Assembly: GCF_026967925.1 (NCBI RefSeq)
Contig: NZ_JAPVBI010000003.1
Location: 499,070 to 563,069 of the forward strand
Length of the DNA: 64,000 nt
Direction: 5' to 3'
DNA from: Modestobacter sp. VKM Ac-2985
GTDB lineage: Bacteria > Actinomycetota > Actinomycetes > Mycobacteriales > Geodermatophilaceae
Positions 1 to 64,000 of this stretch are shown one piece after another. The notes under the pieces are model-generated. The model had not been told where the DNA came from and did no database searches. It saw only the letters and a list, made by a program, of their open reading frames with translations. Each line of letters opens with the position of its first letter. Positions within the stretch are counted from its first letter, which is position 1. The translations under genes and the position numbers were made by a program.

Positions 1-1
1 G

Positions 2-106
2 CTGACCGAGAGCCCGGTGATGCCGCTGGAGGACTCGCTGGCCACGATGCGGCTGCTGGACGGGGTCCGCGAGCAGCTCGGGGTCGTCTACCCGAACGAC
101 CGCTGA
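2..106 (+). CDS. Oxidoreductase C-terminus (partial), probably Gfo/Idh/MocA family
   Basis: The window opens inside this gene. Only the last 34 residues and the TGA stop are visible. The tail contains MPLEDSLATMRLLDGVREQL, which resembles the closing helix of NAD(P)-dependent Gfo/Idh/MocA sugar and inositol dehydrogenases, where a (D/E)(S/T)LATMR-L-D segment is common. That family match is recalled from pattern, not proven. Its last 19 bases overlap the end of the convergent GGDEF-EAL gene. The substrate cannot be inferred from this fragment. Confidence 0.55.
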   Translation: MTESPVMPLEDSLATMRLLDGVREQLGVVYPNDR

Positions 107-1746
107 GCCGGCACGACCGAGGCCACGTCGACGGCGGCCGGTGGTTCGAGCCGGGCGCACCGCTGCTCGATCTCGGCCGCCACCGCCGGGACGACGGCGG
201 CCGGCACCGGCCGCGCCAGCCACCAGCCCTGGGCGAGGTCGCAGCCCCAGGCGGCGAGCTGGTGCCACTGCTCGACGGTCTCCACGCCCTCGGCGACCAC
301 GCTCAGGCCGAGGGCGTGGCCGAGGTCGATGGTGCTGCGCACGATCGCCCGGGCCGCGGGCTCGGTGTCCAGGCCGGCCACGAAGCTGCGGTCGACCTTG
401 AGCACGTCCACCGGCAGCCGGGACAGGTGGGCCAGCGAGGCGTGCCCGGTGCCGAAGTCGTCGACGGACAGCCGGACGCCGAGCAGCCGCAGCTGCCCGA
501 GCACGGTCATCGCGCGTTCGGGGTCCTCCATGGCCGCGGTCTCGGTGATCTCCAGCTCCAGGTCCTCGGGCGCCACCCGCTCGGCCCGCAGCGCCGCGCT
601 CACCCGCGCGGGCAGCTGCGGGTCGTGCAGCAGCCGGGCGGAGAGGTTCACCGCCACGGTCAGCCGCCGGCCCGCCTCGCGCCAGCCGCGGGCGTCGGCC
701 AGCGCACGGCGGAGCACCAGGTCGGTGAGCGGGGCGATCAGGCCGGTCTGCTCGGCGAGCACGATGAACCGGTCGGGCATCAGCAGGCCCAGCTGCGGGT
801 GCGGCCAGCGGACCAGCGCCTCCACCCCGACGACCCGGCCGTCGGTCAGGCAGACCTTCGGCTGGTGGTGCACCTCCAGCGTGCCCTCGCGGATGGCGCG
901 GCGCAGGTCGCCGTGCAGGGCCAGCTGTCCCGGGTCGAAGGTGTCCAGGTCCGGGGAGTAGACGACCAGCCCGGCCGACTGCCGCTTCGCCGTGCTGCGG
1001 GCCACGTCGGCCCGGCGGACCAGGTCGGCGCCGCCCGGTGCGAGACCGCGGGCCAGTCCGGCGCTCAGGTCGACCTCCAGCTCCAGCTCGCCCACCGTGA
1101 AGGGCCGGCGGAGCGCCGCGACGACGTGGGTGGCCAGCGCCGTGGAGGCGTCGGGCACCAGCAGCGCGAACACGTCGCCGCCGGTCCGGGCGGCCACCCC
1201 GCCCGCGGGCAGCACCGCGCGGATCCGGTCGGCCAGCGCGACCAGCAGGCCGCTGCCCACCTCGTGGCCGAGCGTGTCGTTGACGGCGGTGAACCGGTCG
1301 ACGTCCAGCAGCAGCACGACCACGTCGTCCGCGGCCGTGCCGGACCGCTCCAGCCGGTGCAGTGCGGTCAGGAAGGCCGCGAAGGTGGCCAGCCCGGTCA
1401 GCGGGTCCCGGTCGGCCTGGTCCCGCAGCAGCACCTCCAGCCGGCGGTGCTCGGCGGCCTCGGTCTTCAGCTGGCGCCCGCGGCGGGCGCCGAAGCCCAT
1501 CATCAGCAGGTGGGAGGCGGCGAGCAGGAAGACCACGTGGTCCACCGGGGCGCCCGTCGCCAGCGACCAGCCGGCGATCCGCTGCGGCAGGTCCCAGACG
1601 ACACCGGCGGCCAGGCAACCGAGCGTGAGGGCGACGACCACGCCGGCGTCCCGGAGCACCTCCCGACGCAGCTCCCCGGGCACGCCCTCGCCGGTCGGCG
1701 GCAGCGGGCCGGTCGCTGCCGCCCCGGTCAGCCAGCTCTGCGCCAT
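88..1746 (-). CDS. Membrane GGDEF-EAL protein with degenerate GGDEF site, probable c-di-GMP phosphodiesterase
   Basis: A 552-residue signalling protein. The N-terminus carries two likely membrane segments (about residues 35-55 and 70-90). A GGDEF-type domain follows (about 115-270) and then a full EAL domain (about 285-535). The diguanylate cyclase signature reads GGDVF near residue 188, so the essential acidic residue is replaced by Val. No RxxD inhibitory site precedes it, so this half is probably catalytically dead. The EAL half keeps EAL (near 307), ITET, DDFGTG and VVAEGVET, the residues expected for hydrolysis of c-di-GMP. The start chosen is the ATG directly after a strong GGGAGGAGG-type ribosome site; an upstream in-frame ATG at 1788 lacks one. 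It is convergent with the partial oxidoreductase gene. Confidence 0.9.
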   Translation of the reverse strand: MAQSWLTGAAATGPLPPTGEGVPGELRREVLRDAGVVVALTLGCLAAGVVWDLPQRIAGWSLATGAPVDHVVFLLAASHLLMMGFGARRGRQLKTEAAEHRRLEVLLRDQADRDPLTGLATFAAFLTALHRLERSGTAADDVVVLLLDVDRFTAVNDTLGHEVGSGLLVALADRIRAVLPAGGVAARTGGDVFALLVPDASTALATHVVAALRRPFTVGELELEVDLSAGLARGLAPGGADLVRRADVARSTAKRQSAGLVVYSPDLDTFDPGQLALHGDLRRAIREGTLEVHHQPKVCLTDGRVVGVEALVRWPHPQLGLLMPDRFIVLAEQTGLIAPLTDLVLRRALADARGWREAGRRLTVAVNLSARLLHDPQLPARVSAALRAERVAPEDLELEITETAAMEDPERAMTVLGQLRLLGVRLSVDDFGTGHASLAHLSRLPVDVLKVDRSFVAGLDTEPAARAIVRSTIDLGHALGLSVVAEGVETVEQWHQLAAWGCDLAQGWWLARPVPAAVVPAVAAEIEQRCARLEPPAAVDVASVVPAQRSFG

Positions 1747-1889
1747 CGCTCCTCCTCCCGCTGCACGGACCACCCGATCCCGGTGCATCGACAGGTCCGC
1801 CCCGGTCGTTGAGGAGTGGGCGCACAGACCACCCGATCAGGCGAGGGACGCCGGGTGCCCCACCCCGGGGCCGCCGCTACCGTGTGACA

Positions 1890-2861
1890 GTGATCACCGT
1901 CTGCGGCGAGCTCGTCATCGACCTGATCCCCTCCGGGGGCCAACCCCCCGACGACCGGACCTCGGGTGCGCCGCCGCAGTACACCGCCTTCCCCGGGGGC
2001 AACGCGCTCAACGTCGCCGTGGCGGCCGCGCGGCTCGGCGCGGCCACGCACCTGATGTCCCGCGTCGGCCCCGGCCCGTTCGGTGCACTGCTGCGCGAGC
2101 ACGCGGCCGGCAACGGCGTGGCCACCGACGCCATGCTGTCCGCTCCCGAGCCGGTCAGCCTGGCCGTGGTCGAGCTGGCCGAGCAGGGGTCGGCGAACTA
2201 CTCGTTCCACACCGTGGGCGCCGCCGACTGGCAGTGGACGCCCGCCGAGCTGGCGGCGGCCTGGCCGGCCGACACCCGGATCGTGCACGTCGGGTCGATC
2301 TCCAGCTGGACTCCGCCGGGCTCGGCGGCGATCGCCGACCTGGTCCGCCGGGTCCGCGCCGAGGGCACCGCACTGGTCAGCTTCGACCCCAACGTGCGCC
2401 CGACCCTCGTCGCCGACCCCGACGCCGTGCGCGCCCAGGTGACCGAGCTGCGCCGGGTCGCCGACATCGTCAAGGTGAGCGCGGAGGACCTGGCGTGGCT
2501 CGAGCCCGGCGCGGACCTGGACGACGCCGCCACCCGGTGGGCCGCCGAGGGCCCCGCCCTGGTGGTCGTCACCGACGGCGGTGACACCCTGCGGGCGGCC
2601 CGCCCCGGCGGCACGGTGCTGCGGGTGCAGCCCCCGTCGGTGACCGTGGTCGACACCGTGGGCGCCGGTGACAGCTTGGCCGCCGGGCTGTTCGCCGGGC
2701 TCGCCCGCACGGGCGTGCTCACCTCCGCCCAGCTGCGCGACCTGCCCGAGGCGGAGCTGACCGCCCTGCTGGGCGACGCGGCGCTGGTCGCCGCCCTCGC
2801 CTGCACCCGCGCCGGGGCCGACCCGCCGTCCCTCGCCGAGCTGGAGGCCGCACGCGGCTGA
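1890..2861 (+). CDS. PfkB/ribokinase-family carbohydrate kinase
   Basis: A 323-residue cytosolic kinase that should phosphorylate a sugar or related small molecule with ATP. The N-terminal PfkB signature appears as PGGNALNVAVAAARLG, and the C-terminal signature with catalytic Asp as DTVGAGDSLAAG. The overall shape fits fructokinases and related ribokinase enzymes, but the substrate cannot be read from sequence. The start is taken as GTG 1890: a TACCGT -10-like element at 1878-1883 ends six bases upstream and there is no ribosome site, as in leaderless actinobacterial mRNAs. GTG 1884 is a possible alternative. It is divergent from the GGDEF-EAL gene and followed by a strong hairpin terminator shared with the xylanase gene. 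Confidence 0.85.
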   Translation: MITVCGELVIDLIPSGGQPPDDRTSGAPPQYTAFPGGNALNVAVAAARLGAATHLMSRVGPGPFGALLREHAAGNGVATDAMLSAPEPVSLAVVELAEQGSANYSFHTVGAADWQWTPAELAAAWPADTRIVHVGSISSWTPPGSAAIADLVRRVRAEGTALVSFDPNVRPTLVADPDAVRAQVTELRRVADIVKVSAEDLAWLEPGADLDDAATRWAAEGPALVVVTDGGDTLRAARPGGTVLRVQPPSVTVVDTVGAGDSLAAGLFAGLARTGVLTSAQLRDLPEAELTALLGDAALVAALACTRAGADPPSLAELEAARG

Positions 2862-2874
2862 GGACGGGACGCAC

Positions 2875-2910
2875 AGAGCCCCCGCTCACCGGTCGGTGAA
2901 CGGGGGCTCT
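2875..2910. terminator. Bidirectional hairpin terminator
   Basis: The arms AGAGCCCCCG and CGGGGGCTCT enclose a partly paired TCACC/GGTGA interior. It lies between the convergent sugar kinase (+) and xylanase (-) genes and can serve both. Confidence 0.8.
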
Positions 2911-2928
2911 GCGCCGGCCAGGCCTTGA

Positions 2929-5673
2929 TCAGCGGCGGACGTCGATGGTGACCGTCGTCGTGCTGCTCACCGGTGCCCCCAGGCTGTCGGTCATCGACAT
3001 CGTGCAGTCGAACGTCGCCTGCCCGACCTGCGTGGGGCGGGCCCGCAGGGTGAAGTTCCCGTTCTGGCCCGCCGGGTAGTCGCGGTTGCCCACCTGCCGG
3101 GCCGACCCGGGCGCCAGGTCCAGCGCCAGTGCCGGGCCTGCGGTCTGGGTGCACGAGTACTCGAAGGAGCTGCCCAGCAGCGCACCCTGGCCCCGGTTGC
3201 CGAACTGGACCACCAGCTGGACGGTCTGCCGGGCGTTCGCCCGGACGACCGGCCCGTTGTTGATCTGCTGGTACAGCTCGGTCTCCGTCGCCGGCGGGGT
3301 GACCACCACGTCGAAGGTGCTCGCGTTCGACGTGTTGCCCGCGCTGTCGGTGGCCGTGCAGCTCACCTCGGTGGTGCCGATCGGGAACACCGCCCCGGGC
3401 GCAGGGGTGCAGTCGGCCGTCACGGCCCCGTCCCGGGTGTCCCCGGCCTCCGGCAGCGCGTACGTCACCTCGGCCCCGGCGGGGCTGGTGGAGTCGGAGG
3501 CGACGTCGTCGGTGCCGGCGATCCGCGGCGGGAGCTCGTCGGCCGGACGCGGTGCCAGCTGCGCCGGGTCGACGATGCCCCAGTAGGCGGGCATGACCTG
3601 CAGGTCGTCGTCGAAGGGCAGCGGCGACTCCCACGGCCGGGCCGCCGGCCAGGTGCGCAGCCAGCTGCGGCCGTTGCTGATCCCCCAGAAGGTGACCGCC
3701 TCGATCGAGTCCGAGTGCCCCCGCAGCATCTGGAACAGGTCCCGGTAGTAGTACCCGAGCTCGGTCTCCGCCGCGTCCTGGTCGGCCATCGCCGGCGAGT
3801 GCTGCGGCACGGTGCCGTTGCTGACGTCGGCCCCGTTGTTCTCCTTCGAGTTGCTGACGTCCAGCTCGGTGATCGCCTGGAGCAGCGGCGTCCCGGTCCG
3901 GGCGCTGAGCTCCTCCACGGCGGTCAGCGAGTCGTCCAGCCACTCCACCGGGCGGGCGAAGTCGACGTGCGCCTGGTGACCGACCCCGTCGATCGGCACG
4001 CCGCGCTCGACCAGGCTGGCGACCAGGTCCAGGTAGTCGACCCGCTTGGTCGGCATCTCGGTGTTGTAGTCGTTGATGAACAGCGCGGTGTCCGGGAAGT
4101 ACCGGTCGGCCAGCCGGAACGCCTCGTCCACGAAGCCCTCGCCGAGGACCTGGAACCAGCGGCTGTCGCGCATGTCGTGCGGGTTGGCGTTGTCGCCGTC
4201 GGCGATGACCTCGTTGACGACGTCCATCGCCCAGATCGGTGAGTCCCCGTCGGGGTACCGGGCGTCGACGTGGTCGGCGATCGCCTTGATGTGCGCCTCC
4301 ATCCGGGCGCGCAGCAGGGCCTGGTCGGCCGGGCTGTCGGTCAGCGGGCGGTCGCCGTCGCGGAAGAACCAGTCGGGGGTCTGGCTGTGCCAGACCAGCA
4401 CGTGCCCGTAGACGTCGGTGCCGGTGGCGTCGGCGAAGTCCAGCAGCGCGTCGAGGTCGTCGAAGGTGAAGGTGCCCTCGGTCGGCTGGATCTCGCCGGG
4501 CTTGCCGTCGTTCTCCGGGGTGATCGCGTCGAAGTGCCGCTGCACCAGCTCGGCAGGCCGGCCCACGGTCTCCCGCTGGTCGACGGCCACGCCCACGTGC
4601 TCGAACCCGTCGGCGCCGAGCACGTCGGCGAGCCCGGGGACGTCCTGGAGCGGGGTCTCGGCGAACCCGGCGAGGGCGAAGTCGTCGATCAGGAAGTCGA
4701 CGCCGGCGTCGCCCTCGACGTAGAGCTGTGCCTGGTCGAGGGCCGCGCCGAGGGTGTACGTGCCGCGCAGCTCGGTCCACTCGTCGGCGGTGACCACCGC
4801 GCTCGCGCCGGCCACGTTGTCGTAGTTGGTCGCCGTCCCCCGGTTGCGCTGGATCGAGACGTTGAGGGAGGCCGGTGCCTGACCCGGGGCGAGCTTCGCC
4901 CACACCGAGACCTGGACGGTCTCCCCCAGCGCCAGGCCGTCGGTGACGTCGATGGCCGGGCCGTGCCAGCCCTGCGTCCGGCCGGTGGCCAGCAGGCTGG
5001 TGCTGCCGCCGTGGGCGTCGGTGGTGGTGGCGGCCAGCTGTGCCGCGCCGCGGGGGACCCAGCCGCCGAGGCCGTCCTCGAAGTCGGTGGCCAGGTCGGC
5101 GCGGGTGCCCGGCTCGACCGGCCCCGAGGCCTCGCCGGTGATCGTCACGTCGTCGACGAAGAACGCCTGGGTCGGGTCGGGGCTCTCCAGGTAGAGCTCC
5201 AGGCCGCTGTTGGCGGTGCCGAACTCGTAGGTGCCGCTCACCCTGGTCCAGGCGCTGTCGGAGACGGCGACCTGCCAGGCGACGGTGTCGTAGGCGGTCG
5301 AGCCCCCGGTGGGCGTCCGCGCCGCGCTCATCGTCACGACGTCGGTCTCCGGCTCCGGCGTGGTGTCGGCGAGGCGCACCCACGCCTCGACCTCCCAGCT
5401 GCCGGCCGGCAGCAGCGCGGCGGCGTCCAGCGCCGGGCCGTGCCAGGTGTCGGTGCGCCCGGTGACCGCCAGGCTCTGCGCACCGCTGCGCGCCTGGGCG
5501 GTGCTGGGTGCGACCTGCGCCGTCCCGCGGCCGGACCAGCCTCCGGTGTCCTGCTCGAAGTCGGCCGTGTGCACGGTCGCGGGCGCGGCAGCCGCTGTCG
5601 GCGCCGCCACCACCCCCGCCGTGGCGACCATGCCGAGCATCGCTGCCCCGGCTCCCAGACGTCGTCGTCCCAT
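2929..5673 (-). CDS. Secreted modular GH10 endo-1,4-beta-xylanase
   Basis: A 914-residue extracellular enzyme expected to hydrolyse xylan backbones. Order: signal peptide (about 1-29, ending in an AAAA-type cleavage region); two tandem carbohydrate-binding modules of the CBM4/9/22 type (about 36-185 and 192-335), each opening with DFE and containing W-GPA-D; a GH10 barrel (about 345-705); an HYR-like beta domain (about 712-795, with SCTATDSAGN); and a C-terminal beta-rich region of unknown function. The GH10 acid/base Glu lies in WAMDVVNE (near 488) and the nucleophile Glu in ITELDVS (near 603). The start follows a GAGGAGAA ribosome site. The promoter region holds nested palindromes that may bind a sugar-responsive repressor. 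The gene is monocistronic. Xylan is the likely substrate; other beta-glycans are possible for GH10. Confidence 0.93.
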   Translation of the reverse strand: MGRRRLGAGAAMLGMVATAGVVAAPTAAAAPATVHTADFEQDTGGWSGRGTAQVAPSTAQARSGAQSLAVTGRTDTWHGPALDAAALLPAGSWEVEAWVRLADTTPEPETDVVTMSAARTPTGGSTAYDTVAWQVAVSDSAWTRVSGTYEFGTANSGLELYLESPDPTQAFFVDDVTITGEASGPVEPGTRADLATDFEDGLGGWVPRGAAQLAATTTDAHGGSTSLLATGRTQGWHGPAIDVTDGLALGETVQVSVWAKLAPGQAPASLNVSIQRNRGTATNYDNVAGASAVVTADEWTELRGTYTLGAALDQAQLYVEGDAGVDFLIDDFALAGFAETPLQDVPGLADVLGADGFEHVGVAVDQRETVGRPAELVQRHFDAITPENDGKPGEIQPTEGTFTFDDLDALLDFADATGTDVYGHVLVWHSQTPDWFFRDGDRPLTDSPADQALLRARMEAHIKAIADHVDARYPDGDSPIWAMDVVNEVIADGDNANPHDMRDSRWFQVLGEGFVDEAFRLADRYFPDTALFINDYNTEMPTKRVDYLDLVASLVERGVPIDGVGHQAHVDFARPVEWLDDSLTAVEELSARTGTPLLQAITELDVSNSKENNGADVSNGTVPQHSPAMADQDAAETELGYYYRDLFQMLRGHSDSIEAVTFWGISNGRSWLRTWPAARPWESPLPFDDDLQVMPAYWGIVDPAQLAPRPADELPPRIAGTDDVASDSTSPAGAEVTYALPEAGDTRDGAVTADCTPAPGAVFPIGTTEVSCTATDSAGNTSNASTFDVVVTPPATETELYQQINNGPVVRANARQTVQLVVQFGNRGQGALLGSSFEYSCTQTAGPALALDLAPGSARQVGNRDYPAGQNGNFTLRARPTQVGQATFDCTMSMTDSLGAPVSSTTTVTIDVRR

Positions 5674-5723
5674 GTGTCCCGTTCTCCTCGGGTCGGTGCG
5701 CGAGCAGCGCTGCTGCGTGACCT

Positions 5724-5753
5724 GGCCAGTTCCGAGAACTTCCGGTACTGGCC
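5724..5753. promoter_or_regulatory. Nested inverted repeats upstream of the xylanase gene, candidate operator
   Basis: An outer repeat GGCCAGT...ACTGGCC (5724-5730 and 5747-5753) encloses a smaller palindrome AGTTCCGAGAACT (5728-5740). It sits 51-80 bases upstream of the xylanase start. The layout suits a repressor of the LacI or ROK type, but no regulator gene is adjacent and the motif is not one I recognise. Confidence 0.45.
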
Positions 5754-5842
5754 CGAGAGAGTGAACCTCACCACAGGAGCACCGGTCAACGGCGTCCCAT
5801 CGGGTGGGACACCACCGGCAGGTGGGGCACGCGGGAGCGACC

Positions 5843-5848
5843 TAGGCT
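5843..5848 (+). promoter_or_regulatory. -10 element of a leaderless promoter
   Basis: TAGGCT ends six bases before the GTG start at 5855, and no ribosome site is present. This is the usual actinobacterial leaderless arrangement. Confidence 0.55.
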
Positions 5849-5854
5849 GACCCG

Positions 5855-6184
5855 GTGATCCTCATCGTGGTGAAGTGGCCGGTCCGTCCCGAGTTCGACG
5901 AGCGCTGGCCCGAGCTCGTCCGGGAGTTCACCGAGGCGGTGCGCGCCGAGCCGGGCAACGTCTTCTTCGAGTGGTCCCGCAGCGCGGAGGAGCCGCACAC
6001 CTGGGTGCTCGTGGAGGGGTTCCGCGATGCCGAGGCCGGTGCAGTGCACACCTCCTCCGACCACTTCCGGAAGGCGATCTCGGAGATGCCCGACTGGGTG
6101 TCGGCGACGCCGTCGATCATGTACGTCGACTCCCCCGACCTGACCGGCTGGGGACCGATGGGTGAGGTCCAGCCCCGCGGCTGA
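5855..6184 (+). CDS. Antibiotic biosynthesis monooxygenase (ABM)-domain protein
   Basis: A 109-residue protein with the small ferredoxin-like fold seen in cofactor-independent quinol monooxygenases (YgiN-like) and related ABM proteins. Visible family features are the opening strand ILIVVKWPV, the helix with EFTEAVRAEPGN, the strand FFEWSRS, and the AVHTSSDHFRKAI segment, where the His is commonly conserved. The reaction and substrate are unknown; oxidation of a quinol-like metabolite is the family precedent. It is probably leaderless from GTG 5855. It lies between the xylanase and pdxY and is not obviously linked to either in function. Confidence 0.8.
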   Translation: MILIVVKWPVRPEFDERWPELVREFTEAVRAEPGNVFFEWSRSAEEPHTWVLVEGFRDAEAGAVHTSSDHFRKAISEMPDWVSATPSIMYVDSPDLTGWGPMGEVQPRG

Positions 6185-6217
6185 CCCGCCCCGGATCGAT
6201 GTGCGATGTTCTGCCGC

Positions 6218-7069
6218 ATGGTGAACGTCCTGTCGATCCAGTCCCACGTCGCCTACGGCCACGCCGGCAACGCCTCGGCGGTGTTCCCGCTGCAGCGACT
6301 GGGCGTGGAGGTCTGGCCGGTGCACACCGTCCAGTTCTCCAACCACACCGGCTACGGGGCCTGGACCGGCCGGGTGTTCGACGGCCAGGCCGTCGACGAG
6401 GTCGTGCAGGGCATCGAGGACCGCGGGGTGCTGGGCAGCTGCGACGCCGTCCTCTCGGGCTACCTGGGGTCGGCCGACATCGGGCACGCCGTGCTCGGCT
6501 CGGTGGCCAAGGTGCGCAACGCCAACCCGGCGGCCGTCTGGTGCTGCGACCCGGTGATCGGCGACGTCGGGCGCGGGGTGTTCGTCCGGCCCGGGATCCC
6601 GGAGTTCATGCGCGAGGTCGCCGTCCCGGCCGCCGACATCGTCACCCCCAACCACTACGAGCTGGACCTGCTCTCCCAGACCGAGACCCGGTCGCTGGGC
6701 TCGGTCAAGGACGCGGTGGCCGCCGTCCAGGCGCTCGGCCCGCGCGTGGTGCTGACCACCTCGCTGGTCGCCGAGGACACCCCGGCCGACGCCGTGGACC
6801 TGCTGGCGTCGGAGGGCGGCCGGCACTTCCTGGTCCGCACGCCGCGCCTGGACCTGTCGGTGAACGGTGCCGGCGACGCGATCGCCGCGCTGTTCCTCGC
6901 CCACTGGTTGAGCACCCGGTCCGCCGGCGAGGCGCTGGCCCGGGCCGCGGCCTCGGTCTTCGGCCTGCTGCAGCGCACCGCCGACGCCGGCTCGCGCGAG
7001 ATCCTGCTGGTCGCCGCCCAGGACGAGTACGTCACCCCCACCCGCACCTTCGACGTGACCGAGGTCTGA
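6218..7069 (+). CDS. pdxY: Pyridoxal kinase PdxY
   Basis: A 283-residue kinase of the vitamin B6 salvage pathway, phosphorylating pyridoxal to PLP. The N-terminus [16 protein letters not shown] is the pyridoxal-kinase opening that contacts substrate. WCCDPVIGD and [10 protein letters not shown] are typical ribokinase-fold segments, and [13 protein letters not shown] carries the catalytic Asp. The start is placed at ATG 6218 because the family begins just before the LSIQSHV segment; an in-frame ATG at 6206 would add four residues. The downstream gene begins three bases after its stop, so the two form an operon. Confidence 0.92.
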
Positions 7070-7071
7070 CC

Positions 7072-7548
7072 ATGAGCGACTTCCCTGCCCTGACCGAGCT
7101 CGCCGCCCAGGAGGAGGAGCTGCAGCTGCGCGGCTTCACCAACGACGACGCCTGGGCGCTGGGCTCCGCACTCGTCGCCCGGGCCCGCGCCGAGCAGCTG
7201 CCGGTGGCGATCGAGATCTCCCGGCACTCCCACCAGCTGTTCCACGCCGCGCTGACCGGGGCCACGCCCGACAACGACACCTGGATCGCGCGCAAGGCCG
7301 CCACCGTGCACCGGTTCGGGCACAGCTCCCTCTACGTCGGCCAGCGCTCCCGCGAGGCCGGGACGACGTTCGAGGAGCAGTTCGGCCTGGACCCGCAGCG
7401 GTACGTGGCGCACGGCGGGGGCTTCCCGCTGCTGGTGCGCGGCGTCGGCCCGGTGGGCGTGGTCGTGGTCTCCGGACTGCCGCAGGTGGAGGACCACGCG
7501 ATGGTCGTCGCCGCGCTGCGCGAGCTGGTCGCCCAGCAGCGGGGCTGA
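7072..7548 (+). CDS. UPF0303 / heme-degrading-domain (HbpS-like) family protein
   Basis: A 158-residue protein of the family annotated UPF0303, with the HbpS/GlcG-like fold. Recognisable segments are IEISRHSHQLFHAAL, NDTWIARKAATV and HGGGFPLLVRGVGPVGVVVVSGLP. Family members have been linked to heme or small-ligand binding, but no enzyme activity is secure. It is translationally close to pdxY and probably co-transcribed, which hints at a role around vitamin B6 or redox cofactors. A hairpin terminator follows. Confidence 0.8.
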   Translation: MSDFPALTELAAQEEELQLRGFTNDDAWALGSALVARARAEQLPVAIEISRHSHQLFHAALTGATPDNDTWIARKAATVHRFGHSSLYVGQRSREAGTTFEEQFGLDPQRYVAHGGGFPLLVRGVGPVGVVVVSGLPQVEDHAMVVAALRELVAQQRG

Positions 7549-7566
7549 CCGCCGCACTCCCGGGGT

Positions 7567-7592
7567 GCCCGGCCCCCACCCGGGGGCCGGGC
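7567..7592 (+). terminator. Rho-independent-type hairpin
   Basis: An 11-bp perfect stem (GCCCGGCCCCC / GGGGGCCGGGC) with a 4-base loop, 19 bases after the UPF0303 gene. No U-tract follows, as is common in high-GC actinobacteria. It can also serve the convergent 39-residue gene. Confidence 0.7.
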
Positions 7593-7598
7593 GGGACC

Positions 7599-7718
7599 TC
7601 AGTTCTTGCCGTGCGTGAGCTTCTCCATGCCGGAGGCGGTGTCCTCGGCCGCCTTCTTGGCGGCCCGCTTCTCCTTGATGCTCGAGCCGGACTTCTTCGA
7701 TGCGTTCTTGTCGACCAT
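7599..7718 (-). CDS. Small basic conserved protein (39 aa), function unknown
   Basis: Encodes MVDKNASKKSGSSIKEKRAA followed by KKAAEDTASGMEKLTHGKN. It is rich in Lys and Ser with no membrane segment. A GAGGAG ribosome site lies at good spacing before the ATG, which supports it as a real gene despite its size. Similar short KNASKK...SIKEKRAAKK proteins are, as I recall, widespread in actinobacteria with no assigned function; nucleic-acid or ribosome contact is only a guess from charge. It is convergent with the pdxY operon. Confidence 0.7.
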   Translation of the reverse strand: MVDKNASKKSGSSIKEKRAAKKAAEDTASGMEKLTHGKN

Positions 7719-7794
7719 GACCACTCCTCATCGCAGAACCGGTCGGCTCCAGGGGCCGGACGGTACGCCGCGTCCGCCCCGCTGAGGTGGTCCT

Positions 7795-7828
7795 CCTGCC
7801 GGGCCGCGCGCCGAGGCGGCCCGGCAGG
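7795..7828. repeat. Strong hairpin in a divergent intergenic region
   Basis: A 13-bp perfect stem (CCTGCCGGGCCGC / GCGGCCCGGCAGG) with an 8-base loop. The 239-base region 7719-7957 separates two divergent small genes, so this is not an obvious terminator. Nothing else was recognised there. Confidence 0.5.
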
Positions 7829-7957
7829 CGCGCCCAGGCTCTCGACCGGCGTAGCGTCGCGCGCACGGTCACCTCGCCGGTCCCGGACAGCCGTCCAGGA
7901 CGGCGATCCCCATCCGGGGCACCACCGCCGAGCCGTCGGCGGAGTCAGGCCCTCGCC

Positions 7958-8146
7958 ATGACCGCTCCCGCGTACCTCCCGCACTCGGCCCCCGCGCTGC
8001 CCTCCCCCGTCGACCGCGCCGGGGACGAAGCCGGCTGCCCGGCCTGCGCCCACTCGATGGACGCCCACGACCCGATCGGCGTCCGGTTCTGCCGGGCGAC
8101 CGCGGCGGGGACGCTGGACCGCGGCTGCGTCTGCCGCCTCGGCTGA
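7958..8146 (+). CDS. RGCVC-type small cysteine-rich protein
   Basis: A 62-residue protein with cysteines arranged CPAC ... RFC ... RGCVC, a pattern I recall as the actinobacterial RGCVC family. The spacing suggests a small zinc-ribbon-like metal site (CPAC near residues 28-31, RGCVC near 56-60). No function is known. The start is ATG 7958, without a strong ribosome site. It is followed after 34 bases by the pentapeptide-repeat gene, which also has an N-terminal Cys cluster, so the two may form an operon. Confidence 0.7.
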   Translation: MTAPAYLPHSAPALPSPVDRAGDEAGCPACAHSMDAHDPIGVRFCRATAAGTLDRGCVCRLG

Positions 8147-8180
8147 CCGACCCCGCCGATCCACCCGCAGCGAGGCTCCC

Positions 8181-9074
8181 GTGCCCGACCACCGCCCCAC
8201 GCTGCCCCTGCTCGCCGAGGCGCGGCGGGACCTGACCGCTGACTGCAGTCGCTGTAACGGGCTCTGCTGCGTCGCGCCGGCGTTCGCCGCGTCGGCCGAC
8301 TTCGCGATCGACAAGCCGGCCGGCACGCCCTGCCCGAACCTGCAGCCGGACTCCCGCTGCGGCGTGCACGACCAGCTGCGCGACCGCGGGTTCCCCGGCT
8401 GCGTCGTCTTCGACTGCTTCGGTGCCGGGCAGCGGGTCACCCAGCAGACGCGTCCCGGCCGGGACTGGCGCACCGATGCGGCGACCGCAGCGGCGGTGTT
8501 CGCGGTCTTCCCGGTGATGCGGCAGCTGACCGAGCTGCTCTGGCATCTCACCGAAGCAGGCACCCTGCTGCCGGCCGGACCGCTGGCGACCGAGGTCGCG
8601 GCTGCCCACGCCCGCGCCGAGGAGCTCACCCGGGCACCCGCCGACGAGCTGACCGGCCTGGACGTCGGCGGGTTGCGGCGGGAGGTCGGCGAGCTGCTGG
8701 GCCAGGTCAGCGACGCCGTCCGCGCCGACGTCCCCGGCCGCGCGCGGGACCGCCGGGGCGCGGACCTGATGGGCGCCGACCTGCGTGGCGCGGACCTGCA
8801 CGGGGCCAGCCTGCGCGGCGCCTACCTGATCGGCGCGGACCTGCGCGGCGCCGACCTCCGCCGCACGGACCTCCTGGGCACCGACCTGCGGGCCGCCGAC
8901 CTGCGGAGCGCCGACCTCACCGGCGCGCTCTTCCTCACCCAGCCGCAGCTGACCGCCGCCGGAGGGGACGCGGGGACGTCGTTGCCCGAGTCGCTGGCCC
9001 GGCCCGCGCACTGGTCGACCTCCACCACAGCTGCACGCACCGACCGCGGCCGCCGTCGCCCCCGTCGTCGCTGA
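8181..9074 (+). CDS. Pentapeptide-repeat protein with an N-terminal cysteine cluster
   Basis: A 297-residue protein in two parts. Residues about 20-80 carry CSRCNGLCC, then CPNL, RCGVHDQ, GC and DC, a multi-cysteine site that looks metal-binding and resembles the YkgJ-type cysteine cluster. Residues about 195-255 form a pentapeptide-repeat helix (AD(L)xx: GADLMGADLRGADLHGASLR onward), the right-handed quadrilateral beta-helix fold. The tail is basic (RGRRRPRRR). GTG start with a GAGG-type site. Function is unknown; pentapeptide proteins often mediate protein-protein or gyrase contacts, but nothing here shows that. Confidence 0.8.
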   Translation: MPDHRPTLPLLAEARRDLTADCSRCNGLCCVAPAFAASADFAIDKPAGTPCPNLQPDSRCGVHDQLRDRGFPGCVVFDCFGAGQRVTQQTRPGRDWRTDAATAAAVFAVFPVMRQLTELLWHLTEAGTLLPAGPLATEVAAAHARAEELTRAPADELTGLDVGGLRREVGELLGQVSDAVRADVPGRARDRRGADLMGADLRGADLHGASLRGAYLIGADLRGADLRRTDLLGTDLRAADLRSADLTGALFLTQPQLTAAGGDAGTSLPESLARPAHWSTSTTAARTDRGRRRPRRR

Positions 9075-9102
9075 GCCGCTGCCCGCCCGGCACGATCTGC
9101 GC

Positions 9103-10140
9103 ATGGTCTACAGCGCGGAGAGCACCCGCTACGACTCGATGACCTACCGGCGCACCGGCGCCAGCGGCCTGGACCTGCCGGCGGTGAGCCTCGGTCTCTG
9201 GCACAACTTCGGCGACGACGTCCCCTTCGACCGCCAGCGGGACGTCCTGCGGCGCGCCTTCGACCTGGGGATCACCCACTTCGACCTGGCCAACAACTAC
9301 GGACCGCCCTACGGCAGCGCGGAGACCAACTTCGGCCGGCACCTGGCCGACGACTTCCGTCCGTACCGCGACGAGCTGGTCCTCTCCACCAAGGCCGGTT
9401 ACGACATGTGGCCGGGCCCGTACGGGCAGGGCGGCGGCTCCCGCAAGTACGTGCTGTCCAGCTTGGACCAGTCACTGCAACGAATGGGCGTCGAGTACGT
9501 CGACGTCTTCTACAGCCACCGACCCGACCCGACCACGCCGCTGGCGGAGACGATGGGCGCGCTGCACACGGCCGTGCAGTCGGGGAAGGCGCTCTATGCC
9601 GGCATCTCCTCCTACTCACCGGAGATGACGGCGCAGGCGGCGGAGATCCTGGCCGACCTGGGCACGCCGCTGCTGATCCACCAGCCCTCCTACTCGATGC
9701 TCAACCGCTGGATCGAGACCGAGGGGCTGCTGGACACCCTCGCCGACGTGGGGGCCGGCTGCATCGCCTTCTCCCCGCTGGCCCAGGGGATGCTCACCGC
9801 CAAGTACCTGGACGGTGTGCCGGAGGGCTCGCGGGCCGGCCAGGGCAAGTCGCTGGACCCCGGGATGATCACGCCGGAGTACGTCACGCACGTGCGGGCG
9901 CTGAACGAGCTGGCCCAGGCCCGCGGCCAGAGCCTGCCGCAGCTGGCGCTGTCCTGGGCACTGCGCGACCCGCGGGTGACCTCGGTGCTGATCGGGGCGA
10001 GCAGCGTGCGGCAGCTGGAGCAGAACGTCGCCGCGCTGGAGAACCTGGAGTTCTCCGCCGAGGAGCTGACCGCGATCGACCAGCACGCCGTCGACGCCGG
10101 CATCGACCTGTGGCAGGCCGCCCGGGAGGGTGCGATGTGA
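9103..10140 (+). CDS. Aldo/keto reductase, L-glyceraldehyde 3-phosphate reductase (YghZ/Gpr) type
   Basis: A 345-residue NADPH-dependent reductase. The N-terminus (SxRYDSMTYRRTGASGL then LSLGLWHNFG-like VSLGLWHNFGDD) closely follows the YghZ pattern. The catalytic Tyr lies in ANNYGPPYG, with Asp in HFDLANNY, Lys in LSTKAGY and His in YSHRPD. The C-terminal cofactor segment VLIGASSVRQLEQNV is intact. Family members reduce L-glyceraldehyde 3-phosphate and methylglyoxal, which suggests detoxification of reactive aldehydes. It is convergent with zur and shares a hairpin terminator with it. Confidence 0.9.
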   Translation: MVYSAESTRYDSMTYRRTGASGLDLPAVSLGLWHNFGDDVPFDRQRDVLRRAFDLGITHFDLANNYGPPYGSAETNFGRHLADDFRPYRDELVLSTKAGYDMWPGPYGQGGGSRKYVLSSLDQSLQRMGVEYVDVFYSHRPDPTTPLAETMGALHTAVQSGKALYAGISSYSPEMTAQAAEILADLGTPLLIHQPSYSMLNRWIETEGLLDTLADVGAGCIAFSPLAQGMLTAKYLDGVPEGSRAGQGKSLDPGMITPEYVTHVRALNELAQARGQSLPQLALSWALRDPRVTSVLIGASSVRQLEQNVAALENLEFSAEELTAIDQHAVDAGIDLWQAAREGAM

Positions 10141-10155
10141 CCCCCTCCGCGTCGA

Positions 10156-10181
10156 CCGGCCGGGCGGTTCAGCCCGGCTGG
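10156..10181. terminator. Hairpin between aldo/keto reductase and zur
   Basis: A 10-bp stem (one G-U on the + strand) with the loop GGTTCA. It overlaps the 3' end of zur and sits just after the reductase stop, so it can act in both directions. Confidence 0.6.
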
Positions 10182-10579
10182 TCGGCCGAGGGCGCTCCGG
10201 CGCTGTGGCAGGCAGCGCAGGTGCCGAAGATCTCCAGCGTGTGCGTGACGTCGACGAAGCCGTGCTCCCCGGCCACGCGGTCGGCCCAGCGCTCGACGGC
10301 CGGACCCTCGACCTCCTCGGTGCGACCGCAGGCGCGGCACACCAGGTGGTGGTGGTGCCGGGCGCTGCACCGGCGGTAGATCGCCTCGCCGGCGTCGGTG
10401 CGGATCGAGTCGAGCTCGCCGTCGTCGACCAGCGCCTGGACGGCCCGGTAGACCGTCGACAGCCCGATCGAGTCACCGGCGGCGCGCATCCGGGCATGCA
10501 CCTCCTGCGCGCTGTGGAAGCCCTCGAGCTCGTCGAAGACGGCGTTGACGGCGGTGCGCTGGCGGGTGTTGCGGATCAT
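10169..10579 (-). CDS. zur: Fur-family zinc uptake regulator Zur
   Basis: A 136-residue Fur-family repressor. The winged helix carries the recognition helix LSTVYRAVQAL. The metal region follows: HHHHLVCRACG holds the sensory-site histidines and the first CxxC, and CAAC near residue 121 the second CxxC of the structural zinc site. Zinc rather than iron specificity is inferred from context: it adjoins ZnuABC, PacL-CtpC and cysteine-lacking ribosomal protein genes. The start follows a GAGGAG ribosome site. It lies 113 bases downstream of the TIGR03943 gene on the same strand but has its own promoter, overlapped by a Zur-box-like sequence, implying autoregulation. Confidence 0.92.
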   Translation of the reverse strand: MIRNTRQRTAVNAVFDELEGFHSAQEVHARMRAAGDSIGLSTVYRAVQALVDDGELDSIRTDAGEAIYRRCSARHHHHLVCRACGRTEEVEGPAVERWADRVAGEHGFVDVTHTLEIFGTCAACHSAGAPSADQPG

Positions 10580-10643
10580 CTGGTCGTCTCCTCGTCGAGG
10601 CGGCGCGCGTGGTGGTGCGGAGGAGCCCCGCGTTCTTCGCATG

Positions 10644-10673
10644 AGGATAGGAGCATGTGAGAACTGTTGTCGA
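10644..10673 (-). promoter_or_regulatory. zur promoter with candidate Zur box
   Basis: On the minus strand, TCGACA (-35) and TATCCT (-10, at 10644-10649) are 18 bases apart. The 15-mer CGACAACAGTTCTCA (10658-10672) overlaps the -35. It shares GACAAC--TTCTCA with the box in front of znuA and is an imperfect GA-AA/TT-TC palindrome. Autorepression by Zur is the inference. Confidence 0.65.
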
Positions 10674-10692
10674 CTGCGAGGCCCCCGCCGGC

Positions 10693-11415
10693 TCACTCGT
10701 AGGGCTCGGCCGGCGCCTCCACCGCCGCCACCGACGCCGCGTCGATCGTCGGCTCCGGGTACCCGACCGCCGGGTCGACCTGCGGCGGGACGTGGGTGCC
10801 GACCACCTCCACCCAGTCGTCGGGCTCGAACTCCGCGGGCCCGCCCGGCACGGCCACCCGGATCGCCGTGGCGTCGGCGGCGCAGCAGTTGATGTCGAAG
10901 CGGGTGACGTACCAGCCCCCGGCCGCCCGCGGTGAGACGAAGCCGACCAGCCGGACCCGGCGCCCGTCCAGCGCGCTGGTGTCCTGCGCCTGGGACCACA
11001 CGTAGTAGGAGAACAGCGTCATCGTCGCGTGGTCGGCGCCCGGGTCATCGGCTCCGATGCCCGCCGCCGGCGGCTCGTCGGGCACCGCCACCGGCGCCGC
11101 GACCTGCCGGCTGGCGGTGTAGGAGCCGAGTGCGGGCGGGGCCACGACCAGGAGGACCGCCACCGGCGCCGCCAGCAGCCACCCGACCGCCGGGCCACGG
11201 TGGCCGTGCCCGGCGTCACCGTGCGTCTCACCCCGGCCCCCGCGCAGGCCGCTGAACGCCAGCAGCACCACGACCACCCCGGCCCCGAGCAGCAGCGGCC
11301 GGAAGCCGGCCCGCACGTAGTCCAGGTACCGGTCACTGCCGGCCACGAACAGCACGACGACGCCCAGCAGCAGGAGGAGCACGTGCTGGGTCGTCCGGTC
11401 CGGGCGGCCGCTCAC
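10693..11415 (-). CDS. TIGR03943-family protein, partner of a YraQ-type permease
   Basis: A 240-residue protein. Two or three membrane segments at the N-terminus flank a His-rich loop (ETHGDAGHGHRG). A soluble OB-like region follows (about 140-235) with FDINCCAADATAIRV, whose Cys-Cys pair may bind metal. The family is regularly found beside predicted YraQ/DUF318 permeases, and here GTG 11415 overlaps the permease stop (GTGA). Biochemical function is unknown. The His loop, the CC motif and the place next to zur suggest metal handling, probably zinc, at the membrane. Confidence 0.82.
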   Translation of the reverse strand: MSGRPDRTTQHVLLLLLGVVVLFVAGSDRYLDYVRAGFRPLLLGAGVVVVLLAFSGLRGGRGETHGDAGHGHRGPAVGWLLAAPVAVLLVVAPPALGSYTASRQVAAPVAVPDEPPAAGIGADDPGADHATMTLFSYYVWSQAQDTSALDGRRVRLVGFVSPRAAGGWYVTRFDINCCAADATAIRVAVPGGPAEFEPDDWVEVVGTHVPPQVDPAVGYPEPTIDAASVAAVEAPAEPYE

Positions 11416-12491
11416 AGCAGGACCGCCCCCACCGCGCTGGCGAGCAGCACCGCGACGCCGAACGTCACCGGTGCGAACCGGAGTGCGAAGCCACGGCCGA
11501 AGGTGCCGGCCTGGAGGGCGATCAGCTTCACGTCGACGGCCGGGCCGACGACCAGGAAGGCCAGCCGGGCGGTGAGCGAGAAGGAGGTGAGGCTGGCCGC
11601 CACGAAGGCGTCGGCCTCCGAGCAGATCGCCAGCAGCACCGCCAGCGCGGCCAGCACCAGCACGGCGAGCACCGGGGACGCCGCGACCTGCTCCAGCCAG
11701 CTCCGCGGCACCAGCACCCCCAGCGTCGCGGCAGCCGCACCGCCGACGACCAGGAAGCCGCCGGCGTGCACCAGGTCGTGCGTCATGGCCGCCCGGAAGC
11801 CGGCGAAGCGGGTGAGACCCGGCGCTGCGGCCGGCAGCCGGGCGAGCTGGATCCACTCGGTGCGGCCCAGCAACGTCCACAGCCAGCCCATCACCAGCGC
11901 GACGCCGAGGGAGGCCAGGAAACGGGCGGCGACCATCTCGGGGTCCCCCGGGAAGGCCACGGCCGTGGCCACCAGGACCACCGGGTTGATCGCCGGCGCC
12001 GCCAGCAGGAAGGCCAGCGCCGCCGCCGGGGTCACCCCGCGCCGCACCAGGCTGCCGGCGACCGGGACCGAGGCGCACTCGCAGCCGGGCAGCACCACCC
12101 CGGCCATCCCGGCCACCGGCACGGCCAGCGCAGGTCGGCGGGGCAGTGCCCGGGCGAAGAAGGACGGCGGCACCAACGTGCTGATCGCCGCGGACAGCGC
12201 CACCCCGAGCACCAGGAAGGGCAGTGCCTGCAGGCAGACGGCGACGAAGACGGTGCTCCAGGCCAGCACGACCGGCTGCTGCAGGACGGCGGGGGCGAGG
12301 AAGTGCAGCAGCACGAGGACGGCGACCAGCCCGCCGAGCAGGTCGGTGCTGCGCACGCCGGCCCGGGCGAGCACGCCCGCCCCGTCGACCCCGCCGTCAG
12401 CGACCGTGCGCTCATGGACCACGCTCTCGTCGACCCCGCCGTCGTCGACCCGCACCTCGGCGATGACCGACTCCCTCCGCGCCTCGAACAT
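11412..12491 (-). CDS. Predicted permease, YraQ/DUF318 family
   Basis: A 359-residue integral membrane protein with about eight to ten hydrophobic segments. The hallmark GCECASVPVAGSLVRRGV follows a GVVLPGCECA turn in the first half, and AICSEADAFVAASL occurs in the second repeat; the paired cysteine-acidic motifs are family features. The transported substrate is not established. The start is placed at ATG 12491 because a Zur-box-like sequence and a TAACGG -10-like element lie right at it (leaderless); a GTG at 12518 is the longer alternative. It is the first gene of an operon with the TIGR03943 gene. Confidence 0.8.
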   Translation of the reverse strand: MFEARRESVIAEVRVDDGGVDESVVHERTVADGGVDGAGVLARAGVRSTDLLGGLVAVLVLLHFLAPAVLQQPVVLAWSTVFVAVCLQALPFLVLGVALSAAISTLVPPSFFARALPRRPALAVPVAGMAGVVLPGCECASVPVAGSLVRRGVTPAAALAFLLAAPAINPVVLVATAVAFPGDPEMVAARFLASLGVALVMGWLWTLLGRTEWIQLARLPAAAPGLTRFAGFRAAMTHDLVHAGGFLVVGGAAAATLGVLVPRSWLEQVAASPVLAVLVLAALAVLLAICSEADAFVAASLTSFSLTARLAFLVVGPAVDVKLIALQAGTFGRGFALRFAPVTFGVAVLLASAVGAVLL

Positions 12492-12504
12492 GAGTCCCGT
12501 TACC
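12485..12504 (-). promoter_or_regulatory. Weak candidate Zur box at the permease promoter
   Basis: Minus-strand 15-mer CGGTAACGGGACTCA (12490-12504) matches YGACAAYRRTTNTCA at 11 of 15 positions. The overlapping plus-strand CGAACATGAGTCCCGTT (12485-12501) matches the rpmB/mrf intergenic box at 14 of 17. It overlaps the proposed leaderless start. Confidence 0.4.
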
Positions 12505-12564
12505 GTGGGCGGAGCCACGATCTCATGCAGGACCCCCCACGCAGACCCTCAGAGGAGCACCTCC

Positions 12565-12876
12565 ATGAGCGAGACGAAGAAGAACCGCGGTGCCACCGCC
12601 GGCCGGGTGCTGCGCAAGGCCGCCGGGACGGTGGCGACCGGGGTCGTCGGCGTCGCCGTCGTCCGCGCCGCCGAGCGCGGCGAGTCCGGCAGCCTGCCCC
12701 GCCGGCTGGCGGTCGGGGCGACGAAGTGGGGCATCCGCGGCGCCCGCCGCGCCGAGGTCGGCGTGGAGAAGGCCCGGCTCGCCGCCGGCGACGTGCGCTC
12801 CCAGGCCTACGCCGACCTCGGTGAGCAGGCGCCCCCGCCGGCCGACCGCTCCGGCGGCCACGACCACCAGCACTGA
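12565..12876 (+). CDS. pacL: PacL-type (DUF1490) small membrane partner of a zinc-exporting P-type ATPase
   Basis: A 103-residue protein matching the mycobacterial PacL plan. An N-terminal membrane helix (about 13-37, AGTVATGVVGVAVVRAAERG) is followed by the conserved amphipathic part containing AVGATKWGIRGARRAEVG and EKARLAAGDV. The end is an acidic/His tail, GGHDHQH, the counterpart of the C-terminal metal-binding motif of PacL1. In Mycobacterium tuberculosis, PacL proteins assemble in membrane platforms with their ATPase and aid zinc resistance. The next gene starts two bases after this stop and encodes the CtpC-type ATPase, exactly that pairing. A GAGGAG ribosome site precedes the ATG. 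Confidence 0.88.
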   Translation: MSETKKNRGATAGRVLRKAAGTVATGVVGVAVVRAAERGESGSLPRRLAVGATKWGIRGARRAEVGVEKARLAAGDVRSQAYADLGEQAPPPADRSGGHDHQH

Positions 12877-12878
12877 CC

Positions 12879-15077
12879 GTGGAGACGGCGACCGGCACCG
12901 CCCGGCTGGTCAGTGACGCCGGCGGCCGGCTGCGGCTCGCCGTCCCCGCGCTGACCGGCGCACCCGCACGCGCGGTGGCGCTGGAGGACCTGCTGGACGC
13001 GGTGCCCGGCGTCCGCGCCGCGCACGCCTACCCGGTCACCGGGCACGTGCTCGTGTGGCTGCACCCCGACGCCGACGCGCGGGCCGAGGTTCTCCGGGTG
13101 GCCGCCTCCGCGGTCGCGCTGCCGGCCGCCGCCGAGGTCTCCCGCCCGCCGCGCTCGGCCGACGTCGCCAACGGCGAGGTGGTGCGGATCGCCGTCGGCG
13201 GGGCCGCCCTGGCGCTGCTCGGGGTGCGCCGGTACGGCTTCGGCCGACCGCCGGTGCTCTCCGGCCGCAGCCGGCTGGTCGCCACCGCGCTGACCATCTT
13301 CACCGGGTACCCGTTCGTGAAGGGCGCCGCCGGCGCACTCGCGGGCAAGCGCAGCGCCGGGACCGACGCGCTGGTCACCGCAGCCACCATCGCCAGCCTG
13401 CTGCTGCGGGAGAACGTGGTCGCGCTCACCGTGCTGTGGCTGCTGAACATCGGTGAGTGGCTGCAGTCGGTCACCCTGCGCCGCACCCGTCGCGCGATCT
13501 CCGCGCTGCTGGCCGGCACCGAGACCACCGCGTGGGTGATCGTCCCCGGTGAGCACGGCGAGCCCGACGTCGAGCGCCAGGTCGACCTGGCCCGGCTGCG
13601 GGTCGGCGACCTCGTCGTGGTGCACGACCAGGCGACGCTGCCGGTCGACGGCGTGGTCGTCGAGGGCACCGGGGTGGTCGACCAGGCCGCGATCACCGGC
13701 GAGCCGCTGCCGGTCTCGGTCACCCCCGGGGCGACGGTGCACGCCGGGTCGGTGAACCTGCGCGGCCGGCTGGTCGTGCGCGCCTCGGCCACCGGCTCGG
13801 ACACCGCGATCGGGCGGATCATCGCCCGGGTCGAGCAGGCCACCGACGACCGGGCGCCGATCCAGACCGTGGGCGAGAACTTCTCCCGTCGCTTCGTGCC
13901 CGCCTCCTTCGCGCTCGCCGGCCTCACCTGGCTGGTCACCCGGGACGTGCGCCGGGCGATGACCATGCTGCTCATCGCCTGCCCCTGCGCGGTCGGGCTG
14001 GCCACGCCGACGGCGGTCAGTGCGGCGATCGGCAACGGCGCCTCCCGCGGCCTGCTGATCAAGGGCGGGGCGCACCTGGAGGCGGCCGGCCGGGTGGACG
14101 CCGTGGTCTTCGACAAGACCGGCACGCTGACCATCGGGCGTCCGGTGGTCACCAACGTCGTCTCCTTCTCCGACGACTGGACGCCGGAGCGGGTGCTCGG
14201 CTACGCCGCCAGCTCCGAGGTGCACTCCCGCCACCCGCTGGCCCAGGCGGTGATCCGCTCCACCGAGGAGCGGCACGTGTTCATCCCGCCGCACGAGGAG
14301 TGCGAGGTGCTGCTCGGGCTGGGCATGCGCACCCAGGCCGACGGTCGGGTGCTGCTGCTGGGCAGCGAGCCGCTGATGGCCAGCGAGGGCGTGGCCGTCG
14401 GGGAGGACGCGCAGAGCTGGCTCGACCGGCTGCGCACCGCGGCGGAGACCCCGTTGCTGCTGGCGGTCGACGGCGAGCTGGTCGGCCTGGTCAGCCTGCG
14501 GGACGAGGTGCGGCCGGAGTCCCGCGAGGTGCTGGAGACGCTGCGGGCCACCGGGGTGCGCCGGATCGTGATGCTCACCGGCGACCACGAGAGCACGGCC
14601 GCCGCCGTCGCCGCCGAGCTGGGGGTCACCGAGTGGCGGGCCGAGGTGCTGCCCGAGCACAAGCAGGACGTCGTCGCGGCGCTGCAGGCCGAGGGGCACA
14701 CCGTGGCGATGGTCGGCGACGGCACCAACGACGCCCCGGCGCTCGCCGCGGCCGACATCGGCATCGCGATGGGGGTCTCCGGCACCGACGTCGCGGTCGA
14801 GACCGCCGACGTGGCGCTGGTCGGGGACGACCTGCGCCACCTGCTGGACCTGCGCGAGCTGGGCCGGCAGACGCTGGGCGTGGTGCGGCAGAACTACGGG
14901 ATGTCGATCGCGGTGAACGGGATCGGTCTGGTCGTCGCCGGTGGCGGTGCCCTCTCCCCCGTGCTCGCCGCCGTGCTGCACAACGCGTCGTCGGTGGCGG
15001 TGGCGGTCAACTCCGCCCGGCTGGTCCGGCACCGCGGCAGCCGGCCGGACGGCGATGGTCGACCTCCCGCCCGCTGA
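12879..15077 (+). CDS. ctpC: CtpC-type P1B heavy-metal-exporting ATPase
   Basis: A 732-residue P-type ATPase. An N-terminal HMA-like domain lacking CxxC (about 15-75) is followed by eight predicted membrane helices. The transport motif is CPC in LLIACPCAVGLATPT (near 368), the phosphorylation site DKTGT lies near 412, HP is in SRHPLAQ, and the hinge is GDGTNDAPALAAADIG. The last helix carries LHNASSVAVAVNSARL, as in mycobacterial CtpC. Zinc (or manganese) efflux is the family precedent, and the PacL partner immediately upstream argues for zinc. GTG start. The 3' end shares a symmetrical terminator with the convergent arsR gene. Confidence 0.9.
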   Translation: METATGTARLVSDAGGRLRLAVPALTGAPARAVALEDLLDAVPGVRAAHAYPVTGHVLVWLHPDADARAEVLRVAASAVALPAAAEVSRPPRSADVANGEVVRIAVGGAALALLGVRRYGFGRPPVLSGRSRLVATALTIFTGYPFVKGAAGALAGKRSAGTDALVTAATIASLLLRENVVALTVLWLLNIGEWLQSVTLRRTRRAISALLAGTETTAWVIVPGEHGEPDVERQVDLARLRVGDLVVVHDQATLPVDGVVVEGTGVVDQAAITGEPLPVSVTPGATVHAGSVNLRGRLVVRASATGSDTAIGRIIARVEQATDDRAPIQTVGENFSRRFVPASFALAGLTWLVTRDVRRAMTMLLIACPCAVGLATPTAVSAAIGNGASRGLLIKGGAHLEAAGRVDAVVFDKTGTLTIGRPVVTNVVSFSDDWTPERVLGYAASSEVHSRHPLAQAVIRSTEERHVFIPPHEECEVLLGLGMRTQADGRVLLLGSEPLMASEGVAVGEDAQSWLDRLRTAAETPLLLAVDGELVGLVSLRDEVRPESREVLETLRATGVRRIVMLTGDHESTAAAVAAELGVTEWRAEVLPEHKQDVVAALQAEGHTVAMVGDGTNDAPALAAADIGIAMGVSGTDVAVETADVALVGDDLRHLLDLRELGRQTLGVVRQNYGMSIAVNGIGLVVAGGGALSPVLAAVLHNASSVAVAVNSARLVRHRGSRPDGDGRPPAR

Positions 15078-15096
15078 CCCGCCGTCGGGTCAGCGG
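15071..15096. terminator. Bidirectional hairpin carrying both stop codons
   Basis: An 11-bp perfect stem with the loop CCGT. The left arm contains the TGA of ctpC and the right arm the stop of the convergent arsR gene. A second near-perfect palindrome (15101-15129) lies just inside arsR. Confidence 0.75.
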
Positions 15097-15434
15097 GGCT
15101 CGGGCACCCGGTCGTCGACCGGGTGCCCGGCGTGGGAGAGCGCCTGGCGCAGCAGCGCACCCACGTGCGGATCGGCCAGCTGGTAGTAGACGAAGGTGCC
15201 CTCGCGCCGGTTGGTGACCAGGCCGGCCAGCCGGAGCTTGGACAGGTGCTGGCTGACCGCGGTGGGCGAGGTGCCGGCCAGCTCGGCCAGGCAGGCGACC
15301 GACGTCTCGCCCTGCATCAGCGCCCACAGGACGTTGAGCCGGGTGGGGTCACCCAGCATGCGCAACGCCTCCGCGGCCCGCCGCACCGCGTCGCCGGACG
15401 GCATGGAGAAGCCGTCGATGCCGGTGTGTGCCAT
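15090..15434 (-). CDS. ArsR/SmtB-family metal-responsive repressor
   Basis: A 114-residue winged-helix regulator. The DNA-binding core reads LGDPTRLNVLWALMQGETSV then LAELAGTSPTAVSQHLSKLR and LVTNRREGTFVYYQLAD. The C-terminal helix contains VGALLRQALSHAGHPVDD, where His and Asp could form an alpha5-type sensory site as in CzrA/NmtR-like members. It is divergent from the P1B-4 ATPase gene with a palindrome between, so it probably represses that ATPase until metal binds. Probably leaderless from ATG 15434 (TAAGGT -10 six bases upstream). Which metal it senses (cobalt, nickel, zinc, iron) is not determinable. Confidence 0.88.
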   Translation of the reverse strand: MAHTGIDGFSMPSGDAVRRAAEALRMLGDPTRLNVLWALMQGETSVACLAELAGTSPTAVSQHLSKLRLAGLVTNRREGTFVYYQLADPHVGALLRQALSHAGHPVDDRVPEPR

Positions 15435-15440
15435 CCCTGC

Positions 15441-15491
15441 ACCTTAGGCCGGACGTCGACTTGCGTGCCTGCGCATCTGCGCAGATAGGGT
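15441..15491. promoter_or_regulatory. Divergent leaderless promoters with ArsR operator candidate
   Basis: TAAGGT on the minus strand (15441-15446) serves arsR, and TAGGGT on the plus strand (15486-15491) serves the ATPase. Each ends six bases before its start codon. The palindrome TGCGCA-TC-TGCGCA (15470-15483) abuts the ATPase -10, a good position for repression. Confidence 0.6.
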
Positions 15492-15497
15492 GCCACG

Positions 15498-17558
15498 GTG
15501 ACCCTGACGCAGGCCCCGCAGCAGGCCGTCCCAGCTCCTGCCCGGCCGCCGCGACTGCCCGGCTGGGCAGCGGTGCCGGAGGTGCGCTGGGCCGCCGCGG
15601 CGCTGGCGTTCTTCCTCGCCGGGGGCCTGGTGCAGCTGCTGGACGGGCCGCAGCCCCTGGCCTGGGCGCTCTACCTCTGCTGCTACGCCACCGGTGGCTG
15701 GGAGCCGGCCTGGGCCGGGCTCACCGCGCTGCGCGAACGCACCCTGGACGTCGACCTGCTCATGGTGCTGGCCGCGATCGGCGCGCTCGCCCTGGGCCAG
15801 GTCTTCGACGGCGCGCTGCTCATCGTCATCTTCGCCACGTCCGGGGCGCTGGAGACGGTGGCCACCCGCCGCACCGCCGACGCCGTCCGCGGGCTCACCG
15901 ACCTCGCCCCCGAGCAGGCCACCGTGCTGGCCGGCGGGCAGGAGCGGGTGGTGCCCGCCGCTGACCTGGCCGTCGGCGACGTGGTGCTGGTCCGGCCGGG
16001 TGAACGGGTGCCGGCGGACGGGACCGTGCTCGACGGCGGCTCGGACGTCGACCAGGCCTCCATCACCGGCGAGCCGCTGCCGGTGGACAAGGCGCCCGGC
16101 GACGAGGTCTGGGCCGGGACGTCGAACGGCACGGGCGTGCTGACCGTGCGGGTCGACCGGCCGGCGGCCGAGGCGGTCGTCGCCCGGATCGCGGCCCTGG
16201 TCGAGGAGGCCAGCGCCACCAAGGCCGGCACGCAGCTGTTCATCGAGAAGGTGGAGCAGCGCTACTCGATGGGCGTGGTGGTCAGCACGCTGGCCGTGTT
16301 CGGCCTCCCCCAGCTGTTCGGGGAGCCGCTGCAGGAGGCGCTGCTGCGCGCGATGACCTTCATGATCGTCGCGTCGCCGTGTGCGGTGGTGCTGTCGACC
16401 ATGCCGCCGCTGCTCTCGGCGATCGCCAACGCCAGCCGGCACGGGGTGCTGATCCGCTCCGCCGTGGTGCTCGAGCAGCTGGGCGCCACCACGGTGGTGG
16501 CGCTGGACAAGACCGGCACCCTCACCGACGGCACGCCCGCGGTGGTCGCCGTCCGGCCGCTGCCGGGGACCACCGGCGACGAGCTGCTCGCCCTGGCCGC
16601 CGCCGCCGAGGGGCCCAGCGAGCACCCGATCGGCCGCGCGGTCGTCACCGCCGCCCGGGTCGCTGGGCTCTCGCCGGCCCCGGCCACCGACTTCCGGGCC
16701 GCCGTCGGGTCGGGGGTGCAGGCCACGGTCGAGGGGCGCGCGGTCAGCGTCGCCGCGCCGGCGCCCGGGCAGGAGGCGGTCGCCGAGCTGGTGGCGCAGG
16801 AGCAGGCGGCCGGCCGGACCGCCGTCGTCGTCAGCGTGGACGGCCGCCCGGCCGGCGTCCTCGCGCTCGCCGACCGGCTGCGCCCGGAGGCCGCCGATGC
16901 CGTCGCCGCGCTGCGCCGGCAGACCCGTGCGGAACCGGTGCTGCTCACCGGGGACAACGCCGGCGCCGCCCGCGCGCTGGCGATCCAGGCCGGGCTGGGC
17001 GACGTGCGGGCCGGCCTGCTGCCGGCGGACAAGGCCGCCGCGGTCAGCGAGCTGCAGCGGGCCGGGCACCGGGTCACGCTGATCGGCGACGGCGTCAACG
17101 ACGCCCCGGCCCTGGCCACCGCCGACGTCGGCGTGGCGATGGGCGGCATCGGGTCGGACCTGGCGCTGCAGAGCGCCGATGCCGTCGTCGTCCGGGACGA
17201 CCTGGCGGCGCTGCCCACGGTGATCGCGCTGGCCCGCCGGGCCCGCCGGCTGGTGGTGCAGAACCTGGTGATCGCCGGCACGGTGATCGTGGCCCTGGTG
17301 ACCTGGGACCTGATCGGCACGCTGCCGCTGGCGCTGGGCGTGGCCGGGCACGAGGGGTCGACCGTGCTGGTCGCGCTGAACGGGCTGCGACTGCTGCGCT
17401 CCTCGGCCTGGCGGACCGCCGCCCGCGAGGCCGCGCACGACCCCTCCGGCGGATCCCCCGCGGGTCAACGGCCGGTGCGGACCAGCCCGGCGGCGACCCC
17501 GAGCAGCACCAGCCCCGCCGCGGGCACCGCCACCAGCCAGGGCGCCCGCTCCAGGTAG
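15498..17558 (+). CDS. P1B-4-type metal-exporting ATPase (CtpD/CoaT-like)
   Basis: A 686-residue P-type ATPase without an N-terminal HMA domain. The membrane metal motif is SPC (MIVASPCAVVLSTMPP, near 293) rather than CPC, and the late helix carries HEGST (near 618). SPC plus HEG(G/S)T defines the P1B-4 subgroup, whose members export cobalt, ferrous iron, and in some cases zinc or nickel. DKTGT lies near 336 and the hinge is GDGVNDAPALATADVG. It is controlled by the divergent ArsR regulator. The 3' end overlaps the convergent permease gene by 94 bases. The last 40 or so residues are Ser/Pro/Ala-rich and may be a read-through tail. Confidence 0.88.
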   Translation: MTLTQAPQQAVPAPARPPRLPGWAAVPEVRWAAAALAFFLAGGLVQLLDGPQPLAWALYLCCYATGGWEPAWAGLTALRERTLDVDLLMVLAAIGALALGQVFDGALLIVIFATSGALETVATRRTADAVRGLTDLAPEQATVLAGGQERVVPAADLAVGDVVLVRPGERVPADGTVLDGGSDVDQASITGEPLPVDKAPGDEVWAGTSNGTGVLTVRVDRPAAEAVVARIAALVEEASATKAGTQLFIEKVEQRYSMGVVVSTLAVFGLPQLFGEPLQEALLRAMTFMIVASPCAVVLSTMPPLLSAIANASRHGVLIRSAVVLEQLGATTVVALDKTGTLTDGTPAVVAVRPLPGTTGDELLALAAAAEGPSEHPIGRAVVTAARVAGLSPAPATDFRAAVGSGVQATVEGRAVSVAAPAPGQEAVAELVAQEQAAGRTAVVVSVDGRPAGVLALADRLRPEAADAVAALRRQTRAEPVLLTGDNAGAARALAIQAGLGDVRAGLLPADKAAAVSELQRAGHRVTLIGDGVNDAPALATADVGVAMGGIGSDLALQSADAVVVRDDLAALPTVIALARRARRLVVQNLVIAGTVIVALVTWDLIGTLPLALGVAGHEGSTVLVALNGLRLLRSSAWRTAAREAAHDPSGGSPAGQRPVRTSPAATPSSTSPAAGTATSQGARSR

Positions 17559-19237
17559 CCCACCCCGTCGGCGAGGCTGCGCCCCCACTCCGGTGACTCC
17601 GCACCGGCCCCGAGGCCGAGGAAGGACAGCCCGGCCAGCGCCAGCGCGGTGTGCGGCACGCGCAGCAGGGCGTGCCGGCCGACCGGCGGCAGGACCGCCG
17701 GGAGCAGGTGGTGCCGCACCAGGTGCCCGCGACCTGCCCCGCTGGTGCGGGCCGCGAGGTGGAAGCCCGAGGCGCGCACCTCGGCGGCCAGGGTCCGGGT
17801 GTGCACTGCCAGCGGGATCCAGGCGACCAGGCTGACCGCGACGGCCGCGCCGACCAGGCTGGGCCCGGCGACGGCGGCGACCGCGATGCCCACCACCACC
17901 GCCGGCAGCGCGTTCAGCACGTCGGCCAGCCCGGCCCGCCCCCGGCCGAGCAGTCCGGCGGCGACGCCGGTGACCAGGACCACCGCGCTGATCAGCAGGG
18001 CCAGCCCCACCGAGGGCAGGGCACCGGCGCCGAACCGGGCGAGCACGTCGCGGCCGAGCGCGTCCGCGCCCAGCGGGTGTTCCCACGACGGCGCGGCGAG
18101 CCGGTCGCCGAGGTCCTGGGCGGTGGGGTCGCGCAGCACGCCGGCGAGGACCACCAGCGCCAGCACGGCGAGCAGCCCGGCCGCCCACCGGCCGGCGCGG
18201 GGCACCGGGGGCGGGAGCTCCGGCGACAGCCCGCCGTCGGAGCCCGCCGGCCCGAGCAGCGCCCGGTGCACCAGCACCCCGGCCCCGCCGGCCACCAGAC
18301 CGAGCAGCACCAGCAGCGCGACGGCAGCCTGCACGACCGGCAGGTCCTGGGCCAGCGCACCGGCCAGCGCGACCCGGCCGAGCCCGGGCACGTCGAACAC
18401 CGCCTCGATCACGGCGCCGGCCCCGAGCAGGCCGACCAGGAGCAGCAGCACCTGCGGGACGACGACGGTCAGCGCCCGCCGGGCCACCGCCCCCTGCACC
18501 GCCGAGCGGGAGACACCGGCCGCCCGCCAGCTGCGCACCCAGGCCTCCCCCGCGGTCTCCCGGACGGCGCCGGCCAGCACCCGCCCGAGCAGCCCGCCGG
18601 CCGGCAGCGCGAGGGCCAGGACGGGCAGCACGAGGTGTTCCGGTCCGGTGAACCCCGACGTCGGCAGCAGCCCCCAGCCCACGGCCACCACCGCGACCCC
18701 GACGACGGCCAGCACGAACTCCGGCAGCGCGGCGAGCGCGGCGGCGAGGACCCCGGCCGCACCGCCGCCGTCGGCGCGGCCGTCGGCGGCCCGGCGCACG
18801 ACGGGCAGCGCGAGGAGCACGGCGAGCACCACCGCCACCGCCGCGGCCGTCCCGGCGAGGGTCGCGGAGACACCCAGCGCCGGCGGGACGACCTCGCCGA
18901 CCGGCTGCCCGCTGACCCAGGAGGTGCCGAGGTCGCCGGTGACCGCGCGCCCGAGCCAGGACAGCGTCCCGCGGACCGGGTCGGCGGGGAGGTCCAGCTG
19001 CTCGCGCAGTGCGGCGAGGACGGCCGGGTCGGGCTCGCGTTCCACCTCCCGGGCCCGCAGCACGGTCCGCGCCGGGTCGTCCCCGGACAGCCAGGGCAGC
19101 GCCCCGACGAGGAGGCCGGCGCCGGCGACCGCGCCCAGTCCGGTCAGCACGGGGCGGAGCAGGTGCGACCGGAGCCGTCCGGGAGTGCGCCGCGGCCGGG
19201 CCGCCGACACCGGCCGCACCCGGCCGGCGGCGGTCAC
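17465..19237 (-). CDS. Opp/Nik-type ABC transporter permease, fused DppB-DppC (system A)
   Basis: A 590-residue membrane protein in which two permease subunits are joined. The first half (about 1-330) has DppB features (GDLGTSWVSGQPVGE, GLLPTSGFTGPEHLVLPVLAL, the FDVPGLGR turn). The second half (about 345-590) has DppC features (HPLGADALGRDVLARFGAGA, LGLGAGAESPEWG). About eleven or twelve hydrophobic segments are visible. It should form the channel for the lipoprotein encoded just upstream. GTG 19237 overlaps that gene's stop (GTGA). It is last in the six-gene operon A and overlaps the convergent P1B-4 ATPase gene. The domain pair is nearly the same size as the system B permease, so the two are probably paralogs. 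Confidence 0.88.
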   Translation of the reverse strand: MTAAGRVRPVSAARPRRTPGRLRSHLLRPVLTGLGAVAGAGLLVGALPWLSGDDPARTVLRAREVEREPDPAVLAALREQLDLPADPVRGTLSWLGRAVTGDLGTSWVSGQPVGEVVPPALGVSATLAGTAAAVAVVLAVLLALPVVRRAADGRADGGGAAGVLAAALAALPEFVLAVVGVAVVAVGWGLLPTSGFTGPEHLVLPVLALALPAGGLLGRVLAGAVRETAGEAWVRSWRAAGVSRSAVQGAVARRALTVVVPQVLLLLVGLLGAGAVIEAVFDVPGLGRVALAGALAQDLPVVQAAVALLVLLGLVAGGAGVLVHRALLGPAGSDGGLSPELPPPVPRAGRWAAGLLAVLALVVLAGVLRDPTAQDLGDRLAAPSWEHPLGADALGRDVLARFGAGALPSVGLALLISAVVLVTGVAAGLLGRGRAGLADVLNALPAVVVGIAVAAVAGPSLVGAAVAVSLVAWIPLAVHTRTLAAEVRASGFHLAARTSGAGRGHLVRHHLLPAVLPPVGRHALLRVPHTALALAGLSFLGLGAGAESPEWGRSLADGVGYLERAPWLVAVPAAGLVLLGVAAGLVRTGR

Positions 19238-20712
19238 CCCTCGACCGTCGTCTCGGTGCCGAGCAGCAGCCGGTCGAACGGGTCGACGACCAGACCGCTG
19301 ACCGACGGGGCGTACCCGGTGTGGGTGCGCTCGTGCAGCACCGGCAGCACGGCGCCGGTGGAGAGCACCTGCGCCTCGACCTGCAGCATCGCCGCCCGGC
19401 GCTCCTCGGGGTCGGCCCGGGTCGCGGCCGCGGCGACGGCGGCGTCCACCGCCGGGTCGCAGAGCCGGGCCAGGTTGTAGCTGCCCGCGCAGGTCAGGTC
19501 GGCGGCCAGGTAGCCGACCGGGTCGCCGGTGTCACCCAGGTACAGCCGGCTGGCGAGCACCGCGTCGTAGGCGCCGGCGAGCAGGTCGGTCTCCAGGGTG
19601 GCGTACTCGGCCACCACGACCTCCACCGTGAACCCGGCCTGCCGCAGCTGCTCGGCGAGCACCGCGGCCGCCTCGGGCAGCTCCGGCCGGTCGGAGTAGG
19701 TGGCCAGCCGGATGCTCGCACCGGCCGGGTCGGTGGCCGGGGGCAGGGTGACCGCCGGCCGGTCCAGGCCCCCGGCGGTGTCGTCGTCGACCAGCCCCTC
19801 GGCGACGTCGGCCCGGCCCTCGTACACGCCGTCCACCACCGGCTGCGGGTCGATCGCCGCGGCCACGGCCGCGCGCAGGCCCGGGTCGGCGAACGGCCCG
19901 TCCGCGGTGTCCAGGGAGAGGGAGACCAGCCGCGGCAGCGGGACGGAGAGCACCTCGGTGTCGGTGAGGGTCGGCAGCTGGGCGATGGGCAGGTTGACCG
20001 CCACGTCCAGCTCACCGGCCCGCAGCCCGGCGGTGCGCGCGGCTGCGTCGGCGGGGAAGGTGACGTCCACGCCCGCGAGCTCCGGCGCGCCCGCCCAGTG
20101 GTCGGCGTCCGCGGTCAGGGTGGCGCCCGACGTGCCGCGCAGCTCGGTCAGCTCGAACGGCCCGGTGCCGGTGCCCACCGGGTCCGGCGCCGCCGGGTCG
20201 GCGTAGGCCGCGGGGGCCAGGAGCACCAGCCCGGGGGCCGCCAGCCGGTGCACCAGCAGCGGGTCGGGCTCGGCCACCTGGACCTCGACCGTGTCCTCGT
20301 CCACCGCGCGGGCGGTGAGCCCCAGGCCGTCGATCGACCGGGGGGCCGGCACCGCAGCGGCCGCCGCCGCCAGGGCGCCGACGACCGCCTCGGCGTCCAG
20401 CGGCGTCCCGTCGTGGAACGGCACGTCCGCGCGGAGGTCGAGGGTCACGGTGCGGTCGTCGACCCGGCTCCAGCTCTCGGCCAGCAGCGGGGCGGGCTCC
20501 CCGGCCTCGTCCAGCCGCACCAGCGTCTCCCCCACGCCCATCCGGGTGAGCAGCACCGCGTCGTCGGAGAACGGCGAGAGCGCGGCGACCGGGGGGAAGG
20601 CCAGCGCCAGTGCCAGTCGCTGCCCGCCGTCGGCCGACTCCTCCGCAGCCGGGGCGAAGCAGCCGGCGAGCAGGAGGGGCAGGGCGAGCAGAGCACCTGC
20701 GGGGCGGGACAT
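19234..20712 (-). CDS. ABC transporter substrate-binding lipoprotein, SBP_bac_5 family (system A)
   Basis: A 492-residue exported lipoprotein with the lipobox LLAGC at residues about 17-21. Family features include ETLVRLDEAGEPAPLLAESW, VPFHDGTPLDAEAVV, GTGTGPFEL and YEGRADVAEGL. Peptides, nickel and metal-opine complexes are known ligands in this family. Near residue 420 it has TCAGSYNLARLCD, a Cys pair 11 residues apart that is also present in the system B protein (ACEGSFNIAQLCD); a disulfide or ligand contact is possible. An AGAAGAGG ribosome site precedes the ATG, and a 23-base gap follows the MFS gene. Confidence 0.88.
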   Translation of the reverse strand: MSRPAGALLALPLLLAGCFAPAAEESADGGQRLALALAFPPVAALSPFSDDAVLLTRMGVGETLVRLDEAGEPAPLLAESWSRVDDRTVTLDLRADVPFHDGTPLDAEAVVGALAAAAAAVPAPRSIDGLGLTARAVDEDTVEVQVAEPDPLLVHRLAAPGLVLLAPAAYADPAAPDPVGTGTGPFELTELRGTSGATLTADADHWAGAPELAGVDVTFPADAAARTAGLRAGELDVAVNLPIAQLPTLTDTEVLSVPLPRLVSLSLDTADGPFADPGLRAAVAAAIDPQPVVDGVYEGRADVAEGLVDDDTAGGLDRPAVTLPPATDPAGASIRLATYSDRPELPEAAAVLAEQLRQAGFTVEVVVAEYATLETDLLAGAYDAVLASRLYLGDTGDPVGYLAADLTCAGSYNLARLCDPAVDAAVAAAATRADPEERRAAMLQVEAQVLSTGAVLPVLHERTHTGYAPSVSGLVVDPFDRLLLGTETTVEG

Positions 20713-20735
20713 GGGCCCTCTTCTCGGTGGGTGGG

Positions 20736-22049
20736 TCACGGGTGCGCCGGTTCCTCGGCGGGGACGGCGGGCGCCGGTGGCCCCGCAGCCGGGGTGCGGG
20801 CGATCCGCCGGGTGAGCAGCGCGAGGCCGACGGCCGAGGCCGCCGGCAGCGCGGCGAGCACCAGCCACGGGACGGCGGCGGCCGGCTGCGGCCGGTCGGC
20901 GAGGTCGAGCAGCGCGCCCACCCCGGTGCTCCCGACCAGCACCGCGGCGCCCCCGGCGGAGGCGAGGAAGCCGAAGTGGGCGCCCAGCCGCCGTTCCCCG
21001 GCCAGCCGGGGCACCAGGTCCTGGGCGAGGGGCACGGCGACCATCTGGCCGGTGTAGAGCAGCAGCACCATGCCGACCGCCGGCGCCAGCGCCCAGATCC
21101 CGGCGGGCGGGGCGAGCGGGGCGCAGACCGCGACCAGCAGGAACGACGCGCTCATCAGCGCGAACCCGAACGGCAGCGCCCGCTGCACCCCGGCCCGCCG
21201 GGCGCGGGCGGTGACCCGCAGCTGGAACAGCAGCACCGACACCGCAGCCAGCACGAACAGCCAGCCCAGTGCCCCCTGGCCGCCGGTCGCCCGGGAGAGC
21301 TCGACGGGCAGCGCCAGGTAGAGCTGGTTGTAACTGAGCAGGTAGGTGCAGTAGCAGGCGGTGAAGGCCAGGAAGGTGCGGTTGCGCAGCACGTGCCCCC
21401 ACCCGGCGAGCACGCTCTCCTCACCACTGCCCTCGGTGCGCAGGTCGCGCGGCAGCCAGCGCAGGTGCGCGGCGAGCACGACGCCGAAGACGCCGGCGGA
21501 GACCCAGCAGGTGACGCTGAACGGCACGGTGAGCAGGACGGCGCCGAGCGCCGGCCCGGTGACCGAGCCGAGCTTGCTGGCGATGGCGTCCAGCCCGAAG
21601 ACCTCGGCCCGGGTGACGACGCCGGCGGCCTCCAGCCGGTGGCCCTGGTCGGCCAGCGCCGACTCCACCGCCGGGGAGAACAACGCCGCCGCGAAGCCGA
21701 CCAGCACCGTGCCGGCGAGCACCGCGGGCAACGAGGTGGCGACGGCGAGCACGCCGAACCCGGCGATCCGGATCAGGCAGCCGACCACGACGACGGGTTT
21801 GACGCCGAACCGGTCGGCCAGCCCGCCACCGAGGAAGAACAGCCCCTGCTGGCTGAAGGTGCGCACCCCGAGCACCAGGCCGACCAGCCCACCGGCCAGC
21901 GCCAGGTCCTCGGTCAGGTGCACCGCCAGGAACGGCACCACCAGGTAGAAGCCGATGTTGAACGCCAGCTGGGACAGCAGCAGCAGCCGGGGCACGGCCG
22001 GCAGCCGCCGGAACAGCACGAACGGCTCCCAGGTGACGAGCCCGGTCAT
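20736..22049 (-). CDS. MFS transporter within operon A
   Basis: A 437-residue major facilitator protein with about twelve membrane segments. The loop between helices 2 and 3 carries GGGLADRFGVKPVVVVG, the classic MFS motif A. The early segment LAFNIGFYLVVPFLAVHL resembles MdtH-like drug exporters. It is embedded between the ATPase and substrate-binding genes of an import system (ATGA overlap with the upstream ATPase), which is unusual. In opine-metallophore systems a comparable MFS protein (CntE) exports the chelator and the ABC system re-imports the metal complex. That analogy is inference. Confidence 0.85.
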   Translation of the reverse strand: MTGLVTWEPFVLFRRLPAVPRLLLLSQLAFNIGFYLVVPFLAVHLTEDLALAGGLVGLVLGVRTFSQQGLFFLGGGLADRFGVKPVVVVGCLIRIAGFGVLAVATSLPAVLAGTVLVGFAAALFSPAVESALADQGHRLEAAGVVTRAEVFGLDAIASKLGSVTGPALGAVLLTVPFSVTCWVSAGVFGVVLAAHLRWLPRDLRTEGSGEESVLAGWGHVLRNRTFLAFTACYCTYLLSYNQLYLALPVELSRATGGQGALGWLFVLAAVSVLLFQLRVTARARRAGVQRALPFGFALMSASFLLVAVCAPLAPPAGIWALAPAVGMVLLLYTGQMVAVPLAQDLVPRLAGERRLGAHFGFLASAGGAAVLVGSTGVGALLDLADRPQPAAAVPWLVLAALPAASAVGLALLTRRIARTPAAGPPAPAVPAEEPAHP

Positions 22050-22810
22050 GCCAGCACCAGCCGCGGGACGGCGGCCACCAGCGCGTGCGCCTCGCGGCTG
22101 GCCGGCTCGGTGAGCACGCGGGCCACCGGCCCGGCCTCCACCACCCGGCCGCCGGCCAGCACCACGACCTCGGAGCAGAGCGCGGCGACGACGCCCAGGT
22201 CGTGCGACACGACCAGCAGCGCGACGCCCTCGGCGTCGCTGACCGCCCGCAGCAGCTCCACCACCTGCAGCCGGACGGCGGCGTCCAGTGCGCTGACCGG
22301 CTCGTCGGCGATCAGCACCTCCGGGCGCGGGGCGAGCGCGCGGGCCAGCGCGATCCGCTGCCGCTGGCCGCCGGACAACTCGTGCGGCAGCCGGCCGGCG
22401 GCGTCGGGGTCCAGCCCGACGGCGAGCAGCAGCTCGGCGACGCGGGCCCGGTGGTCGCCGGGCACGTGCAGGCAGCGCAGCGGCTCGGCGACGGCCTGGC
22501 CGACGCGCATCCGCGGGTTGAGCGAGCGGCCGGGGTCCTGGGGCACCACCTGCACGGCGCGGCGGAACCAGTGCAGCGCACTCGGCCGGCCCGGCTGCAC
22601 CGGCCGGCCGCGGTAGGTGACCTCCCCGGCGTCGGGCCGCTCGAGCCCGAGCAGCAGCCGGGTGAGGGTCGACTTGCCGGCGCCGGACTCCCCCACCACC
22701 GCCAGCCGCTGACCCGCGGTCAGGCGGAGGTCGACCCCGTCGAGCGCCGGCGCGGCGGCTCCCCGGTACGACCGGGTCAGCCCGCGGGCGAGCAGCAGCT
22801 CGGCGCTCAC
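22046..22810 (-). CDS. ABC transporter ATP-binding protein, DppF-like (system A)
   Basis: A 254-residue ATPase. Walker A is GESGAGKSTL, the Q-loop lies in VPQDPGRSLNPRM, the signature is LSGGQRQRIALARALA, Walker B is VLIADEPVSALD, and the switch His is in VVSHDLGV. HWFRRAVQVVPQDP and the RYRG-type opening fit the second ATPase of Opp/Dpp systems. GTG start overlapping the stop of the preceding ATPase. It powers the fused permease together with the DppD-like subunit. Confidence 0.9.
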   Translation of the reverse strand: MSAELLLARGLTRSYRGAAAPALDGVDLRLTAGQRLAVVGESGAGKSTLTRLLLGLERPDAGEVTYRGRPVQPGRPSALHWFRRAVQVVPQDPGRSLNPRMRVGQAVAEPLRCLHVPGDHRARVAELLLAVGLDPDAAGRLPHELSGGQRQRIALARALAPRPEVLIADEPVSALDAAVRLQVVELLRAVSDAEGVALLVVSHDLGVVAALCSEVVVLAGGRVVEAGPVARVLTEPASREAHALVAAVPRLVLA

Positions 22811-23604
22811 CGGGCCCCCACCAGGGCCGGCGGGCTCAGTGCGGCGGTGGCCTCGACCAGCGCGCGCACCGCGGGGTGCGCGTGCCCGGCCAGCACCTCG
22901 CGCAGCGGCCCGTCGGCGAGCAGCTCGCCCTCCTCCAGCACCAGCACCCGGTCGCAGGTGGTGGCCGCGGCAGCGAGGTCGTGGGTGACCAGCAGCAGCC
23001 CCGCGCCGCGCTCGCGGGTGGCCCGGCCGAGCACGGCGAGCACGCCGTGCTGCGCGGTCGCGTCCAGCGCGGAGGTCGGCTCGTCGGCGACCAGCAGCTG
23101 CGGGCCGGCGGCCAGGGCCAGGGCGAGTGCGGCCCGTTGCCGCTGCCCGCCCGACAGCTGGACCGGGAAGCGCCGTGCGCTGCCGACCGGCAGCCGCATC
23201 TCGGCCAGCAGCTCGGCGGCCCGGGCGGCAGCCACCCGTCGTCGCGCCCCCGCCCGGCGCAGCGGCGCGGCGACCTGCCGCCCCACCCGGACCTGCGGGT
23301 TCAACGACGTGCCCGGGTCCTGCGGCACCAGCGCGGTGACCGGGCCACGCAGCGGCCGGAGGTCCCGTTCCGCGGCCCCCACCACCTCGGTGCCGTCGAC
23401 CCGGACGCTGCCGGTGACGACGGCGTCCGGCGGCAGGAGCCCGAGCAGCGCCAGGGTGGTCAGCGTCTTGCCCGAGCCGGAGGCGCCGACGAGGGCGACC
23501 CGCTCGCCGGCAGCGAGGTCGAAGGAGACCCCGGCGACGGCCGGGTGCCCGCCGAACCCGACGGTGAGCTCCCGGACGCGCAGGAGAGGTGGGACGTCGT
23601 TCAC
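22807..23604 (-). CDS. ABC transporter ATP-binding protein, DppD-like (system A)
   Basis: A 265-residue ATPase with Walker A GASGSGKTLT, Q-loop VPQDPGTSLNPQV, signature LSGGQRQRAALALALA, Walker B LLVADEPTSALD and His in VTHDLA. The SGSGKTLT-type Walker A and ERDLRPLRG fit the DppD/OppD-like subunit. The start is GTG 23604, whose GTGA overlaps the stop of the dioxygenase gene, so the two are translationally coupled. Confidence 0.9.
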   Translation of the reverse strand: MNDVPPLLRVRELTVGFGGHPAVAGVSFDLAAGERVALVGASGSGKTLTTLALLGLLPPDAVVTGSVRVDGTEVVGAAERDLRPLRGPVTALVPQDPGTSLNPQVRVGRQVAAPLRRAGARRRVAAARAAELLAEMRLPVGSARRFPVQLSGGQRQRAALALALAAGPQLLVADEPTSALDATAQHGVLAVLGRATRERGAGLLLVTHDLAAAATTCDRVLVLEEGELLADGPLREVLAGHAHPAVRALVEATAALSPPALVGAR

Positions 23605-24413
23605 CAGGCGTCCGCGGTCATCACCGTCAGCACGTCGACGTCGCGCTGGCCGGCGAACGGGTCGCGGCCGTGCAGGCAGCGGTAGTTGTCGACGACCAGC
23701 ACCTCGCCGGCCTCCAGCCGGAAGTGCGGCACGACGTCGACCGCCGTGGCCAGCACGTCGGCCCACAGGTCCAGCTGCGCGTCGTGCTCGGCGGCACGCG
23801 GCTCGCGCGGCACCGGGACGGCGGTCTCGCTGGCCCGCACCACCCGGCGGCCGGCCCGGGTGTGCTCGACGAGCCGGCGGACCAGCGGGGTGCGCGGCAC
23901 CTCGTGCGGCGCGGAGGCCCAGCCGCCGAAGTAGTCGACGTCGGTGCCGGTGAGGAAGGCGTGCAGCTCCGGGCACCCGGTGGCCAGCGCGTCGACGAGG
24001 GCGTACCCGTCGACCAGGAAGGAGTCCCCGCCCTCGGGCGCGGGCCGGACGCAGCGCTGCAGCAGCCCGTCCTCGTCCGGGTCGCGCAGGTTCACCGTGC
24101 GGCCGTGCACGTCGACCACGACGTGGGCGCCGTCGCTGTGCAGCCCCAGCAGCTCGCCGGACTGCTGACGCAGCGGGCGGACGGCGAACAGCTGACGCAG
24201 CCGGTCGCCGTAGACCTGGGCCGCCACGACCGGCAGCGCCTCGGGGCCGCGGCTCGGCTCGGCGACGACGACCGCGCCGTCCCGGGCCAGCAGCTCCCGG
24301 GCCTCCTCGGGTGTGCTCGCCGACTGCGGGAGCACCCCGGTGCTGCGGAGCAGGTCGGCCAGCTCGGGGCGGACGGCGCCCACCCGGCGGCCGGAGGGCG
24401 TGCGTGCGGCCAA
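23601..24413 (-). CDS. TauD/TfdA-type Fe(II)/2-oxoglutarate-dependent dioxygenase
   Basis: A 270-residue enzyme. The iron ligands fit H92 and D94 in GLHSDGAH and a distal His near 248 in CLHGRDPF, with the 2-oxoglutarate Arg shortly after (near 257). Family members hydroxylate or desaturate amino acids, sulfonates and betaines; some (ScoE/Rv0097 type) make isonitriles for metal-binding lipopeptides. No assembly-line genes lie nearby. The start is TTG 24413, chosen because AGGAGGA lies five bases upstream and family homology begins there; no ATG or GTG is suitable. It is first gene of operon A, so the product probably acts on the transported compound. Substrate unknown. Confidence 0.85.
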   Translation of the reverse strand: MAARTPSGRRVGAVRPELADLLRSTGVLPQSASTPEEARELLARDGAVVVAEPSRGPEALPVVAAQVYGDRLRQLFAVRPLRQQSGELLGLHSDGAHVVVDVHGRTVNLRDPDEDGLLQRCVRPAPEGGDSFLVDGYALVDALATGCPELHAFLTGTDVDYFGGWASAPHEVPRTPLVRRLVEHTRAGRRVVRASETAVPVPREPRAAEHDAQLDLWADVLATAVDVVPHFRLEAGEVLVVDNYRCLHGRDPFAGQRDVDVLTVMTADAW

Positions 24414-24491
24414 GGGGTCCTCCTGCGTGTGGATCGGGACAGCGGCACGGGGTCGATCCGGCCGGGCGGCGAGCGGGGTCGCGCGCCGAGA

Positions 24492-24497
24492 ACCGTA
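24492..24497 (-). promoter_or_regulatory. Candidate -10 element for operon A
   Basis: TACGGT on the minus strand in the 165-base divergent region between operons A and B, about 79 bases before the TTG start. The overlapping ACGGTTCTCG resembles the right half of the znuA box, but the left half does not fit, so Zur control from here is uncertain. The strong box at 24574 lies further upstream. Confidence 0.35.
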
Positions 24498-24565
24498 TTG
24501 CAACCCGTTCGCAGCAATGCGACCGGCCCGGGACGGGCGGCTGACGAGTGCACTGCCCCGCCGGG

Positions 24566-24590
24566 TAGATTGCCGACAATGGTTATCAGT
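24566..24590 (+). promoter_or_regulatory. System B promoter with candidate Zur box
   Basis: TAGATT (24566-24571) ends seven bases before ATG 24579, a leaderless arrangement. CGACAATGGTTATCA (24574-24588) overlaps the start codon. It matches the znuA box in the GACAA--TT-TCA positions and keeps GA-AA/TT-TC symmetry. Confidence 0.6.
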
Positions 24591-25397
24591 CCACCGAGGC
24601 CGCAGGTCCAGTCCGCAGCCCTCGTCCTCGACGACCTCACGGTCGCCCTCGGCGGGCGGCAGCTCGTGCGTGGGATGCGCCTCGAGATCGCGGCGACCGA
24701 GCGGGTGGCCCTGATCGGCGCGTCGGGTTCGGGCAAGACGCTGACCGCCGACGCGGTGCTGGGCACCCTGCCGCCGGGCGCCAGGGTGCTGGGCAGCGTG
24801 CGGGTGGCCGGGGTCGACGTCACCCGGCTGCCGCCCGCCCGCCGGCCCGTGGCCGCCCGGGTCGCGGCGGTGGGCCAGGACCCTGCCGCCGCCCTCAACC
24901 CGCTGGTCCCGGTGGGAGCACAGCTGGCCCTGCCGTTGCGCAACCACCGGCGACTGCGCGGCGCCGCGCTCGCGGACGAGCGCGCCCGGCTGCTCGAGGC
25001 AGTCGGGCTGACCGACGCCCAGCGGGTGCTGCGCAGCTCCCCCGGCGAGCTGTCCGGCGGCCAGCGGCAGCGGGTCTGCATCGCCATGGCCCTCGCCTCC
25101 CGCGCGGGGCTGCTGGTCGCCGACGAGCCCACGACCGCGCTCGACCTCGTCACCCAGGCCCAGGTCGTCGCCGTGCTGCGCGAGTCCACCCGGGACACGG
25201 CCCTGCTGTTCATCACGCACGACCTCGCGGTGGCCGCCGCGCTCTGCGACCGCGCCGTCGTGCTGCACGACGGCGTCGTGGTGGAGGACGCCCCGATCAC
25301 CCGGCTGCTGACCGACCCGCAGCACGAGCAGAGCGCTGCCCTGGTCCGCGCCGCCCGCGCCGGCGCGCTGCCGGCCCACGCCGGCGCCGCGTCGTGA
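24579..25397 (+). CDS. ABC transporter ATP-binding protein, DppD-like (system B)
   Basis: A 272-residue ATPase with Walker A GASGSGKTLT, a Q-loop in VGQDPAAALNPLV, signature LSGGQRQRVCIAMALA, Walker B LLVADEPTTALD and His in ITHDLA. It is the counterpart of the system A DppD-like subunit. The start is ATG 24579, immediately behind a leaderless-type promoter; the Zur-box-like sequence overlaps it. First gene of a four-gene operon that ends with the fused permease. Confidence 0.88.
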   Translation: MVISPPRPQVQSAALVLDDLTVALGGRQLVRGMRLEIAATERVALIGASGSGKTLTADAVLGTLPPGARVLGSVRVAGVDVTRLPPARRPVAARVAAVGQDPAAALNPLVPVGAQLALPLRNHRRLRGAALADERARLLEAVGLTDAQRVLRSSPGELSGGQRQRVCIAMALASRAGLLVADEPTTALDLVTQAQVVAVLRESTRDTALLFITHDLAVAAALCDRAVVLHDGVVVEDAPITRLLTDPQHEQSAALVRAARAGALPAHAGAAS

Positions 25398-26218
25398 GCG
25401 GCGCAGCCCGGGGCGTGACCGACGACGCGATCGAGGACCCGGTCCTCGCCGCCACCGGCGTCCAGCGGCGCTACCCGCTGTCCCGTGGCTGGTCGTGGGG
25501 CCGCCGGGACGTCGTTGCGGCCCTGCGGGGGGTCGACCTCCAGGTGGCGGCCGGCGAACGGGTCGGGCTGGTCGGCACCTCCGGCTCCGGCAAGTCGACC
25601 CTGCTGCGCTGCCTGCTCGGGCTGGAGCGCCCCGATCGGGGCACGGTGAGCCTCGCCGGCCGCACCGTCCAGCCGGGGTCGACGGCCTCGCTGCGCTGGT
25701 ACCGCCGGCTGGTCCAGTACGTGCCGCAGGACCCGGCCGGGTCGCTGGACCCCCGCTCGACGGTCCGCGAGCTGGTCACGGTGCCGCTGCGGCACCTGCA
25801 CGTGCCCGGCGACCACGCCGCCGCCGTGACGACGGCACTGACCCGGGTGGGCTTGGACCCGGAGCTCACCGACCGCCGCCCCGGCGAGCTCTCCGGAGGC
25901 CAGGCGCAGCGCGTCGCGCTGGCCCGCGCCCTGGCCCCGGGCCCGGTCCTGCTGCTCGCCGACGAGCCGGTCAGCGGGCTGGACCTGCCGGTGCGCGACC
26001 AGGTGGTCCAGGTGCTCGCCGACCTCTCCGCGCGCGAGGGCCTGGGCCTGCTCCTGGTCTCCCACGACCTCGCCGTCGTCGCCCGGCTCTGCGACCGCAC
26101 CGTCGTGCTCGCCGACGGGCTCGTCGTCGAGGAGGGGCCGACCACCGACCTCCTCACCCGCCCCGCCCACCCGCGCACCCGGGACCTGCTCGCCGCCGTC
26201 CCCACCCTCCCCGCCTGA
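25394..26218 (+). CDS. ABC transporter ATP-binding protein, DppF-like (system B)
   Basis: A 274-residue ATPase with Walker A GTSGSGKSTL, Q-loop VPQDPAGSLDPRS, signature LSGGQAQRVALARALA, Walker B LLLADEPVSGLD and His in VSHDLAV. RWYRRLVQYVPQDP parallels HWFRRAVQVVPQDP of system A. The GTG start overlaps the previous stop (GTGA). It partners the DppD-like protein to energise import. Confidence 0.9.
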   Translation: MSGAARGVTDDAIEDPVLAATGVQRRYPLSRGWSWGRRDVVAALRGVDLQVAAGERVGLVGTSGSGKSTLLRCLLGLERPDRGTVSLAGRTVQPGSTASLRWYRRLVQYVPQDPAGSLDPRSTVRELVTVPLRHLHVPGDHAAAVTTALTRVGLDPELTDRRPGELSGGQAQRVALARALAPGPVLLLADEPVSGLDLPVRDQVVQVLADLSAREGLGLLLVSHDLAVVARLCDRTVVLADGLVVEEGPTTDLLTRPAHPRTRDLLAAVPTLPA

Positions 26219-26225
26219 CCCGCGC

Positions 26226-26260
26226 CCCACCCCACCCCACCGCACCGCACCGCACCGCAC
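26226..26260 (+). repeat. Pentanucleotide tandem repeat in the leader of the system B lipoprotein gene
   Basis: Three copies of CCCAC are followed by four of CGCAC (35 bases), between the ATPase stop and the ATG at 26278. The tract lies upstream of a weak CGGAA-type ribosome site. Length changes would alter the leader but not the reading frame. Confidence 0.8.
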
Positions 26261-26277
26261 CCACAGAGAACGGAACG

Positions 26278-27789
26278 ATGTCCTCCTCCCGCGCCCCCCG
26301 CCTGCTCGTGCTCGGCGCCACCGTCGCCCTGCTGACCACCGGCTGCTTCAGCAGCTCACCCGACGACGGCGGCAGCAGCGACCCGGCCGCCGAGGGCCGG
26401 ATCTCGCTGGCCATGCTGCAGCCGCCGCGCTCGGGCTTGAACCCGCTGACCGACGACGCCTTCAAGCTCTCCCGCTGGAGCACCGCCGAGACCCTGGTCG
26501 TGCTGGACGCCGACGGCGACGCCCAACCGGCGCTGGCCACCGAGTGGACCCAGACCGACGACCTCACCTGGCGCTTCACCGTCCGCGAGGGGGTCGAGTT
26601 CCACGACGGCACGGAGCTGACCGCCGAGCAGGCCGCCGCCGCGCTGACCGCCGCGAACGAGGCCTCGCCGCGGCCGCGCATCCTGGACGGCGTCGAGCTG
26701 ACCGCGACCGCCGACGGTCCCGACGTCGTGGTCACCACCGGCGAGCCCGACCCACTGGTGCCGCAGCGGATGTCCAGCCCGCAGCTGGCGGTGCTCGCCG
26801 CGGCCGCGTACGGGGCGGACGGCCGGGTCGACCCGGTCGGCACCGGCACGGGTCCCTTCGAGCTGGTCGCCGTGGACGGCACCTCCGGCGCCACCCTCGA
26901 CCGCTTCGACGGCTACTGGGGCGACCCGGCGGCCGCCGCCGGCATCGACGTGGCGTTCGTGCCCGACGGCACCGCCCGGGCCGCGGCCCTGCGCACCGGC
27001 ACGGCGGACGTCGTCGAGGCGGTGCCGGTCTCCCAGGCCGGACTGGTCGAGGAGGAGCTCGTGCACGAGGTGCCGATGCCGCGCACCAACACCCTGTACC
27101 TGAACACCGCCTCCGGGCCGTTCGCCGACCCGGCCGTGCGGGTCGCCGCCCGCGCCGCGGTCGAGCGGGCCACCATCGTGGAGACCGTCTACGAGGGCCG
27201 CGCCGACATCGCCGAGGGCCTGCTCGGCCCGGCGATCCCCTGGGCCGCCGACCTGCGGGCGGACCAGGCGGACCCGTCGGCACCCGCCGTGCCGGCCGGC
27301 ACCACGATCACCCTGGGCACCTTCACCGACCGGGCCGAGCTGCCCGAGGTCGCCGTGCTGCTGGAGCAGCAGCTGGAGGCGGTGGGCTTCACCGTGGAGC
27401 AGGACGTGCGGGAGTACGCCTTCATCGAGGCCGACGCCCTGGCCGGGGCCTTCGACGCGTTCATCCTGTCCCGCGCGACGGTGCTGGACTCCGGTGACCC
27501 GGTCGCCTACATGTACAGCGACTTCGCCTGCGAGGGCTCCTTCAACATCGCCCAGCTGTGCGACCCGGCGGTGGACGCCGCCCTGGAGACGGCCGCGGCC
27601 GCCACCCCCGGCCCGGAGCGCCAGCAGGCGGTCATCGCGGCCGAGCAGGCCATCCTGGACACCGGCGCCGCGGTGCCGATGCTGCACGAGCGCGTCATCC
27701 AGGGCGAGGCCGCCGGCGTCTCCGGTGCCGTGCGCGACCCGCGCGAGCGGGCGCTGATCACCGCCGGCACCACCGTCGGCGAGGACTGA
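26278..27789 (+). CDS. ABC transporter substrate-binding lipoprotein, SBP_bac_5 family (system B)
   Basis: A 503-residue exported lipoprotein with the lipobox LLTTGC near residue 22. It shares ETLVVLDADG, VEFHDGTELTAEQ, DPVGTGTGPFEL, VYEGRADIAEGL and the Cys pair ACEGSFNIAQLCD with the system A protein, so the two are diverged paralogs. The ligand is unknown; peptides or metal-chelate complexes are family precedents. The position between Zur-box-like promoters and next to znuABC favours a zinc complex, by inference. Confidence 0.88.
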   Translation: MSSSRAPRLLVLGATVALLTTGCFSSSPDDGGSSDPAAEGRISLAMLQPPRSGLNPLTDDAFKLSRWSTAETLVVLDADGDAQPALATEWTQTDDLTWRFTVREGVEFHDGTELTAEQAAAALTAANEASPRPRILDGVELTATADGPDVVVTTGEPDPLVPQRMSSPQLAVLAAAAYGADGRVDPVGTGTGPFELVAVDGTSGATLDRFDGYWGDPAAAAGIDVAFVPDGTARAAALRTGTADVVEAVPVSQAGLVEEELVHEVPMPRTNTLYLNTASGPFADPAVRVAARAAVERATIVETVYEGRADIAEGLLGPAIPWAADLRADQADPSAPAVPAGTTITLGTFTDRAELPEVAVLLEQQLEAVGFTVEQDVREYAFIEADALAGAFDAFILSRATVLDSGDPVAYMYSDFACEGSFNIAQLCDPAVDAALETAAAATPGPERQQAVIAAEQAILDTGAAVPMLHERVIQGEAAGVSGAVRDPRERALITAGTTVGED

Positions 27790-27792
27790 GCC

Positions 27793-29583
27793 GTGCCACG
27801 GCGGGGATGGGTGACCGCTGCCTCCCGGGCGGTCACCGTCCTCGGCGTGGTGGCGCTGATCGGGGTGCTGCCCTGGCTGTCCGGGCGCAGCCCGGAGCTG
27901 TCGATCCTGCGGGCGCGCTCGGCCGAGCAGGAGGCCACCCCGGAGGCCCTGGCTGCGATCCGGGCCGAGCTCGGTCTGGACGCCGGACCGCTCGGGCTGC
28001 TCGGGCACTGGGTGTCCGGGCTGCTCCGCGGGGACCTGGGCACCTCCTGGATCTCCGGCGGACCGGTGGGCCCGGGCCTGGTCGAGGCCCTGGGCGTGTC
28101 GGTCACGCTGATGGGCGCCGCCCTGCTGGTCGCCCTCGGCACGGCGGCGCTGCTGTGCTGGCCGCCGCTGCACCGGGTCGCCCGGGGCCAGCGGGGCCGC
28201 ACCGGCGGCGCGGCCGGGGCCGCGCTCACGGCGCTGCCGGAGTTCCTGCTGGCCTCGGTGCTGCTGCTGGTCGGCGCGGTGTGGCTGGGCTGGTTCGAGC
28301 CCTACGGCTGGACCGGCCCCTCCTCGGTGGTGCTGCCGGCCCTGGCGATGGGCCTGCCCGGTGGCGGGCTGATCGGCCGGCTGGTCGCCGACGGGCTCAC
28401 CGTCACCGGCACCGAGCGCTGGGTGGCCACCTGGCAGGTCGCCGGCGCGTCGCCCGGGCAGCTGGGCCGCGCCCTGCTGCGCCGCACCCTGCCCGCGCTG
28501 ACCACCCAGGTGGCGCTGGTGCTCGTCGGCCTCACCGGCGGGGCGGTGGCCGTCGAGCAGGTGTTCGCCATCCCCGGACTGGGGCGTGCGGTGCTCGGCG
28601 CCGCCGAGGCGCAGGACCTGCCGGCCCTGCAGGCCGGGATGCTGCTGCTCCTCGGGATCTCGGCGCTGTTCGGCGGGCTGGCCGCGCTGACCCGGGCACT
28701 GCTGCTGGGCCGGGCGCTGCGCAGCGGGAGCGTGCCGGTGCCGGCCCGGACCAGCCCGTCCCGGCGACGCGACCGGCTGCTCCCGGGCGGGGCGGCCGCG
28801 CTCCTCGTGGTCGTGGTGGCCGCCGGGCTCGGCCGCGACCCGCTCGCCTCCGCCCACCCACGGCTGGCCGCCCCCAGTGCCGCACTGCCCTTCGGCGCCG
28901 ACGCCAGCGGGCGGGACCTGCTCGCCCGGGTGGCGCACGGCGCGGTGCAGACCGTCGGCACGGCCGCGCTGGTCGTGCTGGTCACGCTGGTCGTCGGCGT
29001 CCTGGTGGGGCTGCTGCCCCGGGCGTCGGTCGGGCCGGTGGAGGTCGCCAACGCCGCACCCCCGGTCATCGTCGGCGTCCTGGTCGCCGCTGCCCTGGGC
29101 ACCTCGCAGGCCGGCGCGGCGCTGGCCGTCGCGCTGGTCGCCTGGGCACCGATCGCCGCGTACGTGGCGGCCGCGTCGGCGGAGGTCCGGCGCCAGCGGC
29201 ACGTCACCGTGCTGCCGGTGCTCGGGGTGGGGCCGGCGGCGGTCACCTGGCGGTACGTCGTGCCGACCGTGCTGCCCGCCGCCGCCCGCAACGCGGTGCT
29301 GCGACTGCCCGGCATCGCGCTGGCCCTGGCAGCGCTGGGCTTCCTGGGCCTGGGCGCCACCCCGCCGGCACCGGAGTGGGGGCTGCTGCTGGCCGAGGGC
29401 ATGCCCTACGTCGAGCGGGCGCCCTGGGCGGTGCTCGCCCCGACCGGGGCCCTGGTCACCGCCTCGGTGCTCGCCGTCTCGCTGTCCGGGCTCAGCCGCC
29501 GCCCGCGCCGGCCGGCTGGGCCGGTCGCGGTCCCGCCGGGGACGACGGCCCCGTCCCCGGCGCAGCCCGCGGCGGTCGGATGA
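27793..29583 (+). CDS. Opp/Nik-type ABC transporter permease, fused DppB-DppC (system B)
   Basis: A 596-residue membrane protein with two permease halves. The first half holds GDLGTSWISGGPVGP, FEPYGWTGPSSVVLPALAM and FAIPGLGR; the second holds LPFGADASGRDLLARVAHGA and LGLGATPPAPEWG. GTG start three bases after the lipoprotein stop. The same fusion is found in system A, so the fused gene predates duplication of the transporter. The last 35 residues are Pro/Ala-rich. It is followed directly by the znuA promoter. Confidence 0.88.
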   Translation: MPRRGWVTAASRAVTVLGVVALIGVLPWLSGRSPELSILRARSAEQEATPEALAAIRAELGLDAGPLGLLGHWVSGLLRGDLGTSWISGGPVGPGLVEALGVSVTLMGAALLVALGTAALLCWPPLHRVARGQRGRTGGAAGAALTALPEFLLASVLLLVGAVWLGWFEPYGWTGPSSVVLPALAMGLPGGGLIGRLVADGLTVTGTERWVATWQVAGASPGQLGRALLRRTLPALTTQVALVLVGLTGGAVAVEQVFAIPGLGRAVLGAAEAQDLPALQAGMLLLLGISALFGGLAALTRALLLGRALRSGSVPVPARTSPSRRRDRLLPGGAAALLVVVVAAGLGRDPLASAHPRLAAPSAALPFGADASGRDLLARVAHGAVQTVGTAALVVLVTLVVGVLVGLLPRASVGPVEVANAAPPVIVGVLVAAALGTSQAGAALAVALVAWAPIAAYVAAASAEVRRQRHVTVLPVLGVGPAAVTWRYVVPTVLPAAARNAVLRLPGIALALAALGFLGLGATPPAPEWGLLLAEGMPYVERAPWAVLAPTGALVTASVLAVSLSGLSRRPRRPAGPVAVPPGTTAPSPAQPAAVG

Positions 29584-29615
29584 CCGCGGCCCCGTCCTGC
29601 GCCCTCGTGGGTTTT

Positions 29616-29644
29616 TTGACAACGATTCTCATTACACGGATGAT
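29616..29644 (+). promoter_or_regulatory. znuA promoter with best Zur box
   Basis: TTGACA (29616-29621) as -35 is followed after 17 bases by GATGAT. The sequence TGACAACGATTCTCATT (29617-29633) overlaps the -35 and closely resembles actinobacterial Zur boxes of the TGAAAATGATTTTCA type. It stands out as AT-rich against the surrounding GC. Confidence 0.78.
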
Positions 29645-29650
29645 CGGGCC

Positions 29651-30634
29651 ATGCAGTCACCGTCCCGACGACGTCCCACCCGCTCACTGTCCGCGCTCTC
29701 CCTCGCCTGCGCGGGGGCGGTCACGCTGGCCGCTTGCTCCGGGACGGCCGACGCCGACGCGGCGGGTGCCGGCGACGACGGGATGACGGTCGTGGCGGCC
29801 TTCTACCCCCTAGCCTGGCTGAGCGAGCAGGTGGCGGGAGACCTGGCCGACGTCACCTCCCTCACCCCGGACGGCGCCGAGCCGCACGACCACGAGCTCA
29901 CCCCGCGCGACGTCGCCGCGACGACCGAGGCCGACGTGGTGGTCTTCCTGCCGACACTGCAACCCGCCGTGGACGCCGCCGTCGAGCAGCAGGCAGCAGA
30001 CCGGGCCTTCGACGCCGGCGGGCCGGCCGACCTGTCCCTCACCTACGAGGCGCACGACCACGAGCACTCCGACGGCGAGCACGCCGACGAGGACGCGCAC
30101 GCCGACGAGCCGGTGACCGACCCGCACTTCTGGCACGACCCGATGCGGATGGCCGCCGTCGGCGACGCGCTGGCCGAGCACCTGGCCGGCGTGGACGAGG
30201 CCAACGCCGAGCAGTACACCGCCAACGCCGCGGAGCTGCGCGCCGAGCTCGAGGAGCTGGACGGGGAGTTCCGCGCCGGCCTGGCCGACTGCGCCACCCG
30301 GGAGCTGGTGACCAGCCACTCCGCCTTCGGCTACCTCGCCGACTCCTACGACCTCGAGCAGTTCGGCATCAGCGGTCTGGCGCCGGACGCCGAGCCCTCC
30401 ACCGACGCGCTGACCGAGGCGACCGGGTTCGTCCGCGAGCACGACGTGCGCACCATCTACTTCGAGACGCTGGTCAGCCCCGCCGTCGCCGAGACGGTGG
30501 CCCGGGAGACCGGCGCCCGGACCCGGCAGCTGGATCCCATCGAGGGGCTGACCGACCAGTCGGCAGGCGGCGACTACCCGGCGCTCATGCGGGCGAACCT
30601 GGCCAGTCTGCGGACGGGGCAGCAGTGCTCCTGA
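29651..30634 (+). CDS. znuA: Zinc ABC transporter substrate-binding lipoprotein ZnuA
   Basis: A 327-residue exported lipoprotein (lipobox LAAC near residue 29) of the cluster A-I metal-binding family. The first zinc His is in DGAEPHDHELTPRDV. An acidic His-rich loop (AHDHEHSDGEHADEDAH) follows, a hallmark of zinc rather than manganese binders. HFWHDP gives the second ligand and TSHSAFGYLA the third, with DAEPST and FETLVSP completing the site region. It delivers periplasmic zinc to ZnuBC. Its GTG-started neighbour znuC overlaps the 3' end. Confidence 0.94.
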   Translation: MQSPSRRRPTRSLSALSLACAGAVTLAACSGTADADAAGAGDDGMTVVAAFYPLAWLSEQVAGDLADVTSLTPDGAEPHDHELTPRDVAATTEADVVVFLPTLQPAVDAAVEQQAADRAFDAGGPADLSLTYEAHDHEHSDGEHADEDAHADEPVTDPHFWHDPMRMAAVGDALAEHLAGVDEANAEQYTANAAELRAELEELDGEFRAGLADCATRELVTSHSAFGYLADSYDLEQFGISGLAPDAEPSTDALTEATGFVREHDVRTIYFETLVSPAVAETVARETGARTRQLDPIEGLTDQSAGGDYPALMRANLASLRTGQQCS

Positions 30635-31335
30635 GCACCCGGCCCCGCCGGGCGCCGGCCGCCGTCCCGGTCGCCTGCGACAGCGCGCTGACGGTGCGGG
30701 GCGGCGCTTTCGGTCACGGCCGGGACGCCGCGATCACCGGCGTCGACCTGGCCGTGCGCCCCGGAGAGGTGGTCGCGGTCCGCGGGCCCAACGGGGCCGG
30801 CAAGTCGACGCTGGTCCGCGGTGTGCTGGGTCTGTGCGAGGTGCAGGCCGGCGAGGTGCGGCTGTTCGACGTGCCGCGCGCGCGGTTCCGGGACTGGCAC
30901 CGGGTCGGCTACGTCCCCCAGCGGCACACCGTGGCCGGCAGCGTCCCGGTGACCGTGCGCGAGCTGGTCTCCTCCGGCCGGCTGGGCCGGCTGCGGGCCT
31001 GGCAGCGCTTCGGCGAGGCCGACCGGTGTGCCGTCGACTGCGCGCTGGAGAGCGCCGGGCTGGCCGGCTTCGACCGCCGGCTGCTCGCCGAGCTCTCCGG
31101 CGGCCAGCAGCGCCGGGCGCTGCTGGCCCGCGCGCTGGCCGGGGACCCGGAGCTGCTGCTGCTGGACGAGCCGACGGCGGGGGTCGACGCGGCCAGCCAG
31201 CGGGTGGTCGCCGGCACGCTGGCCGGGCTGGCCGCGACCGGCGCCGCCGTGGTCGTGGTGCTGCACGAGCCGGGCCCGCTGGCGGACGTGGTGACCAGGA
31301 CGGTGACGCTGCCGGGGGCCGGCGCCCGGTGCTGA
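30625..31335 (+). CDS. znuC: Zinc ABC transporter ATP-binding protein ZnuC
   Basis: A 236-residue ATPase with Walker A GPNGAGKSTL, Q-loop VGYVPQRH, signature LSGGQQRRALLARALA, Walker B LLLLDEPTAGVD and switch His in VVVLHEPG. The VPQR and DWHRVGYVPQR pattern fits zinc/manganese importers. The GTG start lies inside the end of znuA, and the stop overlaps the start of znuB, so the three genes are translationally coupled. Confidence 0.92.
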   Translation: MLLSTRPRRAPAAVPVACDSALTVRGGAFGHGRDAAITGVDLAVRPGEVVAVRGPNGAGKSTLVRGVLGLCEVQAGEVRLFDVPRARFRDWHRVGYVPQRHTVAGSVPVTVRELVSSGRLGRLRAWQRFGEADRCAVDCALESAGLAGFDRRLLAELSGGQQRRALLARALAGDPELLLLDEPTAGVDAASQRVVAGTLAGLAATGAAVVVVLHEPGPLADVVTRTVTLPGAGARC

Positions 31336-32207
31336 GCTACGAGTTCATGCGGCTGGCCCTCGCGGCCGCCCTGCTCGTCGGCCTCACCGCACCCACCGTC
31401 GGGGTCTACCTGGTGCAGCGCCGGCTGTCGCTGATCGGCGACGGCCTGGGGCACGTGGCGCTGCTGGGGGTGGCGGTCGGCCTGGTCACCCGGTCCGCGC
31501 CGGTGCTCACCGCGCTGCTGGCCACGGTGGCCGGTGCGGTGGCGGTGGAGGTGCTGCGCGCCCGCCGGTCGGCCAGCGCCGACGTCGCGCTGGCCATCAT
31601 GTTCTACGGCGGGCTGGCCGGTGGCGTCGTCGTGGTCACCCGGGCGCCGGCCGGCACCCCGATCACGCTGGACAGCTACCTGTTCGGCGCGCTCACCACC
31701 ACGACCCGGGGCGACCTGGTGCTCTTCGCCGTGATGGCCGTCGTCGTGCTGGCGGTGACGATCGGGCTGGGCCGGTCGCTGTTCACCGTCGCGCTGGACG
31801 AGGAGCACGCCCGGGCCAGCGGGCTGCCCGTGCTGGGGCTGAACCTGCTGCTGGCCGTGGTCACCGCAGTCACCGTGACGCTGTCCATGCGGGTGCTCGG
31901 CCTGCTGCTGATCAGCGGGCTGATGGTGCTGCCCGCCGGCTGCGCGCAGCTGGTGGCCCGCAGCTTCCGGAGCAGCCTGGTGATCGCCGCGCTGATCGGG
32001 GTCACCGTGTCCGTCGGCGGCACCGCGGTCTCCTTCTACGCCGACACCCCGTCGGGCGGGACCATCGTGCTGATGGCGGTCGCCGCCTACGCCGTGCTCA
32101 GCATCGCCCGGATGGCCCGCCGCGGCAGCCCCCGGTCCGGGCCGGACGTCGTCCCGGCCCCGGTGCGGCCCGTGGGCCGGCCGGGCGGGGTGCCCCTCCC
32201 CCGCTGA
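31329..32207 (+). CDS. znuB: Zinc ABC transporter permease ZnuB
   Basis: A 292-residue membrane protein of the ABC-3 family with about eight or nine hydrophobic segments. Family segments include LVQRRLSLIGDGLGHVALLG, LDSYLFGAL, ALDEEHARASGLPV and GLLLISGLMVLPA. GTG 31329 overlaps the znuC stop. The soluble C-terminal tail is Pro/Arg-rich. A strong hairpin follows immediately after the stop. Confidence 0.93.
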   Translation: MLSYEFMRLALAAALLVGLTAPTVGVYLVQRRLSLIGDGLGHVALLGVAVGLVTRSAPVLTALLATVAGAVAVEVLRARRSASADVALAIMFYGGLAGGVVVVTRAPAGTPITLDSYLFGALTTTTRGDLVLFAVMAVVVLAVTIGLGRSLFTVALDEEHARASGLPVLGLNLLLAVVTAVTVTLSMRVLGLLLISGLMVLPAGCAQLVARSFRSSLVIAALIGVTVSVGGTAVSFYADTPSGGTIVLMAVAAYAVLSIARMARRGSPRSGPDVVPAPVRPVGRPGGVPLPR

Positions 32208-32241
32208 CCGGCGGCGCCCGGTCGGTCCCGGGCGCCGCCGG
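32208..32241. terminator. Hairpin terminator between znuB and the methyltransferase gene
   Basis: A 14-bp perfect stem (CCGGCGGCGCCCGG and its complement) with the loop TCGGTC, starting at the base after the znuB stop. The convergent operon C ends five bases beyond it, so it can serve both. Confidence 0.8.
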
Positions 32242-32245
32242 CAGG

Positions 32246-33049
32246 TCAGCGGACGGCCAGCAGCACCCGGTCGTCGTGGTCCTGCCAGATGGTGCCCACC
32301 TCGGAGAAGCCACCCTCCAGCAACGCCGCCTCGTGCATGCGCACCCCGGTCAGCCGGGTGCCGGGCGCGTGGTCGTCCGGGCCGCGCTCGGCGGCGTTGC
32401 GCCGCTCCCGCTCGGCGACGGCCTCGGTCAGCTCGGGCGCGGACAGCGCGGCGGCCCACCAGGCGTCCCAGTCCGGGACGCCGTCGGCGCCGAACGCCTG
32501 CTCGGCCCGGCGTCGCTCCGCCGCCTCGGACAGCCGGCTCAGCAGGACCTGGCCCGGGTCGTACGCCATGTTGTCCGCGTTGGCCAGCACGCCGCCGGCA
32601 GGCAGCAGCGTGGCGACCCGGCGGTAGGTGGCGGCGAGCTGGGCGGCGGACAGCCAGTGCAGTGCGGTGGAGCTGACCACGGCGTCCACTGCGGTCACCG
32701 GCAGCCGCTGCGGCCACGCCGGGTCGCGGAGGTCGGCGTCGACCCACTGCAGCCGCCCGTCGGCGTCACCCAGCGCGGCGGCGCCGACGGCGACCAGCAC
32801 CGGGTCCATGTCCACGGCGACCACGCGCGCGGCCGGGAAGCGCTCCAGGGCCCGGGCGCCGAAGGAACCGGGGCCGCAGGCCAGGTCGAGCACCGTGCCA
32901 CCGGCGGCGAGCCGGTCCCCGACCAGCTCCTCGAGCGCGTCCAGGGCGGCGGTGAACCGTTCCTCGCGGTGGCGCAGGTAGCCGCTCTGCTGGCGGTCCC
33001 AGTTGTGCAGCAACCGGCGCCAGTCGGTGGTGGTGAGCTGATCGGTCAC
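32246..33049 (-). CDS. Class I SAM-dependent methyltransferase at the end of operon C
   Basis: A 267-residue Rossmann-fold methyltransferase with motif I VLDLACGPGSFG (near 54-65), the acidic residue in VVAVDMDPVLV and motif IV-like AVVSSTALHWL. The substrate is not determinable; trans-aconitate-type and small-molecule methylases share this plan. GTG 33049 overlaps the stop of the transporter fusion gene (GTGA), so it is coupled to metal or peptide import system C. Methylation of a transported ligand or chelator is a possible role. Confidence 0.85.
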   Translation of the reverse strand: MTDQLTTTDWRRLLHNWDRQQSGYLRHREERFTAALDALEELVGDRLAAGGTVLDLACGPGSFGARALERFPAARVVAVDMDPVLVAVGAAALGDADGRLQWVDADLRDPAWPQRLPVTAVDAVVSSTALHWLSAAQLAATYRRVATLLPAGGVLANADNMAYDPGQVLLSRLSEAAERRRAEQAFGADGVPDWDAWWAAALSAPELTEAVAERERRNAAERGPDDHAPGTRLTGVRMHEAALLEGGFSEVGTIWQDHDDRVLLAVR

Positions 33050-35502
33050 GGGTGGATCTCCTCCACAAGTGGGGGTGCTGCGACGTCCCGGCCGGGGCGC
33101 GCAGGGTCAGGGGTGGGGCGTCCGGGGGGTCCCGGGCGCCGCCGCGCCAGGACGGCGGGCGTGGCGCCCCGGTCGACGACCGCGCCGTGGTGCAGCACGA
33201 GCAGCTCGTCGGTGAGCGCGGCGACGGCGGCCAGGTCGTGGGAGATGACGACCAGGGCGACGCCCTCGGCCCGCACGGACCGCAGCAGCTCGAGCACCCC
33301 GGCGCGGACGACGGCGTCCAGCGAGCTGACCGGTTCGTCCAGGACGATCAGGTCCGGCGCCGCGGCCAGGGCGCGGGCGATCACCACCCGTTGCTGCTGG
33401 CCCCCGGACAGCTGCCAGGGCCGGCGGCCGGCGAGCTCCGGGTCCAGCCCGACCCGGGTGAGCAGCGCCGGGGGGCCACCGAGGGGCACCGGGCGGCCGC
33501 GCCGACGGGCCAGCAGGAGGGCCTCGCGCAGCGCCGCGCCGACCGGCTGACGCAGGTCGAGTGCGGAGGCCGGGTCCTGGAACACCAGCTGGGCGTGCCC
33601 GGTGCCCGCTGCCCGGGTCGACCCGGCGAGCTCGACGGTGCCCGCGGTCGGGCACTGCAGCCCGGTGAGCACCCGGGCGAGGGTGGTCTTGCCACTGCCG
33701 GACTCCCCCACCACGCCCAGTCCGCCGCCGCGCGGCAGCGTGAACGACACCCCCGTCAGCGCGGGCGGGAGCGCCGACCGGCTCCACCGCCCGGCCGGGT
33801 ACCTCACCCCGACGTCCCGGGCCAGGAGCAGCGGTGCACCCCCGGGAGGTGGTGCCGGGGCAGCGGCCGGTTCCACGGCGGCGTCGCGCAACGCCCCGGT
33901 CACCGGGTGCGCAGGTGCGTCGAGCACCTGGGCCACCGGCCCGGACTCCACCACCTGCCCGGCGTCCAGGACGGTGACGGTGTCCGCGTGCCGGCCCACC
34001 AGTCCGAGGTCGTGGCTGATCAGCAGCACAGCGGTGCCGTGCTCGTCGCGGGCCCGGGCCAGCAGCGCCAGCACCTGCCCGGCGGTGGCGGCGTCCAGCG
34101 CGCTGGTGGGTTCGTCGGCGACGAGCAGCTGCGGCCCGCCCGCGAGCGCCGCGGCGACCAGCACCCGCTGCCGCATGCCGCCGGAGAGCTCGGCGGGCCG
34201 GGCGCGCAGGACCCGGTCCACGTCGGGCAGACCGGCCCAGACCAGCAGCTCCCGGGCCACCGCGGTGGCCGCCCGCCGATCGAGCCCGCGGTGCAGCCGA
34301 GCGGCCTCGGCGACCTGGGGTCCGATCCGGCGCAGCGGGTCCAGCGCGGTGCCGACGTCCTGGGGCACCAGCGCCACCCGTGCGCCGCGCACCCGGCGCA
34401 GGTCGCGCTCGGTCGCACCGACCAGCTCCTGCCCGGCCAGCCGCACCGAGCCACCGGCGACCGCGCCGGCCGCCTCCGGCAGCAGGCCCAGGACGGCGGC
34501 GGCGGTCAGCGACTTGCCGGAGCCGCTGCCGCCCACGAGCGCGACCACCTCGCCCCGGCCGACATCGAGGTCCACGCCGTCGACCACCCGGCGGCGCTCG
34601 TGCGGCCCGGCCAGCTCCACGGTCAGCCCCCGCACCGACAGCAGCGCCTCGGTGGGACGCCCGGCGGGCGCGGGGCGGGCGCGGTGTCCAGGCGCGCGCA
34701 CGGCCGGGCGGCCGTGCGTGGTCCACGCCTGCGCCTGCCTGGCCAGCACGAGCACGAGCAGGACCAGCAACGCGAGCGCCAGCATCGGCAGCAGGAACAG
34801 CCGCGGGTCGGTGGCCAGGTGGGGGCGGGCCTCGACGATCATCGCCCCCCACTCCGGGGTCGGCGGGCGCACGCCCAGCCCGAGGAAGCTCAGCGTCGAG
34901 ACGCCGAGCACCAGACCGGCGACGTCCGTGCCGGCCAGCACCAGCACCGGCCCGGCGACCGCCGGCAACAGGTGGACGCCCAGCACCCGGCCGGGTCGGG
35001 CACCCAGCAGGGTCAGCGCCTGGACGACCGGGGCACGCCGGCGCAGCAGCACCTCCATCCGCACCAGCCGGGCGTAGGACGCCCAGCTGCCGGCGGCCAG
35101 CGCCAGCACCAGCCCGCCGGCACCGCCGCCGAGGACGCCGGCGAGCACCACCCCGACCAGCAGCGCCGGCACCGCGACGACGACGTCGCTGGTCCGCAGC
35201 ACCAGCGAGTCCACCCAGCCGCCGCGCCACCCCGCGAGCAGCCCCAGCGCCAGGCCGAGGGGCAGCGCGATCGCCACGGTCAGCAGCACGATGCCGAGCG
35301 AGGTCCGGCCGGCGACCAGCAACCGGGTCAGCTCGTCGCGGCCCAGGTGGTCGGTGCCCAGCAAGTGCGCGGCCGAGGGGCCGGCCCGGACGGCGGTGAG
35401 GTCGGTGGCGGTCGGTGACCAGGGGCTGAGCAGCGGCCCGGCCAGCACGGCGAGCACCAGCAGCCCGAGCAGCCCGAGAGCGGCGCGTGCCGTCACGGTC
35501 AC
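33046..35502 (-). CDS. Triple fusion: Opp/Nik-type permease plus two ATP-binding domains (system C)
   Basis: An 818-residue polypeptide. Residues about 1-260 are a DppC/NikC-like permease (LLGTDHLGRDELTRLLVAGR, LGLGVRPPTPEWG). About 286-540 form a DppD-like ATPase (Walker A GGSGSGKSLT, signature LSGGMRQRVLVAAALA, Walker B LVADEPTSALD). About 560-800 form a DppF-like ATPase (Walker A GESGSGKTTL, signature LSGGQQQRVVIARALA, Walker B IVLDEPVSSLD). All catalytic motifs look intact. The reading frame is continuous, with no stop between domains. GTG 35502 overlaps the stop of the separate DppB-like permease. Linking one permease to both ATPases fixes subunit stoichiometry. Confidence 0.88.
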   Translation of the reverse strand: MTVTARAALGLLGLLVLAVLAGPLLSPWSPTATDLTAVRAGPSAAHLLGTDHLGRDELTRLLVAGRTSLGIVLLTVAIALPLGLALGLLAGWRGGWVDSLVLRTSDVVVAVPALLVGVVLAGVLGGGAGGLVLALAAGSWASYARLVRMEVLLRRRAPVVQALTLLGARPGRVLGVHLLPAVAGPVLVLAGTDVAGLVLGVSTLSFLGLGVRPPTPEWGAMIVEARPHLATDPRLFLLPMLALALLVLLVLVLARQAQAWTTHGRPAVRAPGHRARPAPAGRPTEALLSVRGLTVELAGPHERRRVVDGVDLDVGRGEVVALVGGSGSGKSLTAAAVLGLLPEAAGAVAGGSVRLAGQELVGATERDLRRVRGARVALVPQDVGTALDPLRRIGPQVAEAARLHRGLDRRAATAVARELLVWAGLPDVDRVLRARPAELSGGMRQRVLVAAALAGGPQLLVADEPTSALDAATAGQVLALLARARDEHGTAVLLISHDLGLVGRHADTVTVLDAGQVVESGPVAQVLDAPAHPVTGALRDAAVEPAAAPAPPPGGAPLLLARDVGVRYPAGRWSRSALPPALTGVSFTLPRGGGLGVVGESGSGKTTLARVLTGLQCPTAGTVELAGSTRAAGTGHAQLVFQDPASALDLRQPVGAALREALLLARRRGRPVPLGGPPALLTRVGLDPELAGRRPWQLSGGQQQRVVIARALAAAPDLIVLDEPVSSLDAVVRAGVLELLRSVRAEGVALVVISHDLAAVAALTDELLVLHHGAVVDRGATPAVLARRRPGPPGRPTPDPARPGRDVAAPPLVEEIHP

Positions 35503-36455
35503 GTGCGCACCCCGGCCCGGGCGTCGACGAGCGCCGCCAGCGAACCGGCCAGGCCGCGGACGGAGACGGTGCCGACGGCGATGATCAGCACCGCCGCCTG
35601 CAGCGGGTACCAGTCGCGGAACTGCAGCGCCCGCACCAGGTAGTCGCCCAGTCCCGGCCAGCCGAACGCCGTCTCGGCGACCAGGGTGGCGGCCAGCGCG
35701 GTGCCCACGACGTCGCCGATCACCACCAGCAGCGGCGCGGCCGCGTTCGGCAGGGCGGTGGCCAGCAGCACCCGGGCCGGGGACAGCCCGCGCGCCCGGG
35801 CGGTGGTGGCGAAGGGCTCGCGCAGCGTGCTGCGCAGCCGGGCCTCGGTGACCTGGGCGAGGACGGCGGCCAGCGGCAGCCCGATGACCGCGGCCGGCAG
35901 CACCAGGGAGGGCCAGCCGGCGATGCCCTGGGTGGGCAGCAGCCGCCACTGCAGGGCGAACAGCAGCACACCGAGCTGGGCGAGGGCGAAGGCCGGCACC
36001 GACAGCAGGGCGAGCGAGCCGAGCTGGATCGGCAGCCGGACCACCCGGCGCCGGGTCAGCGCGGCCACGGCACCGGCGGTCAGGCCGCCCACCACGGCGA
36101 CGACCGCGCCGGTCGTGGCGAGGGTGACCGTCGGCCCGAGCCGGGCGGCCACCTCACCGGCGACGTCCTGACCGGTGCGCGCCGAGGCACCGAGCTCGCC
36201 CCGGAACAGCCCTTCGAGCGCGTGCAGGTAGCGGACCGGCGCCGGGAGGTCCAGGCCGAGCTCGGCCCGCACCCGGGCCACCGCCTCGGCGGAGACCACC
36301 CCGTCGCGGGCGAGGACGATCGCGGTGGCGGCGTCCCCGGCGGCCACGGACAGCAGCCCGAAGGTCAGCAGCGACACGACGAGCAGGACGGCGACGCCCT
36401 CCCCGGCGCGACGGCCGGCCGCCCGGCCGGCCGCCGCGACCCAGGAGCCCCGCAC
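35499..36455 (-). CDS. Opp/Nik-type ABC transporter permease, DppB/NikB-like (system C)
   Basis: A 318-residue membrane protein with about six helices. DppB-type features are VRAELGLDLPAPVRYL, RGELGASARTGQDV, WRLLPTQGIAGWPSLVLP and AETAFGWPGLGDYLVRALQFRD-type loops. GTG start three bases after the lipoprotein stop. It should pair with the permease domain of the downstream triple-fusion protein. Confidence 0.88.
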   Translation of the reverse strand: MRGSWVAAAGRAAGRRAGEGVAVLLVVSLLTFGLLSVAAGDAATAIVLARDGVVSAEAVARVRAELGLDLPAPVRYLHALEGLFRGELGASARTGQDVAGEVAARLGPTVTLATTGAVVAVVGGLTAGAVAALTRRRVVRLPIQLGSLALLSVPAFALAQLGVLLFALQWRLLPTQGIAGWPSLVLPAAVIGLPLAAVLAQVTEARLRSTLREPFATTARARGLSPARVLLATALPNAAAPLLVVIGDVVGTALAATLVAETAFGWPGLGDYLVRALQFRDWYPLQAAVLIIAVGTVSVRGLAGSLAALVDARAGVRT

Positions 36456-36458
36456 CGG

Positions 36459-38018
36459 TCAGCCGGAGACGGTGACGTCGCTCAGCGGCAGGTCGTACTC
36501 GGTCGCCCCGAGCTCGAACCCCTCGACGGTGTCGCGGATCGCCCACTGCCGCGGCAGCTGCACCAGCGGCACCGCCGCGGTCTGCTCCTCCAGCGTCGTC
36601 CAGGTCGCGTCGAAGGCGGCCTGGCGGCTCTCCTCGTCCGGCGCGGCCAGCGCCGCCGGGATCTGCGCGTCGAGCTCGGGCGAGGCGAACAGGTGCCCCT
36701 CCTGCACGCTGCGGAAGTTGGCCGTCAGCGTGCTGTACGGGTCGTAGGGCGCCCCGTAGGTGTTGTAGAAGCGCAGGTCGAAGTCCCGGGCGGAGACGGT
36801 GGTGCCGTAGGCGGTGCTGTCCAGCGGGGTGATCGTCACCTCGAAGCCCACGTCGCCCAGCTGGTCGGCGACGGCCTGGCTCAGCGACGTCGCCTGGGGC
36901 AGCAGCCCGGGGTCGAGGACGAGGTCCAGCTCCAGCGGGACGCCGTCCTTGCTGCGCACGCCGTCCCCGGTCCACCCGGCCTGCTCCAGCAGCTCCTCGG
37001 CGGCGGCCGGGTCGGCGGCGGTGGCGGCCTCGGGGTCGGGTCCGTAGGGCACGTTGGCCGGGAAGACGGTCGTGGCCGCCGTGGCACGCCCCTCGAACAG
37101 GCCCTCGGCGATGCCCGGGCGGTCCACCGCCAGGTCCATCACCCGCCGGACCGCCGGGTCGGCGAGCGCCGGGTTGCCCGTGTCGGCGTTGACGGTGAGC
37201 AGCAGGTTGGTCGTGGACTCGGTCGTGAGCACCTCGATCCCGTCGGCCTGCTCCAGCGCTGCGGCCTCCTCCAGCGCGAGGGGGGCGGTGTACTCCCCGC
37301 CGATCACGTCGACCTCGCCGGCCTGCAGCGCGGCCACCCGGGCGGCGGCGTCCGGGATGACGGCGAACTCGACCCGGTCGAGCGAGGGGGTGCCGCCCCA
37401 CCAGTCGTCGTTGCGCACGAGCACGATCTGCTGCTCGTCCAGCGACTCGACCCGGTACGGCCCGGTGCCCACCGGCTCGCCCGCGGCCTCCGGGCTGGTG
37501 AAGCGCACCGGCCGGGTGAGGGCCAGCTCGTTGAGGGCGGAGTGGTACGGCTGGCTGAGCCGCCAGGTGATCGTCGCCTCGTCGGTGGCCTCGATCGACT
37601 CGGTGACCCCGGTCAGCCCGAGGAAGCTGTTGTCCGGGTCCTCGACCCAGCGCAGCAGGTCGGTGCGGGCCACCTCGGCGTCGAACGGCGTGCCGTCGGT
37701 GAAGGTGACGCCCTCGCGGAGGGCGAAGGTCATGGTCAGGCCGTCCGGGCTGACCTCGAAGGACTCGGCCAGCGCCGGGGCGAAGGACCCGTCGGCGGTG
37801 TAGCGCACCAGCGGCTCGAAGACCTGGTCCAGCACGGTGAAGGAGGAGGTCGTGTAGTCCTGCACGGAGAGCGAGGCCTCCGGATCGGCCAGCGCGATCC
37901 GGAGCACCTGCTCGCCCGGTGTGTCGGCGGCGGCGCCGTCGTCGGACAGGCCGCACGCGGACAGCGCGAGCACCAGTGCCCCGGCGGCGAGGGTGACCAG
38001 GGGGCGGGACGCGGACAT
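36459..38018 (-). CDS. NikA-like ABC transporter substrate-binding lipoprotein (system C)
   Basis: A 519-residue exported lipoprotein (lipobox LSAC near residue 22) of the SBP_bac_5 family. Segments VFEPLVRYTADGSFAPALAE, VTFTDGTPFDAEVARTD and VGTGPYRV are standard. RFYNTYGAPYDPYSTL matches the (W/Y)GAPYDP motif that I associate with NikA and CntA-type binders of nickel-histidine or metal-opine complexes. Systems A and B lack it. Metal-chelate import is therefore the best guess. The ATG follows AGAAGG. The gene lies 68 bases below the 44-residue Cys-rich gene and in line with the ribosomal protein genes, so it may be read from the same Zur-type promoter. Confidence 0.88.
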   Translation of the reverse strand: MSASRPLVTLAAGALVLALSACGLSDDGAAADTPGEQVLRIALADPEASLSVQDYTTSSFTVLDQVFEPLVRYTADGSFAPALAESFEVSPDGLTMTFALREGVTFTDGTPFDAEVARTDLLRWVEDPDNSFLGLTGVTESIEATDEATITWRLSQPYHSALNELALTRPVRFTSPEAAGEPVGTGPYRVESLDEQQIVLVRNDDWWGGTPSLDRVEFAVIPDAAARVAALQAGEVDVIGGEYTAPLALEEAAALEQADGIEVLTTESTTNLLLTVNADTGNPALADPAVRRVMDLAVDRPGIAEGLFEGRATAATTVFPANVPYGPDPEAATAADPAAAEELLEQAGWTGDGVRSKDGVPLELDLVLDPGLLPQATSLSQAVADQLGDVGFEVTITPLDSTAYGTTVSARDFDLRFYNTYGAPYDPYSTLTANFRSVQEGHLFASPELDAQIPAALAAPDEESRQAAFDATWTTLEEQTAAVPLVQLPRQWAIRDTVEGFELGATEYDLPLSDVTVSG

Positions 38019-38086
38019 GGGAGTGCCTTCTCTCGGGGGGTGGCGCAGGGTGCGGGGTGATCGGCGGGACGTCGTGCCGCGGACGG

Positions 38087-38221
38087 TCAGCGCTTGGCTG
38101 CCCGTGCGTCGCGTCGGCGCTCCGCGCGGTTGCGTCGGTCGGGCAGGCCGGCGGCCGGCGGGGTGGCCTGGCCGGCGGCGGGCGTGGTGCTGCAGCCGCT
38201 CGGGGAACAGCAGTCGGACAC
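38087..38221 (-). CDS. Small Cys-rich basic protein (44 aa) between rpsR and system C
   Basis: Encodes VSDCCSPSGCSTTPAAGQAT then a basic end with DRRNRAERRRDARAAKR. The N-terminal CCxxxGC cluster could bind zinc or another thiophilic metal, and the Arg-rich end could contact RNA. A GAGGAGA ribosome site lies four bases before GTG 38221, which supports translation. The next genes upstream are zinc-free ribosomal proteins and downstream is the NikA-like lipoprotein. Function unknown; a zinc-sensing or storage peptide is only a suggestion. Confidence 0.6.
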   Translation of the reverse strand: MSDCCSPSGCSTTPAAGQATPPAAGLPDRRNRAERRRDARAAKR

Positions 38222-38290
38222 GGGGTCTCCTCGGGTCGGGACGCTCCTCGACGGAGCCGGGACGTGGCACACCACCGCGCAGGACCGTGC

Positions 38291-38515
38291 TCAGCGGCCC
38301 TTCGACGGGTACGGCAGCAGGGCCATCTCGCGGGCGTTCTTGATCGCCTGCGTCACCTGCCGGTGCTGCTTCGGGGTCAGGCCGGTGACCCGGCGGGCGC
38401 GGATCTTGCCGCGGTCGGAGATGAACGTGCGCAGCTGGGTGACGTCCTTCCAGTCGACCGGGCCGTCCAGCTCGCGCTTCTTCCGAGGGCGCGGCGGGCG
38501 CGGCGCGGGGGTCAC
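38291..38515 (-). CDS. rpsR: Ribosomal protein S18, zinc-independent paralog
   Basis: A 74-residue S18. The conserved body [19 protein letters not shown] plus [20 protein letters not shown] is intact. The N-terminal cysteines of the zinc-binding form (CPFC-like) are absent, replaced by [14 protein letters not shown], so this is the C-minus paralog that replaces the zinc form under starvation. GTG 38515 overlaps the rpsN stop. Fourth gene of the rpmB-rpmG-rpsN-rpsR set, in the same order as in mycobacteria. Confidence 0.95.
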
Positions 38516-38814
38516 CAGCTGGACTTCCGGATGCCTGGCAGCTCGCCGGCGTGGGCCATCTCCCGGAAGCGGATCCGGGAGATGCCGAACTTCCGCAGGT
38601 GGCCGCGCGGGCGGCCGTCGGCGACGTCGCGGTTGCGCAGCCGGGTCGGGCTGGCGTCGCGCGGGAGCCGCTGCAGCGCGGCCTGCGCCGCGGCCCGCTC
38701 GTCCGGCGTGGTCGCCGTGCGGGCGGTCTCCTTCAGCTGGGCGCGGCGCTCGGCGTGCCGGGTGACGACCTCGCGGCGCTGCCGGTCCTTGGCGATCATG
38801 GACTTCTTGGCCAT
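38512..38814 (-). CDS. rpsN: Ribosomal protein S14, zinc-independent paralog
   Basis: A 100-residue S14 of the long, cysteine-free type: [17 protein letters not shown] opening, [14 protein letters not shown] middle, and [20 protein letters not shown] end. Zinc-binding S14 is about 61 residues with two CxxC pairs, and none are present here. It starts one base after the rpmG stop. Confidence 0.95.
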
Positions 38815-38815
38815 C

Positions 38816-38983
38816 TCAGCGCTCCTCGCGGAAGTCGACGTGCTTCCGGATCCTCGGGTCGTACTTCTTCAGCACGAGCCGGTCCGGGTCGTTGCGGCGG
38901 TTCTTCCGGGTCACGTACGTGTAGCCGGTGCCGGCGGTCGACTTCAGCTTGATGATCGGGCGGACGTCGTTGCCGCGGGCCAT
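38816..38983 (-). CDS. rpmG: Ribosomal protein L33, zinc-independent paralog
   Basis: A 55-residue L33 ([36 protein letters not shown]). The two CxxC pairs of the zinc form are missing. The ATG overlaps the rpmB stop (ATGA). Confidence 0.95.
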
Positions 38984-39252
38984 CAGCCGTTCCCCCGCCC
39001 GGCGCCCAGCCGACGGCGCGCGACCGGGTCGGTGGCCCGGATCCGGGCCACGACGGCCTCGATGCCCCGGACGTCGACGGTCTTGATGCCCTTGGTGGAG
39101 ACGGTGAGCCGGATCCACCGGTTCTCGCTGGCCAGGAAGAAGCGCTTGGACTGCAGGTTCGGGTCGAAGCGGCGGTTGGTGCGGCGGTGCGAGTGGCTCA
39201 CGGACTTGCCGAAGCTCGGCGTGCGTCCGGTCACCTCGCAGTAGGTGGCCAT
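38983..39252 (-). CDS. rpmB: Ribosomal protein L28, zinc-independent paralog
   Basis: An 89-residue L28: [20 protein letters not shown], then [15 protein letters not shown] and [13 protein letters not shown]. It has a single Cys where the zinc form has CxxC (CDVCGK-like), so it should not need zinc. A GGAGG ribosome site precedes the ATG. First gene of the minus-strand operon running from the divergent Zur-type promoter. Confidence 0.95.
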
Positions 39253-39293
39253 GCTGGTGCGCCTCCAGGGGTCGACGGGCGGGAGCAGTGCAG

Positions 39294-39330
39294 ACACTAG
39301 ATGAACACGATTCCCGTTTGCAGCTAGGGT
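39294..39330. promoter_or_regulatory. Divergent rpmB/mrf promoter with candidate Zur box
   Basis: On the plus strand, TGAACA (39302-39307) and TAGGGT (39325-39330) are 17 bases apart, and GTG 39337 follows six bases later (leaderless). On the minus strand TAGTGT (39294-39299) can serve rpmB. TGAACACGATTCCCGTT (39302-39318) matches the znuA box at 13 of 17 positions and lies where it could block both promoters. Its palindromic symmetry is poor. Confidence 0.55.
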
Positions 39331-39336
39331 GGCGGC

Positions 39337-40629
39337 GTGACCTCCCGCCGCACCCCCCTGGTGCTCGTCACCGGCCTGGACCGGGACCTGACCGCGCAGG
39401 CCGCCACCCCCCTGCTGGACCGGCCCGGCACCGTCGTGGTCCACCACGACGTCCGGGGACTCGGTCAGGGCGTCGTCGTCCGCACCCTGCGCGAGCAGCG
39501 GGCCACCGGGGTCGTCGAGTCCACCGCCGCGATCGAGCTCGCCCACGGCTGCCTGTCCTGCACGCTCCGGCTCGACCTGCTGCCCCTGCTGCGCACCCTG
39601 GCCCGCCGGGACGACGTCAGCCGGATCGTGCTGCAGCTGGACCCCGCACTCGAGCCCCAGCACCTGTGCTGGGCCTTCGAGGAGGTCGTCCTGGACGAGG
39701 ACACCGCGGAGGACCAGGAGCCGGAGACCGCCGGCGACTGGGTGGAGGTGGCCGGCGTGCTCGTGGCCGTCGACGCCGCCGGCTGGCTCGACGCCGCCAC
39801 CGGCGAGGAGACGATGGACGACCACGGCCTCGCGGCGACCGTGGACGACGAGCGGACGCTGGCCCAGGTGGCCGTCGGCCAGGTGACCGCCGCCGACGCG
39901 GTGCTGCTCGCCGGCGAGCCGGACGACGGCTGGGCCGCGGCCCGGCTCACCGCCGTGCTCGACCGCCTGCTGCCCGGCGCGCCGCGGGCCCAGCTGGGCC
40001 GCAACCACCCCGACGAGCTGCTGACCGCGCTGCCGCCGACCGCCAAGCGCGGCCGGATGCCCACCCCGCACGACGCCCTGCTCGCCGGCCAGCCCCCGCT
40101 GGACGCCGTCGCCGACGTGGAGCTGGTGCGCTTCTCCGCCACCCGGCCCTTCTCCCCCGAGCGGCTGCACGAGGCGATCGACGTGCTGATGACCGGCGTG
40201 GTCTGCAGCCGCGGCCGGCTCTGGCTGGCCAGCCAGCCCGACCGGGCGATCTGGCTGGAGTCCGCCGGCGGGGGGCTGCGGGTCGGCGACGCCGGACCGT
40301 GGCTGGCCACCCTGGGGGACGACGCCGAGCTGTGGAGCCAGGTCGACCCGGAGCGCACCGCCGCCGCCGCGCTGCGCTGGGACCCGCTGTACGGCGACCG
40401 GGACGTCGAGCTGGTCGTGCTCACCCACCGGCAGCCGGCCGAGCTGATCACCGCGGCGCTCACCGCCGCCCTGCTGACCGACGAGGAGCTGGCCGCCGGT
40501 GAGGACACCTGGCGCGCCCTGCCCGACCCGTTCGGCGAGTGGCACGCCGACCCCTGCGAGGCCGCCGGCCCCGCGGACGAGACAGACCTGCACACCAGCA
40601 GCACCGACCGAGAGGACCACTCCCGATGA
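39337..40629 (+). CDS. mrf: Mrf-like COG0523 (CobW/YciC-related) protein with degenerate Walker A
   Basis: A 430-residue protein of the COG0523 group. The usual GxxGxGKT loop is replaced by [13 protein letters not shown] (residues 11-23), so GTP hydrolysis is doubtful. The CxCC site is GCLSC (71-75). C-terminal segments [31 protein letters not shown] and [11 protein letters not shown] agree with mycobacterial Rv0106/Mrf as I remember it. Mrf recruits the hibernation factor Mpy to zinc-free ribosomes. The divergent C-minus ribosomal operon next door gives the same context. The 3' end overlaps rpmE (ATGA). The Mrf name is assigned by resemblance and context. Confidence 0.82.
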
Positions 40630-40892
40630 GAGCCGGCATCCACCCCGAGTACCGCACCGTGGTGTTCCGCGACACCGCCAGCGGCGCCACCTACCGCACC
40701 CGTTCCACGATCCGCACCGAGGCGACCATCGAGCTCGACGGCGAGACGCTGCCGGTGGTCAACGTGGAGATCAGCGCCGCCTCGCACCCGTTCTGGACCG
40801 GCAACCAGCGGGTGCTGGACACCGCCGGCCGGGTCGAGCGGTTCAACCAGCGCTACGGCAGCGCAGCCCGGCCGGCACGGAAGCGAGGCTGA
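40626..40892 (+). CDS. rpmE: Ribosomal protein L31 type B (zinc-independent)
   Basis: An 88-residue L31 with the type B opening [20 protein letters not shown] and [20 protein letters not shown] then VERFNQRYG. The CxxC pairs of zinc-binding L31 are absent. The ATG overlaps the mrf stop. It replaces zinc-containing L31 during starvation. Confidence 0.95.
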
Positions 40893-40896
40893 GGAC

Positions 40897-41058
40897 ATGG
40901 CCGTCCCGAAGCGGAAGACGTCCCGGTCCAACACCCGCTCGCGCCGGTCGCAGTGGAAGGCGGCCCCGGTGCCGCTGGTGCCGGTCACCGTGGACGGCGT
41001 CGTCCGGCTGGTGCCGCAGAAGCTGCGGAAGGCCGCCGAGCGGGGCCTGCTGCCGTGA
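40897..41058 (+). CDS. rpmF: Ribosomal protein L32, cysteine-free paralog
   Basis: A 53-residue L32 ([20 protein letters not shown]). The four cysteines of the zinc-ribbon form are all absent. It starts four bases after the rpmE stop and overlaps the next gene. It extends the zinc-sparing set to six ribosomal proteins. Confidence 0.93.
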
Positions 41059-41456
41059 GCCGCCGCCCGGTGCCGGGCGGGGACGCCGGTGGGCCGCTGA
41101 TCGCGCTGTGCGTCGGCCACCGCTGCGCGGCGCTGCGCCGGCTGGCCGGCACCGCGGACGGCGTCGACCGGGTGGCCGAGGCCGTGCGGCACACCTCCGG
41201 CGCGGTGCTGGTCACCGCCGGCTGCCTGGGCCGCTGCGACCGGGCGGCGCTGGCCGGGCTGGCCCACCGGTCGGCCGGCACCGGCCGGCCGGGCCCGGCG
41301 CTCTGGGTGTCGGAGGTGCAGACCCCCGAGCGGACCGCCGGCCTGGTCGCCTGGGTCACCGGCGGCGGGCCCGGGGTCGCGGGCACGGCCACCGACCTGC
41401 CGGAGTGCCTGCGGACCGCGGTCGCCGGCATCGGGCCCGCACCCCGCCTCGCCTGA
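41055..41456 (+). CDS. Small thioredoxin-like [2Fe-2S] ferredoxin-type protein
   Basis: A 133-residue protein with cysteines in CVGHRC (C-x4-C) and [10 protein letters not shown] (C-x3-C), the arrangement of thioredoxin-like ferredoxin-domain proteins. GTG 41055 overlaps the L32 stop. It is last in the mrf-rpmE-rpmF operon, so it is probably induced by zinc starvation. It may instead bind zinc. Redox partner unknown. Confidence 0.75.
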
Positions 41457-41476
41457 CCGCCCCAGCCCCCGGCGAT

Positions 41477-41512
41477 CCGGAGGGGCCGACGTCGCGACGT
41501 CGGCCCCTCCGG
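41477..41512. terminator. Bidirectional terminator
   Basis: A perfect palindrome of 36 bases (CCGGAGGGGCCGACGTCG and its complement), between the convergent Fe-S protein and aldehyde dehydrogenase genes. It closes the zinc island on the right. Confidence 0.85.
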
Positions 41513-41516
41513 TGGG

Positions 41517-42941
41517 TCACTCGTTCGCCGAGCCCGCCGAGTCCCCGGCACGCTGCTCGCTGCTGGGGGCACCGATCCAGACGGTCTTGCCGTTCATGAA
41601 CGCGCGCATCCCCAGCTCGGTGAGCTCGCGGCCGTAGCCGCTCTGCTTCACCCCGCCGAAGGGCAGCTCCGGGTAGCTCGTCGTCATCCCGTTGACGAAC
41701 GCCATGCCCGACTCGATGTCCCGGATGAACTGCGCCCGCTCCCCCTCGTCCTCGCTCCACAGGTTGGAGCCGAGCCCGTAGGGGTGGCTGTTGGCGATCT
41801 CGATCGCCTCGTCCAGGCTGTCGACGGTGAACAGCGCGGCCACCGGCCCGAAGACCTCCTCGGCGTACAGGGTCATCTCCGGGGTGATCCCGGTGAGCAG
41901 CGTCGGCTCGTAGAACCAGCCCGGCCGGTCCGGGCGGGTGCCGCCGACGACGACGGTGGCGCCCTTGCTGCGGGCGTCCTCCACGTGGTCGTGCACGTCC
42001 TGCAGGCCGGACTCCGTGGCCAGCGGGCCGACCTCGGTGTCGGGGTCCATCGGGTCGCCGACGGTCAGCGCCCCGATCTTCTCGGCGAAGAGCCGGGTGA
42101 ACTCCTCGGCGACGTCGCGGTGCACGAAGAACCGCTTGGCCGAGATGCAGCTCTGCCCGTTGTTCTGGTTGCGGCTGGTGACCGCCACCCCCGCCGCGGC
42201 CGCCAGGTCGGCCGAGGGCATCACGATGAACGGGTCGGACCCGCCCAGCTCCAGCACCGTGGGCTTGAGCGCGTCACCGGCGATCGAGGCGACCGACTGT
42301 CCGGCCGGAGCGCTGCCGGTGAGGGTCGCGGCGACCACCCGGTCGTCGCGCAGCACCCGCTCGATCGTGCCCGAGCCGATCAGCAGGGTCTGGAAGACGT
42401 CGCCCGGGAAGCCGGCCCTGCGGAACAGCTCCTCCAGGTACAGCGCCGTCTGCGGCACGTTGCTGGCGTGCTTGAGCAGGCCGACGTTGCCGGCCATCAG
42501 CGCCGGGGCGGCGAACCGCATCGCCTGCCAGAGCGGGAAGTTCCACGGCATGACCGCCAGCACCACGCCCAGCGGCTGCCAGGCGACGTAGGCCTGCTGC
42601 GCACCGACCGCCTCGGCGTCCTTCGGCTCCGGCTCCAGCAGCGCCGGGCCGTGCTCGGCGTACCAGCGCAGCGCCTTCGCGCACTTGCCGACCTCGGCCT
42701 TCGCCGAGGACAGCGTCTTGCCCATCTCGGTGGTCATCAGCTCGGCGACGCCGTCGGTGTCGGCGTCCAGCACGTCGGCCGCGGCCCGCAACCAGCGCAC
42801 CCGGTCCTCGACCGAGGTGCGCCGGTAGCTGCGGTACGCGGCGGCTGCGCGACCGATCTTCTCCTCGAGCGCGTCGTCGGAGAGCGGCTCGTAGGTCTTC
42901 AGCGTCTCCCCGGTGGTGGGGTTGATCGTGGCGATCGCCAT
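41517..42941 (-). CDS. NAD(P)-dependent aldehyde dehydrogenase, succinate-semialdehyde dehydrogenase type
   Basis: A 474-residue oxidoreductase turning an aldehyde (probably succinate semialdehyde) into the acid. VMPWNFPLWQAMRF carries the catalytic Asn, LELGGSDPFIV the general-base Glu, and NNGQSCISAKRFFV the nucleophilic Cys. EEVFGPVAALF and FGGVKQSGYGRELTELGMRA complete the family signature. The latter is common in the GabD/YneI group; the exact substrate is inferred. A GGGAGACC ribosome site precedes the ATG. It is divergent from phoD; the 198-base region between shows no clear element. Confidence 0.88.
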   Translation of the reverse strand: MAIATINPTTGETLKTYEPLSDDALEEKIGRAAAAYRSYRRTSVEDRVRWLRAAADVLDADTDGVAELMTTEMGKTLSSAKAEVGKCAKALRWYAEHGPALLEPEPKDAEAVGAQQAYVAWQPLGVVLAVMPWNFPLWQAMRFAAPALMAGNVGLLKHASNVPQTALYLEELFRRAGFPGDVFQTLLIGSGTIERVLRDDRVVAATLTGSAPAGQSVASIAGDALKPTVLELGGSDPFIVMPSADLAAAAGVAVTSRNQNNGQSCISAKRFFVHRDVAEEFTRLFAEKIGALTVGDPMDPDTEVGPLATESGLQDVHDHVEDARSKGATVVVGGTRPDRPGWFYEPTLLTGITPEMTLYAEEVFGPVAALFTVDSLDEAIEIANSHPYGLGSNLWSEDEGERAQFIRDIESGMAFVNGMTTSYPELPFGGVKQSGYGRELTELGMRAFMNGKTVWIGAPSSEQRAGDSAGSANE

Positions 42942-43139
42942 GGGGGTCTCCCGTCGTCGTGCTGGTCGCGGGTCGGTGCCGGACGGCGGCGCTCGTGGAA
43001 GGCGCTCCGGCGGTCCGGCAGAGCTCGCCTGCCTCGTGCACGTGCCCGCCCCCTCCGGAGGGGAAACGGCCGAGCGGGGGACGCCGGCCGTTCACGCAGG
43101 CACCGCCAACTCGTCGCCCGGTGCAACCACAGTGCCCGC

Positions 43140-44933
43140 ATGTCCCTCGAAGCACCCCTGTCCCGCCGCACCGTCCTGAAGGGCGGCGCGGTCACCGCCG
43201 CCGCCCTGACCTTCGGTGGGCTCACGAGCGAGGCCGCCCGCGCGGCCGTGGCCGAGACCGCCCGCTCCGGCGTCTTCGGCTTCGGCGTCGCCAGCGGTGA
43301 CCCGACGGCCACCGAGCTGCTCATCTGGACCCGGGTGACGCCCACCCCGGAGTCCCTCCCCGGCAGCCGCCGCGGGCCCGCCGTCCCGGTCCGCTGGGAG
43401 GTCGCCGCCGACGAGGCGTTCACCCGCGTCGTGCGCAGCGGGAACGTCGTCGCCGACGTCAGCCGCGACCACACCGTCAAGGTCGTGGTGAACCGGCTGA
43501 CCCCCTACACCCGCTACTGGTACCGGTTCACCTGCGCCGGCCAGACCTCCCCGGTCGGCCGCACGCAGACCGCACCGGACGAGCCCGGCCGGACCCACGC
43601 GCTGCGGATGGCGTTCGTCTCCTGCAGCAACTGGACCGGCGGGTACTTCACCGCCTACCGCGGGATCGCCGCCCGCGACGACCTGGACTTCGTGCTGCAC
43701 CTGGGCGACTACCTCTACGAGTACGGCAACGCCCCGCGGGTGGCGGGCGTGGCCGGCTCCGGCGACCGGTACGGGCCGAACGCGCTGATCGGCATCCGGG
43801 ACCACGAGCCGGTCCACGAGATGGTGTCGCTGGAGGACTACCGGATCCGGCACGCGCTGTACAAGACCGACCCGGACCTGCAGCGGGCGCACCAGCAGCA
43901 CCCGTGGATCGTCATCTTCGACGACCACGAGATCACCAACGACGCCTACGACTTCGGCGCGGAGAACCACGAGCGGGACGACGACCCGGCCACCCCCTAC
44001 ACCGAGCCGGGCAAGCCCGACGGCATCAAGCCCGAGGGCGACTTCCTGTTCCGCCGGGCCAAGGCGTTCCAGGCCTACCTGGAGTGGATGCCGATCCGCG
44101 AGCCCGCGATGTGGCAGCCGCGCCCGAGCAAGGGCCGGCAGTTCTTCCGTCGCTTCAGCTTCGGCGACCTGGCCGAGCTGTCGGTCATCGACACCCGGCA
44201 GAACCGCAGCGAGCAGGTCCCCGGCACGGTCGACGGCGCGCTCAACCCGGCGCTGACCGACCCGCGGCGGCACCTGCCCGAGCCGCCGCAGCTGGACTGG
44301 CTGACGACGGGCATCCGCACCGGGCGCACCGACTGGCACCTGGTGGGCAACCAGACGGTCTTCGCCCGGGTGTTCGCCGTCCCGCGGCCGGGCACCGTGC
44401 CCGGCTCGGTGTTCAACACCGACCAGTGGGACGGCTACCAGGCCGACCAGCGCGCGGTGCTCGACGCGATGGCCGCCGCCGGCACCGACCCGGTGGTGCT
44501 CACCGGCGACATCCACTCCTCCTGGGCCAACGACCTCCCGACCGACCTCGGCGGCTACCCCGGCGACGGCAACTCCGTCGGTGTCGAGTTCGTCTGCCCG
44601 TCGGTGACCAGCAACGGGTTCAAGGAGGCCGTCGGCTCCGCGGCCGCCGCGACCGCGACCACCGCCGCGTTCCAGGCCGCCAACCCCTGGGTGCGCTACC
44701 TGGAGGGCATCGGCCACGGCTTCGTCGTGCTGGACGTGACCCCGGAGCGGGTGCAGGCGGACTTCTGGTTCATCCGCAGCAACGGCGACAAGGGCCTGGC
44801 CGTCGACCCGCGGCTGGACCCGCAGGCGACGGTCGGCTACGAGACCTCGTTCGCCACGGTGAAGGGCTCGCGCAAGGTCAGCGGCCCGACGGCCGAGCTG
44901 GGGGCGCGCTCCGACACGCCCCGGACGGCCTGA
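43140..44933 (+). CDS. phoD: Tat-exported PhoD-type alkaline phosphatase/phosphodiesterase
   Basis: A 597-residue secreted metalloenzyme. The N-terminus SRRTVLKGGAVTAAALTFGG is a twin-arginine signal. A PhoD N-terminal domain (about 45-140, GVASGDPTATELLIWTRVTP) precedes the catalytic domain, with metal-binding FVSCSNW, LHLGDYLYEYG, FDDHEITNDAYD and LTGDIHSSWANDL. PhoD enzymes hydrolyse phosphate mono- and diesters outside the cell using iron and calcium, helping phosphate supply. No PHO box was recognised. Two hairpins follow the gene. Confidence 0.93.
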   Translation: MSLEAPLSRRTVLKGGAVTAAALTFGGLTSEAARAAVAETARSGVFGFGVASGDPTATELLIWTRVTPTPESLPGSRRGPAVPVRWEVAADEAFTRVVRSGNVVADVSRDHTVKVVVNRLTPYTRYWYRFTCAGQTSPVGRTQTAPDEPGRTHALRMAFVSCSNWTGGYFTAYRGIAARDDLDFVLHLGDYLYEYGNAPRVAGVAGSGDRYGPNALIGIRDHEPVHEMVSLEDYRIRHALYKTDPDLQRAHQQHPWIVIFDDHEITNDAYDFGAENHERDDDPATPYTEPGKPDGIKPEGDFLFRRAKAFQAYLEWMPIREPAMWQPRPSKGRQFFRRFSFGDLAELSVIDTRQNRSEQVPGTVDGALNPALTDPRRHLPEPPQLDWLTTGIRTGRTDWHLVGNQTVFARVFAVPRPGTVPGSVFNTDQWDGYQADQRAVLDAMAAAGTDPVVLTGDIHSSWANDLPTDLGGYPGDGNSVGVEFVCPSVTSNGFKEAVGSAAAATATTAAFQAANPWVRYLEGIGHGFVVLDVTPERVQADFWFIRSNGDKGLAVDPRLDPQATVGYETSFATVKGSRKVSGPTAELGARSDTPRTA

Positions 44934-44938
44934 GCACC

Positions 44939-45000
44939 GGCCGGCGGACCCGACCCCGCGGGTCCGCCGGCCTCCCCGGGCGGGACCACGGTCCCGCCCG
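44939..45000 (+). terminator. Tandem hairpins after phoD
   Basis: The first hairpin (44939-44972) has a 14-bp stem with loop ACCCCG; the second (44977-45000) has a 10-bp stem with loop CACG. Together they separate phoD from the downstream CoA-transferase gene. Confidence 0.8.
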
Positions 45001-45052
45001 TAGCGTCGTCCGGGTGGGCCGGACGGGCCCGCCACGACGAGGTCGGAGGACG

Positions 45053-46570
45053 ATGGACACCGGTCGCATCCGCAGTGCAGCACTGGCCCGCAAGGTGGTG
45101 CCGGCCGACGAGGCGGCCGCGCTCATCCGACCCGGGGACACGCTCGGGATGAGCGGGTTCACCGGCGCCGGGCACCCGAAGGCGGTCCCGGGGCTGCTGG
45201 CCCAGCGGATCACCGCCGCGCACGCCGCCGGCGAGCCCTTCCAGGTCGACCTGTGGACCGGGGCCTCCACCGCCCCCGAGCTGGACGGCGCGCTCGCCGC
45301 CGCCGACGGCATCGGCCTGCGGCTGCCGTACCAGTCCGACCCGGTCGCCCGGCAGAAGATCAACGCCGGGGAGATCGACTACGTCGACGTCCACCTGTCC
45401 CACGTGGCCCAGCTGGCCTGGGAGGGGTTCCTCGGCCCGCTGGACGTCGCCGTCGTGGAGGTCAGCGGGATCACCGAGGACGGGCAGCTGATCCCCTCCT
45501 CCTCGGTCGGCAACAACAAGACCTGGCTGGACCTCGCCGAGAAGGTGGTGCTGGAGGTCAACAGCTGGCAGCCGGCCGGGCTGGACGGCATGCACGACGT
45601 CTACTACGGGACGGCGCTGCCCCCGAACCGCCGGCCGGTGCAGCTGACCCGGCCCGGCGACCGGATCGGGGTGCCGCACCTGCGGGTCGACCCGGACAAG
45701 GTCGTCGCCGTCGTCGAGACCCACTCCCCGGACCGGAACACCCCGTTCAGCGAGCCGGACGACACCGCGCGGGCCATCGCCGGGCACCTGATCGAGTACC
45801 TCGAGCACCAGGTCACGGTGGGCCGGCTGCCGGCCGAGCTGCTGCCGCTGCAGTCCGGCGTCGGGAACGTGGCCAACGCCGTCCTGTCCGGGCTGCAGGA
45901 GTCGCGGTTCGAGCAGCTGACCGCCTACACCGAGGTGATCCAGGACGGCATGCTCGACCTGCTGCGCTCGGGCACGCTCGCCTCCACCTCGGCGACGGCG
46001 TTCTCGCTGAGCCCCACCGCGATCGCGGACTTCAACGCGCACGTGGCCGAGTTCCGGGACCGGATCGTGCTGCGGCCGCAGGAGATCAGCAACCACCCGG
46101 AGATCGTCCGCCGGCTGGGGGTGCTGGCGATGAACGGGATGATCGAGGCCGACCTGTACGGCAACGTGAACTCCACGCACCTGATGGGGAGCCGCATCCA
46201 GAACGGGATCGGCGGCTCGGGCGACTTCGCCCGCAACGCCTACGTCTCCTTCTTCCTCACCCCGTCGACGGCCAAGGGCGGCGCGATCTCCTCGATCGTG
46301 CCGATGGTGTCCCACGTCGACCACACCGAGCACGACGTGTCGGTCGTCGTCACCGAGCACGGGCTGGCCGACCTGCGCGGCCTGCCGCCGCGCAAGCGGG
46401 CGCAGCTCGTCATCGACAACTGCGCTGCTCCGGAGTACCGGCCGCTGCTGGCCGACTACTACGACCGGGCGGAGCGCGGCGCGTACGGCCGGCACACCCC
46501 GCACCTGCTGGCCGAGGCGCTGAGCTGGCACACCCGCTACCTGGAGACCGGCAGCATGCTGCCCGGCTGA
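45053..46570 (+). CDS. Acetyl-CoA hydrolase / succinyl-CoA:acetate CoA-transferase family enzyme
   Basis: A 505-residue class I CoA-transferase, full length for the Ach1/AarC/Cat1 group. GMSGFTGAGHPKAVP lies at the N-terminus, SSSVGNNKTWLDLA in the middle, and GMIEADLYGNVNSTH holds the catalytic Glu, followed by SRIQNGIGGSGDFARNA and VVTEHGLADLRGLPPRKRA. It would move CoA between acetate and succinyl-CoA or hydrolyse acetyl-CoA, linking acetate metabolism to the TCA cycle. The start follows GGAGGA closely. Stand-alone gene. Confidence 0.9.
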   Translation: MDTGRIRSAALARKVVPADEAAALIRPGDTLGMSGFTGAGHPKAVPGLLAQRITAAHAAGEPFQVDLWTGASTAPELDGALAAADGIGLRLPYQSDPVARQKINAGEIDYVDVHLSHVAQLAWEGFLGPLDVAVVEVSGITEDGQLIPSSSVGNNKTWLDLAEKVVLEVNSWQPAGLDGMHDVYYGTALPPNRRPVQLTRPGDRIGVPHLRVDPDKVVAVVETHSPDRNTPFSEPDDTARAIAGHLIEYLEHQVTVGRLPAELLPLQSGVGNVANAVLSGLQESRFEQLTAYTEVIQDGMLDLLRSGTLASTSATAFSLSPTAIADFNAHVAEFRDRIVLRPQEISNHPEIVRRLGVLAMNGMIEADLYGNVNSTHLMGSRIQNGIGGSGDFARNAYVSFFLTPSTAKGGAISSIVPMVSHVDHTEHDVSVVVTEHGLADLRGLPPRKRAQLVIDNCAAPEYRPLLADYYDRAERGAYGRHTPHLLAEALSWHTRYLETGSMLPG

Positions 46571-46640
46571 CGCCTCGACCGCGCCGGGTCACGAACGCTG
46601 GGGTCGTGGTCGGGCATGCCGCCCCCCTGCCCTGCGCGGG

Positions 46641-47291
46641 TCAGCCGGGGAACACGTCCTGCTGGGACCACAGCAGCTCGCCGCCGTCGTCCTCGGTGTC
46701 GTCGTCCGGGTCGGCCCCGGGGGCGAGCTCCCGACCGATGACCAGCACCGACCGGCCCGTCGCCCGCAGCCCCGGCGTCTCCCCCACGGCGTCCCAGCCG
46801 TCGGCGTCGGCCAGCTGGGACAGCGCCCGGCCCAGGTCCGTCACGTCGGCGGCCGCCGCGGCGGCGTCGCCGTCGGGCCGCGAACGCAGGTACGCCCGGC
46901 GGCCGGCGGCCAGCACCGCGGCCTCGTCGGTGACCCGCAGGTCGTGCCGCTGCAGGACCGAGACGTCGGTCGTCCCGGAGGCGGTGGTCCCGCCGTCCGC
47001 TGCATCACCGACCGCTGCGTCCTCGACCTGCGACTCGTCGTCCTCGGCGTAGCCGTGCAGGACGCCGAACGGGAAGTCGTTGCCGGTGAGGTCGAACTGC
47101 GCGTCGGCGTAGGCCAGCACCGCCGGGAGCAACCGGTCGCTGGCAGCGAACACCTCGGGCATGCCGGCGTCCCCGGTCACCGCCGTCACCGCCTCGGCGT
47201 GCGCGGTCACCGCCGCGGTCAGCTCGGCCGCGGCGGCGCGCAGCCGCTCGGCCCCGGCTGGGGTGAACTGGGTGAGGTCGTCGTCAGCCAC
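46641..47291 (-). CDS. Conserved acidic protein of unknown function
   Basis: A 216-residue soluble protein, strongly acidic and Ala-rich, with no signal or membrane segment. An N-terminal helical region (about 10-65) is followed by DLTGNDFPFGVLHGYAEDDE and, after a linker, a second half with EAAVLAAGRRAYLRSRP. I do not recognise a domain. GTG 47291 is preferred because TACGGT ends six bases upstream (leaderless); a longer frame exists but lacks support. The C-terminus is Asp/Glu-rich. Confidence 0.65.
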   Translation of the reverse strand: MADDDLTQFTPAGAERLRAAAAELTAAVTAHAEAVTAVTGDAGMPEVFAASDRLLPAVLAYADAQFDLTGNDFPFGVLHGYAEDDESQVEDAAVGDAADGGTTASGTTDVSVLQRHDLRVTDEAAVLAAGRRAYLRSRPDGDAAAAAADVTDLGRALSQLADADGWDAVGETPGLRATGRSVLVIGRELAPGADPDDDTEDDGGELLWSQQDVFPG

Positions 47292-47403
47292 CCCGCGACC
47301 GTACGGCCCGGCCGCGCACCGAGACCGGGCTGGTCGCTGCCTCACGCCCGGCCAGACCGCCACCCGCCCGATCTCGACGCCGTCCGTGGGGCGGCGCCCC
47401 GTG

Positions 47404-47784
47404 TCAGCCGAAGAGCTCGCTGATCAGGGACTTCTTCTTCCGCGGCTTGCCGTACGAACCGTGCGCCGAGCCGGAGCTGCTGGCGCGCACCTGGCCCAGC
47501 ACCTCGCTGACCACGGCGCCCAGCGAGGCCGGCTGGGAACTCGACGGCGACGACTGCGGGTGCTGCGCCGGGGCGTGCGAGAAGGGCTGCTGCGCCGAGG
47601 GCCGAGCCGCGGACGGCGCGGCCGCAGCCGGGCCGTCGTGCCAGGCGTTCTCCGCGTCGACCAGGCGCTCCAGCTCACCTCGGTCGAGGAAGATGCCCCG
47701 GCAGTCGGTGCACTGGTCGACGTGGACGCCGTTGCGCTCGTACGTGCGCATCGTCCCCTGACACTTCGGGCAGACCAGGTCCAT
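47404..47784 (-). CDS. TFIIB-type zinc-ribbon protein
   Basis: A 126-residue protein. The N-terminal zinc ribbon CPKCQGTM ... CTDCRGIFLDRGELERLV (residues about 5-42) is the zf-TFIIB pattern. A long Ser/Pro/Gln/Ala linker then leads to a basic end with KPRKKKSLISELFG, a tail seen in related actinobacterial proteins. Its role is unknown; the ribbon may bind nucleic acid or protein. Confidence 0.82.
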   Translation of the reverse strand: MDLVCPKCQGTMRTYERNGVHVDQCTDCRGIFLDRGELERLVDAENAWHDGPAAAAPSAARPSAQQPFSHAPAQHPQSSPSSSQPASLGAVVSEVLGQVRASSSGSAHGSYGKPRKKKSLISELFG

Positions 47785-47826
47785 GGCCCGCCAACGGGGC
47801 CCGCGGACCAGGAGTTCCCGGACCGG

Positions 47827-48051
47827 TCAGCGCTGCTCGTCCCGCTTGGCGGCGGGTGGCCGGCCCGCCTGTTCGCAGCGCTCCCGGGACCGGGTCTCCG
47901 AGAGGTAGTGCTGCACCGTCGCGAAGCTCGCCCGGGAGCCGCGGGCGGCGACGTCGTGGCGGGCCTCCCACTCGGCGATCGCCTTCTCCGCCGGGGTCAT
48001 GGTGAGCGGGTCGGGATGCGGCCGGCGGGCGCGGTCGGCAGAGCTGCTCAT
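47827..48051 (-). CDS. Small conserved protein (74 aa), unknown function
   Basis: It contains LTMTPAEKAIAEWEARHDVA and the helix ATVQHYLSETRSRERCEQ, with a charged tail. No membrane segment and no recognised domain. A GGAAGGA ribosome site precedes ATG 48051. It lies downstream of the 282-residue unknown protein gene and upstream of the zinc-ribbon gene on the same strand. Confidence 0.6.
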   Translation of the reverse strand: MSSSADRARRPHPDPLTMTPAEKAIAEWEARHDVAARGSRASFATVQHYLSETRSRERCEQAGRPPAAKRDEQR

Positions 48052-48134
48052 GGCACTGTCCTTCCGAGAGGATGCGTGCCCTCCCATGGTCACCCCGGAC
48101 GGCGCCCGTGAGAAGACCCCCGTGCGCGCCGTCG

Positions 48135-48983
48135 TCACCCGTGCCCGAGGGCGGCGATCGTAGCCCGGACCTCGGCCGCGGTGCCCGGCGCCACCGGCAG
48201 GTGCGGCAGCAGCGCCGGCACCTCCTCGGGCAGCAGCCCCTCGCCCAGCAGCACGTCGAGCAGGCGGTCGGCGGCGGGCACCGGAACCGGCACCGGGAGC
48301 CCGGCGGAACTGATCGCCGCCTCGGCCAGGAAGAGCGCGCCCGCCAGCTCGTCGGCGGCCGGTCCGGCCTCCGGGACGGCGGCCGGCGCCGCCGCCCGGG
48401 TGACCGCCTCCGCGGCGCGGACCAGCGACAGCGGCAAGCCCTCGGCCTCCACCTCGACCAGCGGCGCCGTGCCCAGCGCCGCCAGCACCAGGTGCTCGGC
48501 CTCGATCCGCAGCGGCGCCTCCCACTCCCCCACCCGGACGACCTCGACCAGGTCCTCGTCGTCCTCGCCGAGCTCGTCGAGGAGCTCGGCCCAGTCGGCG
48601 GGACGGGTCTCCCGGGCGCGCTCGGCCGCGGCGACGCAGGTGGCGAGCACGAACGGCTCGACGACCTCCCGGTCGAAGTGCTCGGCGTAGAGGGTGCCGT
48701 CGGCGGTGACCGCGTTGAGCGCGTCCTGGAAGCTGCCGGGCCGGGCGTCCCCCAGCTCGAGGCGGCCGTCCTCCTCGCCGCTGAGCGCCCGGCCGGTCAC
48801 CGCCCGGGCGCCGAGGGTCAGCCCGGTCGCCGTCACGCGGCCGCGGACCCGCAGGTGGTGGTCGTGGTCGGAGAGACCGACCGACCAGGCGCAGGCCTCC
48901 GCGATCAGCGCACCGACGCGTTCGCGGAGCACCTCCCGGCTGAGGAGGGCCATCAGGTCCGGACCGAAGTCGCTGTCGAACAC
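48135..48983 (-). CDS. Conserved protein of unknown function (282 aa)
   Basis: A soluble acidic protein. The N-terminal half has LSDHDHHLRVRGRVTATGLT and FQDALNAVTADGTLYAEHFD; the C-terminal half is Ala/Leu/Pro-rich with VPVPVPAADRLLDVLLGEGL. I do not recognise a domain. GTG 48983 is used; its GGAGGG lies unusually close, so ATG 48953 is a realistic alternative start. Confidence 0.6.
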   Translation of the reverse strand: MFDSDFGPDLMALLSREVLRERVGALIAEACAWSVGLSDHDHHLRVRGRVTATGLTLGARAVTGRALSGEEDGRLELGDARPGSFQDALNAVTADGTLYAEHFDREVVEPFVLATCVAAAERARETRPADWAELLDELGEDDEDLVEVVRVGEWEAPLRIEAEHLVLAALGTAPLVEVEAEGLPLSLVRAAEAVTRAAAPAAVPEAGPAADELAGALFLAEAAISSAGLPVPVPVPAADRLLDVLLGEGLLPEEVPALLPHLPVAPGTAAEVRATIAALGHG

Positions 48984-49120
48984 CCCTCCACCATGCCCTC
49001 CCGCGGCCGGTCGGGGTGACCCGGAGGGCCTGTGACGTCGGCCCTCCGCGTTGACCGAGCGCACTCCGGGCGGTCGGCTTAGCGTGCAGCTACCCCAGCC
49101 CCGGCTGCCTCGGAGGACCC

Positions 49121-50839
49121 ATGCGCGTTCCCGCCCTTCCCCTGCGCCGGAGGGCCGCGGTGACCGCCGCGTTCGCCGCCGCCCTGCTGGTCCCGGCCAG
49201 CGCCGTCGCCGCCCCGGCGGACCAGGGCCGAGCCGGCCCCGGTGTCGCCGACGCGGCCGGCTCCGGGACCCTGCCGATCCGCGGCCTGGACCTCGACGCG
49301 TCGACCATCCCCGAGCTGCAGGAGCGGATGGACGCCGGCGAACTGACCGCCGTCCAGCTCACCGGGGCCTACCTGGCACGGATCGCCGCCGTCAACGACG
49401 ACCTCGGCGCCGTGCTCAGCCTCAACCCCGAGGCACTGCGCGACGCCGCGGACAGCGACCGGACGCGGCAGCGGAACCAGCCGCGCGGGCCGCTCGAGGG
49501 CATCCCGGTGCTGCTGAAGGACAACGTGGACACCGAGCAGCTGCCGACCACGGCGGGCTCCCGGGCGATGCTGGACAGCCGCCCGGACGACGCCGAGATC
49601 ACCCGGCGGCTCCGGGACGCCGGCGCGATCGTCCTGGGCAAGGCCAATCTCTCCGAGTGGGCCAACCTGCGCGGCAGCGCCTCCTCCAGCGGCTGGAGCG
49701 GCGTCGGCGGCCAGACCGCCAACCCCTACGTGCTGGACCGCAACCCGTGCGGTTCGTCCTCGGGCTCCGCGGTCGGCGTCGCCGCCTCACTGGCCCAGGT
49801 GGCGATCGGCACCGAGACCGACGGCTCGATCGTCTGCCCGGCCGGGGCCAACGGCGTGATCGGCGTCAAGCCGACCCTCGGCCTGGTCAGCCGCAGCGGC
49901 ATCGTCCCGATCTCCGCCGAGCAGGACACCGCCGGCCCGATGGCCCGGCACGCCGTCGACGCGGCGCTGGTGCTGGAGGTGCTGGCCGGCTCCGACGACG
50001 CCGACGCCGCCACCGCCGAGATCCCCGCCGACCTGGACACCGGCTTCGCCGACCTGGACCTCGACGCGCTGGAGGGTGCCCGGATCGGTGTCTGGACGCT
50101 CACCCCCGAACAGTCGGCGGCCGTCGACGACCGGACCGAGGAGGTGTTCGCCGCGGCGGTGAAGCAGATCGAGGCCGCCGGCGCGACCGCCGTCCCGGTG
50201 CAGCTGGCCTACCAGGACGAGATCGGCGCCGGCGAGCTGCCGGCCCTGCTGGCGGAGTTCAAGCGCGACCTGAACGCCTACCTGGCGGCCACGCCCGGCG
50301 ACCACCCGGCCGACCTCGCCGGCATCATCGAGTTCAACGAGCAGGACCCGGTGGAGCTGGCCTACTTCGGCCAGGAGCTGCTCGAGCAGGCGCAGGCGGC
50401 CACCGTGCCCGAGGAGGACCCGGCGATCCAGGAGACCCGGGACCGGATCCGGACGCTGGCCCGCGCCTCGATCGACGAGGTGCTCGCCCAGGGCGCCGGC
50501 CCGGAGGACGACCTGGCCGCGATCGTCGGGCTGACCAACACCCCGGCCTGGCAGACCCGGTACGAGTACCTGGACGGCCAGGCAGACGCGTTCGTCTACA
50601 GCACCTCCGGCCCGGCCGCGGTAGCCGGCTACCCGAACGTCACCGTCCCGGCGGGCTTCGCCGGCCCGCGGGACTCGCTGCCGGTGGGCGTCTCGTTCTT
50701 CGGGACCCGCTGGGACGACGCCCGGGTGCTGGACATCGCCGCGGACTTCGAGGACCAGGCCGCGGCGCGCGAGGCGCCGGGCTACCTGCCCACGGTGGGT
50801 GCGGACCCGCAGCCGGACAACCCCGAGCCCGCCACCTGA
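49121..50839 (+). CDS. Secreted amidase, amidase-signature family
   Basis: A 572-residue hydrolase with a signal peptide (RRRAAVTAAFAAALLVPASA, cleavage near residue 30). The Ser-cisSer-Lys triad is visible: Lys in VLLKDNVDT (near 130), cis-Ser in TDGSIVCPAG (near 230) and nucleophile Ser in CGSSSGSAVG area with GTETDGS. TTAGSRAM and GVIGVKPTLGLVSRSGIVP agree with the family. It should cleave amide bonds in the cell wall or environment; substrate unknown. GGAGGA lies four bases before the ATG. Convergent with the HDOD gene. Confidence 0.9.
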   Translation: MRVPALPLRRRAAVTAAFAAALLVPASAVAAPADQGRAGPGVADAAGSGTLPIRGLDLDASTIPELQERMDAGELTAVQLTGAYLARIAAVNDDLGAVLSLNPEALRDAADSDRTRQRNQPRGPLEGIPVLLKDNVDTEQLPTTAGSRAMLDSRPDDAEITRRLRDAGAIVLGKANLSEWANLRGSASSSGWSGVGGQTANPYVLDRNPCGSSSGSAVGVAASLAQVAIGTETDGSIVCPAGANGVIGVKPTLGLVSRSGIVPISAEQDTAGPMARHAVDAALVLEVLAGSDDADAATAEIPADLDTGFADLDLDALEGARIGVWTLTPEQSAAVDDRTEEVFAAAVKQIEAAGATAVPVQLAYQDEIGAGELPALLAEFKRDLNAYLAATPGDHPADLAGIIEFNEQDPVELAYFGQELLEQAQAATVPEEDPAIQETRDRIRTLARASIDEVLAQGAGPEDDLAAIVGLTNTPAWQTRYEYLDGQADAFVYSTSGPAAVAGYPNVTVPAGFAGPRDSLPVGVSFFGTRWDDARVLDIAADFEDQAAAREAPGYLPTVGADPQPDNPEPAT

Positions 50840-50864
50840 GCAGGGGAGCTGCCCGCCGCGCTGG

Positions 50865-51695
50865 TCAGCCCAGCAGCGCGGCGCGCAGCTCCTCGGCGTC
50901 GGTACGGACCTGGGCGAGCAGCGGGGCGACGTCGCGCTCCCGCAGCTGGCCGCAGCTGACCCGCTCGATCGGGGTCTCCTCGTGCTCGCCGTCGGTGAGC
51001 CGGCCGGCGACCTCGAGGGCGGAGCGCAGCAGGGCGCCGGCGAAGGAGGCCTCGTCGTCCACCTGCTGGAGTGGCAGGAGCATGCCCGCCGGGAAGCCCC
51101 ACTGCTCCAGCGCCACCGACGTCAGCCGCAGGGCCGAGATGCCGTACCGCTGCACCTCCGCCGTCCGCCGGGAGACCGCCGACCGGTGGGCGGTCCACAG
51201 CTCGGCGTAGCCCTCGGCGTCGTTGTGGTGCAGCAGCGCGACGCCCATCTGGGCCAGCAGCCCGAGGCACAGCGCGTCCTGCGGGCGCTCGGCGAACCGC
51301 GGCGCGAGCGTGGACGCGGCCAGCGCCAGGGTGGTGCTGACCTCCCAGAAGTCCTCGGGCAGCCGCGACTCGTCGTCCAGGTCGGTCAGCGCGACCGTCG
51401 CCATCGTGCGCACCGTGCCGAAGCCGACGACGGTGACCGCGAACTGCAGCGAGGTCACCCGCCCGCGCATCCCGTAGAAGGCGGAGTTGGCGAGCTTCAT
51501 CACCCGGCCGGCCAGCGCGACGTCGGCGCCGAGCAACCGGGACAGCTCCGCGGCGCTGGACCGGTCGGAGTTCGTCTCGGCGACGACCTGCGCGGCGACC
51601 GGCCGCTGCGCGGCCATGCTGTCGATGCTGCCCAGCACCCGCTCCAGGTCGAAGACCGGGGCGACGGTCAGGGACGGTGCGGCGGACGGGGTCAC
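50865..51695 (-). CDS. HDOD-domain protein
   Basis: A 276-residue regulatory protein. The HDOD core (about 20-215) shows AAELSRLLGADVALAGRVMK, LANSAFYGMRG, VTVVGFGTVRTM and HHNDAEGYAELW. HDOD proteins lack HD phosphohydrolase residues and act as scaffolds in signalling. GTG 51695 overlaps the stop of the GGDEF-EAL gene (GTGA), so it is made with that enzyme and may regulate or read out c-di-GMP. Confidence 0.87.
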   Translation of the reverse strand: MTPSAAPSLTVAPVFDLERVLGSIDSMAAQRPVAAQVVAETNSDRSSAAELSRLLGADVALAGRVMKLANSAFYGMRGRVTSLQFAVTVVGFGTVRTMATVALTDLDDESRLPEDFWEVSTTLALAASTLAPRFAERPQDALCLGLLAQMGVALLHHNDAEGYAELWTAHRSAVSRRTAEVQRYGISALRLTSVALEQWGFPAGMLLPLQQVDDEASFAGALLRSALEVAGRLTDGEHEETPIERVSCGQLRERDVAPLLAQVRTDAEELRAALLG

Positions 51696-53818
51696 ATCAG
51701 CTCCAGGTCGGGGTGCCGGACGGGTCCGGTGGCGGTCTTCGCGTCGGAGCACCAGGCGTCGGCGAACCAGGTGGCGGTGTCCGGGCCGGACAGCGGCGCG
51801 GCGAGGCCGAACCCCTGCAGGTGGGTGGCGCCGAGCCGGGCCAGCTCGTCGGCCTGCTGCTGGGTCTCCACGCCCTCGGCCACGGTCTCCAGGCCGAGGC
51901 TCTGGGCCAGCGCGATGACCGCGGTGGCGATCTCGGGGTGCCCGTCGGCCAGCTCGGCGACGAACGACCGGTCGACCTTGAGGCAGTCGACCGGCAGGTG
52001 CCGCAGGTAGGCCAGCGAGGAGTAGCCGGTGCCGAAGTCGTCGATGGAGACCTGCACCCCGAGGTCGCGCAGCTGCAGGAGGACGGCGCGGGCCGCGGCG
52101 GGGTCGGCCATCAGGGCCGACTCGGTGATCTCGATGGAGAGCCGGCACGGCTGCAGCCCGTGGCGCACCAGCGCCGACCGCACGTGGCCGTGCAGGTTGG
52201 CGTCCAGCTGCAGGGCAGAGACGTTGACGTTGGCCCGCTGCGGTGCCGCCGATCCCAGCCGCTCGTCCCACTCGGCCAGCTGCCGGCAGGTCTCGTCGAG
52301 CACCAGCAGGCCGAGCGCGGACACCAGTCCGCTCTCCTCGGCCAGCGGGACGAACGTGCTGGGTGAGATGGCCCCGCGCTCGGGGTGCTGCCACCGGGCC
52401 AGTGACTCCACCGCGACCGCGCTCCGCTCGGTGGTGCTGAAGATCGGCTGGTACATCAGGGTGATCTCCCGGTGGTCGATCGCCTCGCGGAGATCGGCGA
52501 CGAGCCGCAGCTTGTCCCGGGCCTGGGCCCGCGCCTCGGAGTCGAGCACGGTGATCCGGCCCTTGCCGGCGGCCTTCGCCTGGTACATGGCGGTGTCGCA
52601 GTCGCGGATCAGCTCCTCGGCGGCGGCGTGCTCGACGGTCTGCACCGTGATCCCCACGCTGGCCCGGGGGTGCAGCACGACGCCGGCGAGGGTGATCGGC
52701 CGGTGCAGGGCCTCTCCGATCCGCTCGGCGAGGGCCACCGCGCCGTCCTCGGTCACCTGCTGGCACACGACGACGAACTCGTCGCCACCGAACCGGGCCA
52801 CCAGGTCACCCGGACGCACCGTCGAGCGCAGCCGGTCGGCCACCTCGACCAGCAGTGCGTCGCCCACGGTGTGCCCGAGCGAGTCGTTGACCACCTTGAA
52901 GTTGTCCAGGTCCAGGAAGATGCACGCGAGGCCACCGGCCCCCGGGTGGAAGCGTTCGGCCACGTGCTCGGCCAGCAGCGTGCGGTTCGGCAGCCCGGTG
53001 AGCGGGTCGTGGTTGGCCTGGTGCGCCAGCTGCGCCTCGAAGGCCAGCCGGTCGGTGATGTCCTCGATGGTGCCGATGAAGCCCGCGCCCACACTCGGGG
53101 TGAAGACGTGGGCGAAGCGGATGACGGTGCTGCGCTCGCTGCCGTCCTGCCGGACCAGCCGCGCCTGCGTCGTGCGGTCACCACCCTCGAGCACCGCGAT
53201 GGCCTGCTCGATCACCGTCTCGAGGTCGTCGGGGTGCACGGCGTCCAGCCAGCCGGTGCCCAGCAGCTGTTCGGCCTGCAGGTCGACCAGGGCGCAGAAC
53301 GCGTCGTTGACGTGCGCCAGCCGCATGCCCTGCTCGGACAGCAGCGTGGGCACCGGTGAGCGTTCGGTGAGGATCGCGAAGCGTCGCTCGGAGGCGTCGG
53401 CGGTCGCCCGCAGCGCGCGCTCGGTCTCGTTGGCCGTGGAGGTCACCCGGACCGTCCAGCGCCGTCCGGCCGGCGGCGGGACCGGGACGGCGGAGACCAC
53501 GCAGTCCAGCAGGGCACCGCTTGCGCACCGGACCGGCAACGTCATGTGCACCGTCCGCTCGCGGCGGAGCAGCAGTTTCAGCTCCCCGCCCCCGAGCGAG
53601 GGCAGCAGCTGCTCGACGGCCACCGCACGCAGGTCCTCGGGGTCGTAGCCGAGCATCGTCGCGGCCCGCTCGTTGCTCCACCCGACCCGCAGCACACCGC
53701 CCACCTGCTCGACCACGAGCACGGCCGCGGCGTCGCTGACGGTCACCCCGTGGAAGACGGCGGCGACGACCTCGGGGGACGCGTGGGGCTCGCTCACCGT
53801 CCGGGTCCGTGCCGACAT
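51692..53818 (-). CDS. PAS-PAS-GGDEF-EAL c-di-GMP signalling protein
   Basis: A 708-residue protein. Two PAS-like sensors (about 20-105 and 130-245, the second ending FIGTIEDITDR) precede a GGDEF domain (about 260-420) and an EAL domain (about 435-690). GGDEF is intact near 343, and the RPGD inhibitory site is five residues upstream, so cyclase activity is plausible. The EAL motif reads ESL (near 470), with ITESAL, DDFGTGYSS and TVAEGVET kept, so hydrolysis is also plausible. No membrane segments. GGGAGGAGG precedes the ATG. Co-transcribed with the HDOD gene. Confidence 0.93.
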   Translation of the reverse strand: MSARTRTVSEPHASPEVVAAVFHGVTVSDAAAVLVVEQVGGVLRVGWSNERAATMLGYDPEDLRAVAVEQLLPSLGGGELKLLLRRERTVHMTLPVRCASGALLDCVVSAVPVPPPAGRRWTVRVTSTANETERALRATADASERRFAILTERSPVPTLLSEQGMRLAHVNDAFCALVDLQAEQLLGTGWLDAVHPDDLETVIEQAIAVLEGGDRTTQARLVRQDGSERSTVIRFAHVFTPSVGAGFIGTIEDITDRLAFEAQLAHQANHDPLTGLPNRTLLAEHVAERFHPGAGGLACIFLDLDNFKVVNDSLGHTVGDALLVEVADRLRSTVRPGDLVARFGGDEFVVVCQQVTEDGAVALAERIGEALHRPITLAGVVLHPRASVGITVQTVEHAAAEELIRDCDTAMYQAKAAGKGRITVLDSEARAQARDKLRLVADLREAIDHREITLMYQPIFSTTERSAVAVESLARWQHPERGAISPSTFVPLAEESGLVSALGLLVLDETCRQLAEWDERLGSAAPQRANVNVSALQLDANLHGHVRSALVRHGLQPCRLSIEITESALMADPAAARAVLLQLRDLGVQVSIDDFGTGYSSLAYLRHLPVDCLKVDRSFVAELADGHPEIATAVIALAQSLGLETVAEGVETQQQADELARLGATHLQGFGLAAPLSGPDTATWFADAWCSDAKTATGPVRHPDLELM

Positions 53819-53984
53819 GCCGCCCCTCCTCCCGCCGTCCAGCCGCACGCCTCGGCGCAGCCTGTCCACAGCGTCGTCCTGCCGGGGTCGGTGCTCCAGC
53901 CGATCGGGGGGACTTCCCTCCTTCGGGCGGGGTGGGTCCCCGGCGGCCACGGCGGGTGACCCCGGCGCCGCCGCCGACCCCGAG

Positions 53985-53997
53985 TTACTGCCGGGTA
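53985..53997. promoter_or_regulatory. TTACTGCCGGGTA motif before the acyl-CoA dehydrogenase operon
   Basis: TTACTGCCGGGTA is a half-symmetric TTAC/GTA element 65 bases upstream of the first start codon. Similar TTAC-N-CGGGTA sequences are, as I recall, found before actinobacterial fatty-acid genes, so a TetR-type site is suggested. The 243-base region 53819-54061 shows nothing else. Confidence 0.35.
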
Positions 53998-54061
53998 GCG
54001 GATGTGGGATGTTCGACACCCCACGTCGAGACGGCAGGGTTGCCGTCAGGAATGAGGACCC

Positions 54062-55237
<1,176 letters not shown>

Positions 55238-55244
55238 TCTGACC

Positions 55245-56381
55245 ATGGAGTTCAGCTACGACGACGAGCAGAACGGCCTCCGGGAGGCAGTGAGCGCACT
55301 GCTGTCCCGGGCGTACGGCGACAGCGAGCAGCGCCGGCGGGTGGTCGGCACCGACCCCGGCTTCGACGAGAAGACCTGGGGTCAGCTGGCCGAGATGGGG
55401 CTGCTCGGGCTCCCGTTCGCAGAGGCCGACGGTGGGATGGGCGCAGGTCCGGTGGAGGTGTCCATCGTGGCCGAGGAGATCGGCCGGGTGCTGGCGCCCG
55501 AGCCGTTCGTGGAGGCCGTCGTCCTCGCCGGTGGACTGGTGGCCGACCTCGGCACCGACGCCCAGCGCGCCGAGGTGCTCGGTGCGCTGGCCGAGGGCAC
55601 GCTGCTGCCGGCCTTCGCGCACACCGAGGTCGGCTCTCGCTGGCAGGCGTCCGCCCAGTCGGTCACCGCGACCGAGGACGGCGGCGCGTGGCGGCTGTCC
55701 GGGGTGAAGGAGCCGGTGCCGAACGGCGCCCGCGCCGACCTGCTGGTGGTCAGCGCGCTCGTGGGCGACGCGACCCGGCTGTTCCTGGTGCCGGGCGACG
55801 CCGAGGGGCTCACCCGCACCGGTCACCGCAACCACGACGGCACCCGGTCGGCGAAGCTCACCTTCGCCGGCACCCCGGCCCAGCCGCTGGGCGCGGGCAC
55901 CGGCGACCAGGCACCGGCCATCGAGAAGGCGCAGGCCCGGGCCCGGATCGCCTACGGGCACGAGGCGCTGGGGGCCATGGAGACGGCGCTGACCACGACG
56001 GCGGAGTACCTCAAGGCCCGCAAGCAGTTCGGGGTGTCGCTGAACAAGTTCCAGTCGCTGACCTTCCGGGCGGCCGACATGTACGTCTCCCTGGAGCTGG
56101 CCCGCAGCACCGTCATGTGGGCGACGCTGGTCGTCGACGCCGACGGCGACGTGGTCGCCGCGGCCGACCGGGCCCGGTTGCAGGCCAGCCGGGCATCGCG
56201 GCACATCGGCAAGGAGGCGATCCAGCTGCACGGCGGGATCGCGGTCACCGCCGAGTACAAGGTGGGCCACTACACCAGCCGGCTCACCGCGATCGACCAC
56301 CTCCTCGGTGACGGCGACTGGGCCCTGGCCCGGCTGGCCGGGTCGGTCACCGAGCACCAGACGGTCGACGCCCTCCAGTAG
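55245..56381 (+). CDS. Acyl-CoA dehydrogenase, subunit 2
   Basis: A 378-residue ACAD-fold protein, more diverged: the middle domain is less conserved (AFAHTEVGSRW replaces the usual motif), while the C-terminal domain keeps RKQFGVSLNKFQSL and AIQLHGGIAVTAEYKVGHY. This matches the second subunit of heterodimeric ACADs. It is in an operon with subunit 1. A strong terminator follows. Confidence 0.88.
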   Translation: MEFSYDDEQNGLREAVSALLSRAYGDSEQRRRVVGTDPGFDEKTWGQLAEMGLLGLPFAEADGGMGAGPVEVSIVAEEIGRVLAPEPFVEAVVLAGGLVADLGTDAQRAEVLGALAEGTLLPAFAHTEVGSRWQASAQSVTATEDGGAWRLSGVKEPVPNGARADLLVVSALVGDATRLFLVPGDAEGLTRTGHRNHDGTRSAKLTFAGTPAQPLGAGTGDQAPAIEKAQARARIAYGHEALGAMETALTTTAEYLKARKQFGVSLNKFQSLTFRAADMYVSLELARSTVMWATLVVDADGDVVAAADRARLQASRASRHIGKEAIQLHGGIAVTAEYKVGHYTSRLTAIDHLLGDGDWALARLAGSVTEHQTVDALQ

Positions 56382-56442
56382 TAGAAAGACTGTCTGCCCC
56401 CCACCGCTCGCGAGCTCGCGGCGGGCCCCTGCAGAGGGCCGA

Positions 56443-56477
56443 CAGCGCCCCCCGGCCCACCCGGCCGGGGGGCGCTG
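56443..56477 (+). terminator. Hairpin after the acyl-CoA dehydrogenase operon
   Basis: A 15-bp perfect stem (CAGCGCCCCCCGGCC and its complement) with the loop CACCC, 62 bases beyond the stop codon. Confidence 0.8.
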
Positions 56478-56575
56478 CCGCGTCCGGAGCGGGGAATGCG
56501 CCCGGGTGCCGTACGGTTCCACGAGCCAGTAGTTGCGCTCTCAACCAGTGCGGCTCAGACGAGAGGGAGCACGAG

Positions 56576-57718
56576 ATGCAGTTCGGGATCTTCACCGTCG
56601 GCGACGTCACCCCCGACCCGACCACCGGCCGGGCCCCCACCGAGGCCGAGCGGGTGAAGTCGCTCATCACGATCGCGCTCAAGGCCGAGGAGGTGGGGCT
56701 CGACGTCTTCGCCCAGGGCCAGCACCACAACCCGCCGTTCGTGGTCTCCTCCCCCACCACCACGCTGGGCTACATCGCGGCCAAGACCGAGAAGCTGGTC
56801 CTGTCGACGTCCACGACGCTGATCACCACCACCGACCCGGTGAAGATCGCCGAGGACTTCGCGACCCTGCAGCACGTCGCCGACGGCCGCGTCGACCTGA
56901 TGATGGGCCGGGGCAACACCGGCCCGGTGTACCCCTGGTTCGGTCGTGACATCCGGGACGGCATCCCGCTGGCCGTGGAGAACTACCAGCTGCTGCGCCG
57001 GCTGTGGCGCGAGGACGTCGTGAACTGGGAGGGCCAGTTCCGCACCCCGCTGCAGGGCTTCACCTCCACCCCGCGCCCGCTGGACGGCGTCCCGCCGTTC
57101 GTCTGGCACGGCTCGATCCGCAGCCCGCAGATCGCCGAGCAGGCCGCGTACTACGGCGATGGCTTCTTCCACAACCACATCTTCTGGCCGCCGGAGCACA
57201 CCGAGCGGATGGTCGAGTTCTACCGCCGCCGGTTCGAGCACTACGGCCACGGCAGCGCCGACCAGGCGATCGTCGGGCTGGGCGGCCAGGTGTTCATGCG
57301 GAAGAACAGCCAGGACGCCGTCCGGGAGTTCCGTCCCTACTTCGACAAGGCACCCGTGTACGGCGGCGGCCCGTCGCTGGAGGAGTTCACCTCGCAGACC
57401 CCGCTGACCGTGGGCTCCCCGGAGCAGGTGATCGAGCGGACCCTCGGCTTCCGCGACTACGTCGGTGACTACCAGCGGCAGCTGTTCCTCATCGACCACG
57501 CCGGGCTGCCGCTGAAGACGGTGCTCGAGCAGCTGGACATCCTCGGCGAGGAGGTCGTGCCGGTGCTCCGGCGGGAGTTCGCCGCCCTCAAGCCGGCGCA
57601 CGTGCCGGACGCGCCGACCCACGCCAGCCTGGTCGCCGCCGCCGGCGGCGGGCACGACAGCACCGTGCAGGCCGCCGACGACGTCACCGGCCGCACGGTC
57701 GAGGTGGCGCAGGCATGA
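56576..57718 (+). CDS. LLM-class FMN-dependent monooxygenase, CE1758 type
   Basis: A 380-residue luciferase-like monooxygenase. The opening MQFGIFTVGDVT, the QGQHHNPPFVVSSP segment, TLITTTDPVKIAEDFATLQH and GRVDLMMGRGNTGPVYPWFG fit the CE1758 family, normally encoded beside a CE1759-type FMN reductase, as here. It should use FMNH2 and oxygen on an unknown substrate. GAGGGAG precedes the ATG. The next gene overlaps its stop (ATGA). Confidence 0.88.
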   Translation: MQFGIFTVGDVTPDPTTGRAPTEAERVKSLITIALKAEEVGLDVFAQGQHHNPPFVVSSPTTTLGYIAAKTEKLVLSTSTTLITTTDPVKIAEDFATLQHVADGRVDLMMGRGNTGPVYPWFGRDIRDGIPLAVENYQLLRRLWREDVVNWEGQFRTPLQGFTSTPRPLDGVPPFVWHGSIRSPQIAEQAAYYGDGFFHNHIFWPPEHTERMVEFYRRRFEHYGHGSADQAIVGLGGQVFMRKNSQDAVREFRPYFDKAPVYGGGPSLEEFTSQTPLTVGSPEQVIERTLGFRDYVGDYQRQLFLIDHAGLPLKTVLEQLDILGEEVVPVLRREFAALKPAHVPDAPTHASLVAAAGGGHDSTVQAADDVTGRTVEVAQA

Positions 57719-58335
57719 CCACCCGCACCCTCGCGGTCGTCAGCGCCGGGCTGAGCGACCCCAGCTCGACCCGGCTGCTGGCCGACCGGCTCACCGTCGC
57801 CACGGGCGAGGCGCTGCGCGCCCGCGGGGAGGATGCGACCGTCGAGGTGGTGGAGCTCCGCGGGCACGCCCGCGACCTGGCCGACAACCTGACCAGCGGC
57901 TTCGCCAACGGGTCGCTGCAGACGGCGATCGACACGGTCGTCGGCGCCGATGCGCTGATCGCGGTCACCCCGGTGTTCTCCGCCTCCTACAGCGGCCTGT
58001 TCAAGACGTTCTTCGACGTGCTGGACAAGGAGTCGCTGACCGGGAAGCCCGTGCTGCTGGGCGCCACCGCCGGGACGCCGCGGCACTCGCTGGTCGTCGA
58101 GCACGCGATGCGCCCGCTGTTCGCCTACCTGCGGGCGGTCGCCGTCCCCACCGGCGTCTTCGCCGCCGCGGAGGACTGGGCCGGCGGCGGCGTCGACCGG
58201 TCGCTGGCCGGCCGCATCGACCGCGCAGCCGGCGAACTCGCCGGGCTGGTCAGCGGCCGTCCCGCGGCCACCCGTCCGGCGGACCCCTTCGCCGACCCGA
58301 CCACCTCGTTCGAGGAGCTGCTGAAGGGCCGCTGA
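57715..58335 (+). CDS. NAD(P)H-dependent FMN reductase, CE1759 type
   Basis: A 206-residue flavodoxin-fold reductase. LAVVSAGLSDPSSTRLLADR forms the FMN phosphate loop, and TPVFSASYSGLFKTFFDVLD the flavin-binding loop. It supplies reduced FMN to the monooxygenase upstream, with which it overlaps by four bases. Confidence 0.9.
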   Translation: MTTRTLAVVSAGLSDPSSTRLLADRLTVATGEALRARGEDATVEVVELRGHARDLADNLTSGFANGSLQTAIDTVVGADALIAVTPVFSASYSGLFKTFFDVLDKESLTGKPVLLGATAGTPRHSLVVEHAMRPLFAYLRAVAVPTGVFAAAEDWAGGGVDRSLAGRIDRAAGELAGLVSGRPAATRPADPFADPTTSFEELLKGR

Positions 58336-58357
58336 CGCCATCGGGCAGGATCCGGGG

Positions 58358-59209
58358 ATGACCCCGCCGACGTGGTTCACCCAGGCCCTCGCCCAGCAGC
58401 CGGAACACCGGGACGTCGGCGTCGCCGGGTCCCGGGTGCACTACCGGGCCTGGGGGCCGGCCGGGGCGCCGGGCGTGGTGCTGGTGCACGGCGGTGCCGC
58501 CCACTCCGGCTGGTGGGACCACGTCGCCCCCCTGCTGACCGGCCGCCGGGTGGTCGCCCTGGACCTGACCGGGCACGGCGACAGCGACCGGCGCGAGGAC
58601 TACGACCCGCTGCTGTGGGCGCGCGAGGTGGTGGCCGTCGCCGCCGACGCGGGCCTCGACCGGCCGGTCGTCGTCGGCCACAGCATGGGCGGCTGGGTGG
58701 CGGTCACCGTGGGCGTCGAGCACCCGGGTGACATCGGCTCGGTCGTCGTCATCGACTCCCCGCTCAACGACCGGCCGCCGGACGAGCGGCGGCTGCGGGA
58801 GCGTCGCCGGCCACACCGGGTGTACCCGGACCCGGACGAGGCCCGAGCCCGCTTCCGCACCCTGCCGCCGCAGGACGTCCTGCTCCCCTTCGTCCGCGAG
58901 CACGTGGCCGCCGGCTCGCTGCACGCGGTCGAGGGCGGCTGGACGTGGAAGTTCGACCCGGACTTCTTCGGCACCCGGCTGCGGCTGCGCGACCTGCTGC
59001 CCGGGGTCGCCGTCCCGCTGACCTTCCTGCGCTGCGAACACGGGCTGGTCAGCCCGGAGATGGCCACCGAGATGGTCGGGCTGACCCGGGCCGGGATGCC
59101 CGTGGTGGACCTGCCCGACAGCGGGCACCACCCGATGCTGGACCAGCCGCTCGCCCTGGTCACCGCGCTGCGCACGGTGCTCGCGCTGGGCGGTGACCGA
59201 CCCCGCTGA
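58358..59209 (+). CDS. Alpha/beta hydrolase
   Basis: A 283-residue esterase-like enzyme: oxyanion segment VLVHGGAAHSGWW, nucleophile Ser in VVGHSMGGWV (near 109), acid and His in DSPLN and PDSGHHPMLDQP. The substrate is unknown. It lies 22 bases after the FMN reductase on the same strand and probably belongs to that operon. Confidence 0.88.
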   Translation: MTPPTWFTQALAQQPEHRDVGVAGSRVHYRAWGPAGAPGVVLVHGGAAHSGWWDHVAPLLTGRRVVALDLTGHGDSDRREDYDPLLWAREVVAVAADAGLDRPVVVGHSMGGWVAVTVGVEHPGDIGSVVVIDSPLNDRPPDERRLRERRRPHRVYPDPDEARARFRTLPPQDVLLPFVREHVAAGSLHAVEGGWTWKFDPDFFGTRLRLRDLLPGVAVPLTFLRCEHGLVSPEMATEMVGLTRAGMPVVDLPDSGHHPMLDQPLALVTALRTVLALGGDRPR

Positions 59210-59236
59210 GCCGTCGGGCGAGCTCCGCGAGGTGGG

Positions 59237-60376
59237 TCAGAGGCAGCGGTACAGCGCCTGCCAGAACGTGTCCAGACCGTCGCCCGGCCCGGCCATGCCG
59301 CGCGCGGTGAGCAGCACCGCGACGAGGTCCCGGTCCGGATCGGCGTAGGCGGTCGTGCCCGTCCCGCCGTCCCAGCCGAACCGACCGGGCTGCGCCCACG
59401 GCTCCCCCGGCTCGACCTGCACGCCGACCTGCAGGCCCCAGGAGCAGCCGGTGCCCAGGAAGTCGGCGGCCTCCACCCGCTGTGCCGTGGTCAGCGCTCC
59501 GGTGGTCATGGCGGCCACCGATCCCGGGCCGAGCAGCGGCCCGCCACCGTCGGCGAGCGCGCCGAAGAAGGCGAGCACGTCGGGTGCGCTGGAGACCAGC
59601 CCGGCCGCCAGCCCCTCGAAGACCGGTGGCACGGACGACCGCCCGTCGGCCGGGTCGAGGAGCTCGAACCCGTCACCGGCCGGCAGGTACGCCGGGCCGA
59701 GCCGCGCGGGGTCGGTCGCCCAGAAGCCGGTGTCGGCCAGGCCCAACGGACCGGTGACCCGCGCGCGCAGCAGGTCGCGCAGCGGGCACCCGGCGACCCG
59801 GCTCAGCAGCACCGAGAGCGCCTCGGTGCTGAGCTGGTACAGCCAGCTGGCCCCCGGCTGCCCGGCCAGCGGCAGCTCGCCCAACCGGGCCAGGTACTCC
59901 TCCGGCGTCAGCTCCGGCGGCAGCGGACCCGGTCCGAGGCCGGCCCGGTACAGAGCCTGGTCCAGCGGCGAGCCGTCCCACAGCCCACCGAAGCCGGGCG
60001 TGCTGGCGAGCAGGTGGCGGACGGTGATCGGGCGGTCAGCGGGCACCGTGTCCGTGAGTGCACCGGCCCGGTCGGCCAGCACCCGCAGTTCGGCCAGCTC
60101 CGGGAGCCACCGCCCGACCGGGTCGTCGAGGTCCAGCAGCCCGTCCTCGACCAGCGACAGCGTCAGCACCCCGGCGAAGGGCTTGGACAGCGACGCCAGC
60201 CGGAACAGCGAGTCCGGACGCACCCGGGTGAGGCCCCCCAGCTCGAGGGAGCCACCGGTGTGCACCTCGACCTCGCCGTGGTGGCGCACGGCGGCGGCGT
60301 AGCCGGGCAGCCGGCCGCTCTCCACCTGTGCCTGCAGTGCCGACCACACGGTGACGAACCGGGACAGCTGGGTCAT
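59237..60376 (-). CDS. Serine hydrolase, beta-lactamase/class C (EstB-like) family
   Basis: A 379-residue enzyme. The SxxK motif is SLSKPFAG (near 68), LLASTPGFGGLW is the HTSG-like region, and the Tyr motif is YQLS (Y-Q-L rather than Y-x-N). The C-terminal segment FGWDGGTGTTAYADP replaces the KTG-like HTGG. It has no signal peptide, so an intracellular esterase or transpeptidase-like hydrolase is likelier than a true beta-lactamase. AGGAGG precedes the ATG. Confidence 0.87.
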   Translation of the reverse strand: MTQLSRFVTVWSALQAQVESGRLPGYAAAVRHHGEVEVHTGGSLELGGLTRVRPDSLFRLASLSKPFAGVLTLSLVEDGLLDLDDPVGRWLPELAELRVLADRAGALTDTVPADRPITVRHLLASTPGFGGLWDGSPLDQALYRAGLGPGPLPPELTPEEYLARLGELPLAGQPGASWLYQLSTEALSVLLSRVAGCPLRDLLRARVTGPLGLADTGFWATDPARLGPAYLPAGDGFELLDPADGRSSVPPVFEGLAAGLVSSAPDVLAFFGALADGGGPLLGPGSVAAMTTGALTTAQRVEAADFLGTGCSWGLQVGVQVEPGEPWAQPGRFGWDGGTGTTAYADPDRDLVAVLLTARGMAGPGDGLDTFWQALYRCL

Positions 60377-60387
60377 GCCGGCCTCCT

Positions 60388-60425
60388 GCGTCCGAGGGAC
60401 GGCGCACCCGGCGTCCGAGGGACGG
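60388..60425. repeat. Short direct repeat upstream of the serine hydrolase gene
   Basis: GCGTCCGAGGGACGG occurs at 60388-60402 and 60411-60425, spaced 23 bases start to start. It sits in the 109-base gap between mftD and the serine hydrolase gene. Confidence 0.6.
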
Positions 60426-60485
60426 TGCGCTCGGCAGGGAGGACTCCGGCGGCCGGTGGAAGTCATCGCACCGGCCCCCGGACCG

Positions 60486-61718
60486 TCAGGCCGTCGTGCC
60501 CTTGCCCGAGGACCGCTGGGCCGCCGGGGCGTCGGCACCGTCCTCGCCGAGGTGTCGCTCGAAGTGCGGCGGGACGACGAGGTCGGCCGGGCTGAGCTGG
60601 TCGACCGAACGATGGCCGAGGCCGACCAGCGCCGAGCCGAGCCCGTCACGCAGCAGGTCGAGGACGTTGCCGACCCCGGCCTCGCCGTTGGCCGCCAGGC
60701 CCCAGAGGTAGGCCCGGCCGATCATGACCGCCCGGGCGCCCAGCGCGAGGGCCTTGGCGACGTCGCCGCCGCGCCGGATGCCGCCGTCCATCAGGACCTC
60801 AACCTGGTCACCGACCGCCTCGACGACCGCGGGCAGCGCGCGGATCGCCGCCGGGGTGCCGTCGAGGTTGTTGCCGCCGTGGTTGGAGACCGAGATGGCG
60901 GTGACCCCGGCGTCGACCGCACGCTTGGCGTCGTCGACCCGCATGACGCCCTTGAGCATGAACGGCTGGTCGCCCCACAGCTCGCGCAGCCACGCGACGT
61001 CCTCCCAGGTGGGCATGGGCGACTGCATCCACTGCCCGTAGGCCTCGAAGAAGGTGGGGGGCTTCTCGCCAGGGGTGCCGACCATGTTCGGCACCGTGAG
61101 GTCGGGCAGCTTCTTCGTCTTGGCGAAGTCCCACAGCCAGCGGGGCTTCAACGCCACCTGGGGTGCGTACCGGCGCACCGCCTCGAGGTCGATCCGCTCC
61201 GGGATGAACGGGCTGCCCCAGTCACGCCCGTAGGAGAACGACCAGTCGAGAGTGGCGATGAGCCCCGCGGCCCCGGCCCGGCGGGCGCGCTCGACCTTGG
61301 CCGCCATCACGTCCCGGTCACCGACCCAGTACAGCTGGAAGAAGGTCTTGGGGTTGGCCGCGATGACCTCCTCCATCGGCTTGCTGGCCATCGAGGACAA
61401 CCCCATCGCGGTGCCTCGAGAGGCGGCTGCCCGGGCGACGGCGACCTCGCCGTCAGGATCGACCGCCTGGACCCCGGTGGGGCTGATCAGCACCGGCAGG
61501 GAGATGTCCTGCCCCATGACGCGGGTGGCCATCTGCTTGTCGTTGCTCAGCCCGGCGGTGTGCGGTGCGAAGCCAAGCTCGGCGAAGGCGGCGAGGTTGT
61601 CGTCCGCGGTGAGCCCCCGTTCGGAGCCTGCGACCAGCGCCCCGTAGACGCCCTTGGGCAGCCGCTTCTGCGCGCGCCGCTGCGCTTCCGCCACCGACTC
61701 GAACCACGCGTTCGCCAC
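60486..61718 (-). CDS. mftD: MftD-like FMN-dependent pre-mycofactocin synthase family protein
   Basis: A 410-residue FMN alpha-hydroxy-acid oxidoreductase. LPKGVYGALVAGSERGLTAD, SPTGVQAVDPDGEVAVARAA and MKGVMRVDDAK-like MLKGVMRVDDAKRAVDAGV match mycobacterial MftD (Rv0694). SNHGGNNLDGTPAAIRALP keeps the catalytic His but has Asn where lactate oxidases have Arg, a feature I associate with MftD. MftD oxidatively deaminates the mycofactocin precursor. No mftA, mftB, mftC, mftE or mftF gene is visible. GTG 61718 follows a G-rich site. Another lactate monooxygenase-like role is the alternative. Confidence 0.8.
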   Translation of the reverse strand: MANAWFESVAEAQRRAQKRLPKGVYGALVAGSERGLTADDNLAAFAELGFAPHTAGLSNDKQMATRVMGQDISLPVLISPTGVQAVDPDGEVAVARAAASRGTAMGLSSMASKPMEEVIAANPKTFFQLYWVGDRDVMAAKVERARRAGAAGLIATLDWSFSYGRDWGSPFIPERIDLEAVRRYAPQVALKPRWLWDFAKTKKLPDLTVPNMVGTPGEKPPTFFEAYGQWMQSPMPTWEDVAWLRELWGDQPFMLKGVMRVDDAKRAVDAGVTAISVSNHGGNNLDGTPAAIRALPAVVEAVGDQVEVLMDGGIRRGGDVAKALALGARAVMIGRAYLWGLAANGEAGVGNVLDLLRDGLGSALVGLGHRSVDQLSPADLVVPPHFERHLGEDGADAPAAQRSSGKGTTA

Positions 61719-61739
61719 CTGCGGACCCCCTGCTGATCG

Positions 61740-61754
61740 GTCGGTCGGACCGAC
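61740..61754. promoter_or_regulatory. Palindrome in the mftD leader
   Basis: GTCGGTCGGACCGAC is a 7+1+7 palindrome 22 bases before the start codon, of TetR-operator size. Confidence 0.45.
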
Positions 61755-61810
61755 ACCGTCGTCGGCCCGGGGCGCCGTCGCAGGGACCGGCCGTTCCGGC
61801 GTCGTCCCGC

Positions 61811-61831
61811 GTGGCACTGAGTGCCACCCTA
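61811..61831 (-). promoter_or_regulatory. mftD promoter with palindromic operator
   Basis: On the minus strand TAGGGT (-10, 61826-61831) is followed by the 17-base perfect palindrome GTGGCACTCAGTGCCAC (61811-61827), overlapping the likely transcription start. The layout suggests repression. The regulator gene is not in the window. Confidence 0.55.
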
Positions 61832-61866
61832 GCGGCAGGGCGTGTCCTGGGACACAGCCGGACCGG

Positions 61867-62466
61867 TCAGGCGTCCTTGATCGCCGAGACGTCGAACTCC
61901 ACCTGGATCCGGTCGCTGACCAGCACGCCACCGGTGTCCAGCATCGCGTTCCAGGTCAGGTCCCACTCGCTGCGCTTGATCGCCAGCGCACCCTCGAAGC
62001 CCACCCGCGTGTTGCCGAACGGGTCCAGCGCCGAGCCGGTGAGGGTGAAGTCGATCGACACCGGCCGGGTGACCGCCTTGATCGTGAGGTCGCCGGTGAC
62101 GCGGTAGACGTCCCGGTCGACCTGCTCGACCGCGGTGGAGACGAAGACCATCTCGGGGTGCTGCTCGACGTCCAGGAAGTCGGCCGAGCGCAGGTGCGCG
62201 TCGCGGTCCGGCGTCCCCGTGTCGATGCTGGCGGTGGCGATCCGCAGCCGGACGCTGCTGGCGGCCGGCGTGGCGGTGTCCAGGTGGGCGGTGCCGGAGA
62301 ACTCGGTGAAGGCGCCCCGCACGGTGGTCACCATGGCGTGCCGGGCCCGGACCCCGATCCGGGTGTGCGTGACGTCGACGGTGTAGTCACCCGTCACGTC
62401 GGCCAGGGCGCTGGTGGCGGCGTCGAAGTCCGTCGCGGCGCCCTCGGGTGCGCGGTGCTTGCCCAC
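61867..62466 (-). CDS. YceI-family lipocalin-like protein
   Basis: A 199-residue beta-barrel protein. DYTVDVTHTRIGVRARHAM, RDAHLRSADFLDVEQHPEM and VTGDLTIKAVTRPVSIDF are characteristic of YceI. These proteins bind isoprenoid or other hydrophobic ligands. There is no signal peptide, so it is probably cytosolic. GTG start with GAGGAG upstream. Confidence 0.92.
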   Translation of the reverse strand: MGKHRAPEGAATDFDAATSALADVTGDYTVDVTHTRIGVRARHAMVTTVRGAFTEFSGTAHLDTATPAASSVRLRIATASIDTGTPDRDAHLRSADFLDVEQHPEMVFVSTAVEQVDRDVYRVTGDLTIKAVTRPVSIDFTLTGSALDPFGNTRVGFEGALAIKRSEWDLTWNAMLDTGGVLVSDRIQVEFDVSAIKDA

Positions 62467-62572
62467 GGGTCAGCGCTCCTCGTCTCGGTGGTCCAACCCC
62501 TCGATCCTCCCCGATGGTCCCCCGCCGGTGCACAGGAGGGCCTCCTGCCCGGTTCGCGGACACCGGCGCGGA

Positions 62573-62614
62573 CGCAGCGAGGCCCGGGTCCAGCCGGACC
62601 CGGGCCTCGCTGCG
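62573..62614. terminator. Very strong hairpin terminator
   Basis: A 19-bp perfect stem with the loop AGCC, downstream of the minus-strand transglycosylase gene, whose stop is at 62631. Confidence 0.88.
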
Positions 62615-62630
62615 CACCGCCGCCGGTGGG

Positions 62631-63536
62631 TCAGTACCAGCCGGTGGCCTGCGAGTGCGCCCACGCGGCGCACGGCGAGCCGTAGCGGTTGTCGATGTAG
62701 ATCAGCCCCGCGTCGATCTGCCGGTAGCCGTCCGACGTCTTGGCGATCCCGGTGCTCTTCCAGGTGGAGTCCAGGAACTGCGGGATGCCGTACGCGGTGC
62801 TGTTCGGGTTCTGCGCGTTCGGGTTCCAGCCGCTCTCCTTGCCCCACAGGCGCTCCAGGCAGGAGAACTGCGCCTGGTCGCCGCCGAGCTTGCCCAGGGC
62901 GTAGTCCTGGAACGAACCCGAACCGGACGAGGCGGCCGGAGCCGGCGCTGCCGGCGCCCTGGGGGCGCTGGCCGGGGCGGGCGTGGTCGCCGCGCGGGCG
63001 GCGGCCCGCTCGGCGGCCGCGGCCTCTGCCTCTGCCTCTGCCTGCGCCTCGGCGGCGGCCTGGGCCTCGGCGGCGATCCGCGCCTCTTCAGCGGCCTGTG
63101 CCTCGGCGGCAGCCTGGGCTGCCGCGGCTGCCTGGGCGTCGAGCACGGCCTGGTCGGCGGCGGCCTGCGCCTGCGCGGCGGCGGCCTGAGCGGCCTCGCG
63201 CTCGCTGCGGTTGGCGGCCAACTGGCCGAGCCGGTCGGCCAGCGGGCCGTCGACCAGGGCGGGCCCGGTCTGCTGCGCGCTCAGGTCGAGCTGGGCGGCG
63301 ACGCTCGCCGGTTCGACGGCGGCCTCGGCCCGGGCGTCGGGCTCGCCGGCGACGAGGACGTTGACCAAGATCGCCCCGGCCGCGGCGACGCCCAGGTACA
63401 GCGTGGGCCGGCGGAGGCCGCCCGGGGGCTGACGACGGGGCCGCCGGCCGACCGGGGCGCCGGTCGAGTGCACGGGGAGCACCTCGGTGGCGGGCAGCTG
63501 CTCGTCGGACGAGGACGCGGTGGTGCGACGGGACAT
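62631..63536 (-). CDS. Secreted/membrane-anchored transglycosylase-like cell-wall protein
   Basis: A 301-residue protein. A basic cytoplasmic end precedes a membrane or signal segment (about 45-65, TLYLGVAAAGAILVNVLVAG). A long Ala/Glu/Gln-rich coiled region (about 105-200, repeats of AAAEAQAAEEA type) and a Pro/Ala linker follow. The C-terminal lytic domain (about 222-301) has CLERLWGKESGWNPNAQNPN then STAYGIPQFLDSTW, with the catalytic Glu in KESGW. It would cut peptidoglycan glycan strands during growth or resuscitation. The start has only a distant GGAG. Expression is probably set by the riboswitch in its leader. Confidence 0.88.
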   Translation of the reverse strand: MSRRTTASSSDEQLPATEVLPVHSTGAPVGRRPRRQPPGGLRRPTLYLGVAAAGAILVNVLVAGEPDARAEAAVEPASVAAQLDLSAQQTGPALVDGPLADRLGQLAANRSEREAAQAAAAQAQAAADQAVLDAQAAAAAQAAAEAQAAEEARIAAEAQAAAEAQAEAEAEAAAAERAAARAATTPAPASAPRAPAAPAPAASSGSGSFQDYALGKLGGDQAQFSCLERLWGKESGWNPNAQNPNSTAYGIPQFLDSTWKSTGIAKTSDGYRQIDAGLIYIDNRYGSPCAAWAHSQATGWY

Positions 63537-63565
63537 GAAGAGAGGGGCTCCGTGGGTCTTCCGTG

Positions 63566-63693
63566 GCCGCCTACCGAGTCAGCTGACGGGTTCGGGCGGG
63601 AAGTCGCCCTACCCAGCCGGGCGGGCGCCCGGGCGGGATTCACCCCAGTGGTGCGGTGGGTCCCCGGTTCGCTGCGTGCAGCGACTCGGCGGC
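63566..63693 (-). ncRNA. ydaO/yuaA-type c-di-AMP riboswitch
   Basis: The minus-strand leader of the transglycosylase gene carries the conserved blocks of this class in order: GGGGACCCAC, GGGGTGAATCCC, GGGTAGGGCGAC, CCCGAACCCGTCAGCT and GGTAGGCGG. The outer stem pairs GCCGCC (63688-63693) with GGCGGC (63566-63571). In actinobacteria this class controls cell-wall hydrolases such as rpfA, turning expression off when c-di-AMP is high. The element ends about 30 bases before the start codon. The remaining part of 63537-63866 shows no gene. Confidence 0.9.
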
Positions 63694-63866
63694 ATCCGGT
63701 GCGGGCTCCCCGGGTGGGGACGAGACGTCCGACCGGACCCGGCCACGGTAGAGGCCGCCACCTGGCCGTGACAATGCCCCGAGTCGCATTTCGTCGCCAT
63801 GTGCCACGTCTCCCATCCACCGGCGGGGCGGGGCAGCAGCAGTGGGACGGCTGGTGCAGGTGGGTC

Positions 63867-64000
63867 TCAGGGGAGCCGCCAGACCGTCGTCCGGCGCACC
63901 GCTCCCCCGGCGGCGTCCGGCACGTCGTACTCCGCCTGGGCCACCAGCCCCTCCTTCGGGACGTAGGCCCGTCCGGGGTCCCCCAGCAGGACGGTGGCCC
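63867..64000 (-). CDS. C-terminal end of an unidentified protein (partial)
   Basis: A minus-strand open frame entering from the window edge, giving 44 residues that end AGGAVRRTTVWRLP and a TGA. It includes ATVLLGDPGRAYVPKEGLVA. Codon use is typical of the region, but the fragment is too short to assign a family. Confidence 0.5.
   Translation of the reverse strand, partial: ATVLLGDPGRAYVPKEGLVAQAEYDVPDAAGGAVRRTTVWRLP

Follow-up and report, generated by a model that had tools for sequence, protein, structure and literature searches.

Opp/Nik-class importers and a TauD-type oxygenase in a zinc-homeostasis island of Modestobacter: candidates for the scavenging of metal chelates

In the Zur regulon of M. 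smegmatis, the zinc-starvation-induced genes MSMEG_6045-6071 include znuABC, a CobW-like GTPase and a second ABC system, together with a SAM methyltransferase, a P-type ATPase and alternative ribosomal proteins, according to the parts of the report that describe this island (PMC7174638). In the sections of PMC7438024 that deal with them, Cnt-type systems (staphylopine, pseudopaline and bacillopaline) use an Opp- or FecCD-type importer, with an MFS exporter in some, and actinobacterial opine metallophore systems use FecCD or both importer types. Coelibactin and [S,S]-EDDS are named, in passages of PMC6103462 and PMC9252823, as actinomycete metallophores under Zur control.

We compared these systems with a region of Modestobacter sp. 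VKM Ac-2985, analyzed as a stretch of 64,000 nucleotides (the window). At ~10.2-40.6 kb, the window contains a zinc-homeostasis island with Zur, ZnuABC, ribosomal-protein paralogues, an MRF GTPase and two P-type ATPases. A first-pass annotation had proposed that three importers, encoded by operons A, B and C, form one zincophore system in a zinc setting. All three operons were indeed located inside the island, and the ZnuABC genes (29651-32207), which that annotation omitted, lie between operons B and C. The features of the island outside the three operons, together with the Zur boxes, are as follows:

10169..10579, minus strand: Zur (Fur family); best solved relatives 3mwm (E 1.4e-49) and 2o03 (FurB, E 1.4e-44)
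10658..10672, plus strand: Zur box TGAGAACTGTTGTCG upstream of zur, 1 mismatch
24574..24588, plus strand: Zur box CGACAATGGTTATCA at the A/B junction, 1 mismatch, spanning the predicted operon B start codon
29617..29631, plus strand: Zur box TGACAACGATTCTCA before znuA, perfect (0 mismatches)
29651..30634, plus strand: ZnuA-type zinc-binding lipoprotein (PF01297, E 1.3e-74)
30625..31335, plus strand: ZnuC/AztA-type ATPase (AztA 173.8 bits, cut-off 220)
31329..32207, plus strand: ZnuB/AztB-type permease (PF00950, E 1.5e-58)
38291..39252, minus strand: S18, S14, L33 and L28 paralogues (0, 0, 0 and 1 cysteines, respectively)
39337..40629, plus strand: COG0523/CobW-like GTPase, family MRF (NF047431, 521.7 bits, cut-off 375)

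Zur boxes were defined by the actinobacterial motif TGaNAANNNTTNtCA, a computational motif cited in PMC5472717, the ChIP motif of which is looser. The 4.7-Mb genome contained five places that matched with at most one mismatch (control, 1), and three of these five were in the window. When two mismatches were permitted, four matches were found in the window against 0.86 expected, a number reached by 2 of 100 shuffles; of these, the one at 13960 falls within a P-type ATPase gene and probably reflects chance. Operon B, znuABC and zur accordingly carry a Zur box, as had been suggested for the operon B promoter. Operon A is tied to one by position only, because the A/B box lies on the operon B start, 175 bases upstream of that of TauD. 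No Zur box with two or fewer mismatches preceded operon C or the ribosomal genes in the window; in loci L035 and L143, 1-mismatch boxes were found between the CobW-like gene and the ribosomal genes.

Operon A (minus strand, 17465-24413) was present as previously placed, with a TauD-type oxygenase, two ABC ATPases, an MFS transporter, an SBP_bac_5 lipoprotein and a double-permease protein. It is tightly packed: with the starts proposed here (that of the SBP being uncertain), every neighbouring gene pair overlaps by 4 bases. Operon B (plus strand, 24579-29583) encodes two ATPases, an SBP and a double permease, and its description as a paralogous importer was borne out by 46-59% identity to operon A, part by part. 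Operon C (minus strand, 32246-38018) likewise contained the expected NikA-like importer (an SBP, a permease and a permease-ATPase-ATPase fusion) and methyltransferase. The features of the three operons are as follows:

24498..24514, minus strand: Nur-like (nickel) box CTGCGAACGGGTTGCAA in the operon A promoter, kept in five other Modestobacter loci
23601..24413, minus strand: operon A gene 1, TauD/GBBH-type Fe(II)/2-oxoglutarate oxygenase, TTG start proposed (PF02668, E 5.5e-20)
22807..23604, minus strand: operon A ABC ATPase 1 (PF00005, E 6e-24)
22046..22810, minus strand: operon A ABC ATPase 2 (PF00005, E 1.2e-33)
20736..22049, minus strand: operon A MFS transporter (PF07690, E 5.8e-31; nearest NCBIfam model MdtH, 139.9 bits, cut-off 469)
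19234..20739, minus strand: operon A SBP_bac_5 lipoprotein, start uncertain (PF00496, E 2.4e-52)
17465..19237, minus strand: operon A double permease, NikB-like and NikC-like halves (PF00528, two stretches)
24579..25397, plus strand: operon B ABC ATPase 1 (PF00005, E 5.5e-24)
25394..26218, plus strand: operon B ABC ATPase 2 (PF00005, E 3.2e-33)
26278..27789, plus strand: operon B SBP_bac_5 lipoprotein (PF00496, E 1.3e-55; 47% identity to the A SBP)
27793..29583, plus strand: operon B double permease (PF00528; 46% identity to the A permease)
36459..38018, minus strand: operon C NikA-like SBP lipoprotein (TIGR02294, NikA, 303 bits, cut-off 393)
35499..36455, minus strand: operon C permease (PF00528, E 6.9e-19)
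33046..35502, minus strand: operon C fused permease-ATPase-ATPase (top score YejF over both ATPase domains, 356.9 bits, cut-off 834)
32246..33049, minus strand: operon C class I SAM methyltransferase (PF13649, E 1.5e-14)

Nickel-importer models were top or nearly top for the SBPs of all three operons and for the permeases of operon A, in agreement with the proposed metal-type importer families. For the fused ATPases of operon C, the models nearest to their cut-offs were NikD (318.1 against 318.7 bits) and NikE (321.9 against 332.6 bits), both below. The CntA model has a cut-off of 800 bits, compared with which the SBPs of operons A, B and C scored 66, 41 and 221, respectively. Operon A was considered as a Cnt system and was not classed as one, because these scores are far too low.

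The operon A oxygenase belongs to the TauD/TfdA superfamily of Pfam (PF02668, 72.8 bits, cut-off 27). Its iron ligands H92, D94 and H248 (HxD...H) were present in all 53 aligned rows, and its fold was predicted with a pLDDT of 91. The nearest solved relatives were GBBH and TmpA (identity to the top structures was 16-22%), which act on trimethylammonium compounds according to the titles of the structure entries. The protein is a member of an actinobacterial family in which these ligands are conserved. The tree of this family was a quick one, built from 53 of 81 proteins, with no resolution in its deep Opp part and a tool warning on long branches. The Opp branch (Modestobacter, Pseudonocardia) pairs with Opp-type importers, whereas in the Fec branch the importers are of the FecBCD type and are accompanied by an MFS gene and a Zur box, mostly next to SbnA-like and DUF364 genes; neither importer type was matched in 18 of 80 loci. 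MFS and TauD genes were paired in many loci. We examined 30 Fec-branch loci, selected from the 80 for having their MFS gene matched at locus position 7500-9600 on the same strand as TauD, and found a Zur box (two or fewer mismatches) before MFS-TauD in 28, compared with 31 of 813 control windows. SbnA-like and DUF364 genes occurred together in 26 of the 37 loci with Fec-type genes and in none of the 25 with Opp-type genes (within the locus stretch examined), which fits producer and scavenger versions. In some Fec-type loci, a methyltransferase was observed alongside these two genes.

The oxygenase keeps to metal-chelate-type importers while the importer class switches between branches, and this pairing, together with the MFS genes and Zur boxes, supports a metal-chelate role. 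The suggested metallophore link of TauD is strengthened by its relatives in Zur-boxed metallophore-like clusters elsewhere. A search of one open-access literature library yielded no account of a TauD-MFS-Zur module. In Pseudonocardia, the next Opp-type relatives, no Zur box with one mismatch was found in 19 loci, and the promoters tested there gave none at that threshold either; one of them (L040) had a box at two mismatches. The promoter counts miss several loci (L057, L093, L096 and others), because no genes were called in them by the gene-finding program, which had been trained on GC-rich codons.

Among 23 Modestobacter genomes (the present one included), the TauD gene was found in seven, the operon C SBP in four and both in only two; some of the 16 in which TauD was not found are incomplete. 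The zinc-island position is recurrent: all four carriers have operon C immediately downstream of their ribosomal paralogues. On these gene distributions, operons A and C appear independent across the genus, and the three operons need not form a single system, since the TauD gene and the C SBP co-occur in so few genomes. The zinc setting of all three importers is supported.

Taken together, the earlier zincophore interpretation is partly supported. We consider it about an even chance that the region is a zinc-starvation island to which two accessory modules have been added, one being the divergent operons A and B and the other operon C, and that A, B and C are Opp/Nik-class ABC importers scavenging metal bound to foreign chelators. 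Each importer would probably take up metal (zinc, perhaps nickel for operon A) on a small foreign chelator. In the case of operon A, the imported complex would meet a cytosolic Fe(II)/2-oxoglutarate oxygenase, which might oxidize the chelator and so lower its affinity and release the metal, or begin its breakdown; the MFS protein would then remove the spent product.

A different assignment of metals, which we regard as unlikely but worth retaining, is that operon A handles nickel chelates under Nur control, with zinc left to B, C and ZnuABC as Zur-controlled systems. The published Nur consensus is tTGCaa-N5-ttGCAA, in the part of PMC3919588 that reports it. The box in the operon A promoter agreed with it at 10 of 12 positions in the window, L031 and L032 and at 11 of 12 in L033, L034 and L035; none of 500 shuffles reached the score for any of the six promoters, and the box was retained in L035 despite diverged flanks. 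The genome also encodes an Ni-SOD and a Fur-family protein whose closest structure is 3eyy (E 5.2e-30; next 3.9e-11), which we take to be S. coelicolor Nur. Moreover, the SBP/MFS intergenic stretch of Pseudonocardia contains another conserved inverted repeat, ATGC-N8-GCAC (17 of 19 loci aligned; L051 and L054 left out), with the TGC...GCA half-sites of the Nur-like box spaced one base closer. However, the box was no commoner genome-wide than its control (10 versus 9; second count, 7 versus 8), the 3.4 kb surrounding the Ni-SOD gene had no match with three or fewer mismatches, and MFS-TauD of the Fec branch has Zur boxes. At four of the other six genomic matches, inspection by eye of the starts of the predicted proteins revealed nothing clearly nickel-related in the flanks. 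Nickel control of operon A stays a rival because these counts gave no regulon and these flanks were unsupportive. The zinc control proposed earlier is thus predicted from the Zur box at the operon B start; operon A's own promoter has a Nur-like box.

The importers might instead carry ordinary nutrients (peptides, opines or quaternary amines) and lie in the zinc island by chance, with TauD degrading a nutrient. Importer families of this kind carry many ligands, SBP_bac_5 importers transport peptides and opines too, GBBH and TmpA are the oxygenase's nearest solved relatives, and the operon C ATPases score highest with the model of YejF, a microcin C protein. Against this explanation stand the Zur boxes, seen at A/B as well as in the Fec branch, and the constant neighbourhood of operon C; we think it improbable.

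Slightly less credible still is the alternative raised in the first-pass annotation, in which a small chelator would be produced by the cell itself through the oxygenase and methyltransferase and then exported via the MFS protein. The MFS-TauD pairing is common, and a methyltransferase does occur beside SbnA-like and DUF364 genes in some Fec-type loci. However, no backbone-forming enzyme emerged from the genome search for a synthase that the first-pass annotation had suggested: neither an NRPS condensation domain (in line with its report of no NRPS) nor DUF364 was found in the genome. SbnA-like or DUF364 neighbours were also lacking in the stretch examined of all 25 Opp-type loci, and A and C occur independently of each other in the genus.

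Some enzymes and ribosomal proteins of Zur regulons are zinc-sparing. That TauD is such a stand-in enzyme, unconnected with the chelate imported beside it, is very improbable: passages of PMC6103462 do describe Zur regulons that include enzymes and ribosomal proteins beyond uptake, but TauD is persistently paired with importer and MFS genes across two branches.

The scavenging of foreign chelates could belong to a wider, undescribed metallophore economy of actinobacteria, a picture that we offer tentatively and consider rather doubtful. Producers of the Fec branch (Streptomyces, Lentzea, Saccharothrix and others) would synthesize a chelator under Zur with an SbnA-like enzyme and a DUF364 protein, sometimes adding a GHMP kinase and a methyltransferase, and would move it by MFS and FecBCD. 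Scavengers (Modestobacter and Pseudonocardia) would import such metal chelates via Opp-type transporters, with control in Modestobacter split between zinc (B) and nickel (A). In both branches, one Fe(II)/2-oxoglutarate oxygenase family would open the chelator and free the metal, an oxidative analogue of the reduction or hydrolysis of siderophores. To our knowledge, few zinc metallophores have been described. If this picture is true, the pairing of the oxygenase with metal-chelate-type importers, mostly Zur-boxed and spread over several actinobacterial families, would provide a handle for new chelators and a new route to metal release, and it could be tested in ordinary soil strains.

Among the known systems, the M. 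smegmatis island shares znuABC, a CobW-like GTPase, an extra ABC system, a methyltransferase, a P-type ATPase and ribosomal paralogues with the Modestobacter island; unlike the latter, the passages that describe it name neither a TauD-type oxygenase nor an Opp/Nik-type importer. Coelibactin and [S,S]-EDDS, as presented in the passages cited above, are alike in being Zur-controlled chelator systems, and differ in that no condensation domain was found in the Modestobacter genome. The earlier comparison with Cnt-type systems stands for the architecture of importer and MFS protein and falls for CntA membership: Modestobacter has an oxygenase, SBPs far under the CntA cut-off and no synthase found; the opine dehydrogenase CntM (PF10100) gave no match here, nor in any control genome. 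Operon C resembles NikABCDE in that its SBP scores highest with the NikA model and its ATPases fall just below the NikD and NikE cut-offs, and differs from it in remaining under the curated cut-offs and in its zinc setting, permease-ATPase-ATPase fusion and methyltransferase. Finally, the operon A oxygenase has the fold and HxD...H iron site of the GBBH/TmpA/TauD oxygenases, and is distinguished from them by its metal-uptake neighbourhood and its identity of 16-22% to the top structures.

The three importer operons described in the first-pass annotation were confirmed: operon A combines a TauD-type Fe(II)/2-oxoglutarate oxygenase and an MFS transporter with an importer, operon B carries a paralogous importer, and operon C a NikA-like importer with a methyltransferase. 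Their surroundings in the 4.72-Mb host genome are a zinc island, which includes the following features:

10169-10579, Zur, with 3mwm and FurB 2o03 (M. tuberculosis type) as best solved relatives
10693-12491, DUF1980 protein and ArsP_1 permease, adjoining zur
24413-17465, minus strand, operon A: in order, TauD-type oxygenase, two ABC ATPases, MFS, SBP_bac_5 lipoprotein, double-permease protein
24579-29583, plus strand, divergent from A, operon B: importer only
29651-32207, ZnuABC, after operon B
38018-32246, minus strand, operon C: NikA-like substrate-binding protein (SBP), permease, fused permease-ATPase-ATPase, methyltransferase
39337-40629, CobW-like gene scoring as an MRF GTPase, beside ribosomal paralogues

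The 3mwm structure is S. coelicolor Zur, and MRF GTPases are said to act by recruiting a factor for ribosome hibernation. The island also contains two heavy-metal P-type ATPases, an ArsR/SmtB regulator and paralogues of S18, S14, L33 (none with cysteines) and L28 (one cysteine). A comparable island in M. smegmatis is tied to zinc starvation in the available text of PMC7174638. With the proposed starts, neighbouring operon A genes overlap by 4 bases at every junction. The operon B importer is paralogous to that of operon A (identities of 47% for the SBP, 46% for the permease, and 48% and 59% for the ATPases), and operon B has neither oxygenase nor MFS genes. The nearest TauD matches among named genomes were all from Modestobacter (four loci, 93-97% identity).

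Zur boxes with at most one mismatch (core TGaNAANNNTTNtCA, the computational actinobacterial motif quoted in the accessible part of PMC5472717) occurred at five places genome-wide, compared with one for the control, and three of the five fall in the window, at 10658 (zur), 24574 (A/B) and 29617 (znuA). The first of these sits between zur and the DUF1980/ArsP_1 genes. The other Modestobacter loci also have a box at the A/B position, with two mismatches in L035. Because the A/B box in the window overlaps the predicted start codon of operon B and lies 175 bases upstream of the TauD start codon, it supports zinc control of B directly and of A by position only. The zinc link of the region and of operon B is well supported. 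A perfect box distant from the island (G000:C1:1373124-1373138) precedes an ArsR/SmtB-like gene; a predicted Zur site likewise precedes smtB in M. smegmatis, according to the portion of PMC7174638 consulted.

Within the island, operon C forms an accessory module. Its SBP was found in 4 of 23 Modestobacter genomes, host included (E 1e-100 or better), and in each of these carriers the operon follows S18 downstream on the same strand, with a gap of ~50 bases in L143 and ~270-390 in the other carriers. ZnuABC is its neighbour in the window and in L142 and L143; in the fourth carrier (L141), ZnuB is ~4 kb further away, judging by the contig positions of L034 and L141. The operon was absent from the fetched stretches of three other Modestobacter genomes bearing operon A (L021, L023, L025).

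For operon A, there is also a hint of nickel control. Its promoter contains a Nur-like box (consensus from the available text of PMC3919588); of the 12 consensus positions, the box matches 10 in the window and in L031 and L032, and 11 in L033, L034 and L035, a level reached in 0 of 500 shuffles for each of the six promoters, five of which are close relatives, L035 being the informative one; genes for a Nur-like protein and Ni-SOD are present in the host genome. However, the pattern was no commoner genome-wide than its control, and nothing in the examined flanks of its other matches was recognised as nickel-related.

We sorted 80 loci around TauD relatives into 37 Fec-type, 25 Opp-type and 18 with neither importer matched. 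TauD is accompanied by an MFS gene and importer genes of the Opp type in Modestobacter and in 18 of the 19 Pseudonocardia loci. The Pseudonocardia SBP-OppB-OppC-TauD operon (L036-L050, L052-L054) had no matched ATPase gene and may share an ATPase encoded at another site. Elsewhere, in Streptomyces, Lentzea, Saccharothrix and others, TauD mostly follows a different MFS gene, beside FecB/FecCD genes. SbnA-like and DUF364 genes occurred in 26/37 Fec-type loci versus 0/25 Opp-type loci; since the stretches extend no further than 10 kb and some contigs stop near the TauD gene, missing neighbours count as local absences only. From its structure and genome context, DUF364 has been tied to siderophore synthesis and metal chelation (PMC2954201). 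A quick tree built from 53 proteins placed the Fec-type relatives in one branch (support 99), which also includes L058 (Opp-type) and L064 (no importer), and importer class switched at least twice between the Opp and Fec labels. L058, a Streptomyces locus, seems to have swapped importers, its Fec-branch TauD lying beside one of the Opp/Nik type.

Promoter motifs were also found outside Modestobacter. In the 650-base promoter windows of 30 loci with a Fec-type MFS upstream of TauD, related loci not being independent, a Zur box was present with at most one mismatch in 23 and at most two in 28, compared with 6/813 and 31/813 control windows from the same loci. Genes for an SbnA-like PLP enzyme, DUF364, a GHMP kinase, a methyltransferase, MFS, TauD and FecBCD recur together, mostly Zur-boxed, in L055, L056, L066, L067, L069, L071, L072, L079, L080, L095 and others, and form a candidate metallophore biosynthesis cluster; the promoter scan detected no box at up to two mismatches in L069. 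No Zur box with at most one mismatch was found in the Pseudonocardia loci and promoters scanned. Of 17 Pseudonocardia loci, 13 (L038, L041-L050, L052, L053) carry ATGC-N8-GCAC in the MFS/SBP intergenic region, ahead of the SBP gene, with TTGAC no more than 25 bases further on; the combination is absent elsewhere in the 17 loci (331 kb, both strands).

The genes, boxes, conservation and family associations are observed directly, and the ligand, metal, reaction and transport direction are inferred. In the preferred reading, the three importers would bring in foreign metal chelates, the oxygenase would attack the chelator imported via operon A, and the MFS protein would clear the product; a zincophore role of the importers remains an inference. 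Searches of the host genome for an NRPS condensation domain and for DUF364 gave no match, and the opine dehydrogenase search had no match in the host genome, control genomes also being silent. The new element is an oxygenase family recurring with metal-chelate-type importers of two classes. Actinobacterial opine zincophore clusters with FecCD or both importer types are likewise described in the accessible part of PMC7438024.
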